From Limnomonas spitsbergensis (Eukaryota > Chlorophyta > Chlorophyceae > Chlamydomonadales): a stretch of 64,000 nt of DNA. Below, piece by piece: positions 1-64,000 of the stretch. Positions within the stretch are counted from its first letter, which is position 1, and the number at the start of each line of letters is the position of its first letter. The stretch lies in the NCBI GenBank assembly GCA_037349105.1, contig JAYJMM010000017.1, positions 992,001 to 1,056,000 of the forward strand, written 5' to 3'. The position numbers and the translations under genes are program-made. The notes under the pieces are model-generated. The model worked only from the letters and a program-made list of their open reading frames with translations, was not told the origin of the DNA and did not search any database.

Positions 1-3000
1 CTGTCTCAACTGTCTCGACTGTCTCGGCTGTCTCAGCCTTCTTGGCAGTCTGAGTTTGCTGAGACAGCTGAGACAAGCGAGACAGCCGAGGCAACTGAGA
101 AATCTGAGAAATCTGAGATGGCCGAGACGGCTGAGATGGCTGAGACAGTTGAGACAACTGAGATGGCTGAGACAGCTGAGACAGCTGAGATAGTCGAAAG
201 GTAATCTCTTACTGTCAATGGAACCGGGGTTTTACTGTTTGGCAATAAGAGACAGCCTGGCCTGATAGGCCCCTAGGACCACACAGCCTCAGCTTCAACT
301 CGCAGCCACCTGCGAGGTGTTGCAAACCGTGCGCAGGATTCTGGCCCCGTGCTTGAGGCGAGGAGACCTGGCATGTGCGCCTACCAATAGATCAGCATGG
401 CAAGGGTGGGTCAGCTCAGGGGGAGCGGACCTTTGCTGAACTTGACCTTACCCACCCTGAGCATGGCAGAGCAGCATGCAAATTGGTAGGCAGGACAGTC
501 AGGCAGCAGCCAGGGCAGTATGATGTGAGATAGGGCGGCAAGCTGGGCAGTGAGGCATTGATGAAGGGATACAACTTCTCCCCTAATTAATTCAACCTTC
601 AAGTTCTCCTTATTGTGAGCCGTTATGCAGTTCCTAGCCAGCGCAATCCCCTAGCAAGAGCACTGAAGCTCAGAGCAGGTAGGGCAGTTACGGCAGGGCA
701 GTTACGATCGAACAGAGGAGCGTACATAAAGGACAAAACGTTCCAAAGAGGCCCAAACCAGGGCACTCCGACTTGGAAAACACTTTGCAGCCTCAGTGTA
801 GGCACAGACTGAGCAAAGCACACGTGAGCAAGTCGCAGGAGCAGTCTATAATGTATCAGCAACAGAAATTGAGTCCGCTGAGACGGATGACATAGCTGTG
901 ACAGGGCGTCGCTGCTGCGGGCACTAAGGGGGGCGCTGCTGCTACGAGAGCTGAATGGGGTGCACTGTGAGGAGAGGCTGCCACCGCTGCGGGCACCAAG
1001 TTGGAGCCGCTGCTGCGAGCGTAGATTTGGCGCCACGTCTGTGAGTGTCGACGGGGCCGCCGCTGCTTGCTTGAGGTGAGGAGGTGAGAGGTTACCAAGT
1101 AATCAAAAGTGCAGTGCTTTTGCACATTGCCCAGAGGTTGGGGCGCAAGGCGGAAAAGCCCCGTGTGATCATTGGCCTCCTCAACTCCGGCAAGGTGGTA
1201 CAGCCCTGTGTGCCGTCAGGCCTCCTCAGCTCCAGAAAGGCAGCGTTGTCTCATGTGCCCTCTGACCTACACACTTTCAGCTAGGCGGCCAAGTCCCGTG
1301 CTTACTCTCGTCTCAGCTGTCTCAACTGTCTCGACTGTCTCGGCTGTCTCAGCCTTCTTGGCAGTCTGAGTTTGCTGAGACAGCTGAGACAAGCGAGACA
1401 GCCGAGGCAACTGAGAAATCTGAGAAATCTGAGATGGCCGAGACGGCTGAGATGGCTGAGACAGTTGAGACAACTGAGATGGCTGAGACAGCTGAGACAG
1501 CTGAGATAGTCGAAAGGTAATCTCTTACTGTCAATGGAACCGGGGTTTTACTGTTTGGCAATAAGAGACAGCCTGGCCTGATAGGCCCCTAGGACCACAC
1601 AGCCTCAGCTTCAACTCGCAGCCACCTGCGAGGTGTTGCAAACCGTGCGCAGGATTCTGGCCCCGTGCTTGAGGCGAGGAGACCTGAACTGTGCACAAGA
1701 TTCTGGCGCCGCACTGGAGATGAGGAGTTTCAAACAATGCGCAGGATGTGGCGCGCCGTGCTGGAGGTGAGGAGAAGCAGATGCGATACAATGGACTCGC
1801 AACAGCGGCATCCCCCACAGCGCTCGAAGTAGCGGCACCCCCCTCAATGCTCACAGCGGCTGTCTGCGTCTTTCTCAGCTGTCTCAGCCGTCTCAGTCGC
1901 CTCAGTTGACTCATCTGTCTCAGTCATCTCATCCGTCTAAGCAAACTGAGAGTCAGTCGAGACCGCCAAGATTGCTGATATGGTACGGCCCCACACAGGT
2001 GTTTTCTTGGTACACCCTACGGTAGTTCAGTATTCTTACATCACTCCATGGATAGGCACCAGGCAGAGCAGGCGCGGGCACAGGAAAACCCATTTTTTAT
2101 GTCCACGGACTGTATCGACGACGTGCGCATGTCCCTTGTGCCTGCCAAGGCATTTGCGCATTCGCGCTTGCCACTTGCGAGGGCCGGTTTTAAGAAATCC
2201 GACACCCCAACATCACCAGCTACCCACCTCGTCATCCATACTAGCCCCATAGGCAGGCGGCTGCTCACTAGTCCATACCTATAGCATGATACGTCTGTAA
2301 CATGAAGCTGGATACTAGGGGTGTAGGCCAATCAGGTCTTCAGACTGCCAGACCAGCCATGAAGGAACTGTTACTCTTGCCCGAATGCAATGGTTCATTC
2401 TGCTCCCCCCTGCCATCTAGCTGTCTGACACTGCTGATGCTGGACTGAATTGCTAGGGCCGAAGTCCGAAGAGTCTCACACGGAGGTCAGACTTGAGAGC
2501 AGCAGTGTTCAGCAATATCTTGTGTTGTCTTCCTCGAGTCCTCTGCCGTACATACCTGAATGTCTACGGACGATCTTAACTTCCTATTCTTTTCTTCCAA
2601 CGGGACAGTTGGGCGCCCAAGCGGCCAGAGAGCAAGCGGCCGAACCTTTTAAGCAGGGCCCAGAGGTGTAATGTCATTGACCTGAATGTCTAAGGACGAT
2701 CCACTTGGCTTGGTGGCATACGATGGTGGACAGAACATACGCTTAGTAGCTATACAGCATACTCGTCGTGTGAGGGAAGTGATTGCGCCACAGGGTGCCT
2801 TCATATACGTATGACCTAGCGGCAAAATCTCTGCTATGAGACGGACATCAAAGCTTACGAGCATGGGCTCATGGAGCTGACACATACAGGCATGCATGTG
2901 GGCACCAGTGCGACCGCCATGGCCGTGGCAAATTATGTTAGTTATGTCTTTGACAGAGGCCAAGAGACTGTCGGAGCGAGACATGATTTGACCTTAGTGA

Positions 3001-3500
3001 CGTTCTTGCGCTTTTCGTAATAACGCTCGTGTATGGATTGCGCGGGATCTCATGAGCTGTCATGATACGAGTGATGAACGCATGCAGCGGCGGTTGGTTG
3101 ACAGTTGTCACGCTTCCTCAAGCCGCTAGTTACGATGGATGAGTAATTGATGGAAAGGTCACAAACAAAACGTCGTGACAGTCCTGCATTGATGCATCAA
3201 TACACCGCGATGCCGATTGATTGGGCTGATAATACCGCACCCGTCCAATTGCGACACTGACGCTCTTAGTTGTCGCCTTTCACTCACAGCGACGGATGTC
3301 GCGCATCAACCCCCGCTGGACCGTCCGAAAACAGCCATAGATCCTTGGTTGGTTTGCAAAGGGCGCACAAGGCACGAGCGAGGCGCCCACGCCCTGATCA
3401 TATAAGCACTACCTCGCTCACTACCTACCCATCCACGGCCATCCTTCAGTCGAGTAATAAGTCACCCAATTAAACTTGACCGCGCAAATATTAAGCAGAT
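1..3500. repeat. Intergenic repeats; 370-bp direct duplication
   Basis: No gene is recognised here. Positions 1-370 recur almost exactly at 1317-1686 (offset 1316 bp). Each copy holds a degenerate 9-12 bp minisatellite (GAGACAGCT / AGCTGTCTC type, at about 1-200 and 1305-1515, with an echo at 1870-1940) followed by a shared unique-looking 170 bp. The second copy is extended by two more degenerate copies of its last ~55 bp (1635-1775). Short ORFs here are by-products of the repeats. From 2680 to 3500 I see nothing recognisable: a 111-codon minus-strand ORF at 2649-2984 has no family I can name. Confidence 0.8.
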
Positions 3501-3549
3501 ATAAGAGGGGTCACTTCTGAAGGCTTGGTTTCGCATATCTGAGCCTCAG

Positions 3550-4358
3550 CCATTAGCGGAGGCCGGCCAAACAGGGCAATCAAGCACCCCACCAACATCC
3601 GACCGTGCCCCGACTGTCGTGGCTAACGCCGGCATCTCCGCCGAGCCGCGAATCCCGGGATTCCCCCCCTTTACAGCGAACGTCGCACACCTGCAACCAA
3701 CTGTGCGCGAGCGCGCAGCCATGATCGAGGCAGCCGCAGCGACTATCAGCTGCAGCCACGCCCCAGGCCTATCATCCTCGCCCTCCCTGCGACTCACTGG
3801 GACAATGCCTGGGTACCCCCTCGGCGACTGTCCCCCTCTCCCACGCGGCGGAACGACCGGCACACAAGCAGCAGCAGCAACAGCAGTACCTTCATTGGCG
3901 CTGCCAGGCTGGCCGCCTGGCCCGCAGGTTTCACAAGCCCTCCCGAAGCAGGCTTCTGCCTGCGCTCCTGCAAGCGCCCCACCGGCTGCCACCGCCACCG
4001 CGAGCGGCCTGCCCGCTGCAGCAGGTAATTCACAAGCTGGGGAGAGGATCAAGCCGGAAGGTGCACCACTTCAGCAAGGCGGACGGGTCACAGCCACGAA
4101 CCCTCCTCTGGCTCCCTTTCCCTCGTCACGCGGCCAGGCAGCCGCACCTGGGTCCCTCGGCACCCTGTTGCTGGCCCCGATCTTCCCCCCTGCGGCCCCT
4201 GCCGTCTCTTCCCCGACGACCGCACTCGGCTTCCTGACAGCGCTGCACACACCTGAGCTCCACAAGCAGCTGCAGGGCAGTCTCTCTGTAGCAAAGATGC
4301 CTCGTCCGACGCTGTTCTTCTTGGTGGCTTACGACGCCGAGGTCCATGCCCTTCTCAG
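3550..4358 (+). CDS. VTC4: VTC4 exon 1 (N-terminal low-complexity exon)
   Basis: The frame is open from 3505; first in-frame ATG is 3721. It encodes a Pro/Ala/Ser-rich segment ending in FFLVAYDAEVHALL, donor CTCAG|GTGAGTG, phase 2. The phase fits exon 2 (6102-6283), which continues with VLAQLQSLLQATIRQLDG, a helical stretch. In VTC4 proteins this place is the SPX inositol-pyrophosphate sensor. I see SPX-like helices but not the usual N-terminal M-K-F-G start or its lysine cluster, so either an upstream exon was missed or SPX has diverged strongly. Confidence 0.6.
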
Positions 4359-7300
4359 GTGAGTGCAGAGATCTCTTTAGGGTCTCTATCTCTTTTTAGA
4401 TAAGGTCTGTATCTCTTTAGAGATAGGGTCTCTATCTCTGTAGATATCTCTTAAGGGAAACCTCTTGTCTCTGATCTGGAGGGAGATCTCCCAGGCTTGG
4501 GACCGAAATCCTCACACTTATGTGGGGAGATACTATGTGGGGCGGGAGGTCTATGAAGGGAGATCTCTGAATGGGGAGGCGCAATGCCTCTTCAGGTCAA
4601 CATTAGGCTGCAGAATTATCAATGCGTGCGCGTTGGCCCAGGCTGCGCTGTTTCCTTAGCTCTTATGCCCCCACGGGGCGTAGCGTTCTTTCTTTCTTTA
4701 TCACTGCGTGCGGCCTGCTTAAAGCTTGCAGTCGTGTGGATCCAACTAAACTGAAGGAACAGCTCGATGGGTGGGCGCTGAGCAGCAGACCCGCCGATGT
4801 GTTTGCAGCCTGCCTGATGGTGTTTATACTCGATTGATCCGTGATTGTTTTTTAAGGTGCGCCAGACCACCAGACCACCTAGTTTTGAAGCAGATTTTGA
4901 AGCACCAGATTTTGCCAGATATTGAAGCACCAGATTGGGGATGCCCCAGCACCAGACCACCTGCGGGGGGGCTGCTGGTCAGCTACCATCAGGCCGATTT
5001 GGACCAAGCCTACGGCTTGTGGGCTGAGCAGCGGTGCTTGCTTCACCAGGGTAGTATAGCCATAGGCCGTGATTCATCTGAATGTTGGCTGAAGCATGCT
5101 GAAGGAAACAGTGCGCAAGGTAGGAGCTTGAAAACTGTCTACTACGAGTGTGTGTTAAATGCGATATACTGGAAGACTCAACATCTTGTCCAGTTTTAAA
5201 GGCAGGAAGGAAACTTGTGCCTGTAGAAGGCGGGGGAGATTTGTAAGCTGGGGCGATCTTTGAAGGATGGGGCGGTCTTTGAAGGATGGGGAGATTTCTG
5301 AAGGATGGGAGATATCTGAAGAGTGGGCAGATCTTGGAATGGTGGGGATATCATCAAAGGACGGGTAGATTTCTGAAGGATGGGGTTTTTCTTAAACAGT
5401 GGGGAGATCTTTGAAGGGTGGGCAGATTCCTGAAGGGGGAGATCTTTGAAAGGTGAGAATATCTCTGAATGGTGGGGAGGGCTGAAAGTTTGGAAGATCT
5501 CCAAAGGGTGGGGAGATATTTTTATGGTGGGAAGGTATTTTGAAAGGTGGGAAGGTATTTGAAAGGTGGGGATATACCTAGCGGGAGGATAAATATTTGA
5601 AAGTTGGAACATTTCTGAAGGGTGAGGTGATGTTTGAAAGGTTGGGCCATCTCCGAAGGGTGGAAGATCTTTGAAGGGTAGGAAGATCTCCAAAGGATAA
5701 CGACTACTGTCAAGGATGGAGTATGTGGAGGCCTTTGAACTGTTTCCAGATCTTTCATGGGTGGAAAGATCTTCGGGAAGATATTGGGGAGATATTTAAA
5801 AAATGGATCTCTGACGGAGCCTAGGTGACCAGAGAGGAGCAGAGCCCGGTCCCCAGGAGCACAGAGGTTGCAAGAGGTTTCGATCTCGGCCGCCTTCTAG
5901 GGTTTGGGTCATCATAGAGCAGATCCTCAGCTCGGCTCAACAAGATCTATGTGACAGGAAACTTTCTCAACGAGTTCCCCGAGTCCCGACGCGAAAAAGA
6001 AAACCATGAAACAACTTGGGGACCCAATCTTTCATGTAAAACAACAACACACGTTTTTTATGTTGAGCAAACAAATCATTGCCCCCCCCTTGCGGACGCA
6101 GGAGCTACTGTGGAGTGCTGGCCCAGCTCCAGTCCCTCCTCCAGGCCACCATCAGGCAGCTGGACGGCTCCGAAGGCACGGCACAGGCACCTGCCGAGAA
6201 GCTGGGCGGCCCGGATGGCACACTTCAGGAACCTGTCGGGAAGGTCACGAGGGAGCAAGCGCTGCAGGATCTGGATGCCGCAGGTGGGCGCCAACAGGGC
6301 CTACCGTTGGCCGCTGACCCCGCCTGCTCCCCAGTGTCCTGCCTCCCTCTCACTCACACATTATGATAGGCCCATTTCTCAAACACACTATAAGCCCCCC
6401 CCCCTGTACTTCTCCCCTTCTCACACACACCCTAAGTGCCCCCCACACACACACTCCCCCCCTTCTCACACACCCTGCCCGCCCCTCCAGGCGACACACC
6501 GTCTTCGCTGGGTCAGTTCCTCACCTTCTGAATCGACTCCCCCTTGAGCACACGCTTTCGTAGCCCTCCCCCTCCGGATATCCACACCTTTGTTTTACCT
6601 CCCATGCTGGAGAGACCCGGGCCCAGCGAAGTCCTCCACTCCTTTTTCAATCCCCCGTACACCCTCTGTGTTGTTACAAACTTGATGCAACCACCCGCAG
6701 CCTTTTGCGACAGGACCAGGCAGAGCGAACCGGAGGAGACCAGAAAACGAAAACCGAGACAGACACCAGAGAGCGAGCAAAACCGCCTGCAACAAAGACA
6801 ACACAGGAACATTGTGTCTCCCCACCTTTTTCAATTCTCTGCACAGTGCACACCCTCTGCCTGCCCCCCCCTTCCCAACACCCTTTCAGTTTCCCTGCTG
6901 CTCTAATCGTGCAAACCCTTATAGTGCAAACCCTGGTATTGTGTCCATCGTACGTGAGACCTGGGCCCTTCGGAGTGAGTTCCTCGACCTCCTGGCAACT
7001 CTCTGCGCACCGCCTTGTCCCCCCTCGCACATATCCGTCCATTGTCCCCTCCCACAGGCATACTCCCTCCCACCCTCCCTCCCTCCCTCCCTTTCTCCCT
7101 CCTCACAGGTGATACCCTGGCTCTCGTCAAGACCCTGGCCTAAGCCAAATAACATCCAGATCTCCCTCCCTCCCTCCCTCCTCACAGGTGATACCCTGGC
7201 CCTAGCTGAATGACGTTCCTCCCTCCCTCCCTCCTCACAGGTGATACCCTGGCCCTAGCTGAATGACGTTCCTCCCTCCCTCCCTCCTCACAGGCAAGCC

Positions 7301-10300
7301 CTGGCCCTAGCTGAATGACGTTCCTCCCTCCCTCCCTCCTCACAGGCAAGCCCTGGCCCTAGCTGAATGACGTTCCTCCCTCCCTCCCTCCCTCCCTCCT
7401 CTGATCCCAACCCTTTTCTCTTCCCTCCCACAGGCAAGACCCTGGCCCTAGCTCAATAACCTCCCTCCCTCTGATCCCAATTCTTTCCTTTCACAGGTGA
7501 GACCCTGGCCCAGCTGAGTGAGTTCCTGACTTCCCGTGTCGACGCCCTGGCGACGCTCGGACGCAGCCACGACAACGACATCAACAACGCGTCCCCCCCC
7601 TCCCCCGAGGCTGCCGCTGCCGAGCTGGCAGGCCTCAGGGTGCTCATGCGTCCGCGCGGCACGCTGGAATGCGAACCGCACCAGGCTGAGCTCAAGGACT
7701 ACAAGGACAGGCTGAACGTAAGTGACCTGGCCGGGTCTGAGTTGCTCTTGAAAAACAGCAAAAAGCTTTTCACTGGAAAAAATGCTCCATGTTTTCGCTG
7801 GTTCAAAAGATGCTCTGCCCTGCCCTGGCCTGGCTGGATCTGGCTTGGCTGGATCTGCCCTGCCCAGGCCTGGCCGGATCTGGCTTGGCTGGATCTGCCC
7901 TGCCCAGGCCTGGTCGGATCTGGCTTGGCTGGATCTGCCCTGCCCAGGCCTGGCCGGATCTGGCTTGGCTGGATCTGCCCTGCCCAGGCCTGGCCGGATC
8001 TGGCTTGGCTGGATCTGCCCTGCCCAGGCCTGGCCGGATCTGGCTTGGCTGGATCTGGCCTGGTTTTAATGGGTGTATGACAGCAGCACCTGCTGCAGAA
8101 GATGAGTGACCTGGCCTATCCTGGCCTGACCTGGCCAGCCTTTTTTCCAAAAGGGAGGGGCATATGGCAGCGGCACCCGCTGCTGAAGTGATGTTGTGGT
8201 AAAACTCGTTCCCATTCAAAGGATTCGAGATGTGAGGGGCTAAACAACATCACGTGAGACTGCCCTCTCCATCTCAGCCCTCTAACTCTCTAGAATGGCA
8301 GGGGCTACCTCTCCCTCTCTTCATGCTTGCAGAGAGTTTCCTCCTGGCTGCTCCCTACAGCCCTGACCACCTGATAAAAGCTCTCCCTGATTGCCTTCTA
8401 CACTGCTCTCCTATAAAGGGGCTGCCTCCTCCTGTTGGGTTCTTGCAGAGCATCCTCCTCCTGGCTGCTCCCACCAGTCCTGGCCAACCGATTAAAGCAC
8501 TCCTTTATTGCCTTACATACAGCTATCTGCTATAATTGGAGGGGCTGCCTCCTCGTCCTGGTGCTTGCAGGGCATCCTCCTCCTGGCTTCTCCCACAAAC
8601 CCCGAGCAGCTGCTGAAGCTGCTGTCCGAGGGTTACGAGGCCGCACGCGCCCGCTTCGATGCGGCGGAGAAGGACGACGCGGCGTGGATCGCTCCAGACA
8701 TGTTCAGGAGGTGGGTGTGCTGTGGGTCCTCTGCCGACTGCTGGAGCTAAACAGCTGTTCAATTGGACAAAGAAGGAAAGAGAGAGAGAAACATCCTGAA
8801 GAGCGTGCATGAATAGTATGAAGATCTTGTGCGGACATTCCAAAGATATTTTTTTGACGATTCTGAAGATTTTGTGTGAACGCTCCCAGGATATTGTGTG
8901 TGCGATTGTAACAAGGCTGACGAGCACCCAGCTGCAATGTTTGCTTGGTTCAAATTAGGCCTCTTAGACCCACTACATACAAGATCCTCGAAATGTTCTA
9001 GCTCCCACATGTCAATGAAAGCATCACAGGTTCTAGTTTTAGTTCTAGCTTCCACATGTCAATGAAAGCATCACAGGTTCTAGTTATAGTTCTAGTTCTA
9101 GCTCCCACATGTCAATGAAAGCATCACAGGTTCTATTTTAGTTCTAGCTTCCACATGTCAATGAAAGCATCACAGGTTCTAGTTCTAGTTCTAGTTCCAC
9201 ATGTCAATGAAAGCATCACAGGTTCTAGTTCTAGTTCTAGCTTCCACATGTCAATGAAAGCATCACATGTTCTAGTTCTAGTTCTAGTTCTAGTTCTAGT
9301 TCTAGCTTCCACATGTCAATGAAAGCATCACAGGTTCTAGTTCTAGTTCTAGCTTCCACATGTCAATGAAAGCATCACATGTTCTAGTTCTAGTTCTAGT
9401 TCTAGCTCCCACATGTCAATGAAAGCATCACGAGTTCTAGTTCTAGTTCTAGTTATAGCTCCCACATGTCAAGGAAAGCATCACATGCATGTTCCTGTGC
9501 CAGGGAGTGGGGGGGTAGTGAGGGAAGGGATACGGGGGTGATGGTGTGTGGCGAGGCAGCACGATACGGCACGATACTGCGCGATACGACACAGGATTAG
9601 CCGGATTGCACTAACAAGGTAGCACGATACGGCACAGGTTCAGCCGGATTGTGCCACCATGGTGTGTGGGGTGTTGATATGTGAGCTGAGGGCGTGGCAG
9701 CTTATGAGAGATGCCCAATTGTTGCAAGCCTTTAACTACCGTGACCACAGATTGAACGTCTGGTCTGGTTCATTCATTATCAAATTAACTCATTAACCCA
9801 TTAATGTATTCATTATTAAATGGGAGCTGGACAAAGAGAGTGCCTGGCTCCATATGCCCTCAATGGGGCCCTTCCACCCAAAGTTTTTCGAAATTGTTTT
9901 TCAAATCGAGGCAGCTTATGCTGGCTGTTGAATGGGACAGTGAATAGCCGAACGTTACCCTTCTCTTCCTTGCTTCACCTCAAACCTTAACCCTTGACCC
10001 TGCCCAGGAAACTAAATTGAACCCAAACACGTATCTAACAAGAAACGTCCAAATTTAACCGAAAACCGTCTACAAAAGAACACCTGTCTGAAAATCTAGC
10101 CCTGTCCAGGAAACTTCAATCTAGCCCTGTCCAGGAAACTTCAACCTACCTCAATCTAACCTTCATCTGTATCAATCTACCTCTATCCAACCTCCCTCTG
10201 TATCTCTTCCCCCTGCCCAGGAACACCACCAAGTATTGGGTGCGACCTGTGGACGTCACGAGGCTGCAAGCCTATATCTAACCTAGATCTAACCTAGATC

Positions 10301-13300
10301 TGTCTCGTTTACCCCTGCCCAGGAACACCACCAAGTATTGGGTGCGACCCGTGGATGTCATGAGGCTGCAAGCCACCATCGTGCGCCACCTCCCCCTCCT
10401 CATCTACCAGCCAGCCGCCGAGAAGAAAGCAGCCACCGGCGGTGACGACGCAACCGATTGCAGCGCCAAAGCAGCAGCAGCAGCAAAGGCACCTGACATG
10501 GCGCAGACGCCGTGCAGCAAGGTCGCCAATTGTAACTGCAACGGGAGCGGGCTGGGTGTTGAGGATCCTGCGGCGGCGGGTGTGGCGGTCCCTGAGCTCC
10601 TGGGGGCTTGCCCGGCCGTCAGCTCCTCAGTGAGCTCCGTCTACTTTGACAACCGCGAGCTGCAAGTGTATCATACTCGGCTCATGCGCGATGACGGGGC
10701 CTCGCTGGTCCGCGTGAGGTATGTCGGCGGCGGGGCGGGGAGGGGCGGGGGTAGGGCAAGGCGGGGCAGGGCGGGGTGGGGCAGAGACGGGCGGCTTGAG
10801 GCCTCCCTTTTGTTTTTTCAAGGGAGGTGCGTTGTGAACGGAGGAAGGTGGGACAGGGCTGGGCCGCGCCTGCCTTATGTTGTACGCGCCGAGAGCAGGG
10901 TTGCAGGAGGTTGTCGATGTCAAGCGACGGCGGCAGCACAGTGACTTTGATTCCAATGCCATCTGTAGGCGCGAACCAATAGGTGCGATGGCAACACATC
11001 CTTCAACAACATTGATAGCACGTGATGGAAGGACATCACTGTCTCGGTGTTCGTGTTCTGGTCTCCTCCCGGTTCGCTCTGCCTGGCCCTTTGGCTGTGG
11101 GTGGTTGTGGGTGGTTGCGTCAAATTTGTAACAGCAACATGGCTTAATGACCATTTCAGGAAGCTCTTGACGCCCGTACCCATACCCAATTGCAGGTGGT
11201 ACGGTGATCTGAACGGCCTGGACTGGCGGCAGCACAGTGATTTCCAATTTCAACTGCAGGCGCGAAGCAATAGGGGCGATGGCAGCACACCCTTTAACAT
11301 TGAGAGCATCTGATGAAAGCACATGGCGTCAAGAGCTTCCTGAAATTGTCATTAATTTGTACCCATGCCCATTGCAGGTGGTACGGTGATCTGAACTGCC
11401 TGGACTGGCCGGAGGGCCCTCCCCCATTAACAGATGCCATCTATCCAGAGAATGGCAAGAAGGAGCAGCTGCACCAGCCGCAGGGGGACAGGGGTCAAGG
11501 AGACCGTGAATTGTACATTGAGCGTAAGCGGCACCGAGCTGCCTGGACCGGGGAGTTCAGCGTCAAGGTGTGCTGCACGGTGGAAGCTGAATTCAGGACG
11601 ATTTAGTGGTCTGAGGGAAATCACGTCAAAGCTTGGCAAGGGCGGCGGGACGCGGGAATAGCTTGTGTGTGCTGATGACTGTTTCCAGCAAATAAGACGC
11701 AGCGCTCAAGGGAAGTCGGCAAAAGTGACCTCCCACCCATACCAGTGACTTTTTGTGACACACTGACACCATGGTTATCTTAATTTCCTCAAATCATACT
11801 GAGGAGCTCATGGAGGAGCTTAGCACAGGGAAGAGGCTCCTAGGGGTAAGTGGGTACTCGGATCTGAACACAGATCTGAACCAGGGTACAGGCCCCTAGG
11901 GGTTAGTAGGGTACTCAGATCTGAGGTGCAAGGACAGCATTGAGTAAAAGAGCAACAACACTCTCTCCTGGGTTTATCTGCCAGGGCTAGGCACAGCCTG
12001 GATTGGGCAAAAATACTGGCCAGCAAAAATCTGCAATTTCAAACCTGACACCTGGAATTTGAAACCCGGACCCTGCATTTCGAAACCTGGACCCTGTGAT
12101 TTGAAATCCAGACCCTGGAATTTGAAACCTGGAGCCCGCAACCTGATACCTGAAATTTGAAACCTGCAACCTGGTTGCTGATGCCGCTTCCGCGGACAGG
12201 AGCGCGCCAAGGTGAAGATGGCTGACCTGGAGCCCTTCCTGGCGGGCATGCCGGCAAATGGATTCAGAGCGAAGGGGGGCAAGCTGCTGGAGGAGGTGCA
12301 GGACTACCTCCGGGGCTGGGGGCAGGTGAGAGATCTGCAAGAATCAAGGACCCTGCATTCTAAACAAACGGATGAAAAATTCCAACCCTAAAAGTGTGAA
12401 CATTTTTACATTTTCTTTTTGCAGACCTTTGCGCCTCTCTCTATTTAAATGTATCTGTCATGACATGGCCTGCTGTGCGTGGATTGGCTGCTGTGGCTGG
12501 AAAGCCAACGCCACCATGCGTGCTTTTGATTTATCAGTGGTAGAAAGGGGGTGCACTGACGGGGCAGCACTGGATAATCTTTTGGATGGGTCATCCATTG
12601 TACCGTAAACAGCTTTTAAGCAGATTTCAACAGATTTTAATGGATTTCTACAGATGTTAGCAGGCTTAATCCCTTCCTTGTTCATTTCATGAGTTCGGTC
12701 TCCACTTCCAGGAAATACAAGTACAACTTACCATACCAGTATTTCAATTACCACCGTCACGGACGTGTTTCATTGTTGACGAAGTCCGTTGTTGCTAAAA
12801 AAGACGCAATTTCGGCGATGTTTTTGATTCGTTGCCCCTTATCATGAAAAATTCCAGTCAAAAACATTTCCACAATTGATTTCGTTGCTCCCTGAACAAC
12901 GATGAAAACAACGAAACATGTCCGCGACTACGGTACCAGTGGTTTGATTCAGTTATACTTTTGAATGCCATAATCCACTCAGCCCCACTCTGCAATGTGG
13001 TCCATGCCAAGCAGTCCACCTGAACCTCATAAACATCTTTCCCACCCTTTTTCCACCCTCTTCTTAAAACACCTTTCCCACCCTTTTCCCACCCTTGCTG
13101 CAGACGCCCATGCTCTGTACGGAGTACAGACGTACCGCTTTCCAGCGCTCTGATACCAATGCTGTACGGATCTCAATCGACTCTCAGGTGAGGTTTCAAA
13201 CCCGCCCCCCTACCTCCTGGCAGACTACGCGTGGAACAGTGCTGGTACAGGTGACCCTTAACCCTTAACCCTTAACCCCTAAACCCTGACAGACAACATG

Positions 13301-16300
13301 TGGAAAAGTTCCGGCACAGGTGACCCTAAACCTTAAACTCTTAAACCTTGACCCCCTAAACCCTGGCAGACCAGTGTGGAAAAGTGCCGGTACAGGTGAC
13401 CCTAAACCATGCACCCTTAACTTACACCCTTCACCCTAAATCCAGGCTGCGGCCAGGCAGAGGCCAGGCGGAGAGGCTAAGCAGGTTTGATGGTGGCCTA
13501 TTACGTGCCACAGGGCCCAAGGGTAGTGCTCACAGAGTCGAGGTGGAACCCCGACAGGTCTTAAGTTGGAACCCAGACAGCTCTTCAGGTGGATCACATG
13601 CAGGAGAGCACAGGCTGAGTCCAGGTCAATGATATGATACCTCTAGGACCTGCTCAAAATAGGCTCCGCCGTGTGGGCGCCCAGAAGTCAGGTTTTGAGA
13701 CAACGGGTGGAAAGAGGGAAGGAGGAGGAGGTCATGGGGGGGAAAGAAGGGGGGAACGAGATAATGGGAAGATCAAGAGGCTGATGCATGTCCCTGCATC
13801 CAAATCCAGAGTCCTGGGCAGGGCATTGGCCCCAACCCTGGGTTCATCTTTTTGCATCCGACCCTTTGTTCACCTTTTTGTATCCAACCGTTTGTTCCCC
13901 TTTTTGCATCCGACCGTGTGTTCACCTTTTTGTATCCAATCGTTTGTTCACCTTTTTGTATCCAACCGTTTGTTCACCTTTTTGTATCCAACCGTCTGTT
14001 CACCTTTTTGTATCCAACCGTTTATTCACCTTTTTGTATCCAACCCGTTTCCGTCAGGTCCTGCTTCGTCAGGTCGCCGTGGGAGGAGGTGGGCAAGGCT
14101 GCCGGGCCTGTCACTTCCCCTACGCCATCCTGGAAATCAAGCTGGAGGACGAAGAGGCATGCCCACCCTGGCTCACGGTGAGAGGCGATGACCTGGCGAG
14201 ATGAATTCAAGATTTAAATTTACCCGGAAAAATCAGCACTCTGCAAGTACATCACGAAGGGAAAATACCAGATTATGTTTTTTAGATTGGTGGTGGTGCT
14301 GTGAAATGTGAGAAGTGTGTGAAGTGTGTGAAGCATGTGAAGTTTTTACATTTCACCAGGGCATCACATTTGGTGCATGGGACATGTGCCCGTAAACCGG
14401 TACAGGTACAATACTTGATGCATGAGGCCAGTAATCGAAAATCAGTGCCACAGCCGGAATGGGGTGTAGCTCGCCGTGCTTGTGGGAATGTCACTTGTTG
14501 AGTCGCGTTTTAAACGATCTCCACGACTTCGGTATATTCTTGTATATTTCAAATGCTTCCTGCACGGTATTGGTTCATAACATTTTGAGTTGCCAGTATT
14601 CTGTACCAGGACGGGTCCGGCTAGCTTGTATCTTTAAGTAACAAAAATGTATGTGGGTAGGAGACAGGGGCAGTGCATGGAAGTGCAGCATTCCAGGTGG
14701 GTGGGGACACAATTCTAGTAGGGGAATGGGTGGATGGGTGGGCAGTGCAGCACTCCAGGTGGGTGGGTGGGTGGGTGGGTGGACAGTACAGCACTCCAGG
14801 TGGGTGGGTGGGTGGGCAGTGCAGCACTCCAGGTGGGTGGGTGGGTGGGTGGGTGGGCAGTGCAGCACTCCAGGTGGGTGGGTGGGTGGGTGCATGGGCA
14901 GTGCAGCACTCCAGGTGGGTGGGTGGGTGGGTGCGTGGGCAGTGCAGCACTCCAGGTGGGTGGGTGGGTGGGTGGGCAGTGCAGCACTCAAGGTGGGTGG
15001 GTGGGTGCGTGGTCAGTGCAGCACTCCAGGTGGGTGGGTGTGTGGACAGTGCAGCACTCAAGGTGGGTGGGTGGGTGGGTGCATGGGCAGTGCAGCACTC
15101 CAGGTGGGTGGGTGGGTGGGTGCGTGGGCAGTGCAGCACTCCAGGTGGGTGGGTGGGTGGGTGCGTGGGCAGTGCAGCACTCCAGGTGGGTGGGTGGGTG
15201 GGCAGTGCAGCACTCCAGGTGGGTGGGTGGGTGGGTGCGTGGACAGTGCAACACTCAAGGTGGGTGGGTGGGTGCGTGGACAGTGCATCATTCAAGGTGG
15301 GTGGGTGGGTGGGTGGGCAGTGCAGCACTCCAGGTGGGTGGGTGGGTAGGTGGGTGGGTGGGTGGGCAGTGCATCACTCCAGGTGGGTGGGTGGGTGGGT
15401 GGGTGCGTGGGCAGTGCAGCACTCCAGGTGGGTGGGTGGGTGGGTGCGTGGACAGTGCAGCACTCAAGGTGGGTGGGTGGGTGGGTGCATGGGCAGTGCA
15501 GCACTCCAGGTGGGTGGGTGGGTGCGTGGGCAGTGCAGCACTCCAGGTGGGTGCGTGGACAGTGCAGCACTCCAATTGGGTGGGTGGGTGGATGGGTGGG
15601 CAGTGCAACACTCCAGGTGGGTGGGTGGATGGGTGGGTGGACAGTGCAGCACTCCAGGTGGGTGGGTGGGTGGGTATGTGGGTGGGTGGGCAGTGCATCA
15701 CTCAAGGTGGGTGGGTGGGTGCGTGGGCAGTGCAGCACTCCAGGTGGGTGTGTGGGTGGGTGGGTGGGTGGGTGGGTGGGTGGGTGCGTGGGCAGTGCAG
15801 CACTCAAGGTGGGTGGGTGGGTGGGTGCGTGGACAGTGCAGCACTCCAGGTGGGTGGGTGGGTGGGTGCGTGGGCAGTGCAGCACTCCAGGTGGGTGGGT
15901 GGGTGGGTGGGCAGTGCAGCACTCCAGGTGGGTGGGTGGGTGCGTGGGCAGTGCAGCACTCCAGGTGGGTGGGTGGGTGCGTGGGCAGTGCAGCACTCCA
16001 GGTGGGTGGGTGGGTGGGTGGGCAGTGCATCACTCCAGGTGTGTGGGGACAGCATTCTAGTATTTCCTAGCCTCCTTGACGTTTATAGTATCTCCTACTT
16101 CCTGTCACCCCCCTATCACCTCACCTCCCTCTCCTCCTTCATGGTACACAGGAGCTGCGGACTTGCGGCCTGCTGGTGGCTGCGCCCAAGTTCAGCAAAT
16201 TCCTCCACGGGATGTCCTTGTGTTATCCGGGAGCGTTGGCCAACACGCCGCACTGGTTCGTGCAACAGCAGAGAGAGGGGGAAGTGGGCGGGCGCGATGT

Positions 16301-19300
16301 CATGATGCGACCGGCGACTATTGACGAGATGGCAGCGGCGGATGGAAGGGGGCAGGTGAGGAGATGGAATGGAGGGGAGGGGAGGGGGTAGGGGGGGGGA
16401 GTTGGTGAGGAAAGGGAGATGGAGGTGGTGGAGGAGGTGAAGCGGGCGGGCGCGATGTCATGATGTGACCGGCGACTATCGACGAGATGGCAGCGGCGGA
16501 TGGAAGGGAGCAGGTGAGGGGAGGGGAGGGGGGGCAGGTGAGGAAGGGGAGGGGTGATGAGCGTTGGAGGAGGGGAAGCGGGCGGGTGTCATGTTATGAT
16601 GTGCACAGTAACTATCAAAAATATGGCAGCAGCAGATGGAAGGGAGCCGGTGAGAAGAGGGGGGGGGCAGGTGAGGAGGAAGGGGGAGGGAGTGGAGAGG
16701 GGAGCAGGAGATGAAGGGAAGGAACATGTGGTGGAGGGAACATCTGAGGGGGGGGTCTAGGTAACTCAAGGTACCTTAAACAGGAGGGGAGCAGGTGAGG
16801 AGAAGGTACGTGGGGAGGGAGCTCGTGAGATAGGGAAGCGGAGGGGAGCATATGGGGGGAGGTTCTGAAGGTGTTGACACTGAATCCAGCTGGGGCGACA
16901 CTTTCCTTGGGCTACTCTTTCCTACTCTTTCTGGGGCTACTCTTTCCTTTCCTTCTCTTTCCTTCTCCCTTGGACTGTGAGGATGGGGGTGTACAGTCCC
17001 TGCTTCCTTGGTGTACAGTCCCTGTCACCTTAGGGCATGAAAAACAATCCCATAAATCTCTGGAGAAGCCCGGCTCCTGAGTTGTGTGTATGGGCCTTGA
17101 TAGGGTCATTTTAATTCGAAACGATTTTGCATAATACTGTGCTGTGCTGCTTCTAGAATGAGGAGTGTGGTTAACTCCGTAGTGGTGTGGTTTACTCTGT
17201 AGAAGCGTGGTTTACTCTGTAGAAGCGTGGTTTACTCTGTAGAAGCGTGGTTTACTCTGTAGAAGCGTGGTTTACTCTGTAGAAGCGTGGTTTACTCTGT
17301 AGAAGCGTGGTTTACTCTGTAGAAGCGTGGTTTACTCTGTAGAAGCGTGGTTTACTCTGTAGAAGCGTGGTTTACTCTGTAGAAGCGTGGTTTACTCTGT
17401 AGAAGCGTGGTTTACTCTGTAGAAGCGTGGTTTACTCTGTAGAAGCGTGGTTTACTCTGTAGAAGCGTGGTTTACTCTGTAGAAGCGTGGTTTACTCTGT
17501 AGAAGCGTGGTTTACTCTGTAGAAGCGTGGTTTACTCTGTAGAAGCGTGGTTTACTCTGTAGAAGCGTGGTTTACTCTGTAGAAGCGTGGTTTACTCTGT
17601 AGAAGCGTGGTTTACTCTGTAGAAGCGTGGTTTACTCTGTAGAAGCGTGGTTTACTCTGTAGAAGCGTGGTTTACTCTGTAGAAGCGTGGTTTACTCTGT
17701 AGAAGCGTGGTTTACTCTGTAGAAGCGTGGTTTACTCTGTAGAAGCGTGGTTTACTCTGTAGAAGCGTGGTTTACTCTGTAGAAGCGTGGTTTACTCTGT
17801 AGAAGCGTGGTTTACTCTGTAGAAGCGTGGTTTACTCTGTAGAAGCGTGGTTTACTCTGTAGAAGCGTGGTTTACTCTGTAGAAGCGTGGTTTACTCTGT
17901 AGAAGCGTGGTTTACTCTGTAGAAGCGTGGTTTACTCTGTAGAAGCGTGGTTTACTCTGTAGAAGCGTGGTTTACTCTGTAGAAGCGTGGTTTACTCTGT
18001 AGAAGCGTGGTTTACTCTGTAGAAGCGTGGTTTACTCTGTAGAAGCGTGGTTTACTCTGTAGAAGCGTGGTTTACTCTGTAGAAGCGTGGTTTACTCTGT
18101 AGAAGCGTGGTTTACTCTGTAGAAGCGTGGTTTACTCTGTAGAAGCGTGGTTTACTCTGTAGAAGCGTGGTTTACTCTGTAGAAGCGTGGTTTACTCTGT
18201 AGAAGCGTGGTTTACTCTGTAGAAGCGTGGTTTACTCTGTAGAAGCGTGGTTTACTCTGTAGAAGCGTGGTTTACTCTGTAGAAGCGTGGTTAACTCTGT
18301 AGAAGCGTGGTTTACTCTGTAGAAGCGTGGTTTACTCTGTAGAAGCGTGGTTTACTCTGTAGAAGCGTGGTTTACTCTGTAGAAGCGTGGTTTACTCTGT
18401 AGAAGCGTGGTTTACTCTGTAGAAGCGTGGTTTACTCTGTAGAAGCGTGGTTTACTCTGTAGAAGCGTGGTTTACTCTGTAGAAGCGTGGTTTACTCTGT
18501 AGAAGCGTGGTTTACTCTGTAGAAGCGTGGTTTACTCTGTAGAAGCGTGGTTTACTCTGTAGAAGCGTGGTTTACTCTGTAGAAGCGTGGTTTACTCTGT
18601 AGAAGCGTGGTTTACTCTGTAGAAGCGTGGTTAACTCTGTAGAAGCGTGGTTTACTCTGTAGAAGCGTGGTTTACTCTGTAGAAGCGTGGTTTACTCTGT
18701 AGAAGCGTGGTTTACTCTGTAGAAGCGTGGTTTACTCTGTAGAAGCGTGGTTTACTCTGTAGAAGCGTGGTTTACTCTGTAGAAGCGTGGTTTACTCTGT
18801 AGAAGCGTGGTTTACTCTGTAGAAGCGTGGTTTACTCTGTAGAAGCGTGGTTTACTCTGTAGAAGCGTGGTTTACTCTGTAGAAGCGTGGTTAACTCTGT
18901 AGAAGCGTGGTTTACTCTGTAGAAGCGTGGTTTACTCTGTAGAAGCGTGGTTTACTCTGTAGAAGCGTGGTTTACTCTGTAGAAGCGTGGTTTACTCTGT
19001 AGAAGCGTGGTTTACTCTGTAGAAGCGTGGTTTACTCTGTAGAAGCGTGGTTTACTCTGTAGAAGCGTGGTTTACTCTGTAGAAGCGTGGTTTACTCTGT
19101 AGAAGCGTGGTTTACTCTGTAGAAGCGTGGTTTACTCTGTAGAAGCGTGGTTAACTCTGTAGAAGCGTGGTTTACTCTGTAGAAGCGTGGTTTACTCTGT
19201 AGAAGCGTGGTTTACTCTGTAGTAGTGAGGTTTTAAACCCTAAACCCTAAACCCTAAACCCTAAACCCTTACCAGATTTAACCGGTATCACTCCTACCAG

Positions 19301-22300
19301 ATTTAACCGGTATCACTCCTACCAGATTCAACCGGTATCACTCCTACCAGATTCAACCGGTATTACTCCTACCAGATTCAACCGGTATCACTCCTACCAG
19401 ATTCAACCGGTATCACTCCTACCAGATTCAACCGGTATTAATCCTACCAGATTCAACCGGTATTACTCCTACCAGATTCAACGGTGTCATTATCTCCCCC
19501 CCCCCCCATAACTCACACACACAGTCTGATGGAGTACATGTCTGTCTTGGTGCCCCCCGGCCTCGGCATCTTTTAAGTCCAAGTCTGTGCTCGGGGAAGG
19601 GGTAGTTTGGCATTTAGTACTCCCCCCCCTACCCCCCCACCCCCCCACACACACCCACACATGCACACGCACAGTCTGATGAAGTACATGTCCGTCTTAG
19701 TGCCCCCCGGCCTCGGCATCTTTTAAGTCTAAGTCTGTGCTCGGGGCGGGGGTGGAGTTTGTTTGGCATTGTAAAGTACCACACACACACACGCACACAC
19801 TCATATACAAACACCTAAGTATCAAGTGTCATGCCCTCTTTCCTGACCCATCCCTTCCGCCAGGGCCCGGAGCCCCCGAGCTGGCTGTTCCCTGAGGATC
19901 TTCGACCTGCCGCCAGAAGCAGCAGCAGCAGCATCAACCCGAAGAGCCTCCTCGGCGCATCCTCCGCCCCCGCCACCGCACAGCTCCTGCCGGGGCCGCC
20001 TTCGGGTCCAGCGCCGCCGCCAGGCTCCAAGAGGCTGGCCGCCTCCTGGTCCGTGCCTCTTCTAGCCGAGGTGGGACCTACTATAGTGTCAATCCAAATT
20101 CGTTTTTTTCTCTCTGAGTTCGTGACGTCAAAAAGAGGGGATAACAGCCACTTCCAAGTGTGGAGGGATGGACGTTCAACACAACCCCTAAACCCTAAAC
20201 TCTAAACCAGCACAAAACCCAACCCTAAACCCTAAACCCAGCGCAAACCTTGAAGTTTGAAGGGCTGTCCCTGCTTTTAATCCAATCCCGAATCCGAGCA
20301 CCCCAAACCCTGTACCCTTAACCCTTCACCTTGAATCCTAAACTCTTACTCCTTAACCTCAACTCGAGACCCGAGAATCCTCCGTCATGTGCTATGTTCT
20401 TATGTCCATGTTCGTGTGTTAGTTAACTACTGGCATGAATCCGTAAACCACAAACCCTGAACCTTAACTACCAGTATCGGTACTGGTAGGCTTCAAATGT
20501 TTTGATTCCCTCCCTCGCTGTTCTCGTAAGCGTGTGCTTTTTCTCACCCTTGACTCTGGCCAGGTTGAAAACAAGAACCGGAGCGGTTGCGCCCGCGCGC
20601 CGAGCGCTTGCGGGACACTCTCAGCAGACGACGGCCCGCTCGGAGCTGGGAGCGGGTCCTCGGTCTCGCCCAGCCCAAAGCCCCCGGCATCACCCAGCAA
20701 AGGCGCCCGGCCAGCCGCCGCCGCCGCTGCTGGTGCAGCAGCCGTTGCCTCCGGGTTCCCTTCTCCACTCTCTGGCAAGCCGCAGGGGCAGGTACAGGGC
20801 GGGCTGCCTGTTGCCATGACCAGCCTCCCGGCGGGGGCTGTGACCAAGCGCACAACCACGGGCAGCACCGCAGTGCGCAGCCTTCTACGCCTGATCCGCG
20901 GGAGGCCTCGCATGATCACTGTCGGTCGCCGCAATTTTGCGCCGAGCCCTGCCACCGGCGAGCTGCGTAGCATGCAGGTGATGATGGGAAAGGAGGAGCG
21001 GCAGCAGCAGCAGCCGGAAGGGGGCCCCCCTTTCGGGAGGTGGGGGCCGCTGGGCGGCGCGCACTACACTGGGGGCGGGTGCTCTGGTGGGTTTGTTACC
21101 GAGGTTCTGACAGAGGAGTATGATCTGGAGGCGGGCGGGGAGAAAGCGGGGGGCGGAGAGCAGGGGCGGGACGATGGCGGCGGCGGCCGCGGCCCCACGG
21201 GCAGCAGTGGGTGGATGGTGGGCGGGCCGCAGCCGGCGCCGCAACCGCTTTCACCCGGGGCCGGTGCCGGGATGGCCGCAGTGTCGTCGGTCGCGGTGGC
21301 GATGGAGGATGGTCGGGTGGCGCCTCAGTCCCCTAATGCGGTGGTGGGCTGGAGGGCGACTGCCGCCGGGCGCTGGTGGGCCCGTGGGCCAGGTGGTGGG
21401 CTGGGTGGCGCCGTCATCCCCAAGGGGGCTGATGGTGGGGGCGGCGGGGCGGCCAGGCCTCTGCTGATGCCGGGCGCTCCGACGCTGCTGCGGACGCGAG
21501 TGGAGCCCAAGACGTTCTTTGCTGCTGAGCGCACGTTCCTGGCCTGGGTCAACATTGCAGTTCTGGTGCGCAACACGGGGATGCGGCTAAAACGTTAGCC
21601 TGAACCCTCAACTCGGGGATGCGGCTAACAGGTTCCGGTATCCTAAACCTTGAGCCTTAAACCCTTAACACGGGGATGCGGCTAACAATGCGGTATTTTT
21701 AACCCTAAACCCTGAATCCGGGGATGCGGCTGTAAGGCTGAAGGTTATCCACAGTCAAAGCTGATTGAGGGTCTTCAGGGCATCCGCATGTATAAGGGGT
21801 ATGAAGGCTATAAGTTCAAAATTATGAAGGGTATGCGGAAAAGGTCGCCCGCAGTTCTTTAGTGTATCCACAGTTAAAGTGTGTGAAGGGTATGAAGTGA
21901 TGTTCATACTGCTCACACTTCACTGTCCCTATCCCACAGATCATGTTCACACCACTCACTGCTCACTGTCCCAATCTGGAAGGTCATGTTCACACCACTC
22001 ACACTCCAATGTCCCAATCCCGCAGGTGATATCCACACCGCTCACCCTCACATTCACACGGCTCACACTTTGCTGCCCTTATCCTGCAGGTCATGTTCAC
22101 ACCGCTCACACTCTGATGTCCACACCGCTCATACTTTGATGTCCTGATCCCGCAGGTCATGTTCACTTCTCTCACCCTCATGTCCACTGGGTCTGGCATT
22201 TCTGCGGGCGTCACGGGCATGGCCTCTGGGAGTGCAGGGTGTGGGCTGGGGAGCGTGTGCCGCGCTAGCCAGGTAAGATCTGTTATAGAGTGGGAGGGTG

Positions 22301-23764
22301 GGTGCTGGTTGCCTTTGAGGGCTAGTTCTAGCTGCCTTTGGAGAATTACTGGTTCTGCCTTAGGGGTTAACTACTTTGGGTATTACCAGTACTAGATGCC
22401 CTTCGGGGTTACTAGTACTAGCTGACTTTGGGGTTACTTGTACTAGCCTTGGGGGGTCACTAGTTCCGCCACACCGCGGTTGTGAACTGTGGAGCTTGTA
22501 AGAGATGTGGAATCAGCACACCGTACATGGGACATTCAAGCACACCGCCACTAACCACTCCTGTACCAGCCTGGATCAGGCACACAGGGTATTTCCCATC
22601 TTGACCTTAAGCTCCTGAAGGCTCCCTGACCCAGTTCACTCTACGTGGAACTGACAGCAGGTTGCGATTTCGATGTTATCCTGGTTTCACTGTGTAGGCC
22701 TTATACAGGCGAAGGAGTACGGTTTATCCGTATTCCTTCTTGGTAGATCCGTATCCCTTCTTGGTCGATTCGTTTTCCTTCTTGGTAGAACATCCACTGT
22801 GTGCGACCCATGACCCTAATCCCTGAACCCTTAACCTTCAACCGTCATTTTTCCTGATGACCTGTGATTAGTCTCCTGGCACCCCTAGAATACGACTCTT
22901 GGAAGTCCCGAACCTAAATAGGAATCGGCAGATCAGGAGGAATTCACCCGGCGTTGGTTGTGTTAGAACTCTGTACTTCAATCCCACCATGCTCAACCCT
23001 GAATACCCAAACCTACCCTACAATTTAATCCCTTGCCCCTCTAAACCCTGAACACCGAACCCTGTAATTGATTCTCTTAACCCTGAACCCTGAACACCCA
23101 ACCCTGTGGCATCCATGCGTACACTCTTCAGATCGCAGGCATGACGTTGGCGCCGGTGGCCATGTGCATGATGCTGTACGCATTGTACATGTACCGCGCA
23201 AGGAGCTCCCAGATCCTCCGGCGAGACACGGCGAGGTTAGTGTGAACAACTGCACACATATTCCCACTTTTCACACTGCCATCACCTAACACATATTAGG
23301 GCCTGACTGCTGTGATGCCCCCCCCACACACACACACACCTTGCCCATTCATGGTAAGGTCTGGGAGCAGTGTGTGAGGGTGCTTGGACATTTCCCAAGG
23401 TGCTTGCAGGCTGTGATTTAGCGAATTCCCATAGTATGGGAAGGTGTGTGCTGGGATTCCACACTCCACAGACTGCCTAGTACTCCTCAGATTTAAGCTA
23501 CCTACCCCGCCCAAAGTCTTCCACTGCACTTGATTTCGCATGCGTCAATGTTCAAAGCAAAGCCCAAAACCTTGAAACCTCACACCCGAAACTGTGAACC
23601 CGAAGCCTTGAAGTCTTGAAACCCGGCACCCTGAACCTGGACCTTGTTTTGCACCCATGAATGTTCCCAGGTATGATGACCAGCGAGGACCTGTTGCGCT
23701 TGTGCTGCTGCTGCTGGCGGTGGTGTGTGCATCATACGTCCTGCAGATCCGGGCCCATGCGTAA
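3550..23764 (+). CDS. VTC4: VTC4-type polyphosphate polymerase, 15 exons
   Basis: Vacuolar transporter chaperone subunit 4 makes polyphosphate from ATP on the acidocalcisome or vacuole membrane and translocates it inward. Exons: 3550?-4358, 6102-6283, 7497-7717, 8571-8710, 10323-10718, 11378-11567, 12200-12325, 13104-13187, 14058-14177, 16152-16355, 19864-20070, 20564-21565, 22156-22272, 23132-23235, 23671-23764 (TAA). All introns are GT-AG and all phases match. Family hallmarks seen: TTKYWVRP; SSVYFDN; RWYGDLN; LYIERKRHRAAWTGEFSVK; TAFQ and VRISID; FPYAILEIKL; KFSKFLHG; then VEPKTFFAAERTFLAWVN, a second helix and YDDQRGP of DUF202. From the in-frame ATG at 3721 the protein would be 1,274 aa, versus about 720 in yeast; the excess is the N-terminal exon and a ~290-residue Ala/Gly/Pro linker in exon 12. 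The true start is uncertain: the frame is open from 3505 with no ATG before 3721, so exon 1 may begin at the acceptor at 3549. Confidence 0.94.
4359..6101 (+). repeat. VTC4 intron 1 with two minisatellites
   Basis: A short TCTCTATCTCTTTAG-type repeat lies just after the donor (4370-4455). A degenerate ~20-bp purine-rich minisatellite (GGGGAGATCTTTGAAGG type) fills 5230-5790; it creates the long minus-strand ORFs in this stretch. The rest shows nothing recognisable. Confidence 0.75.
6655..6760 (-). repeat. Dispersed ~100-bp repeat, inverted copy at 11040
   Basis: Positions 6655-6760 in VTC4 intron 2 are close to the reverse complement of 11040-11140 in VTC4 intron 5. Shared blocks include TCGCTCTGCCTGG and GGTGGTTGC (read at 11040). 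No coding content or terminal repeats were recognised, so it is an unclassified interspersed repeat. Confidence 0.7.
7101..7496 (+). repeat. Tandem acceptor/exon-start duplications before VTC4 exon 3
   Basis: Six extra copies of polypyrimidine tract, CACAG and the first ~30 bp of exon 3 (GTGAGACCCTGGCC...) stand upstream of the real acceptor at 7496. Decoy exon starts: 7109, 7188, 7241, 7294, 7346, 7434; spacing is 52-53 bp in the middle. Older degenerate copies are seen near 6490 and 6949. The decoys carry a stop (TGA in GAATGACG) soon after the junction. Confidence 0.88.
7820..8065 (+). repeat. 40-bp minisatellite in VTC4 intron 3
   Basis: About six near-identical 40-bp units run GCCTGGCCGGATCTGG ... 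CTGCCCAG; each unit begins GC and ends CAG. Just beyond, 8075-8200 holds two diverged copies of a block with GCAGCRGCACCYGCTGC. The array makes the three-frame plus-strand ORFs here. Confidence 0.85.
8300..8570 (+). repeat. Decoy acceptors of VTC4 exon 4
   Basis: Two diverged copies of the intron end plus exon-4 start lie about 120 bp apart: CTTGCAG followed by sequences like TCCTCCTGGCTGCTCCC at 8333 and 8449, before the real exon start at 8571. Their translations (FLLAAPYSPDHLIKAL, ILLLAAPTSPGQPIKAL) still resemble the real ILLLASPTNPEQLLKLL. Confidence 0.87.
8985..9485 (+). repeat. Array with GTTCTAG...CATCACAG units
   Basis: About nine units in VTC4 intron 4. The constant part is CACATGTCAATGAAAGCATC followed by ACAG, the variable part is (GTTCTA)n. 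Each unit reads from GTTCTAG to CACAG, so it has intron-like ends. Unit length varies with the hexamer number. Confidence 0.88.
9555..9660 (+). repeat. GCACGATAC dispersed tandem repeat, copy 1
   Basis: A ~45-bp tandem unit with GCACGATACGGCACAGG, TTCAGCCGGATTG and ACCAAGGTA blocks. The same family recurs at 28880-29030 (in the intergenic stretch) and 36893-37078 (in a glycosyltransferase intron), so it is a dispersed satellite family, not specific to one gene. Confidence 0.8.
10000..10322 (+). repeat. Decoy acceptors of VTC4 exon 5
   Basis: The acceptor CCCTGCCCAG|GAAC is repeated. A near-perfect ~55-bp copy of exon-5 start (AACACCACCAAGTATTGGG ...) begins at 10221, about 100 bp before the real one at 10323. 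Shorter versions (CCCTGTCCAGGAAACTT and similar) lie near 10003, 10105 and 10128. Confidence 0.88.
10323..16355 (+). CDS. VTC4: VTC4 catalytic tunnel exons 5-10
   Basis: Exons 5 to 10 (10323-10718, 11378-11567, 12200-12325, 13104-13187, 14058-14177, 16152-16355) together form the VTC triphosphate-tunnel domain. In order they give the entry strand (TTKYWVRPVDV), SSVYFDN, the R-x-R-W-Y-G strand split across the exon 5/6 junction, the basic IERKRHRAAWTGE-SVK segment, a spacer (ERAKVKMADLEPFLAG), TEYRRTAFQ with VRISIDS, FPYAILEIKL and KFSKFLHG. These basic and acidic residues line the ATP/polyphosphate tunnel in the yeast structure, so the core appears intact. Exon 9 has two in-frame acceptors 15 bp apart (exon start 14058 or 14073). 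Confidence 0.93.
10905..11310 (+). repeat. Decoy copies of VTC4 exon 6 junction
   Basis: A strong decoy, TTGCAG|GTGGTACGGTGATCTGAAC, begins at 11196, followed by a block (CGGCAGCACAGTGA ... ATTGAGAGCATCTGATG) that also occurs, diverged, at 10925-11035. The real exon start is 11378. Confidence 0.82.
12035..12170 (+). repeat. ~22-bp minisatellite in VTC4 intron 6
   Basis: Degenerate units built on TTTGAAACCTGGACCCTG, about six copies, lying just upstream of exon 7 (12200). Confidence 0.75.
12753..12934. mobile_element. Candidate MITE in VTC4 intron 7
   Basis: A 182-bp element with imperfect terminal inverted repeats: left ACCGTCACGGACGTGTTTC, right end CGAAACATGTCCGCGACTA then CGGT. The interior is AT-richer than the surroundings and noncoding. 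A 3-bp flank ACC is present on both sides and may be a target-site duplication. Confidence 0.6.
13210..14057 (+). repeat. VTC4 intron 8 repeats
   Basis: Three diverged ~70-bp units (GTGGAAAAGT ... GGTACAGGTGACCC, with telomere-like CCCTAAACC) lie at 13220-13410. A 27-bp pyrimidine-rich unit (CACCTTTTTGTATCCAACCG) is repeated about eight times at 13848-14045 and runs straight into the exon-9 acceptor, so the array is in effect a multiplied polypyrimidine tract. A LINE tail (minus) sits between them at 13625-13690. Confidence 0.82.
14290..14480 (+). repeat. Dispersed repeat with CCCGTAAACCGG core, copy 1
   Basis: A block with GCATCACATTTGGTGCATGG, GTGCCCGTAAACCGGTAC and a TGTAGC...GTGGGAATG end. 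The reverse-oriented relative at 28690-28875 keeps the same order; a shorter one at 38800-38880 sits inside a LINE relic. I cannot classify it (SINE-like size, no obvious tRNA boxes checked). Confidence 0.7.
14695..16055 (+). repeat. 33-45-bp GT...AG minisatellite, VTC4 intron 9
   Basis: About 38 units of (GTGG)n GTGCGTGGGCAGTGCAG then CACTCCAG, ending CAG and starting GTGGGTGG. Every unit has consensus donor-like and acceptor-like ends. Variation is mainly in the number of GTGG tetramers. It is open in several frames on both strands, producing ORFs up to 523 codons that I reject as genes. Confidence 0.92.
16430..16665 (+). repeat. Decoy donors of VTC4 exon 10
   Basis: The last ~75 bp of exon 10 plus its donor (GGGGCAG|GTGAGG) are copied twice downstream: 16440-16520 (AGCAG|GTGAGGGG) and 16575-16655 (AGCCG|GTGAGAAG), progressively diverged, each followed by G-rich intron sequence. 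Confidence 0.88.
17160..19232 (+). repeat. 20-bp satellite, about 103 copies
   Basis: Unit GTGGTTTACTCTGTAGAAGC, almost perfectly homogeneous for 2 kb; the only recurring variant is TTTACT to TTAACT at about 18291, 18631, 18891 and 19151. It lies in VTC4 intron 10. The spacing of the variants (260 bp twice) hints at recent multi-unit duplication. Confidence 0.97.
19233..19268 (+). repeat. Interstitial telomere-like CCCTAAA run
   Basis: About five tandem CCCTAAA heptamers directly abut the 20-bp satellite. Looser CCCTAAAC motifs are scattered through VTC4 introns (13260-13440, 20185-20240, 21640-21720) and, on the other strand, at 33130-33620. This matches the plant-type telomere unit but is internal. 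Confidence 0.85.
19268..19770 (+). repeat. 25-bp array and a ~125-bp duplication
   Basis: Nine units of ACCAGATTCAACCGGTAT + CACTCCT at 19268-19490. Then a block with GTCTGATGGAGTACATGTCT and GGCCTCGGCATCTTTTAAGT at 19515-19610 is repeated at 19672-19770. Confidence 0.88.
20564..23764 (+). CDS. VTC4: VTC4 linker and DUF202 membrane exons 12-15
   Basis: Exon 12 (20564-21565) is the longest in the window: a low-complexity linker, then the conserved VEPKTFFAAERTFLAWVNIAVL entering the first transmembrane helix, donor CTG|GTGCGC. Exon 13 (22156-22272) finishes the helix and adds a Gly/Ser-rich loop. Exon 14 (23132-23235) is the second helix (LAPVAMCMMLYALYMY). Exon 15 (23671-23764) begins YDDQRGP and holds the third helix, ending IRAHA and TAA at 23762. 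The three-helix DUF202 layout matches Vtc1 and the C-terminus of Vtc4. Confidence 0.92.
21575..22155 (+). repeat. VTC4 intron 12: donor-side and acceptor-side duplications
   Basis: Four copies of CGGGGATGCGGCT follow the donor of exon 12 (21578-21735). Near the other end, CAG|GTCATGTTCACACCGCTCAC-like decoys of the exon-13 start occur at about 21940, 21983, 22026 and 22090, before the real acceptor at 22155. Confidence 0.88.
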
Positions 23765-23769
23765 ACTGT

Positions 23770-23970
23770 GCTGGGCTCTTGGCTCGCCTGTTTGCTGCTT
23801 AATACAGGCGGGGCTCTTTGCTCGCCTGTTATCTGCCCAGTACAGGCGAGGCCCTCTGCTCGCCTGTTTGCTGTATAATGCAGGCGGGGCCCTTTGCTCG
23901 CCTGTTCTCTGCTCAATACAGGCGGGGTCCTTGGCTCGCTTGTTTTCAGCTCAATACCGACACCGTCTGG
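23770..23970 (+). repeat. ~50-bp repeat after the VTC4 stop
   Basis: Four copies of a unit with GGCGGGGC, TTTGCTCGCCTGTT and AATACAGGC, immediately downstream of the VTC4 stop codon, probably in the 3' UTR. From 23970 to 24670 I see no gene or repeat I recognise. Confidence 0.8.
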
Positions 23971-24669
23971 TGTCTCCAGGAACTTTAGCCTACAGTGAGG
24001 AACCGTTGGCTGAAATAAGAAATAACGCAGCAGGGCTGTTATCCCAAATGAAGTGTCTGTGTTTTGGCTTACATGGAGCGGGGCCGCCCATGCGGGGTGA
24101 AACGTGCTTCTCCGCTGCTGGTGCTGAAGCAGCCGTTCGCAGGCGTCCCTTCCAGCATCAGATTCAGTTGTTTTCCAGATATTCAGACATAGAGACCATG
24201 CCGTTCAAGCGACAGTGCCCATGACATGGCTGTGCGACCCATGCATGGGTCCGTGGCTGCAGCTGGCGGCTGCAAGCCCTCGCATGGATCACACACGTCC
24301 CTTCTTTCTTCAAGAAACATGGAGAATGGCGCATGGCGCATCCTGCATGGGGGCACATGGAGAGTGGTAAATGGCGCATGGGCAGCTGATTGTGTATGAT
24401 TGCAGCAACTTGTAACATGTCGATATCTGCTGGTTTCCTATCCAGCTGGCCTTTTATAGCATCGCAAGTAGTTTGCAGTAGACTTGTCTTTCGGTGCGGT
24501 ACTATTGCATAGCACCTTTGTAGGAGTGTTGCAGCCAGGCCTCACCTTTTGAATGATGCTACTCCTCTGGGCCATGCCAGGCCTCACCTTAATTTTGTTC
24601 AGCTCTGGGATGTTGCTCGGGAAACCTCATTTTGAACAAGATGAGGCCAGAACATGACTTTCTGATGAT

Positions 24670-24765
24670 GTTTGGGCAGGTATGTCAATGACGCTACACC
24701 TCTGGGACCTGCTCAAAAAGGCTCGGCCGCGTGGGCGCCAGATATGTAGTTTTGTGTTGTTTGCT
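24670..24765 (-). mobile_element. LINE 3' tail (short 5'-truncated copy)
   Basis: Reverse-oriented copy of the tail that ends both LINE relics (GGCGCC...GCCGAGCC...GAGCAGGGCC CAGAGGTGTA ... TCATTGAC). On this strand it begins TGTCAATGACGCTACACCTC. Similar minus copies: 13625-13690, 25864-25930, 26108-26150, 26255-26310, 26318-26385, 26568-26640, 29087-29150. Plus copies: 2600-2675, 26180-26260, 29195-29270, 30022-30095. Confidence 0.75.
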
Positions 24766-24769
24766 AACG

Positions 24770-25215
24770 CTACGGTACTCTTTTCCATGTGGGGTGCCGC
24801 GGTGCATGTGATGTGTACGGTACATGAAGGAGGTTAGGAGGCAGGGAGGCAGCATGCATCCGCACCCCTAGAGGTCGTCTTCGTTTTCCTTTCGACTGTC
24901 CATCAATTATTGGTGGCTGTCAGCCCTTGCATCCTCTAGTTGCCTGACGATGGACCGGGGCAAGTTTATATCTATGACCTGATTTTCCATGATGACGAGG
25001 ATAGGCCTGACGGATTGGTGTAGCAATATCCATGGTGGTGAATCGGATGAGATGTTGCCCATTCTTGAGCCTCGAGATTGTAGAGCAGCATGAAGGTCGG
25101 ACTGGGAAGAGTATAGGATGCGATACTGCCCACTGTAGGTTACACCTCTGGGCCCTGCTTAAATTAAGCTGGGCCACATCGGCAAGCCCACTGTAGGCAT
25201 CCCCAGTCTGAATAG
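24770..25215. other. Unassigned intergenic stretch
   Basis: No family recognised. A minus-strand 101-codon ORF (24920-25225) contains a fragment ending near a decayed LINE tail (25140-25180); it could be another retroelement piece but I cannot show it. Confidence 0.4.
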
Positions 25216-25770
25216 CGTGGGTCAATGACGTTATTTACCTCTGGGCCCTGCTAAAAAGGCTCGGCCGCGTGGGCGCTTAACTACAGAGTTGGGAGGAAAG
25301 ATGGAAAGATACACAGAAGGGGGCAGGACAAAAGGAAGGACGGAAAAGTGGGAAATAAAGTGAAGGGACAAAACAAAAGGCTGAACAAAATACAAGGGAA
25401 GTTCCAGCCTCTGAAAAAGTCTACGCCTCAAAGACATATACCACATCGTCCACAAAGGCCAGGGCATCCTACCGAAGCCTGACCCGGTACAACTCTAAAC
25501 AGTCTCTAGTACCGTTCGGAGGATTATCTGCCCATCCCCACTCTTTAAGTTGAACCTGCACGCTGGGGCATTGAAAACCAGCAGGCAGCGCATCCTCCAC
25601 ATGGTCGCCGTCTCCCCTAGCCCAACATCACAGGCAGCACCGTTTGTCACGCTGCTGACCACTACGCGTCTATGCCATTCCTGTGTCAGCCGTGCTGACG
25701 GCGCCGAGCAGCACCCTTCACTTCATGCGCACGCAAGCACACTCCTAGCGCGAGTTAAGCATGATGAATG
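25215..25770 (-). mobile_element. 5'-truncated LINE copy, 3' end
   Basis: The reverse complement of this segment resembles the end of the LINE at 39120-39651: the coding end with a Cys/His-type motif, the pyrimidine-rich stretch (translated PFVL...FHFISHF) and the shared tail. It is interrupted by frameshifts and stops. Because both copies end at the same TCATTGAC, target-primed insertion with 5' truncation is the likely mechanism. Confidence 0.72.
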
Positions 25771-26954
25771 GGGCAAGTCCCTTTTATGGTTGATAATTTA
25801 ATGCAATGGTGTTGCTTCTCTTGATTATTTTATCAAGTCAAGCGTTCAGCGGGGCACAGCGGGTCAATGACGTTACACTTCTGGGCCCTGCTTAGAAAGG
25901 ATCAGCTGCGTGGGTGCCTAACTAATAGGGGAAGGGGAAAAAGGCGAAGGGGGAAATATAGAGAAGGCACAGACAAAAGGCTGAAACAAAATGCCAAGGA
26001 GGGTCCAGCCTCTGACAGGCCTCTGGGCCCAACGGGTATGCACCGTCCTAAAGTGATCAATCAAGACTCTGCATACACCAGGTTTCGCTCTTGGAGCTGA
26101 GATGTCGATGATATCAATGACGTTACACCTCTGGGCCCTTTGTGTTCTTCTCCTTGTTTCCCTCTTACCTTAAGTTTCTTTTCTTCCAACGGGACAGTTG
26201 GGCGCCCACGCGGCCGAGCCTTTTTGAGCAGGGCCCAGAGGTGGTATGTCATTGACCTCTGGGCCGTGCTAGAAGAAGGCTCGGCCGCGTGGGCGCCTAA
26301 CTAAAGGGTTGGGAGGAAAGATGTCAATGATATAACACCTCTGGGCCACGCTGCAAAGGCTCAGCCGCATGGGTGCCCGACTGTCTGGTCAGGATGAATA
26401 TATAGTTTAGGCGCCGAGAGGAGCTGAGATGTAGGAGACGTCCAAAAGTATCTAGCAGCGAACAGACCTGGCCTTGACAGTGAGGTTGCAGGTGAAGGAG
26501 CGCTAGAGGAGTGCATGTTAAGAGTGGTGTACTGGCTGGCTAAGGCCAGCGGCTAACCCTCAAAGGTCAATGACATTACACTTGTGGGCCCTGCTAAAAA
26601 AAGTCTCGGCCACGTGGGCGCCCAACTGTCCCGTTGGGAGGGGGAAAATGGGAGCTTCAGGTAAGAGGGAAAGAAGGAGACGAATAAACACCGTCTTTCT
26701 AAATAAACATCCATGCTCTAATCATCCATCCCTCTAAATGCGAAGCCCCAAGGCCCAGCACCCACAACAGGGCTAGCCCTTCCACAGCCAGCCCTAGCCC
26801 TCCTGACGCCACCTGTCCTAATCGAGCGCCGCGGCAGCCCTGACAAGGTGCCAGTCCATGCCCTCCTGGTGCCCGCACCCACCCAAGTAATCGTATCTGT
26901 CACACCAATACAGCTTCCCGCTGAGGATGAGGCTTGCCACCGTAGAGTACTGGA

Positions 26955-27200
26955 TGATGAAGAGGTCCCATGCCTTCATGTCCAGCACTTGGTTCTTGGC
27001 ATGCACAAATGAGGGAATAAGGTCGGGGAACACACGAGGGGGTATCAGGATAATGCATGTCCAGCACTTGGTCTCTGACATGCACAAATGAGGGAATAAG
27101 GTCGGGGAACACACGAGGGGGTATCAGGATAATGCATGTCCAGCACTTGGTTCTTGGCATGCACAAACGAGGGAATAAGGTCGGGGAACAGCTGAGAAAA
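26955..27200 (-). repeat. 79-bp tandem triplication
   Basis: Three copies of a 79-bp block (TTCCCCGACCTTATTCCCTC ... CCAAGTGCTGGACATG). Period 79 is not a multiple of three, so each copy shifts frame. Confidence 0.9.
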
Positions 27201-27524
27201 CGAAGATTGACAGCAAGACTGAACCGGCTAACAGCTGATGGCCCAAGTAGCATGGCAGGCCATGCACGCAGCCTCCAACCGGAAGCCAGTAGGTAGCTGA
27301 ACCGTAGCTGAATGGTAACCGATCCTCAACAAAAGAAACACCAATTTTCAGCACTGCTCCACGCACTGGTCCAGCTGAACGCTCCCGACGTCCGCGCGCA
27401 TGTTGCAGAAGACGAGCATGTCTAGCGCGGGGTGGGAGATCATGTCGTTGCCCTCCGCCATCTCGTGTGTCTTGATGACGCATTGGAAGTCAGGTGGAAG
27501 CTGATCAAGCACTGCAGTCTCGAG

Positions 27525-27760
27525 GTGGGGTCAGAATGGGGTCAGAATAAAGTCAGAATGGGGTCAGAATGGGGCTTGCCAGCCAGGAAATAGTATATCC
27601 TTACGGATGGATCGGCAGAGGGGTTCAGGAGGGGGCATGCCAGCCAGGACTGACAGCTCGTACCATGAGATTAGTGCGTAAGTGGGTCAAAGATGGGACT
27701 TGTCGGCCAGGTCAAAGTAGATTCCTGCGAAAAGGGTCAGAATGGGGCGCAAACCTTGCA
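27525..27760. repeat. GTCAGAATGGGG repeats beside segment B
   Basis: A short GGGGTCAGAAT motif is repeated five times at 27526-27576, and a longer diverged unit with TTGCCAGCCAGG recurs at 27575, 27645 and 27695. It lies at the acceptor side of segment B on the minus strand. From 27770 to 27970 nothing else is recognised. Confidence 0.65.
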
Positions 27761-28274
27761 GCCCATCAGCTGGGTGGTCTAGCACGCACTAGAATAAAAA
27801 CTGCCCCCTGATCCGCATGCCTCCCTTCTGCCTGTCCCGCCCTGAGTTTTCCTGCATATTCGCACGCACCCTCGCCTTCCGTGTCCCTCGTCAGGCATGA
27901 TTACTCTCTTACCGGCATAACCTGCTGCCTCCTACCTGCCTCCCCTTCCCCCGTGACGCGTCCCCGATCGCTCACCTGTGTGAACTGCTGCTCCTTGGTG
28001 CTTACCCGCTCCATCACGGCCTCGTCACCCAGCACGTGGGCGGCGCTGGTCTCGAGCTTGCGAAGCCGTGTCCTCAGATACAAGCGCAGAAGATACCTGA
28101 ACAGGATGAATCTGATAGATCGTTCTGTTGTATTCAAATCCATGATTTGATGATCTTTCACCCAGCTCATGTGCAGCATTGGCCTCCAGCTTTAAGAGCT
28201 GCGTACTCACAAGCGCAACAGAAACTCTCAGGTCGAATATGATGGGTGACGAAACCGGGTTCTATTATTTGCTA

Positions 28275-28577
28275 ACCGTAGATTGACAGAGGATCTGCGC
28301 AGCAAAATATACAGGTAATTTGAAATTTCGACGCGCAGCAAAATGAATTTAAAAACGGTCGTTCAGCGACAATATTTTAGATCTTAATTTAACGTTACGC
28401 CGCTCTGCAGGTACCGGTACAACATGCACATGACTGACACTCCGTGCAGCAAGTGTGACGAAAACCTGTGGTTAACCCCTGTGTAGTGGCAATTTTAAAA
28501 TTATTTTTAGTGCGCATCTATGTCCGCGCAGGCCAATGATTAATTAATTCTGCGCGAAGTCTAAGTCAATCTACGGT
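28275..28577. mobile_element. Candidate MITE, AT-rich, ~300 bp
   Basis: The left end ACCGTAGATTGACAGAGGAT and the right end AAGTCTAAGTCAATCTACGG + T form terminal inverted repeats of roughly 28 bp with mismatches. The interior is distinctly AT-richer than the flanks (ATTTTAAAATTATTTTTA, TTAATTAATT) and noncoding. Confidence 0.65.
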
Positions 28578-28689
28578 ACTTAAGGACCTTCGGCGCACGT
28601 GCAGCAGATAACTACCCAGATAAACAGAGGCAAGCTAGGAATGATGATAGAATGTGGTCAAGTGCAAGCGCAGCAGGTATATGCTCAGA

Positions 28690-29030
28690 GCCTCAGAGCA
28701 GACATGAGGTGGGTTCATTCCCACGCTACAGCTCAGGGGTTGTGTGTTGGTTGCTTGCCCAGGGGAGTCACTGGTTTTCGCTCGCTGTCCTAGCATATTT
28801 AGTGCCTGTACCGGTTTACGGGCACAAGTCCCATTCATAAAATGTGATGCCCCGTTGGACTGTAAAAACTTCACTCAAGATACTGCGCAATATGGTGCAG
28901 GTTTAGCTGGATTGCACTACCAAGGTAGCACGATACTGCGCAATATGGTGCAGGTTTAGCTGGATTGCACTACCAAGGCAGCACGATACTGCGCAATATG
29001 GTGCAGGTTTAGCTGGATTGCACTAGGCCT
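28690..29030 (-). repeat. Dispersed repeats: CCCGTAAACCGG family and GCACGATAC family
   Basis: 28690-28875 is the reverse-oriented relative of 14290-14480. It is followed by three ~50-bp units of the GCACGATACTGCGCAATATG family (28880-29030). Confidence 0.75.
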
Positions 29031-29399
29031 ACTAGGCAACAACTTCTACCCCCCATACATACACACACTACGCAGTGTTAGGTACTGACGTTACACCTTT
29101 GGGCCCTGCTCAAAAAAGGCTCGGCCGCATGGGCGCCTAACTTAAAAAGTTGGGAGAGAAGATGGAAAGAAACACATAACGCAGTGTCAGGTGTTCGTGC
29201 CCATAAGTTAGGCGCCCACGCGACGGAGCCTTTTTGAGCAGGGCCCAGAGGTGTAACGTCATTGACAGTACGCAGTGAAAAGTCCACACAACTTCACAGG
29301 TGGTGGGGACACCGCTGCTACTCCACTGTGGCTAAGGTATGAACCTCGTCATGTAGTAGATAAGCCCCAGCCACGACAATGGACGTGGGCAGAGACAAG

Positions 29400-29620
29400 A
29401 CGAAAACTGTCCACCGGGGCCCATTCCTACGTGCAGGACTCCAATGGGCACAGCTGCAGTGAATGCCCTAAGCCCTTAACCCTTTAAGGTAAACTGTCCA
29501 CCGGGGCCCATTCCTTCGTGCAGGACTCCAATGGGCTTAGCCGCAATGGATGCCTTAAGCCCTTAACCCTCAACCCTAAACTGTCCACCGAAAACCTTTC
29601 CTAGGTGCACGACTCCAATG
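29400..29620 (-). repeat. Copies of the end of glycosyltransferase exon 8
   Basis: The last ~60 bp of exon 8 and following bases (CCCATTGGAGTCSTGCAC ... GGTGGACAGTTT on the minus strand) occur twice more downstream, separated by GGGTTAAGGGCTTA linkers. Since such duplications elsewhere flank splice donors, exon 8 may end in a donor rather than at the TAG I used. Confidence 0.8.
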
Positions 29621-32600
29621 GGCACGGCTGGTTTGCATCTATTGGTTTCAACAGCCTCTTGTTCAGATCCACCACCTCCTTGCAGATCAGCGGCCAGATA
29701 GACCTGTACCGGGCTTCAAAGACCCCACGGGCGGAATTCATCTGCCGCGCCCAGCACCGCTCTCCGGTCTCAGGCTTGTGCGTGCCGCCGGAGGTGGTCA
29801 TGTCCGCCTGATAGCCGTCCATCTCCATGAACATGGCCTACAAGTGTCAGAGGGCAAGGTTGAAGGGTCAAGGGACACCGGAGGTGGTCATGTCCGCCTG
29901 ATAGCCGTCCATCTCCATGAACATGGCCTACAAGTGTCAGAGGGCAAGGTTGAAGGGTGGAGGGACACATGACGCAGTCTGGTCTGCTTGATAGCCGACC
30001 ATCTCCATGAACATGGCCTACGCGGGACAGTTGGGCGCCCACGCGGCCAAGCCTTTTTGAGCAGGGCCCAGAGGTGTAATGTAATGTCATTGACAAGTGG
30101 TGGGCAAGGTTGAAGGTTCGAGGGCCACCGGACGTGGTCTAGTCCGCCTGACAGTCGCTCATCTCCATCATTGTACTCTGGGCCTTTGAAAAGACGCAAG
30201 ACAACATTTATCTTTGGGCTTTTGCCACTCAGCGTGCCACAAACACACGGCTCTACGACGTAGCTGGGGCATCTTGTTAAGAGGCATCATGTAAGGGGGA
30301 TGATGTTCAGGGGCATCATGTTAAGGGCCATCGTGGTCAGGGGAATATTGTATGACACAGCATCCCCATCAGCTACCAACGGTGGCCACATATCACGTCC
30401 GATCCAAAGCCACAACAACGGAGGGGTCCTCCCACCACCTGGATTCACACCCTCATCACCTGGATTCACACCCTCATCACCTGGATTCACACCCTCATCA
30501 CCTGGATTTACACCCTCATCACCTGGATTCACACCCTCATCACCTGGATTCACACCCTCACCACCTGGATTCACACCCTCATCACCTGGATTCACACCCT
30601 CATCACCTGGATTCACACCCTCATCACCTGGATTCACACCCTCATCACCTGGATTCACACCCTCATCACCTGGATTCACACCCTCATCACCTGGATTCAC
30701 ACCCTCATCACCTGGTTTCACACCCTCATCACCTGGATTCACACCCTCATCACCTGGTTTCACACCCTCATCACCTGGATTCACACCCTCATCACCTGGA
30801 TTCACACCCTCATCACCTGGTTTCACACCCTCATCACCTGGATTCACACCCTCATCACCTGGATTCACACCCTCATCACCTGGATTCACACCCTCATCAC
30901 CTGGATTCACACCCTCATCACCTGGATTCACACCCTCATCACCTGGATTCACACCCTCATCACCTGGATTCACACCCTCATCACCCGGATTCACACCCTC
31001 ATCACCTGGATTCACACCCTCATCACCTGGATTCACACCCTCGTCACCTGGATTCACACCCTCATCACCTGGATTCACACCCTCATCACCTGGATTCACA
31101 CCCTCACCACCTGGATTCACACCCTCACCACCTGGATTCACACCCTCATCACCTGGATTCACACCCTCATCACCTGGATTCACACCCTCATCACCTGGAT
31201 TCACACCCTCATCACCTGGATTCACACCCTCATCACCTGGATTCACACCCTCATCACCTGGATTCACACCCTCATCACCTGGATTCACATCCTCATCACC
31301 TGGATTCACACCCTCATCACCTGGATTCACACCCTCATCACCTGGATTCACACCCTCATCACCTGGTTTCACACCCTCATCACCTGGATTCACACCCTCA
31401 TCACCTGGATTCACACCCTCATCACCTGGATTCACACCCTCATCACCTGGATTCACACCCTCATCACCTGGATTCACATCCTCATCACCTGGATTCACAC
31501 CCTCATCACCTGGATTCACACCCTCATCACCTGGATTCACACCCTCATCACCTGGATTCACACCCTCATCACCTGGATTCACACCCTCATCACCTGGATT
31601 CACACCCTCATCACCTGGATTCACACCCTCATCACCTGGATTCACACCCTCATCACCTGGATTCACACCCTCATCACCTGGATTCACACCCTCATCACCT
31701 GGATTCACACCCTCATCACCTGGATTCACACCCTCATCACCTGGATTCACACCCTCATCACCTGGATTCACACCCTCATCACCTGGATTCACACCCTCAT
31801 CACCTGGATTCACACCCTCATCACCTGGATTCACACCCTCATCACCTGGATTCACACCCTCATCACCTGGATTCACACCCTCATCACCTGGATTCACACC
31901 CTCATCACCTGGATTCACACCCTCATCACCTGGATTCACACCCTCATCACCCACCTGCCAGCCTGCCACCCACATGCGGGTCACCATCTCCCAGTCACCT
32001 GCAACACATCAAGCAAGAACAAGTGTATATATGCCTGAACTTGAGGAAGTGTGAGGCTGGCCGCCCAGCCCTCGAAAACCTGAATATTTACCAGTGTGGC
32101 TTCGCAGCGGGTCACCATCTCCTAGTCACATGCATCACATCATGCAACCACAAGTATTGCCATCGTAGCATCGCAGCAGGTCACACATTGCATCACACTT
32201 TTGTATACCGGCAATAGGATGGACATCCACACCATGTCGCTGACCCGCTTGAGACCATCTTAAATGTTCCTAGAGCCCACAGACGTTTCAGAAATACGCT
32301 TGTAATGGTCTGGAATTGGTCACTTAACCCTTAAGACAGGGTCTAGGGTCAAGTTATTAGGTTTAAGGGTTTGGAGCATTCACTTCAGCCTGGTAGGCGA
32401 TTGATCCTAGTCAGCCGAAGCCAGGAATATGCTCGTCCCCCCACCCACCTGCCCACCCCTGATGCCACATCTCCATACATTTTCACACCTTCCCATAATT
32501 TTCCAGATCTCACTACACTCTGTCATACACTCATACCTTGTCCAGCCCCCCCCCCCATGCCCACCCATGATGCTGCAAACATCCATCTTGGCACACATTT

Positions 32601-35600
32601 TCACACCTTGTCCAGCCTCCCCCCCATGCCTACCCATGATGCCACATGTGCCCTTCTCGCTCATGCCCTCGTCCATTCCGCCCACATCCTCGTAGGCAGC
32701 TTTCCGCACTGCCATGGGGGCAAAGTCAACAGCCTGCAAGCACCACAGAGCACTGCTAAGGGACTGCCAAGGCCCGCCTCGGCCCTCCAATAATCAAATG
32801 TAGGTCATTGGGGCAAACTCGACAGCCAGCGAGCAGGAAAGAGCGCTGCTAAGGGACTGCCCCACTGCCACACGGGCAAAGTAAACTGTCTGCGAGGCAG
32901 GAGACTGACCCACTTACCGCAGCAAATTGCGCATTGAAACCCAGCTGGGGGTCTCTGAAGTACAGCCCACCCCCCTGGTAGCGGTTGCCCTTAGAAGGGA
33001 GGCAGAAGGTGTGTGCCATCATGCCCACGGAGCCAAGTTGGGGGTACTTGTGAAACAGCTGCATGAGACGCTTGACCCATACCGCATCCTTCGGTGGGTG
33101 CAGGTCGTCCTGGTGGCAGAGGGAGGCACGAGGGTTTAGGTCATACGTTCTTGGGGCAGATGGAGGCGTTAGGGTTTAGGCCATAGGTCCTAGGGGCAGA
33201 TGGAGGCGTTAGGGTTTAGACCATAGGTCGTAGGGGCAGGGGGAGGCGTTAGGGTTTAGGCCACAGGTCCTAGGGGCAAGGGGGGGCATTAGGGTTTATG
33301 CCACAGGTCCTAGGGGCAGGGGGCGGCATTAGGGTTTAGACCATAGGTCCTAGGGGCAGGGGGGGGCATTAGGGTTTAGACCACAGGTCCTAGGGGCAAG
33401 GGGGGGCATTAGGGTTTATGCCACAGGTCCTAGGGGCAGGGGGCGGCATTAGGGTTTAGACCATAGGCCTAAGGGGCAGGAGGAGGCGTTAGGGTTTAGG
33501 CCATAGGCTATAAGTGCAGGGGGAAGCATTAGGGTTAAGGCCCCCTTGCCTTAGGGCCGGGGGAGGAGTGAGGGTTTAGGCCACAAGTCCTAGGGACCAG
33601 GGGAGGCATTAGGGTTTAGGACACAGGTCGTCATAAATCCTGGCAGGCTGCGCCGGTAGCAGGTGGAGTGCATGGGGTGCAGGAGGTAAGGATTCGGGTG
33701 AAGTGTGCATGGTACCTTTCCGACAAGTGCATCAGACTCTACACGCTCTTAGCATCTTCAGGCGGGCGCAGATTGTTCTTTAGGCAAGCATGGTAGCATG
33801 GACAGGGAGCCTCAGCTACAATTCAGCTACAATTCAGCTACAACCCAGCTGCAATTCAGCTGTAATTGATGTGCATCGTAGCCTACGGTCAGGACGGGTT
33901 CGTGTAAATTTCCTGTGAGAGTGCATGGGGTATTGATTAGATTTCCATTATGAGGGTTTTATGATAGGGTCAAAGATCTGGAATCTCCTTTCCGCGTGCA
34001 TGGGTGTGAGGGGATCAGGGTAGGGGAGGATTTATGCCTGGGTTTCAAGTGGAAAAGGATGACGGTGTGGTAATGAGGGTTAAGGGTTTAAAGCCCAAGG
34101 TCACACATCAGGAAGCCATTTCAATGATTAAGGTTTAAGGACCCAGGAATTAAGGTCGTCCTTCTGAAAACCCCTTTGGCCTCTGTCTGAGTGAAGGCAG
34201 GCCTGCAGGGGGGGGACACGACCAGTGCTGGGCCATTGCGCCGTGAGTCAGAAATTGCGCGAGTAATCACGGTCCCTTGCGGGTAAAAGTACCTGAATTT
34301 GCCTTGAAATAACGGTGACTGAAACTCAGCTACGCAATTTAGCTACCCAAGGCCCACAATAGGCTTATACACACTGATTTCAACACTTGGCTTGACTGGT
34401 ATGAATGTTCTCCACTGCCCTTCCTCGAGGAGGACGAGGACCCTCAGGCCAAGCCTGTCCTAAAGTTTTACGTGCACGGATGTATGAACAGGATGGATGC
34501 CATCCGCTGTCTCGCCTGGCGGCCCACTAAGATATGCCCTCGGCCGGGCCTGCCATGGCATTGTCGGCAAATAAATGTATGCAAAGTGCGGAAGCCATCC
34601 ACTCTCTTGCCTGGAGGAGAACCAGGATGTGCCCGCGGGCCAGGCCTGCCAGGCGGTTGTATGCACGTGCCTCGTGCACATTGTCGCTTATGACCGGGAT
34701 GACGAAGCCAGCCGTGGAATACGACAGGTTGCACCTAGAAGCAGAGGGGGGACGTCCGTACAGCTGGTTCAGGGGTTGATAGTTTGTTGTCAGGAGGACA
34801 GGTTGTACCTACCAGCAGGAGGAGGGCGTCCGTACAGCTGTTCAGGTGCAGGGTGATAATAAATATGAACCCAAAAAGTAAATCCTTTGAAGCTTTTTTT
34901 CTTCTTCTGACACACGTCACACTTGTGAGAGGCTAAAAAATAGGGGCGGGCCGCTTTCACACTTAAGGGTTTCGTGTTGCGGGTTTAGGGTTCATTCTTT
35001 GTAGGATGCATTGCTCATGCTTGAGGGACGGGTGTCCGTACTTTTGTTTAGAGTTCAGGGCTGGCAATGAAGGGTTGAAGGCTTGTTCTTATTTGAACAT
35101 TGTAGATGCAGAAAGCGCATGAGCACGAGCACGGTGGCCATGAGGTTGCTAGCCACGAGTGCGAGGATCCCTGTCAGGGCTGTCTCACATGCGGACTGGG
35201 ACGAGTCCAACGCAGGGATGTGTGAGACAGCCCTGGCAGGGATCCTCTCATGCCCATGCCTGCCTACCCCTACCCCTGCCCCAGCCTGCCCACGCCCATT
35301 CCTGCCTGCCCATTCCTGCCGGCCCATACCTGCCCACGCCCATGCCTACCTGCCCATGCCTGCCCGTGCCCATGCCTGCCTGCTCATGTCTGCCCACGCC
35401 CATGCCTGCCCAAGCCCATGCCTGCCTGCCCATGCCCATGCCTACCCATGCCCATGCCTGCCTGCTCATACCTGCCCATGCCCATGCCTGCCCATGCCTA
35501 CCCATGCCCATGCCCATGCCCATGCCTACCTGCCCATGCTTGCCTGCCCATGCCCATGCCTGCCCATGCCCATGCCTGCCTGCCCATGCCCATGCCTGTC

Positions 35601-36549
35601 CATGCCTGCCCACGCCCACGCCCCTGCCCCTGCCTGCCCATCGCACCATTGTTGCGCTTCATGCACGTTGTCCACATTCACCACGAGCTCTGCCCTGACG
35701 CCGAGCTGCTCCGAAACCCCCATCAGTCTGGTGACTATGCTCTCAATCATGTTCGGTCGCTTGAAGTACTGGAGCAAAAAGGAGATCTGCGGGGAGTCGC
35801 AAGAAGTGCGGGTCGTGGTGATGAGCTGGAAGGAGATCTGCGGTACCGGTGTTTGAGGTACTGGAGCAGATGGGAGATCTGCAAGGAATCGAACATTGCG
35901 GTATGAATATATGAGCAAGGTGCACGGCCTCACTTTTAGGGTTCAGATTTCAGAATTATAGTTATAGTTAAGGTTTGTAGTACATGTTCTCCATGGAAGT
36001 AAAAAATATGCAGTGCTTGTGTATGAGTATGAGAGTCAAGGGGGCACAGCAACAGAGGTGTCCAATCACCACCGTGCTAGCAACTGCCAATGCTGCTGCT
36101 GCTGCTGATGTTGCTGCTGCTGCTGATGTTGCTGCTGCTGCTTGTGTCAAGCCACCACTGTGCTAGCCATTGCCAATGCTGCTGCTGCTGCTCGTGTCAA
36201 GCCACCACTACGCTAGCCACTGCCAATGCTGCTGCTGCTGCTGATGTTGCTGCTGCTGCTCGTGTCAAGCCACCACTACGCTAGCCACTGCCAATGCTGC
36301 TGCTGCTGCTGATGTTGCTGCTGCTGCTCGTGTCAAGCCACCACTACGCTAGCCACTGCCAATGCTGCTGCTGCTGCTGGTGTCAAGCCACCACTGTGCT
36401 AGCCACTGCCAATGCTGTTGAACTCTTGGTGGCTTGCCCTGCGGCCAGCTGCTCCGTGAGCTCCATCTACTTTGACAACCCCGAGCTGCAACAGAGGTGT
36501 CAAGCCACCACCGTGCTAGCCACTTATACGTGTAAATGGACAAATGCCA

Positions 36550-36588
<39 letters not shown>

Positions 36589-38102
36589 ATGTTGCTGCTG
36601 ATGCTTATGGTGCTGCGATTGCTGTTGCTGTTGCTATCGATGTTGAGACTGGTGCGCCTGGCCAAAAGTAAAATCATTGTCACTAGGGGGTAGAGAAAAG
36701 AGTCTCATTGGCATGACCAAGAGGCAAACGAAACAGGTCAGGGAAGGTGGGACATGGTCATGGACATGAGTTCCATGGGCATGCCAAAGAGTGTCCCTTC
36801 CGCCGACTACCTCGGCCACATCGTACTCTCGAGATGCCCGCCTGTCTGGTAACAATTGGCAGATCCCACGTGCCACGCGACATCTCATGCATGGTAGCAC
36901 GACACAGCATGATACGGCGCAGTACGGCACAGATTCAGCTGGATTCAGCTACCAAACTGCCACGATATGGCACGATACAACATGATACCGCACAGGTTCA
37001 GCCAGATTGTACTACCAAAGCGCCATGATACGGCACGATACAGCTGGATACGGCAAACGTTCAGTCGGATTGTGCTCCCATGATCTCATGCAGAGCGATT
37101 AGGACACGGGTCCAAAAGACTGACCTGAGGTCTGTATGGAAAGAGTGAGGGCTCCAGCCTTGAGCTCAAGCAGTGCATGAGGTCCTCCAGCGTGGCGTTC
37201 TGGGGCAGGTGACCATCTTTGGACATCGCGGCTATCGAGGCTAGAGCCTTGGATCTGTTGCCCTCAAAATTTGCAGTGGCTTGGCGCAAGTCGTCCCTCA
37301 GGTCCTCCACAGACCTACAGTGTGTGTGTGGGGGGGGGAGGCACATTGGAAGGGGGTGCGCGGAGTACTTTTCCGGCACCAAATATCAAAACGTTTCAGC
37401 TGCGCAGAGTAGGGTACTTAAGAGTGGCATGGCGCAAGTCCTCCCTCTAGTCATCCACAGACCTGCACGAGTGGGGGGGGGGGAGGGGCGGGGACAATTG
37501 GGAGGAGCGCAACATCCCAGGGTGATATTCGTTTGGAGTCGGTGCAGGCCAGAGCTTACTGCCGCCATGCAGCAGCAGCAATGGCACATTTCGATTATAT
37601 TGAGGGCATGCATGGCGCAGGCAGGCAGTGCATCATCAGGCATGCATGGTGAAGGCAGGCAGTGCGTCATCAGGCAAGCATGGTGTAAGGGGGTGCATTA
37701 GTGCAATGCATAATCAGGCATGCATGGCACAGGCATGCGGTGCATTGTCTTGCATGCATGGTGCGAGATGTAAGTGCAATGCAGAACCCACCTGCTGGTC
37801 AAGTAAGAGTACTTCGTGTTTGGATCTGTGGAAGGCACTTCCTTATCATGTATGACTACGTGCAGATCTTGCAAACGCGTTTGGAAGTACAGAATATTTT
37901 GCTGCTCATTCCGAAGCGAGGCGATGGCAGGAGGCGAAAGGTTGGCCGTGAGGTAGGCGCAGTGCGGCAGGAAGTTTAGAGCGCCCTTCAACTGGTATGG
38001 CTCCGCTAGTTGAGCGATCAGGAGACCTATAACAACAGTTCGCTGCGCGCTGAGGAGGTGCGCGTTCCTCGGCAGGGATCGGCACATGGGTCTGGACGAC
38101 AT
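29601..38102 (-). CDS. Type II membrane glycosyltransferase, GT2-like, 8 exons
   Basis: Probably a Golgi glycosyltransferase with a GT-A fold; donor and acceptor sugars cannot be told. Exons (minus, 5' to 3'): 38102-37792, 37314-37125, 35786-35647, 34734-34611, 33109-32918, 32733-32634, 31998-31955, 29837-29601 (TAG). Phases close exactly, 445 aa. Residues ~1-30 hold a short cytoplasmic end and a hydrophobic segment (TVVIGLLIAQLA); then a helical stem (SVEDLRDDLRQATANF). The catalytic part reads ISFLLQYFKRP, AELVVNVDN, NVHEARAYNRLAGLARG, LVLLQ|DDLHPP (the acidic pair sits on the exon 4/5 junction), GGMDEG, GDWEMVTRMWVAGWQ and THKPETGERCWARQM. The order NVD - LLQDD - GG-DE - DWE is typical of GT2-like enzymes. 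Intron 4 has a GC donor (CAG|GCAAGA). ATG chosen at 38102 because it precedes the hydrophobic anchor. Confidence 0.86.
29880..30180 (-). repeat. Decoy acceptors of glycosyltransferase exon 8
   Basis: Three upstream copies of the exon-8 start (GCCATGTTCATGGAGATGG ... GGCTATCAGGCGGACATGAC on the real one) lie at 29929-29880 (near perfect), 30021-29970 and 30175-30120 (diverged). A LINE tail is inserted between the last two. Confidence 0.9.
30430..31953 (-). repeat. 21-bp GT...AG minisatellite, about 72 copies
   Basis: Starts at the donor of glycosyltransferase exon 7 and fills most of intron 7. The unit on the minus strand begins GTGATGAGGG and ends GTGAATCCAG. A unit of 7 codons with no stop keeps the exon-7 frame open for over 500 codons (DEGVNPG heptads). 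The plus strand is open too (two frames). Confidence 0.95.
32090..32200 (-). repeat. Decoy copies of exon 7 and its acceptor
   Basis: Plus-strand GGTCACCATCTCCTAGTCAC at 32108 mirrors the real exon-7 start region (GGTCACCATCTCCCAGTCAC at 31979) with the flanking AACAAGTGT / CACAAGTAT block; a weaker one follows at 32175. Confidence 0.75.
32440..32920 (-). repeat. Decoy donors and acceptors around exon 6
   Basis: The donor side of exon 6 (plus: TACCCATGATGCCACATGTG) is echoed at 32453-32470 and 32565-32585 with a shared TTTTCACACCTTGTCCAGCC spacer. The acceptor side (plus: GGGGCAAAGTCAACAGCCTG) is echoed at 32808-32835 and 32870-32900. Confidence 0.8.
33115..33640 (-). repeat. ~41-bp array derived from the exon 5 acceptor
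   Basis: About 13 units. On the minus strand each contains CTGCCCCTAG|GACCTATGG, resembling the real junction CTCTGCCACCAG|GACGACCTG at 33110, followed by a telomere-like CTAAACCCTAA. Each unit is thus an acceptor decoy. Confidence 0.86.
34415..34865 (-). repeat. Decoys on both sides of glycosyltransferase exon 4
   Basis: Donor side: the end of exon 4 (minus GGCCCGCGGGCACATCCTGG then TTCTCCTCCAG|GCAAGAG) is copied, decayed, at 34570-34500 (CGCCAG|GCGAGAC) and 34465-34410. Acceptor side: the intron end and exon start are copied at 34790-34855. Confidence 0.83.
35163..35247. repeat. Strong nested inverted repeat
   Basis: Left arm GAGGATCCCTGTCAGGGCTG + TCTCACAT (35163-35190) pairs with 35218-35247 almost perfectly; the ~27-bp loop contains a second small palindrome (GGACTGGGACGAGTCC). 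It lies in glycosyltransferase intron 3. Confidence 0.9.
35250..35640 (+). repeat. TGCCCATGCC minisatellite
   Basis: Irregular 12-18-bp units of CCCATGCCTGCC type fill 390 bp of intron 3 up to the donor of exon 3. ORFs here (MPMPAYP..., MGRHGQAWAW...) are by-products. Confidence 0.88.
35786..35890 (-). repeat. Two decoy acceptors of exon 3
   Basis: On the minus strand GCAG|ATCTCC is found three times: 35877 (followed by CATCTGCTCCAGTACCTCAA), 35837 (CTTCCAGCTCATC) and the real 35786 (TTTTTGCTCCAGTACTTCAA). Confidence 0.88.
36085..36600 (+). repeat. (CTG)n-rich ~55-60-bp array
   Basis: Five units of GTGTCAAGCCACCACTACGC, TAGCCACTGCCAATG and (CTG)4-10, then a longer CTG run at 36549-36590. 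Located in glycosyltransferase intron 2. Confidence 0.9.
36420..36491 (+). pseudogene. Ectopic fragment of a VTC4 exon 5
   Basis: A 72-bp ungapped match (62/72 by eye) to 10594-10665 of the VTC4 gene in this window. It translates to LVACPAASCSVSSIYFDNP, including the SSVYFDN-type polyphosphate-polymerase motif. It is embedded in the CTG array inside an intron of the oppositely oriented glycosyltransferase and has no splice sites of its own. Confidence 0.85.
36893..37078 (+). repeat. GCACGATAC dispersed tandem repeat, copy 3
   Basis: Four diverged ~45-bp units (GCACGATACAGC..., CAGATTCAGCTGGATT, ACCAAA) of the same family as 9555-9660 and 28880-29030. Confidence 0.8.
37395..37780 (-). repeat. 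Decoy acceptor of exon 2 and GCATGCATGG repeats
   Basis: Plus 37423-37475 (GGCGCAAGTCCTCCCTCTAG ... CCACAGACCTGCA) duplicates the real exon-2 start region at 37275-37318. Then a ~35-bp unit with GGCAGTGCATCATCAGGCAT recurs five times at 37608-37755, reaching the exon-1 donor. Confidence 0.82.
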
Positions 38103-38519
38103 GGAAATGTTTCCGAGTTAAAAGCTTTGCTCTAGCCACGAGGTGCTCACGGGCTTTGGGGCCATTGACCTCATTCGACTAGAGAAGCGATGCCGGATCC
38201 TGTTTACATATTTGGCGTTGACGCGTGCCTTCAATGACGCACGTTTTTTGGTGTTACCCTACGTACAAATTCGGCGTTACCGCAGCATACCCAGAAGGTC
38301 ATTTGGAATTTTGAATCCTCGCCCCCTTCCCCAGATCTCTCTGCCCCAAACTCCCTTGCCCTGGCTTGTATCTACACAGTCACATGCTATCTTGGGATTC
38401 TTAGCGTATCCATAAGGATCAATTCCGCTTGTACCCTGGCGGCAGAAAAATGCGTCATAAATTCACAACCAGTAGGCAGTCTCTGCCAATAGGTGTCACT
38501 CTGGGTCACCTTAGGCCGC

Positions 38520-39651
38520 GGCATTGCCTCAAGAGCTAGATGCACTCCAGCTTCCTCCTGCATCTGCGCCAGGCTGCAGGGCTACCTCCGTCCGCTGCCA
38601 GTTGGGGGGTCATGAGGGAGCTGCAGATCCAGCCGTTACAGCGACGTTGGTGGCAGCATGTACTTCGCTTCTACAACACAGCGGTCGCACGAGCAGCACA
38701 GCAAGACAGCTCACTCATGGCGGCAGTCATGGCGGCCGACATGCAGCTCGCTGTCAGGCAGGGCACCAGAGGGCGCAATAGGTGCAGTGATTTGCTAGGT
38801 CAAGTTTTACAGTCCAACAGAGCATCACACTTGATGCATGGGACATGTGCCCGTAAACCGGCACAGGCACTTGATAGGTGCCTTGCTGGAGCTGGAGCTG
38901 GGATCAGCCGATCCCAAACTGCGTCAGACAGCAACTGACCTACAGCCGCTGCCTGTCAGAGAGGTGCTAGCGCTAGTTGATGCAGCATACGAGCGGGCGC
39001 AGCTGGTTGCAGCTGGCAGAGGGGACCCCAGAGATCCTGCCACTGAACACAGGTCTGCGGCTGCCTACCGCACCTGGCTTCAGTCTACGGCGGGCGCAGG
39101 CCAGGGGCCGCACCAGCCGAAAGGAGTGTGCTTGCGTGCGCACGAAATTAAGGCTGCGGCTCGGCGCCGTCAGCACGGCTGACAATAGAGGACGGCGCAG
39201 TGGTCAGCAGCGTGACAGACGGTGCTGCCTGCGATGTTAGACTAGGGGCGACGGCGACCATGATGAGGACACGCTGCATGCTTGTTTTCAATGTCCCAGC
39301 GTGCAGGATCAACTCAGAGAGCGGGGATGGGCAGGTCCTCCAAACGGTACCAGGGACTTTTTAGAGTTGTACCGGAGCAGGCTTGGGTGGGATGACGGAG
39401 GACCTGGCCTTTGTGGACGACATGGTAGATTTCGTTGAGGCATGGACTTTTTCAGAGGTTGGAACTTCCTTTGTATTTTGTATTTTCCAGCCTTTTGTTT
39501 TGCCCTTTCACTTTATTTCCCACTTTCCCCCATTTCTTTTGTCCTGCCCCCTACTGTGTTTCTTTCCATCTTTTTCCTCCCAACATTTTAGTTAGGCGCC
39601 CACGCGGCCGAGCCTTATTCGAGCAGGGCCCAGACGTGTAACTTCATTGAC
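38520..39651 (+). mobile_element. LINE relic, C-terminal part of ORF2 and 3' tail
   Basis: Disrupted plus-strand coding resembles the region after the reverse transcriptase in algal non-LTR elements: ELQIQPLQRRWWQHVLRFYN (38610-38680), VREVLALVDAAYERAQ (38955-39000), then EDTLHACFQCPSVQDQLRE (39265-39325) and FVDDMVDFVEAW. The tail ends CAGGGCCCAGACGTGTAACT then TCATTGAC (39651). A piece of the CCCGTAAACCGG repeat (38795-38880) is inserted in it. Frameshifts and stops show it is dead. Confidence 0.7.
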
Positions 39652-39654
39652 TCT

Positions 39655-40270
39655 GGGTCTAGGGCTCATATATGTTCGCTCGAACTCTCGATGGGGGGGA
39701 GCTTCACTCAGGGGGAGGTGCATCTTCGCCGATTGAGCCCCTCGTCATTGTTTGACCAGGCGGTCGGGTTGGGCATGCGGCAAAGGTTAGACCAACCGTG
39801 GGTTTTCAACGCCCGATCCCTTCTCTAGCTCGCCAAGTATATTCAGCTATATGTCTGAGCGAAGAGCAGTACACAAGCAGCATTTACAGCATCCTCCGTG
39901 TAGGAATGTGCCATTCTATCGTGCACCGGAAGTACTGTTCCACCCCCTGGTTCCACGCAGTAACGCACGACCATACTTTTATAATACAAGAATCGCAGTG
40001 TAATAGCAGCTCCTTGGAGCGCTCTCTGGTTTAATTCTACCACCTTGTATACCTTAATTGTTTAACCTTCAATGGGAACACTCTGTTCACTTCCGGTATG
40101 CTTACAATTATCCAAAGGCAGCCTGGACAACCAGCCAGGGACCCATGCCAGCGGCCTCAAGAGTCGACGCCCATTCCAGCTAGTTGTGAGAAAAGCGATA
40201 GTACTCTATGCACCTCTGATGAGAGGCAAAAACATCTGTCTTTCATAACCAAAGTAAAACCCTACACCTT
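39655..40270. other. Intergenic, nothing recognised
   Basis: No gene or strong repeat seen between the LINE tail and the THOC1 stop. It should hold the THOC1 3' UTR (minus) and part of the glycosyltransferase promoter lies further left, at 38103-38500, where I also see no clear motif. Confidence 0.5.
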
Positions 40271-40275
40271 GTCAG

Positions 40276-42351
40276 CTACACTTTGTCAGCTACCTTCCCA
40301 CTGCCTACCCTCTTCATCCCCGTTCGCTCCCCCGCTCCCTCCTCCCGCTTCATCTCGACCTCGGGCTCTGCAGCTGCTGGCCCACCGCCCGCAGCCGCTG
40401 CTGCCTCCGCCCCCTCCTCCCGACCCCGCTTGGGTGCCTGCTTCCTGCTCGCCGCCGCCGCCTCGGCCTCAGCCGCCGCCGCTGCTGCTGCCGCCGCTGC
40501 TGCTGCCGCCGCTGCTGCTGCCGCCGCCTCAGCCTCCGCCTCCCTCTTCGCCTCCTCCTCCTCCAGCTTTGCCTCAGCAGCCCGCTGCGCCTTGTGCTCG
40601 TCCACCCGTTTTTTCAAGTCTGGGTAGATGGACATGGCAGCCACTTCCAGGTTGTCCTGATGCATGACGATTGGGGTTAGCAGGTTAGACAAACCCTCGA
40701 TAACCGCGTGATACATTTCGACGCCTCATACAGTCAGACCGATTTGACTCATTTAAAAGTATCACGAAGACACGAGGGTAGAATTGTGAAGGAGGCCTTA
40801 TAGTAGCACACCTAGTGCTTTCAAGGGCTGCTACGGCCGAACGAATGGCTTCCTTATTCCACGCCTGAGGCATGTCGTCCATTTCTTTATTTATGAAGCA
40901 GGCCTACCATTGCACTTGCGGACAAGGCCAGGTAATGCCTGGACACCGTCCGAAATGCCCCAGTGCCCTACCATAGTGAAGAAGGCATACCTTTGCTCTT
41001 GCAAACGAGGCCAAGTGGTGCCTAGACAGCATCCACAATGCCCCAGTGCCCTACCATAGTGAAGCAGGCCTACCATTGCACTTGCAGACAAGGCCAGATG
41101 ATGCCTGGACCCCTTCTGCACTGCCCTAGAGCCCTGCCATTGAGATTTGAGAAGCAGGCCTACCTTTGAACTTGCAAACGAGGCCAGGTGGTGCCTAGAC
41201 AGCATCCACAATGCCCGAGTGCCCTACCATAGTGAAGCAGGCCTACCATTGCACTTGCGGACAAGGCCAGGTGGTGCCTAGACCCCATCTGCACTGCCCT
41301 AGTGCCCTACCATTGAGATTTGAGAAGCAGGCCTACCTTTGAACTTGCAAACGAGGCCAGGTGGTGCCTAGACAGCATCCGCGAGGCCTTCCACGCATAC
41401 ACGCGGTTGGTGTTCTTGCGCTTGCACGTCTCCTCAATGCCGTTTTCGGGCTCCAGGTCCTCGCAGATGGGGCCCAGCATTTCCTGCAAGGAAGGGTTTG
41501 GGGGATGTAAAACAGGGTTGAGGTTTTGCATTCCTAAGAGGTAGGGTACAAATGGGGCCCAGCATTTCCTGCGAGGCAAAGTTTTAGGGCTTCAGGTTTT
41601 CGGGGTTTAAGTTTAAGATTGAGGTTCTACATTCTTTAGAGGTAAGATACAGACAGGTCCCAGCATTTCCTGCGAGACAGGGCTATAGGGTTTCAGGTTT
41701 GGGGGGTTGAGGTTTAGGGTTGGGGGTTGTGCATTCCATAGGTAGGATACAGCTGGGTCCCAGCATTTCCAGCGAGACAGGGTTGCAAGGCTTCAGATTT
41801 GGGGGGTCAAGCTTTAGGGTTAAGATTTTGCACTCCTATAAGGTCAGGTTCCTGGGGCTCAGCATTCTCTGCAATTAAAAGTGCACATGCTGCCCAGCAT
41901 GTCATGAGAGGAGGGTGCAAGAAACCGTTGCAGCAACCAGTGGCTCCATGCAAGGGCGCAGTGGAGGGGGGCAAGCTGACATGCTAGGTGATGAGCGCGG
42001 GGGAGGTTCAAGTCAAGTGGGCAGGATGAACCGCAGGTGCTTTGGTTCCGTCTAGAACGATGTCTTTAATTGGATTGTCACTACCGCAGAGCCTAATAAT
42101 AACATGATAACCATCATAGTAGCAGGCCCATCGGAAGGCCCTGCACTAAAAAAATACATTCAGTCATAAAGGTCAACCGAGACACTCCAGCCTTTGGAAC
42201 ATACCCCGGCGGCCCACATCCACTTGGGCACACCTTCAGACCTGTCAGGACCTTTCTCTCTGACACACACACACACACACCTTCGGAATCGGCAGGATCT
42301 TGTGCTCTGACACACACATACGCCTTGAGATCTGGCAGGATCTCACGCTTC

Positions 42352-42398
<47 letters not shown>

Positions 42399-44878
42399 TC
42401 GGAATCGGCAGGATCTTGTGCTCTGACACACATATACGCCTTGAGATCTGGCAGGATCTCACGCTCCCATACACACACACACACACACACACACACCTTG
42501 AAATCTCGCTGAATCTTTTTCTCCATCAAACACCCCTACCTTGAGATCTGGCAGGATCTTCCTCTCCGAGGCTTTCAAACCCACTCTGACACACACAAAC
42601 CCAAACCTTCATAACGGACAGGATCTTGCACTCCGACACACCTTGAGATCTGGCAAGACCTTGCGCTCCAATACACCTTAAGGTCTGGCGGGATTTTGCG
42701 CTCCGAGGCTCTGAAACCCGCCATCTGGTCGTGCGCTCTGACACACACAAACCTCCATAATGGACAGGATCTTGCGCTCTGACAAACACACACCTTGAGG
42801 TCTGGCAGGATCTTGCGCTCCGAGGCTCTCAAACCCGCCATCTGGTCTTCTGGCGCCATGATCATCGACGCAAAGCTGGGTTTGGGCTTCACGCGGCGGA
42901 CCTTGCCCGCGTGGAGCGCCCTAGGCGGAAGGCCGCCCGCACCCATGCCCGCTGCAGCCGCATCCGCCGTGCCCGCTGCCAGTGCCGAGGCCAGCTGCAG
43001 TTGCCCCGCCGCTGCTGCTGCATCCTCGGGCGCCCGCTCGAAAGGCAGGCAACCATCCTTCTTCCAAGCGACCCACTGAGTCTCGCGCTCCATCACGGAC
43101 CGCACCGCGTTGGCAAACTGATGGCCTGACGGGTCGGTCTTCGACATGGCCGCATACACCTGCATTCGATCATTCAGGGTTAAGGGTTGAAGCCTTATAC
43201 CACGTCAGCGAAAACCGATTGACTAGGGCTTCACACTTTACTTTAACTGCGGGTTTAAGGCTCCAAACCTCAAGTATGGCCGTGTAAACCAACAGATGCA
43301 GGTAGTGGGCTGACAACATCAGCCATGGCCGCGTCAACCTGCAGCTTGCAAGCTGATCTCCTCACCCTCTGCTCCTCACATACAACTGTCTGTCCTATCC
43401 GCCCCTCAGCGCACAATCGTGCACCTTTTCTGAAAGCTCCTCACACACACCTGCCTGTCCTATCCGCACACACCCGCGCACCTTCTCCGAGAGCTCCTCC
43501 AACCCTTCATGCTTAGATGCCGAAACGCCCGATCCCGCCGAGAGCTCATACCTATTCGACAGCTCATGTCCTCACACACACCGGTCTGTCCTATCCGCAC
43601 ACACCTACGCACCTTCTCCGAAAGCTCCTCCAGCCCTTCATGCTTTGATGCCGAAACGCCGGATCCCGCTGCGGCCGCCGTCCCGGCTGCAGCCGCTGTC
43701 TTGCTGCTGATGGGGTGCCTGATGAAGTGAAGCTGAATGGCAGCTTGGACCAGGAAGTGGCGCCGGAACGTTGCATCCCGCATCTGAAGCAGGTCCAGCG
43801 TCCAGGGGGTTGGGGTAATGAAATTGTTGGTTTGTTTAGGGGTATTGCAATTGTTTGTTTAGGGTTGAAATTGAAAGGTCACATCCCGCATCTGAAGTAG
43901 GTCCAGCTTCCAGGGGGTTAAGGTTATGAAATTGTTTTTAAAGGGTTTGAAATTGTTTTGTTTGTTTAGGGTTTATAATTATTGGTTTGTTAAGGGTTCG
44001 GATTTTTTGTTGGATTAAGGTTTGGAATTCTTATTTGTTTAGGGTTTGAAATTGTTTATTTGTGGGAGGTTTGAAATTGAAAGGTTGCCTGGCTCATCTG
44101 CAGCGGGCTTACGGTCAAAGGTGTAGGGTTTCCTAGAACTGTAAGGTCGTGCATCTGGAGCGTGGACGCAGGGAAGCGATGCCGCAAACATGCCAGTGCC
44201 AGTACTGGTCGCAGGCAAGCAAGCGCAAACGGCGATCTGGGGCAACCGCAGCAATCGCTATCTGGGGCATTGACACATGAAAGCGATGCCGCAAACATGC
44301 CCGTGCTAGTAGCTAAAAGTGTCCAGATTCTATCATTAAAAGGGTTGGCATACCAGGGCCAGGCGATTGAGCCCGGACGGTATTTCAAGTCCGATTTGCA
44401 AGCCGGACAGCCCCCGCTGCTGGTGAGGCACAATTTGGAGTCTTCCGCACTCGGACGCCCCGTCCACACACACCCCCGAGAAAATTGCTGGGGATTTACT
44501 TGGCAGACAGGCAGCGTGTATCCAAGAAGGCCAATGTCTGACATTAACAGCCTGATGCTGGTGACACAATAAGGAGCCTTGAACACCTTGCTGCCCCGTC
44601 CTCGGCTGCCCCCCCTAAGACACATGTTGGAAATTTATCGGCAGGGCACATCCAACAAGGCCGACGTCTGACCAAAAACACAAGCAGCTTGCTACTGGTG
44701 GCACAATGTCCAGTCTTGAACACTCAGCTGCCACGTCCTCAACCACCCCCGACACTTTATGAGAACTCACTCGGAAGACAAGCAGAGTGCATCCAAGAGA
44801 ACCAAAGTCTGACCTGCAACCCAAACAGCTTGCTGCTGGTGAGGTACTTGACGCTGGTGGCCGAGCCGCTGCCCTCGC

Positions 44879-44909
<31 letters not shown>

Positions 44910-47900
44910 TCCGGACGTTAATCTTGAAAAGCCTCCAGATGACGAGACGCCCGTGCCAGTGGCAGCATCGACGTCCATGGCGTCCCCCGTACCTGGCTCG
45001 GCCCCCGCGGCGTCAGCAATGGTCTGGTGAGAGGTGCCGATGGCAGGGACCGTGATGGGTAGCGACGCAAATGCCAAGAGCACGGTGTTGAGGTCGTCTT
45101 TGAAGCGGGCCCATGCCGAGTTCATCATCAGCTGAGCCGGGGTCTGCAAAGTGGTGCGGGGAGGTTATAATGAGGGAGTATGGCTCGGGAGGTTTTTGGG
45201 ATGGATGGTGGAGGAAAGAGAGAGGCGTGGCCGTCTTTGACGCGGCCCACTCTGCGTTCATCATTACCTGAGACGGTGTCTACATGGTGGTGCGGAAAGG
45301 TGAAGGGAGTTTGGGGCTAAAGGTTGAGACTGAGGTTTTTTGGGGGATGGATGGTAGAGGGGAGAGGGAGAGAGGCGTGGGCGTCTTTGAAGCGGGCCCA
45401 CACCGTGTTCATCATCAGCTGCGCCAGGGTGTGCAAAGTGGAGTGGCTGGGGGGTGTTTGGAATGGAAGGTAGAGGGGAGGGCGGAGGAAAGGGAGATGA
45501 GGTCGTGTGGCTGGGGGGTGTTTGGGCTGGAAGGTAGAGGGGAGGGCGGAGGAAAGGGAGATGAGGCAGAGAGATGAGGTCGTGTGGCTGGGGGGTGTTT
45601 AGGATGGAAGGTAGAGGGGAGGGCGGAGGAAAGGGAGATGAGGCAGAGAGATGAGGTCGTGTGGCTGGGGTGTGTTTAGGATGGAAGGTAGAGGGGAGGG
45701 CGGAGGAAAGGGAGATGAGGCAGAGAGATGAGGTCGTGTGGCTGGGGGGTGTTTAGGATGGAAGGTAGAGGGGAGGGCGGAGGAAAGGGAGATGAGGCAG
45801 AGAGATGAGGTCGTGTGGCTGGGGGGTGTTTAGGATGGAAGGTAGAGGGGAGGGCGGAGGAAAGGGAGATGAGGCAGAGAGATGAGGTCGTGTGGCTGGG
45901 GGGTGTTTGGGATGGAAGGTAGAGGGGAGGGCGGAGGAAAGGGAGATGAGGCAGAGAGATGAGGTCGTGTGGCTGGGGGGTGTTTAGGATGGAAGGTAGA
46001 GGGGAGGGCGGAGGAAAGGGAGATGAGGCAGAGAGATGAGGTCGTGTGGCTGGGGGTGTTTAGGATGGATGGTTGAGGGGAGGGCAGAGGAAAGGGAGAT
46101 GAGGCAGAGAGATGAGGTCGTGTGGATGGGGGGTGTTTGGGATGGAAGGTAGAGGGGGGGGCGGAGGAAAGGGAGATGAGGCAGAGAGATGGGGTCGTGT
46201 GGCTGGGGGGTGTTTGGGATGGAAGGTAGAGGGGAGGGCGGAGGAAAGGGAGATGAGGCAGAGAGATGAGGTCGTGTGGCTGGGGGGTGTTTGGGATGGA
46301 AGGTAGAGGGGAGGGCGGAGGAAAGGGAGATGAGGCAGAGAGATGAGGTCGTGTGGCTGGGGGGTGTTTGGGATGGAAGGTAGAGGGGAGGGCGGAGGAA
46401 AGGGAGATGAGGCAGAGAGATGAGGTCGTGTGGCTGGGGGGTGTTTAGGATGGATGGTTGAGGGGAGGGCAGAGGAAAGGGAGATGAGGCAGAGAGATGA
46501 GGTCGTGTGGCTGGGGGTGTTTAGGATGGATGGTAGAGGGGAGGGCGGAGGAAAGGGAGATGAGGCAGAGAGATGAGGTCGTGTGGCTGGGGGTGTTTAG
46601 GATGGAAGGTAGAGGGGAGGGCAGAGGAAAGGGAGATGAGGCAGAGAGATGAGGTCGTGTGGCTGGGGGGTGTTTAGGATGGAAGGTAGAGGGGAGGGCG
46701 GAGGAAAGGGAGATGAGGCAGAGAGATGAGGTCGTGTGGCTGGTGGGTGTTTGGGATGGATGGTAGAGGGGAGGGCAGAGGAAAGGGAGATGAGGCAGAG
46801 AGATGAGGTCGTGTGGCTGGGGGGTGTTTAGGATGGAAGGTAGAGGGGAGGGCGGAGGAAAGGGAGATGAGGCAGAGAGATGAGGTCGTGTGGCTGGGGG
46901 GTGTTTAGGATGGAAGGTAGAGGGGAGGGCGGAGGAAAGGGAGATGAGGCAGAGAGATGAGGTCGTGTGGCTGGGGGGTGCTTGGGATGGAAGGTAGAGG
47001 GGAGGTAGGGGAGGGCGGAGGAAAGGGAGATGAGGCAGAGAGATGAGGTCGTGTGGCTGGGGCGTGTTTGGGATGGATGGTAGAGGGGAGGGCAGAGGAA
47101 AGGGAGATGAGGCAGAGAGATGAGGTCGTGTGGCTGAGGGGTGCTTGGGATGGATGGTTGAGGGGAGGGCAGAGGAAAGGGAGATGAGGCAGAGAGATGA
47201 GGTTGTGTGGCTGGGGTGTGTTTGGGATGGATGGTAGAGGGGAGGGCAGAGGAAAGGGAGATGAGGCAGAGAGATGAGGTCGTGTGGCTGGGGGGTGTTT
47301 GGGATGGAAGGTAGAGGGGAGGGCGGAGGAAAGGGAGATGAGGCAGAGAGATGAGGTCGTGTGGCTGGGGGGTGTTTGGGATGGATGGTAGAGGGGAGGG
47401 CGGAGGAAAGGGAGATGAGGCAGAGAGATGAGGTCGTGTGGCTGGGGGGTGTTTAGGATGGAAGGTAGAGGGGAGGGCAGAGGAAAGGGAGATGAGGCAG
47501 AGAGATGAGGTCATGTGGCTGGGGGTGTTTAGGATGGAAGGTAGAGGGGAGGGCGGAGGAAAGGGAGATGAGGCAGAGAGATGAGGTCGTGTGGCTGGGG
47601 TGTGTTTAGGATGGAAGGTAGAGGGGAGGGCGGAGGAAAGGGAGATGAGGCAGAGAGATGAGGTCGTGTGGCTGGGGTGTGTTTGGGATGGTTGGTAGAA
47701 GGGAGGGCGGAGGAAAGGGAGATGAGGCAGAGAGATGAGGTCGTGTGGCTGGGGGTTTTTAGGATGGAAGGTAGAGGGGTGGGCGGAGGAAAGGGAGATG
47801 AGGCAGAGAGATGAGGTCGTGTGGCTGGGGGTGTTTAGGATGGAAGGTAGAGGGGAGGGCGGAGGAAAGGGAGATGAGGCAGAGAGATGAGGTCGTGTGG

Positions 47901-50900
47901 CTGGGGGGTGTTTGGGATGGAAGGTAGAGGGGAGGGCGGAGGAAAGGGAGATGAGGCAGAGAGATGAGGTCGTGTGGCTGGGGCGTGTTTGGGATGGATG
48001 GTAGAGGGGAGGGCGGAGGAAAGGGAGATGAGGCAGAGAGATGAGGTCGTGTGGCTGGGGGGTGTTTGGGATGGAAGGTAGGGGGGAGGGCGGTGGAAAG
48101 GGAGATGAGGCAGAGAGATGAGGTCGTGTGACTGGGGGTGTTTAGGATGGAAGGTAGAGGGGAGGGCGGAGGAAAGGGAGATGAGGCAGAGAGATGAGGT
48201 CGCGTGGCTGGGGTGTGTTTAGGATGGATGGTAGAGGGGAAGGCGGAGGAAAGGGAGATGAGGCAGAGAGATGAGGTCGTGTGGCTGGGGGTGTTTAGGA
48301 TGGAAGGTAGAGGGGAGGGCGGAGGAAAGGGAGATGAGGCAGAGAGATGAGGTCGTGTGGCTGGGGTGTGTTTGGGATGGAAGGTAGAGGGGAGGGCGGA
48401 GGAAAGGGAGATGAGGCAGAGAGATGAGGTCGTGTGGCTGGGGGGTGTTTGGGATGGAAGGTAGAGGGGAGGGCGGAGGAAAGGGAGATGAGGCAGAGAG
48501 ATGAGGTCGTGTGGCTGGGGGGTGTTTAGGATGGAAGGTAGAGGGGAGGGCGGAGGAAAGGGAGATGAGGCAGAGAGATGAGGTCGTGTGGCTGGGGTGT
48601 GTTTAGGATGGAAGGTAGAGGGGAGGGCGGAGGAAAGGGAGATGAGGCAGAGAGATGAGGTCGTGTGGCTGGGGGGTGTTTAGGATGGAAGGTAGAGGGG
48701 AGGGCGGAGGAAAGGGAGATGAGGCAGAGAGATGAGGTCGTGTGGCTGGGGGGTGTTTAGGATGGAAGGTAGAGGGGAGGGCGGAGGAAAGGGAGATGAG
48801 GCAGAGAGATGAGGTCGTGTGGCTGGGGGGTGTTTGGGATGGAAGGTAGAGGGGAGGGCGGAGGAAAGGGAGATGAGGCAGAGAGATGAGGTCGTGTGGC
48901 TGGGGGGTGTTTAGGATGGAAGGTAGAGGGGAGGGCGGAGGAAAGGGAGATGAGGCAGAGAGATGAGGTCGTGTGGCTGGGGGTGTTTAGGATGGATGGT
49001 TGAGGGGAGGGCAGAGGAAAGGGAGATGAGGCAGAGAGATGAGGTCGTGTGGCTGGGGGGTGTTTGGGATGGAAGGTAGAGGGGAAGGCGGAGGAAAGGG
49101 AGATGAGGCAGAGAGATGGGGTCGTGTGGCTGGGGGGTGTTTGGGATGGAAGGTAGAGGGGAGGGCGGAGGAAAGGGAGATGAGGCAGAGAGATGAGGTC
49201 GTGTGGCTGGGGGGTGTTTGGGATGGAAGGTAGAGGGGAGGGCGGAGGAAAGGGAGATGAGGCAGAGAGATGAGGTCGTGTGGCTGGGGGGTGTTTGGGA
49301 TGGAAGGTAGAGGGGAGGGCGGAGGAAAGGGAGATGAGGCAGAGAGATGAGGTCGTGTGGCTGGGGGGTGTTTAGGATGGATGGTTGAGGGGAGGGCAGA
49401 GGAAAGGGAGATGAGGCAGAGAGATGAGGTCGTGTGGCTGGGGGTGTTTAGGATGGATGGTAGAGGGGAGGGCGGAGGAAAGGGAGATGAGGCAGAGAGA
49501 TGAGGTCGTGTGGCTGGGGGTGTTTAGGATGGATGGTAGAGGGGAGGGCAGAGGAAAGGGAGATGAGGCAGAGAGATGAGGTCGTGTGGCTGGGGGGTGT
49601 TTAGGATGGAAGGTAGAGGGGAGGGCGGAGGAAAGGGAGATGAGGCAGAGAGATGAGGTCGTGTGGCTGGTGGGTGTTTGGGATGGATGGTAGAGGGGAG
49701 GGCAGAGGAAAGGGAGATGAGGCAGAGAGATGAGGTCGTGTGGCTGGGGGGTGTTTAGGATGGAAGGTAGAGGGGAGGGCGGAGGAAAGGGAGATGAGGC
49801 AGAGAGATGAGGTCGTGTGGCTGGGGGGTGTTTAGGATGGAAGGTAGAGGGGAGGGCGGAGGAAAGGGAGATGAGGCAGAGAGATGAGGTCGTGTGGCTG
49901 GGGGGTGCTTGGGATGGAAGGTAGAGGGGAGGTAGGGGAGGGCGGAGGAAAGGGAGATGAGGCAGAGAGATGAGGTCGTGTGGCTGGGGCGTGTTTGGGA
50001 TGGATGGTAGAGGGGAGGGCAGAGGAAAGGAAGATGAGGCAGAGAGATGAGGTCGTGTGGCTGAGGGGTGCTTGGGATGGATGGTTGAGGGGAGGGCAGT
50101 GGAAAGGGAGATGAGGCAGAGAGATGAGGTTGTGTGGCTGGGGTGTGTTTGGGATGGATGGTAGAGGGGAGGGCAGAGGAAAGGGAGATGAGGCAGAGAG
50201 ATGAGGTCGTGTGGCTGGGGGGTGTTTGGGATGGAAGGTAGAGGGGAGGGCGGAGGAAAGGGAGATGAGGCAGAGAGATGAGGTCGTGTGGCTGGGGGGT
50301 GTTTGGGATGGATGGTAGAGGGGAGGGCGGAGGAAAGGGAGATGAGGCAGAGAGATGAGGTCGTGTGGCTGGGGGGTGTTTAGGATGGAAGGTAGAGGGG
50401 AGGGCAGAGGAAAGGGAGATGAGGCAGAGAGATGAGGTCATGTGGCTGGGGGTGTTTAGGATGGAAGGTAGAGGGGAGGGCGGAGGAAAGGGAGATGAGG
50501 CAGAGAGATGAGGTCGTGTGGCTGGGGTGTGTTTAGGATGGAAGGTAGAGGGGAGGGCGGAGGAAAGGGAGATGAGGCAGAGAGATGAGGTCGTGTGGCT
50601 GGGGGGTGTTTGGGATGGTTGGTAGAAGGGAGGGCGGAGGAAAGGGAGATGAGGCAGAGAGATGAGGTCGTGTGGCTGGGGGTTTTTAGGATGGAAGGTA
50701 GAGGGGAGGGCGGAGGAAAGGGAGATGAGGCAGAGAGATGAGGTCGTGTGGCTGGGGGTGTTTAGGATGGAAGGTAGAGGGGAGGGCGGAGGAAAGGGAG
50801 ATGAGGCAGAGAGATGAGGTCGTGTGGCTGGGGGGTGTTTGGGATGGAAGGTAGAGGGGAGGGCGGAGGAAAGGGAGATGAGGCAGAGAGATGAGGTCGT

Positions 50901-53900
50901 GTGGCTGGGGCGTGTTTGGGATGGATGGTAGAGGGGAGGGCGGAGGAAAGGGAGATGAGGCAGAGAGATGAGGTCGTGTGGCTGGGGGGTGTTTGGGATG
51001 GAAGGTAGGGGGGAGGGCGGTGGAAAGGGAGATGAGGCAGAGAGATGAGGTCGTGTGACTGGGGGTGTTTAGGATGGAAGGTAGAGGGGAGGGCGGAGGA
51101 AAGGGAGATGAGGCAGAGAGATGAGGTCGTGTGGCTGGGGGGTGTTTAGGATGGAAGGTAGAGGGGAGGGCGGAGGAAAGGGAGATGAGGCAGAGAGATG
51201 AGGTCGTGTGGCTGGGGGGTGTTTGGGATGGAAGGTAGAGGGGAGGGCGGAGGAAAGGGAGATGAGGCAGAGAGATGAGGTCGTGTGGCTGGGGGGTGTT
51301 TGGGATGGAAGGTAGAGGGGAGGGCGGAGGAAAGGGAGATGAGGCAGAGAGATGAGGTCGTGTGGCTGGGGGGTGTTTAGGATGGAAGGTAGAGGGGAGG
51401 GCGGAGGAAAGGGAGATGAGGCAGAGAGATGAGGTCGTGTGGCTGGGGGTGTTTAGGATGGATGGTTGAGGGGAGGGCAGAGGAAAGGGAGATGAGGCAG
51501 AGAGATGAGGTCGTGTGGATGGGGGGTGTTTGGGATGGAAGGTAGAGGGGAAGGCGGAGGAAAGGGAGATGAGGCAGAGAGATGGGGTCGTGTGGCTGGG
51601 GGGTGTTTGGGATGGAAGGTAGAGGGGAGGGCGGAGGAAAGGGAGATGAGGCAGAGAGATGAGGTCGTGTGGCTGGGGGGTGTTTGGGATGGAAGGTAGA
51701 GGGGAGGGCGGAGGAAAGGGAGATGAGGCAGAGAGATGAGGTCGTGTGGCTGGGGGGTGTTTGGGATGGAAGGTAGAGGGGAGGGCGGAGGAAAGGGAGA
51801 TGAGGCAGAGAGATGAGGTCGTGTGGCTGGGGGGTGTTTAGGATGGATGGTTGAGGGGAGGGCAGAGGAAAGGGAGATGAGGCAGAGAGATGAGGTCGTG
51901 TGGCTGGGGGTGTTTAGGATGGATGGTAGAGGGGAGGGCGGAGGAAAGGGAGATGAGGCAGAGAGATGAGGTCGTGTGGCTGGGGGTGTTTAGGATGGAT
52001 GGTAGAGGGGAGGGCAGAGGAAAGGGAGATGAGGCAGAGAGATGAGGTCGTGTGGCTGGGGGGTGTTTAGGATGGAAGGTAGAGGGGAGGGCGGAGGAAA
52101 GGGAGATGAGGCAGAGAGATGAGGTCGTGTGGCTGGTGGGTGTTTGGGATGGATGGTAGAGGGGAGGGCAGAGGAAAGGGAGATGAGGCAGAGAGATGAG
52201 GTCGTGTGGCTGGGGGGTGTTTAGGATGGAAGGTAGAGGGGAGGGCGGAGGAAAGGGAGATGAGGCAGAGAGATGAGGTCGTGTGGCTGGGGGGTGTTTA
52301 GGATGGAAGGTAGAGGGGAGGGCGGAGGAAAGGGAGATGAGGCAGAGAGATGAGGTCGTGTGGCTGGGGGGTGCTTGGGATGGAAGGTAGAGGGGAGGTA
52401 GGGGAGGGCGGAGGAAAGGGAGATGAGGCAGAGAGATGAGGTCGTGTGGCTGGGGCGTGTTTGGGATGGATGGTAGAGGGGAGGGCAGAGGAAAGGAAGA
52501 TGAGGCAGAGAGATGAGGTCGTGTGGCTGAGGGGTGCTTGGGATGGATGGTTGAGGGGAGGGCAGAGGAAAGGGAGATGAGGCAGAGAGATGAGGTTGTG
52601 TGGCTGGGGTGTGTTTGGGATGGATGGTAGAGGGGAGGGCAGAGGAAAGGGAGATGAGGCAGAGAGATGAGGTCGTGTGGCTGGGGGGTGTTTGGGATGG
52701 AAGGTAGAGGGGAGGGCGGAGGAAAGGGAGATGAGGCAGAGAGATGAGGTCGTGTGGCTGGGGGGTGTTTGGGATGGATGGTAGAGGGGAGGGCGGAGGA
52801 AAGGGAGATGAGGCAGAGAGATGAGGTCGTGTGGCTGGGGGGTGTTTAGGATGGAAGGTAGAGGGGAGGGCAGAGGAAAGGGAGATGAGGCAGAGAGATG
52901 AGGTCATGTGGCTGGGGGTGTTTAGGATGGAAGGTAGAGGGGAGGGCGGAGGAAAGGGAGATGAGGCAGAGAGATGAGGTCGTGTGGCTGGGGTGTGTTT
53001 AGGATGGAAGGTAGAGGGGAGGGCGGAGGAAAGGGAGATGAGGCAGAGAGATGAGGTCGTGTGGCTGGGGGGTGTTTGGGATGGTTGGTAGAAGGGAGGG
53101 CGGAGGAAAGGGAGATGAGGCAGAGAGATGAGGTCGTGTGGCTGGGGGTTTTTAGGATGGAAGGTAGAGGGGAGGGCGGAGGAAAGGGAGATGAGGCAGA
53201 GAGATGAGGTCGTGTGGCTGGGGGTGTTTAGGATGGAAGGTAGAGGGGAGGGCGGAGGAAAGGGAGATGAGGCAGAGAGATGAGGTCGTGTGGCTGGGGG
53301 GTGTTTGGGATGGAAGGTAGAGGGGAGGGCGGAGGAAAGGGAGATGAGGCAGAGAGATGAGGTCGTGTGGCTGGGGCGTGTTTGGGATGGATGGTAGAGG
53401 GGAGGGCGGAGGAAAGGGAGATGAGGCAGAGAGATGAGGTCGTGTGGCTGGGGGGTGTTTGGGATGGAAGGTAGGGGGGAGGGCGGTGGAAAGGGAGATG
53501 AGGCAGAGAGATGAGGTCGTGTGACTGGGGGTGTTTAGGATGGAAGGTAGAGGGGAGGGCGGAGGAAAGGGAGATGAGGCAGAGAGATGAGGTCGCGTGG
53601 CTGGGGTGTGTTTAGGATGGATGGTAGAGGGGAAGGCGGAGGAAAGGGAGATGAGGCAGAGAGATGAGGTCGTGTGGCTGGGGGTGTTTAGGATGGAAGG
53701 TAGAGGGGAGGGCGGAGGAAAGGGAGATGAGGCAGAAAGATGAGGTCGTGTGGCTGGGGTGTGTTTGGGATGGAAGGTAGAGGGGAGGGCGGAGGAAAGG
53801 GAGATGAGGCAGAGAGATGAGGTCGTGTGGCTGGGGGGTGTTTGGGACGGAAGGTAGAGGGGAGGGCGGAGGAAAGGGAGATGAGGCAGAGAGATGAGGT

Positions 53901-56900
53901 CGTGTGGCTGGGGGGTGTTTAGGATGGATGGTTGAGGGGAGGGCGGAGGAAAGGGAGATGAGGCAGAGAGACGAGGTCGTGTGGCTGGGAGGTGTTTGGG
54001 ATGGATGGTAGAGGGGAGGGCGGAGGAAAAGGAGATGAGGCAGAGAGATGAGGTCGTGTGGCTGGGGGGTGTTTGGGATGGAAGGTAGAGGGGAGGGCGG
54101 AGGAAAGGGAGATGAGGCAGAGAGATGAGGTCGTGTGGCTGGGGGGTGTTTGGGATGGAAGGTAGAGGGGAGGGCGGAGGAAAGGGAGATGAGGCAGAGA
54201 GATGAGGTCGTGTGGCTGGGGGGTGTTTGGGATGGAAGGTAGAGGGGAGGGCGGAGGAAAGGGAGATGAGGCAGAGAGATGAGGTCGTGTGGCTGGGGGG
54301 TGTTTGGGATGGAAGGTAGAGGGGAGGGCGGAGGAAAGGGAGATGAGGCAGAGAGATGAGGTCGTGTGGCTGGGGGGTGTTTAGGATGGAAGGTAGAGGG
54401 GAGGGCGGAGGAAAGGGAGATGAGGCAGAGAGATGAGGTCGTGTGGCTGGGGGGTGTTTAGGATGGAAGGTAGAGGGGAGGGCAGAGGAAAGGGAGATGA
54501 GGCAGAGAGATGAGGTCATGTGGCTGGGGGTGTTTAGGATGGAAGGTAGAGGGGAGGGCGGAGGAAAGGGAGATGAGGCAGAGAGATGAGGTCGTGTGGC
54601 TGGGGTGTGTTTAGGATGGATGGTAGAGGGGAGGGCGGAGGAAAGGGAGATGAGGCAGAGAGATGAGGTCGTGTGGCTGGGGTGTGTTTGGGATGGTTGG
54701 TAGAGGGGAGGGCGGAGGAAAGGGAGATGAGGCAGAGAGATGAGGTCGTGTGGCTGGGGGTTTTTAGGATGGAAGGTAGAGGGGAGGGCGGAGGAAAGGG
54801 AGATGAGGCAGAGAGATGAGGTCGTGTGGCTGGGGGGTGTTTGGGATGGATGGTAGAGGGGAGGGCGGAGGAAAGGGAGATGAGGCAGAGAGATGAGGTC
54901 GTGTGGCTGGGGGGTGTTTAGGATGGATGGTTGAGGGGAGGGCAGAGGAAAGGGAGATGAGGCAGAGAGATGAGGTCGTGTGGCTGGGGGGTGTTTAGGA
55001 TGGATGGTAGAGGGGAGGGCGGAGGAAAGGGAGATGAGGCAGAGAGATGAGGTCGTGTGGCTGGGGGTGTTTAGGATGGAAGGTAGAGGGGAGGGCAGAG
55101 GAAAGGGAGATGAGGCAGAGAGATGAGGTCGTGTGGCTGGGGGGTGTTTAGGATGGAAGGTAGAGGGGAGGGCGGAGGAAAGGGAGATGAGGCAGAGAGA
55201 TGAGGTCGTGTGGCTGGGGGGTGTTTGGGATGGATGGTAGAGGGGAGGGCAGAGGAAAGGGAGATGAGGCAGAGAGATGAGGTCGTGTGGATGGGGGGTT
55301 TTTAGGATGGAAGGTAGAGGGGAGGGCGGAGGAAAGGGAGATGAGGCAGAGAGATGAGGTCATGTGGCTGGGGGGTGTTTAGGATGGAAGGTAGAGGGGA
55401 GGGCGGAGGAAAGGGAGATGAGGCAGAGAGATGAGGTCGTGTGGCTGGGGGGTGCTTGGGATGGAAGGTAGAGGGGAGGTAGGGGAGGGCGGAGGAAAGG
55501 GAGATGAGGCAGAGAGATGAGGTCGTGTGGCTGGGGCGTGTTTGGGATGGAAGGTAGAGGGGAGGGCAGAGGAAAGGGAGATGAGGCAGAGAGATGAGGT
55601 CGTGTGGCTGGGGGGTGCTTGGGATGGATGGTTGAGGGGAGGGCAGAGGAAAGGGAGATGAGGCAGAGAGATGAGGTTGTGTGGCTGGGGTGTGTTTGGG
55701 ATGGATGGTTGAGGGGAGGGCAGAGGAAAGGGAGATGAGGCAGAGAGATGAGGTCGTGTGGCTGGGGGGTGTTTGGGATGGAAGGTAGAGGGGAGGGCGG
55801 TGGAAAGGGAGATGAGGCAGAGAGATGAGGTCGTGTGGCTGGGGGGTGTTTGGGATGGATGGTAGAGGGGAGGGCGGAGGAAAGGGAGATGAGGCAGAGA
55901 GATGAGGTCGTGTGGCTGGGGGGTGTTTAGGATGGAAGGTAGAGGGGAGGGCAGAGGAAAGGGAGATGAGGCAGAGAGATGAGGTCATGTGGCTGGGGGT
56001 GTTTAGGATGGAAGGTAGAGGGGAGGGCGGAGGAAAGGGAGATGAGGCAGAGAGATGAGGTCGTGTGGCTGGGGTGTGTTTAGGATGGTTGGTAGAGGGG
56101 AGGGCGGAGGAAAGGGAGATGAGGCAGAGAGATGAGGTCGTGTGGCTGGGGGGTGTTTAGGATGGTTGGTAGAGGGGAGGGCGGAGGAAAGGGAGATGAG
56201 GCAGAGAGATGAGGTCGTGTGGCTGGGGGGTTTTTAGGATGGAAGGTAGAGGGGAGGGCGGAGGAAAGGGAGATGAGGCAGAGAGATGAGGTCGTGTGGC
56301 TGGGGGTGTTTAGGATGGAAGGTAGAGGGGAGGGCGGAGGAAAGGGAGATGAGGCAGAGAGATGAGGTCGTGTGGCTGGGGGGTGTTTGGGATGGAAGGT
56401 AGAGGGGAGGGCGGAGGAAAGGGAGATGAGGCAGAGAGATGAGGTCGTGTGGCTGGGGGGTGTTTAGGATGGATGGTAGAGGGGAGGGCGGAGGAAAGGG
56501 AGATGAGGCAGAGAGATGAGGTCGTGTGGCTGGGGGGTGTTTGGGATGGATGCCTCATCACAAAATATAGCTGCCTCCTCCTTTCTCGGGGAGCCACACA
56601 CCTAGCCGACTGACTGCGAGCCTTCTCCTCTCATGGGCCAGGGGGGGCCCATTCCTTGAGTATCGAATGACGCTTGATGCATGCTATATTTGCCCCTCCC
56701 CCCCCCTCCCCCCCAGGTGACAGGGGCACTCCATACCCCTTGAATACGGAATGCAAACTGACACATATCTGATGGCATGTGCTATGTTTGCTCCCTGTAG
56801 GCGCCAGGGATACCCCATAGGCCCATACCTTGAATACCAAACGGCAACTAACACGTATCAACATATGCTGTATTTGAATCCCAACAGGTGCCAGAGGGTA

Positions 56901-59900
56901 TACCGCCTACCTTGAATACGGAATGACAACTGACACATATCTTGATATGTAACAGATTACATATGCTTTACTTATGCTTTACATATGCTTTACTTACTAT
57001 ATTTATGTATTCCCCCCCCAGGTGCCAGGAGGGACCTCGTACCTTGAATACCGAGGGACAACTAACACATATCTGACAAACGCTATGTGTGCCCCCCCCA
57101 GGTGCCAGTAGTTACCTCCTACCCCTTGGACACAGAATGGAAGGGGTCACCCCCTACCCAGTCACCCCCTACCCCTTGGACACAGAATGGAAGGGGTTAC
57201 CCCTTACCCCTTGGACACAGAATGGAAGGGGTTACCCCCTACCCCTTGGACACAGAATGGAAGGGGTTACCCCCTACCCCTTGGACACAGAATGGAAGGG
57301 GTTACCCCCTACCCCTTGGACACAGAATGGAAGGGGTTACCCCTTACCCCTTGGACACAGAATGGAAGGGGTTACCCCCTACCCCTTGGACACAGAATGG
57401 AAGGGGTTACCCCCTACCCCTTGGACACAGAATGGAAGGAGTTACCCCCTACCCCTTGGACACAGAATGGAAGGGGTTACCCCCTACCCCTTGGACACAG
57501 AATGGAAGGGGTTACCCCCTACCCCTTGGACACAGAATGGAAGGGGTTACCCCCTACCCCTTGGACACAGAATGGAAGGGGTTACCCCCTACCCCTTGGA
57601 CACAGAATGGAAGGGGTTACCTCCTACCCCTTGAACACAGAATGGAAGGGGTTACCTCCTACCCCTTGGACACAGAATGGAAGGGGTTACCTCCTACCCC
57701 TTGGACACAGAATGGAAGGGGTTACCCCCTACCCCTTGGACACAGAATGGAAGGGGTTACCTCCTACCCCTTGGACACAGAATGGAAGGGGTTACCCCCT
57801 ACCCCTTGGACACAGAATGGAAGGGGTTACCCCCTACCCCTTGGACACAGAATGGAAGGGGTTACCCCCTACCCCTTGGACACAGAATGGAAGGGGTTAC
57901 CCCCTACCCCTTGGACACAGAATGGAAGGGGTTACCCCCTACCCCTTGAACACAGAATGGAAGGGGTTACCTCCTACCCCTTGAACACAGAATGGAAGGG
58001 GTTACCTCCTACCCCTTGGACACAGAATGGAAGGGGTTACCCCCTACCCCTTGAACACAGAATGGAAGGGGTTACCTCCTACCCCTTGAACACAGAATGG
58101 AAGGGGTTACCTCCTACCCCTTGAACACAGAATGGAAGGGGTTACCTCCTACCCCTTGAACACAGAATGGAAGGGGTTACCTCCTACCCCTTGAACACAG
58201 AATGGAAGGGGTTACCTCCTACCCCTTGGACACAGAATGGAAGGGGTTACCTCCTACCCCTTGGACACAGAATGGAAGGGGTTACCTCCTACCCCTTGGA
58301 CACAGAATGGAAGGGGTTACCCCCTACCCCTTGAACACAGAATGGAAGGGGTTACCTCCTACCCCTTGAACACAGAATGGAAGGGGTTACCCCCTACCCC
58401 TTGAACACAGAATGGAAGGGGTTACCCCCTACCCCTTGGACACAGAATGGAAGGGGTTACCCCCTACCCCTTGGACACAGAATGGAAGGGGTTACCTCCT
58501 ACCCCTTGAACACAGAATGGAAGGGGTTACCCCCTACCCCTTGGACACAGAATGGAAGGGGTTACCCCCTACCCCTTGAACACAGAATGGAAGGGGTTAC
58601 CTCCTACCCCTTGAACACAGAATGGAAGGGGTTACCTCCTACCCCTTGAACACAGAATGGAAGGGGTTACCCCCTACCCCTTGGACACAGAATGGAAGGG
58701 GTTACCCCCTACCCCTTGGACACAGAATGGAAGGGGTTACCTCCTACCCCTTGAACACAGAATGGAAGGGGTTACCCCCTACCCCTTGGACACAGAATGG
58801 AAGGGGTTACCTCCTACCCCTTGGACACAGGATGGAAGGGGTTACCCCCTACCCCTTGGACACAGAATGGAAGGGGTTACCCCCTACCCCTTGAACACAG
58901 AATGGAAGGGGTTACCTCCTACCCCTTGGACACAGAATGGAAGGGGGTGCCCCCTACCCCTTGGACACAGAATGGAAGGGGTTACCCCCTACCCCTTGAA
59001 CACAGAATGGAAGGGGTTACCTCCTACCCCTTGGACACAGAATGGAAGGGGTTACCCCCTACCCCTTGGACACAGAATGGAAGGGGTTACCTCCTACCCC
59101 TTGAACACAGAATGGAAGGGGTTACCCCCTACCCCTTGGACACAGAATGGAAGGGGTTACCCCCTACCCCTTGAACACAGAATGGAAGGGGTTACCTCCT
59201 ACCCCTTGAACACAGAATGGAAGGGGTTACCTCCTACCCCTTGAACACAGAATGGAAGGGGTTACCCCCTACCCCTTGAACACAGAATGGAAGGGGTTAC
59301 CCCCTACCCCTTGGACACAGAATGGAAGGGGTTACCTCCTACCCCTTGAACACAGAATGGAAGGGGTTACCCCCTACCCCTTGGACACAGAATGGAAGGG
59401 GTTACCTCCTACCCCTTGGACACAGGATGGAAGGGGTTACCCCCTACCCCTTGGACACAGAATGGAAGGGGTTACCCCCTACCCCTTGAACACAGAATGG
59501 AAGGGGTTACCTCCTACCCCTTGGACACAGGATGGAAGGGGTTACCCCCTACCCCTTGGACACAGAATGGAAGGGGTTACCCCCTACCCCTTGGACACAG
59601 AATGGAAGGGGTTACCCCCTACCCCTTGAACACAGAATGGAAGGGGTTACCTCCTACCCCTTGGACACAGAATGGAAGGGGGTGCCCCACACAGGATGGA
59701 GATTGAAACATCTCTGACATATCACATATGGCAGGTATACCCCATAGGCCCCCTACCTTGAATACTGACTGCAGGCCCCAGAAGGTGGAGTACAGCTTAG
59801 CATCCACTGGCTGGCCCACGCTGTCCAGGTCATCCGGCTTGACCTGCAAAGATAGGGAGTGGCGAAAGGAATCAGAGTCCATTTTGAATAAGATAGAAGA

Positions 59901-62900
59901 TGTTCAGCCAGGAGAGGTGGCAGGGGTGAGGGTGGCTGGCCCACGCTGTCCAGGTCATCCGGCTTGACCTGCAAAGAAGTGGCACAAAGGATTAGAGTTC
60001 ATTTTGATCCGGGACAAAATGATTCTTTCAGCCTTCTTTTTTTTGTTTTTGAAGATACTCAGCAAGGAGAGGTGGCAGGGGGCTGGCCCACGCTGTCCAG
60101 GTCATCCGGCTGCTGCAGGGCTTTGGAGCTTAAGGGGCTTAGAGCTAAAGGGGCTTAGAGCTAAAGGGGCTTAGAGCTAAAGGAGCTTAAGGAGGTTAGA
60201 GCTAAAGGAGCTAAAGGGGCTTAGAGCTTAAGGAGCTTAGAGCTAAAGGAGCTTAGAGCTTAAGGGGCTTAGAGCTAAAGGAGCTTAGAGCTAAAGGAGC
60301 TTAGAGCTAAAGGAGCTTAGAGCTTAAGGAGCTTAGAGCTTAAGGAGCTTAGAGCTAAAGGAGCTTAGAGCTTAAGGGGCTTAGAGCTAAAGGGGCTTAG
60401 AGCTAAAGGGGCTTAGAGCTTAAGGAGCTTAGAGCTAAAGGAGCTTAGAGCTTAAGGGGCTTAGAGCTTAAGGGGCTTAGAGCTAAAGGGGCTTAGAGCT
60501 AAAGGAGCTTAGAGCTAAAGGAGCTTAGAGCTTAAGGAGCTTAGAGCTAAAGGAGCTTAGAGCTTAAGGGGCTTAGAGCTAAAGGGGCTTAGAGCTAAAG
60601 GGGCTTAGAGCTAAAGGGGCTTAGAGCTAAAGGGGCTTAGAGCTAAAGGGGCTTAGAGCTTAAGGAGCTTAGAGCTTAAGGGGCTTAGAGCTAAAGGGGC
60701 TTAGAGCTAAAGGGGCTTAGAGCTTAAGGGGCTTAGAGCTAAAGGGGCTTAGAGCTAAAGGAGCTTAGAGCTTAAGGGGCTTAGAGCTAAAGGGGCTTAG
60801 AGCTAAAGGGGCTTAGAGCTAAAGGGGCTTAGAGCTCAAGGAGCTTAGAGCTAAAGGGGCTTAGAGCTAAAGGGGCTTAGAGCTAAAGGGGCTTAGAGCT
60901 AAAGGGGCTTAGAGCTAAAGGGGCTTAGAGCTAAAGGGGCTTAGAGCTAAAGGGGCTTAGAGCTAAAGGGGCTTAGAGCTAAAGGGGCTTAGAGCTAAAG
61001 GGGCTTAGAGCTAAAGGGGCTTAGAGCTTAAGGGGCTTAGAGCTAAAGGAGCTAAAGGAGCTTAAGGAGGTTAGAGCTTAAGGAGCTTAGAGCTAAAGGA
61101 GCTAAAGGAGGTTAGAGCTTAAGGAGCTTAGAGCTAAAGGAGCTTAGAGCTTAAGGAGCTTAGAGCTAAAGGAGCTTAAGGAGGTTAGAGCTTAAGGAGC
61201 TTAGAGCTAAAGGAGCTTAGAGCTAAAGGAGCTTTAGAGCCACAAATAGACCCCCCCTGCCCCCCCCCTCCAAGCTGCTCCCTGTGCCTCCTCCTGCCTG
61301 AGCCCTTACCTCGTCGATGGGGAGAGGCGGTAATTGAAATGTAGCCGAACTGTAGCCGATTCCACAAATATGCCCCCCCCTGCCGCCCCCCCCCCAAGCT
61401 GCTCCCTTTACCTCCTGCCTGCCTGACCCCCGTACCTCATCAATTGGGAGAGGCACACCAGCATTAATATTGCCCGTCAGGTTGAGCCCCGACTTGTCTG
61501 AAAGAGGGTACAGCCTCACGATGAAGATCAGGATGCGACCGCACAGCTGCACGTCATTGGCCTACAATGGGATCAGGGTTTAGATCAAGTCATCAAGATG
61601 CGTACATAGAGCCGCAGGGCACTAGCCTGCAATGGGATTAGGGTGTAGATCAAGTTGCGTACATACAGCTGCACATCATTGGCCTACAATGGGATCAGGG
61701 TCAAGATCAGGATGTGACCACACAACCTCAGGGCACTAGCATGCAATGGGTTTCATGTTGTTCATGACAGAGAGAGCTTGGCAGGGAGCGGGTTAAGGGT
61801 TTAGATCAGGAAGTGACCACACAGCCGCAGGGCAACGACATCTAGCCTGCACCTAGCACATCTAGGCAACACCTACTTCCCCCCCCCTTGCTTCCACTTG
61901 GAAAAGTAAATCTAGCCAGAACCTACTCCCCCCCCCCCCCCCTGCTTCCACTTGGCACAGTCCTCACCTTGGACAGACGTCTCAGCAGGCCGTTGCAAGA
62001 CCTCTAGCCAACACCTATCACCTAACCCCCCCCCCCCTGCTTCCACTTGGAAAAGTAAATCTAGCCAGAACCTACTCCCCCCCCCCCCCCTGCTTCCACT
62101 TGGCACAGTCCTCACCTTGGACAGACGTCTCAGCAGGCCGTTGCAAGACCTCTAGCCAACACCTATCACCTAACCCCCCCCCCCCTGCTTCCAATTGACA
62201 CAGCACGCCTAGCTATCACCTAACCCCCCCCCCTGCTTCCAATTGACACAGCACGCCTAGCTATCACCTAACCCCCCCCCCCTGCTTCCAATTGACACAG
62301 CACGCCTAGCTATCACCTACCCCCCCCCCCCCTCCACCCACACACACACCCTGCTCCCACTTGGCACAGTCCTCACCTTGGACAGACGTCTCAGCAGGCC
62401 GTTGCAAGACCTCAGTATGGCTAGCTGTGCTGGGTGGGATGTGGCAGCCTTGGGGACTATGGGCTTGTCCGAGGCGACGGCTGCAGCGGCTGCGGTGGCG
62501 GCAGCCAGACGAGCCGCTCGGGACTCGCTGCTGAGGAACTGCGAGGGATCGGAGGATGGAAGAGGAGGGTGAAAAAACGATGCAGTATATTTGAGGGTGC
62601 CTCAGGTCAAATTCAGCTACATACCTCAGGGTGAACTTACATACATAAAAATAAGGTGCCGTGCATCACTTACCGTGGATTCGATTCGCCATCCCTCGGA
62701 TATGGAACAACGATTTATTTCAGGCTGAAGCTACCGGCAAATAATCGACAAAACAAAATCCTAATTCTGACTGAATCCTAATTCTGACTGAAAACTGGCA
62801 TCGACAATCGAGAATTAGAGAATTCATGGATCCCTCGACCCCAAGCAATGAAAATGTATGAGGGAAGGCAAAGCAAATCTACAGACCAAGGTGAATGTAT

Positions 62901-63239
62901 CCCCAGCACTTCTTTTTCCGGCTACGAGGCTACGCTCGGTGGGCCGTCACCCCACTGTGAGAAGCCCGGGTGGGAAAAGATCTGTTTGACCAGACGGCGT
63001 CCCACACTGCTCAGCAGGACACTCACAAGCCCAGTGAGAAGCTGAACTGAAGCTGAATGGTTGCTGAGCCGCGAGAACAGAAACGAACTCTTAGTCCTCC
63101 TCCCCAATCCTCACCTCTAGGTCTGCTTCCATGCATGCAAAGACGTCCTGGCAATCGTGAATGGTTCCAACTTCCAGCAAGTCCTCCAGCAGCTTGCAGT
63201 ACCCTGCCAGATCCATCATACGCGGGCCCGGAGGAGCAC
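40276..63239 (-). CDS. THOC1: THO complex subunit 1 (HPR1), 5'-partial, 9 visible exons
   Basis: THOC1/HPR1 is a nuclear subunit of the THO/TREX complex that couples transcription elongation to mRNA export. Visible exons (minus): 63239-63115, 62538-62377, 61561-61436, 59843-59757, 45143-44814, 43783-43613, 43159-42794, 41483-41337, 40656-40276 (stop). All internal ones are phase 0 and GT-AG. Hallmarks in family order: YCKLLEDLLEVGTIHDCQDV; LRSCNGLLRRLSK; ANDVQLCGRILIFIVRLYPL with SDKSGLN; DAKLYSTFWGLQSVF; YLTSSKLFGLQ; DATFRRHFLVQAAIQL; QFANAVRSVMERETQW followed by KKDGCLPFE; NRVYAWKASRMLSRHHLASF. The last exon is Glu/Lys/Ala-rich with a basic KQAPKRGREE. It lacks a visible death domain, as in plants. 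630 codons visible; the N-terminus lies beyond 64000. The last exon might instead splice at AAG|GTAGCT near 40298. Long Ala runs interrupt the conserved core in three exons. Confidence 0.93.
40890..41340 (-). repeat. Decoy donors of THOC1 exon 41483-41337
   Basis: The exon end plus donor (plus: GCAGGCCTACCTTTGAACTT + GCAAACGAGGCCA) recurs at about 41157, 41235, 41065, 40990 and 40900, two slightly different flavours alternating, with a ~130-bp higher-order period. Confidence 0.9.
41500..41890 (-). repeat. Decoy acceptors of THOC1 exon 41483-41337
   Basis: Plus-strand GGGGCCCAGCATTTCCTGCG (41553) and diverged relatives at 41655, 41757, 41850 and 41890 copy the acceptor and first ~20 bp of the exon, each followed by GGGTTTAGG-like telomeric motifs. 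Confidence 0.85.
42190..42793 (-). repeat. Decoy donors of THOC1 exon 43159-42794
   Basis: About twelve copies of the exon end and donor: on the minus strand GCGCAAGATCCTGCCAGA ... CTCAAG|GTGTGTG. Downstream copies drift (GAAG|GTGTGTG) and the donor GTGTGTG has grown into (GT)n microsatellites (42358-42395, 42470-42498). Confidence 0.92.
43265..43345 (-). repeat. Decoy acceptors of THOC1 exon 43159-42794
   Basis: Plus ATGGCCGTGTAAACCAACAG (43276) and ATGGCCGCGTCAACCTGCAG (43325) copy the real junction ATGGCCGCATACACCTGCAT (43146). Confidence 0.75.
43425..43612 (-). repeat. Decoy donors of THOC1 exon 43783-43613
   Basis: The exon end plus donor is copied at 43480-43545 (plus CACCTTCTCCGAGAGCTCCT) and, shorter, at 43420-43445. 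Acceptor-side copies are at 43878-43915 (plus ATCCCGCATCTGAAGTAGG), 44085 and 44150. Confidence 0.85.
44330..44813 (-). repeat. Decoy donors of THOC1 exon 45143-44814
   Basis: Three diverged copies of the exon end and donor at about 44670-44710, 44530-44570 and 44395-44430. Plus core: AGCTTGCTACTGGTGGCACA versus the real AGCTTGCTGCTGGTGAGGTA; interspersed GGGGGTGT... spacers are also shared. Confidence 0.82.
45270..45440 (-). repeat. Decoy acceptors of THOC1 exon 45143-44814
   Basis: Plus TGATGATGAACACGGTGTGG on the minus strand at 45430-45395 and a weaker copy at 45285-45240 reproduce the first ~40 bp of the exon (real AACTCGGCATGGGCCCGCTT). Confidence 0.88.
45440..56545 (-). repeat. 77-bp satellite, about 144 copies, with higher-order repeats
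   Basis: An 11.1-kb purine-rich (plus) / pyrimidine-rich (minus, sense) array inside one THOC1 intron. Unit (plus): GAGGTCGTGTGGCTGGGGGG, TGTTTGGGATGGAAGG, TAGAGGGGAGGGCGGAGG, AAAGGGAGATGAGGCAGAGA. Variant patterns repeat over 2927, 2466 and 3081 bp, so blocks of 30-40 units were duplicated. Minus-strand ORFs of up to 455 codons are artefacts of the array. Confidence 0.97.
56640..59756 (-). repeat. Donor-derived repeats and 35-bp satellite, about 72 copies
   Basis: The sequence around the donor of the THOC1 exon 59843-59757 (minus: TATTCAAG|GTAGGGGG) is repeated. Diverged 80-130-bp copies with TACCTTGAATAC(C/G)RA lie at 56655, 56737, 56830, 56910 and 57040. Between 57115 and 59695 a regular 35-bp unit (plus CCCCTACCCCTTGGACACAG + AATGGAAGGGGTTAC) forms the array, with two main variants (TTGGACAC / TTGAACAC; CCCCCT / CCTCCT). 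Confidence 0.93.
59800..60120 (-). repeat. Decoy acceptors of THOC1 exon 59843-59757
   Basis: The exon start (minus GTCAAGCCGGATGACCTGGA + CAGCGTGGGCCAG) occurs again at 59973-59935 with its own TTTGCAG acceptor and at 60112-60080 without it. Spacing ~130 and ~140 bp. Confidence 0.92.
60118..61240. repeat. 16-18-bp array GGGGCTTAGAGCTAAA
   Basis: About 68 units of GGGGCTTAGAGCTAAA with GGGG/GGAG and CTAAAG/CTTAAG variants; intronic (THOC1). No relation to a splice junction is evident. Confidence 0.95.
61300..61760 (-). repeat. Decoys on both sides of THOC1 exon 61561-61436
   Basis: Donor side: minus TCTCCCCATCGACGAG|GTAAGG at 61311, a diverged copy of the real TCTCCCAATTGATGAG|GTACGG. Acceptor side: plus GCACATCATTGGCCTACAAT (61671) nearly equals the real GCACGTCATTGGCCTACAAT (61549); weaker ones at 61615, 61730 and 61830. 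Confidence 0.9.
61850..62376 (-). repeat. Decoy donors of THOC1 exon 62538-62377
   Basis: The exon end plus full-consensus donor (minus CTGAGACGTCTGTCCAAG|GT) is perfectly repeated at about 62150-62105 and 62010-61965. Between them are C-rich ~60-bp units (ACACAGCACGCCTAGCTATC, poly-C, TGCTTCCA). Confidence 0.92.
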
Positions 63240-64000
63240 CTAGGGGGGGGCAGAGGCAAGGGATGTGCAGGAGGGCATCCAACAGGGAGTAAAGGACTAA
63301 TGGGCGTAGAGGACACACATCCAGCAGCTTGCAGTACCCTGCCAGATCCATCATACGCGGGCCCGGAGGGGCACTTAGGGGGGGGCAGAGGCAAGGGAGA
63401 TGCGGGAGGGCATCGAACAGGGAGTAAGGGACTAAGGGGCGGATAGACACACATCCAGCAGCTTGCAGTACCCTGCCAGGTCCATCATACGCGGGCCCGG
63501 AGGAGCACCTAGGAGGGGGCAGAGGCAAGGGAGATGCAGGAGGGCATCGAACAGGGAGTAAGGGAGTAAGGGGCGTAGAGGACACACATCCAGCAGCTTG
63601 CAGTACCCTGCCAGGTCCATCATACGCGGGCCCGGAGGAGCACCTAGGGGGGGGCAGAGGCAAGGGAGATGCGGGAGGGCATCGAACAGGGAGTAAGGGA
63701 GTAAGGGGCGGAGAGGACACACATCCAGCAGCTTGCAGTACCCTGCCAGGTCCATCATACGCGGGCCCGGAGGAGCACCTAGGAGGGGGCAGAGGCAAGG
63801 GAGATGCAGGAGGGCATCGAACAGGGAGTAAGGGACAAAGGGGTGGATAGACACACATCCAGCAGCTTGCAGTACCCTGCCAGATCCATCATACGCGGGC
63901 CCGGAGGAGCACCTAGGGGGAGGCAGAGGCAAGGGAGATGCGGGAGGGCATTGAACAGGGAGTAAGGGAGTAAGGGGCGTAGAGGACACACATCCAGCAG
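63186..64000 (-). repeat. 134-135-bp array of THOC1 exon-start duplications
   Basis: Each unit holds intron tail, CCCCCTAG acceptor and the first 54 bp of the THOC1 exon at 63239 (GYCKLL end), then returns to intron sequence (GATGTGTGTCCTC). Landmark CCAGCAGCTTGCAG at 63186 (real), 63321, 63455, 63590, 63725, 63859 and 63994; the array runs off the window edge. Confidence 0.95.

Follow-up and report, generated by a model that had tools for sequence, protein, structure and literature searches.

Introduction

In amphioxus, minisatellite-like tandem repeats that span exon–intron boundaries have been described as mirages (PMC3087553, PMC3902484). They were described for single lancelet genes, namely Adh3 and the globin genes BflGb6 and BflGb9, and PGBD5 has been likened to them; splicing was found to be regular by RT-PCR, and copy number differs between haplotypes (PMC3087553, PMC3902484). 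Their authors regarded the mechanism as unclear and suggested that new introns may originate from mirages (PMC3087553). In Chlamydomonas reinhardtii and Volvox carteri, the density of tandem repeats is highest in introns and is higher towards intron ends (PMC3887541).

Limnomonas spitsbergensis is an Arctic snow alga whose published genome assembly comprises 260,248,090 bases (54.15% GC) in 124 contigs; in its merged annotation, introns average 788 bp. The available text of that genome paper places the species in a clade with Chlamydomonas ICE-L, UWO241 and C. eustigma, and makes no mention of junction repeats (PMC11228838). Our literature search gave, among the matches listed (titles and partial abstracts, with subscription journals thinly covered), no report on junction-spanning arrays in algae.

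Here, we analyse a stretch of 64,000 nucleotides of this genome (C17:992001–1056000, hereafter the window) together with genes on other contigs. In L. spitsbergensis, stretches of DNA that straddle splice junctions are copied side by side into introns. The phenomenon is present in many genes and is of an already described kind; a preliminary description of the window, knew of no process giving repeats anchored at junctions genome-wide; as to the phenomenon this point was wrong, since amphioxus mirages had been described (PMC3087553, PMC3902484).

Materials and Methods

The 58 junctions of the window (31 acceptors and 27 donors, in four genes) were placed by eye; a VTC4 donor near 21.59 kb and an SLD5 donor near 27.37 kb were left out of this list. 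For the set outside the window, the whole genome (260,226,709 bases, 124 contigs) was searched, and exon matches to the chaperonin family PF00118 (68 of 72 matches used) and the tRNA synthetase family PF00133 (25 of 30 used) were collected. An intron was called where neighbouring Pfam matches run on in the profile. Sequence covered 44 of 50 adjacent match pairs; one of these yielded no intron call and another was discarded because its score was negative, so that 42 introns remained, from 13 genes on 12 contigs. Every junction in the study was assigned from sequence alone, either by eye or through Pfam matches.

A junction copy was defined as an ungapped match with at least 28 of 40 bases identical to the 40-mer centred on the junction, at most 1.5 kb away. 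Tandem clusters were detected in 68 introns, each taken with up to 150 bases of flanking exon per side; one 14.6-kb THOC1 intron of the window was excluded from the cluster analysis. Low-complexity matches were filtered out of the counts of copies and of clusters. The naive expectation for clusters crossing a junction was obtained by placing each unit uniformly over the intron and the overlapping exon.

Results

Four genes in the window

The window contains four genes rather than the three recognised previously, the additional one being an SLD5-like gene on the minus strand at ~26.8–28.3 kb, which matches Pfam Sld5 above the cut-off and SLD5_C just below it. VTC4, on the plus strand, is identified by 11 hits, including VTC proteins of Tetrabaena and Gonium, while THOC1, on the minus strand, extends from ~40.3 kb to past the window end and matches 7znk (E 2.3e-33) and 7apk (E 3.8e-33). 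The remaining gene, located between SLD5 and THOC1 on the minus strand, had been named a glycosyltransferase. This name is unsupported, because when its exons and those of SLD5 were concatenated and scanned against Pfam, the only families matched were those of SLD5; it is used below in quotation marks as a label. The exon at 29.6–29.8 kb was assigned to the "glycosyltransferase" gene by eye. No match to known RNA families was found in the window at the gathering threshold.

Junction copies lie on the intron side

At 22 of the 58 window junctions (Table 1), the junction-centred 40-mer recurs locally, in agreement with the earlier count of about 20. Specifically, copies accompany six of nine acceptors and five of eight donors in THOC1, four of six acceptors and two of six donors in the "glycosyltransferase" gene, one of three acceptors and the single donor not at all (0/1) in SLD5, and four of 13 acceptors and none of 12 donors in VTC4. 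VTC4 acceptor 7497, where the repeat is plain by eye, is scored as a miss (26/40) because of indels. All 48 junction copies of the window are positioned on the intron side of their junction.

Chance as a source of the copies is ruled out by two controls: the same 40-mer test detects no copy at any of 25 exon centres and none for 290 shuffled junction 40-mers.

The copies had also been said to decay with distance from the exon body, which holds as a tendency only. Among the 20 junctions of the window and other genes that have at least two copies scoring 27/40 or more, 13 have no copy that matches better than the nearest one; the rank correlation between match and distance is negative at 14 of the 20, but positive at five.

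Table 1. Tandem copies at splice junctions, and two intron-interior arrays, by position in the window
Feature	Positions	Strand	Match or copies
VTC4 acceptor 7497, tandem intron tail + AG + exon head; 52-bp unit at 7165–7391	7060..7497	+	26/40
VTC4 acceptor 8571, junction-spanning copy 122 bp upstream; 117-bp unit	8324..8595	+	30/40
VTC4 acceptor 10323, copy 102 bp upstream	10200..10375	+	36/40
VTC4 acceptor 11378, copy 182 bp upstream	11180..11420	+	30/40
VTC4 acceptor 22156, four upstream copies	21900..22187	+	29–33/40
SLD5 acceptor 26994, 79-bp units; L009 paralogue one unit fewer	26977..27190	-	
Acceptor 29837, 90-bp units (exon assigned by eye to "glycosyltransferase")	29788..30021	-	40/40, 30/40
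"Glycosyltransferase" acceptor 32733 (one copy) and donor 32633 (two copies)	32560..32850	-	28–31/40
"Glycosyltransferase" GC donor 34610, one copy 95 bp downstream	34480..34640	-	29/40
"Glycosyltransferase" acceptor 35786, copy 92 bp upstream	35760..35900	-	29/40
"Glycosyltransferase" acceptor 37314, weak copy 148 bp upstream	37290..37490	-	28/40
THOC1 donor 41336, array of donor-spanning units (83 + 173 bp)	40894..41382	-	five copies
THOC1 acceptor 41483, three upstream copies; ~100-bp unit	41460..41836	-	
THOC1 donor 42793, seven downstream copies	42263..42820	-	28–32/40
THOC1 donor 43612, two downstream copies	43400..43640	-	
THOC1 acceptor 43783, copy 108 bp upstream	43760..43920	-	33/40
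THOC1 donor 44813, copy 141 bp downstream	44650..44840	-	29/40
THOC1 acceptor 45143, two upstream copies	45120..45460	-	31–32/40
THOC1 acceptor 59843, copy 125 bp upstream	59820..59990	-	31/40
THOC1 acceptor 61561, two upstream copies; 57-bp unit	61540..61750	-	
THOC1 donor 62376, two exact 40-base downstream copies; 148-bp period	61879..62400	-	40/40 twice
THOC1 acceptor 63239, 135-bp units of intron tail + AG + exon head, past window end	63185..64000	-	38–40/40
VTC4 intron-interior array, no junction reached	14727..16047	.	
77-bp x 143 array inside the 14.6-kb THOC1 intron	45494..56550	.	

Junction copies occur in other genes and in an SLD5 paralogue

Junction-spanning tandem duplication, proposed from the window, is spread outside it as well: copies are found at 12 of 84 junctions (six of 42 donors and six of 42 acceptors), in seven of the 13 other genes on 12 contigs. 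The control, placed 80 bases inside the exon, detects no copy at any of 84 places in this set. In total, 34 of 142 junctions in the window and the other genes carry copies, and the mechanism is therefore open to statistical testing. Five genes (C22, C61, C4, C118 and the C17 synthetase; 13 introns) have no tandem cluster, indicating wide gene-to-gene variation.

A second, inverted copy of SLD5 (L009) is located ~7 kb to the left of where the window begins; across 1,551 aligned bases, the two are 90% identical. At the acceptor that the two have in common, the 79-bp unit is repeated ~2.7 times in the window copy and 1.7 times in L009. This difference in array length concerns one pair and one unit, and is between paralogues, not alleles. 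The alignment gap between the two copies sums to 79 bases, and the unit adjoining the exon in L009 is similar to the middle one in the window copy; because of this gap and this resemblance, the array seems to predate the gene duplication and to have changed since then, right at the junction, by a single complete unit.

Some arrays are long and near-identical, as might be expected if the copies were artefacts of assembly. However, 38 of the 48 window copies differ from their junction at three or more of 40 bases, such copies recur in seven of 13 other genes, and the SLD5 paralogues have a common array that differs by one unit, all of which makes an artefact extremely improbable.

Introner-like and other dispersed elements place the same sequence at many separate loci. 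For one unit, the 135-bp unit of THOC1, a dispersed element was rejected: its matches genome-wide number at least eight and all fall in its own array, at C17:1055185–1056199.

Introns are lengthened by tandem copies

Extra tandem copies account for 22,457 of the 56,721 intron bases examined (~40%). The median intron length is 859 with clusters (n = 41) vs 402 without (n = 27), and the median of the cluster-bearing introns becomes 510 when each cluster is collapsed to one unit. These figures bear out the earlier proposal that introns grow by tandem duplication.

Tandem duplication crossing an intron–exon boundary is also a known process by which new introns are created (PMC4974935), and the arrays could in principle have arisen in this way. 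In this genome, however, no array was seen creating a new intron, and the copies repeat the exon end together with the intron sequence of one junction, indicating that the intron pre-existed. An origin of the arrays in the creation of new introns is accordingly highly improbable.

Duplication need not be aimed at junctions

In the 68 introns, we detected 69 tandem clusters, of which 27 span a junction (16 at acceptors, 11 at donors); shuffled controls give no tandem cluster. The preliminary description regarded the underlying process as anchored at junctions. According to such a reading, splice junctions or the surrounding transcribed introns would be mutational hot spots and preferred birthplaces of duplications, where R-loops, paused transcription or spliceosome-linked breaks are repaired by duplicating the junction; introns would then grow from their ends genome-wide, and the exon slice of a unit would be short since longer decoys would be spliced.

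Several observations agree with hot spots. The 27 crossing clusters of the pooled set compare with 13.0 expected naively (ratio 2.1), the window, as the discovery set and hence biased upward, contributing 16 vs 6.3 expected. Units of 80–120 bp cross in 11 of 14 cases, with 4.0 expected. Furthermore, the pooled share of 39% exceeds the 17–31% obtained in simulations of junction-blind duplication (P 0.006 or less in three settings), in which exons are frozen or nearly so and intron lengths are not matched one by one. Chlamydomonas and Volvox have denser tandem repeats near intron ends (PMC3887541), and the introns of the window are richer in copies than intergenic stretches.

The age structure of the copies argues against strong targeting. 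Near-identical duplications have little or no junction excess: 10 of 38 cross a junction at 90% identity (6.2 expected), five of 28 at 93% (3.5 expected) and three of 17 at 96% (1.9 expected), and blind simulations give crossing shares of 14–20%, 15–19% and 14–18%, respectively; these counts are small and compatible with a ~1.5-fold junction preference. A peak of copy coverage at the junction was sought in the window and in the other genes and was not found, the only feature being a drop into the exon. Outside the window, placement departs from the naive expectation, with 11 crossing clusters vs 6.7 expected, but this independent set (ratio 1.64) fits the blind model (P 0.11 to 0.38), which itself yields an apparent excess of 1.06–1.75 times the naive expectation in six settings. 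The excess is located among the older copies. Taken together, these data make hot spots at junctions an unlikely explanation. Junction targeting is not needed, and a mild preference may exist, because the simulations give 1.06–1.75 where the independent set gives 1.64 and the pooled set 2.1.

In acceptor copies, the exon side matches better than the intron side (0.88 vs 0.71; exon side better in 14 of 17), as would be expected of a pair with one half frozen. Donor copies have no better retention of the exon side (0.82, 0.83). Old junction copies are recognisable for longer because one partner is constrained exon.

Spanning clusters also differ from interior ones in their units. Spanning units are longer (median 116 vs 38.5), which is partly expected because long units cross junctions more easily. 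The exon share of the unit has a median of 0.30 vs 0.49–0.50 in simulations (P ~0.003; 24 spanning clusters with units of 60–200 bp). One possibility is that copies with a larger exon share act as stronger decoys and are disfavoured by selection; another is that duplications initiate within the intron.

Of the intron bases in the window, 65% lie in tandem copies, compared with 17% of exon bases; in three intergenic stretches (~8 kb, gene-free by eye only), the coverage is 13%, 11% and 0%. The excess of introns over intergenic sequence is unexplained by a fully blind process.

Copies retain decoy splice sites

Canonical dinucleotides are retained in 18 of 25 acceptor copies and 91 of 93 donor copies, and at least one decoy is within 2 bits of the true site at 11 of 17 acceptors and nine of 13 donors. 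Both observations could be accounted for if selection retained the arrays, with the extra splice sites regulating splicing or keeping introns long. However, AG retention at acceptors is about that predicted from neighbouring positions (0.65), many of the donor copies come from a single array on C37, for which 56 were counted, and unit size and sequence vary from junction to junction, so that retention by selection is improbable. Selection against decoy sites was also sought, and none was seen at acceptors; the corresponding test at donors is weak because few arrays supply most copies. Intronic decoys that are about as strong as the true sites constitute a natural test of splice-site choice.

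Discussion

We propose, with a probability of about 0.68, that the arrays arise by local tandem duplication that occurs at a high rate and is largely blind to gene structure, that duplications inside exons are purged while those at junctions are tolerated, and that introns grow as a consequence. The units observed measure ~12–300 bp, and the duplications would probably arise by slippage or end-joining, followed by unequal exchange. Duplications within exons would be removed by selection. Where a duplication overlaps a junction, it would be tolerated, since the copy next to the exon body still yields an unchanged mRNA; the other copy would turn into intron. The array could subsequently gain or lose whole units in the manner of a minisatellite, and introns would lengthen, some of their arrays unavoidably containing intron tail, AG and exon head, or exon tail, donor and intron start. 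The apparent over-representation of old junction arrays would follow because selection freezes the exon half of one copy. The spliceosome presumably chooses the exon-proximal site through exon context, and splicing would be correct despite the copies.

The arrays provide a route of intron lengthening that is still visible, with ~40% of the sampled intron bases being extra tandem copies.

The closest described systems differ from the arrays reported here in distinct respects. The process of PMC4974935 is likewise a tandem duplication crossing an intron–exon boundary, but there a new intron arises, whereas in this alga existing introns grow. Chlamydomonas and Volvox, in which intronic repeats were described, belong to the same order as L. 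spitsbergensis; that study counted repeats by position, and its available text contains no description of junction-crossing units (PMC3887541). The amphioxus mirages are the nearest counterpart (PMC3087553, PMC3902484). As in mirages, the repeat unit spans the exon–intron boundary (22 of 58 and 12 of 84 junctions; 27 of 69 clusters), both boundaries of the intron are affected (16 acceptor-spanning and 11 donor-spanning clusters), and the copies often keep splice signals (18/25 at acceptors, 91/93 at donors). Unlike mirages, the arrays described here belong to an alga, and so to a different kingdom, are found in many genes of one genome, and are known from DNA alone. Relative to these systems, the novelty lies in the organism, in the scale, and in an age structure of the copies that speaks against strong targeting.

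Other repeats and duplications

A short dispersed element around GGGCCCTGCTNAAAAAGGCTCGGCCGCGTGGGCG is present in four copies in the window, and a genome-wide search for it returned 198 + 213 exact matches, while the reversed control returned none. The window also holds long near-identical arrays, among which those with 77-, 35- and 16-bp units are housed in one or two introns of THOC1.

Short dispersed element and near-identical long arrays in the window
Feature	Unit (bp)	Position
Dispersed element		24704–24739
Dispersed element		26201–26236
Dispersed element		29211–29246
Dispersed element		30034–30069
Long array	20	17167–19233
Long array	21	30436–31951
Long array	77	45494–56550
Long array	35	57164–59688
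Long array	16	60126–61240

SLD5 exists as two copies, inverted relative to each other and with 90% identity, one in the window (26650–28300) and one in L009, the stretch left of the window start (1850–3480). A 949-bp direct duplication, with 99.8% identity and a distance of 1,316 bases, joins window positions 367–1315 to L009 positions 9051–9999. Elsewhere in the assembly, contig C3 is satellite-like at ~44–155 kb, where a 22-base word recurs, with spacings of, for example, 593 and 1345 bases among the 100 matches listed.

The gene called glycosyltransferase likely contains a GC-AG intron, placed by eye at window position 34610 on the minus strand.
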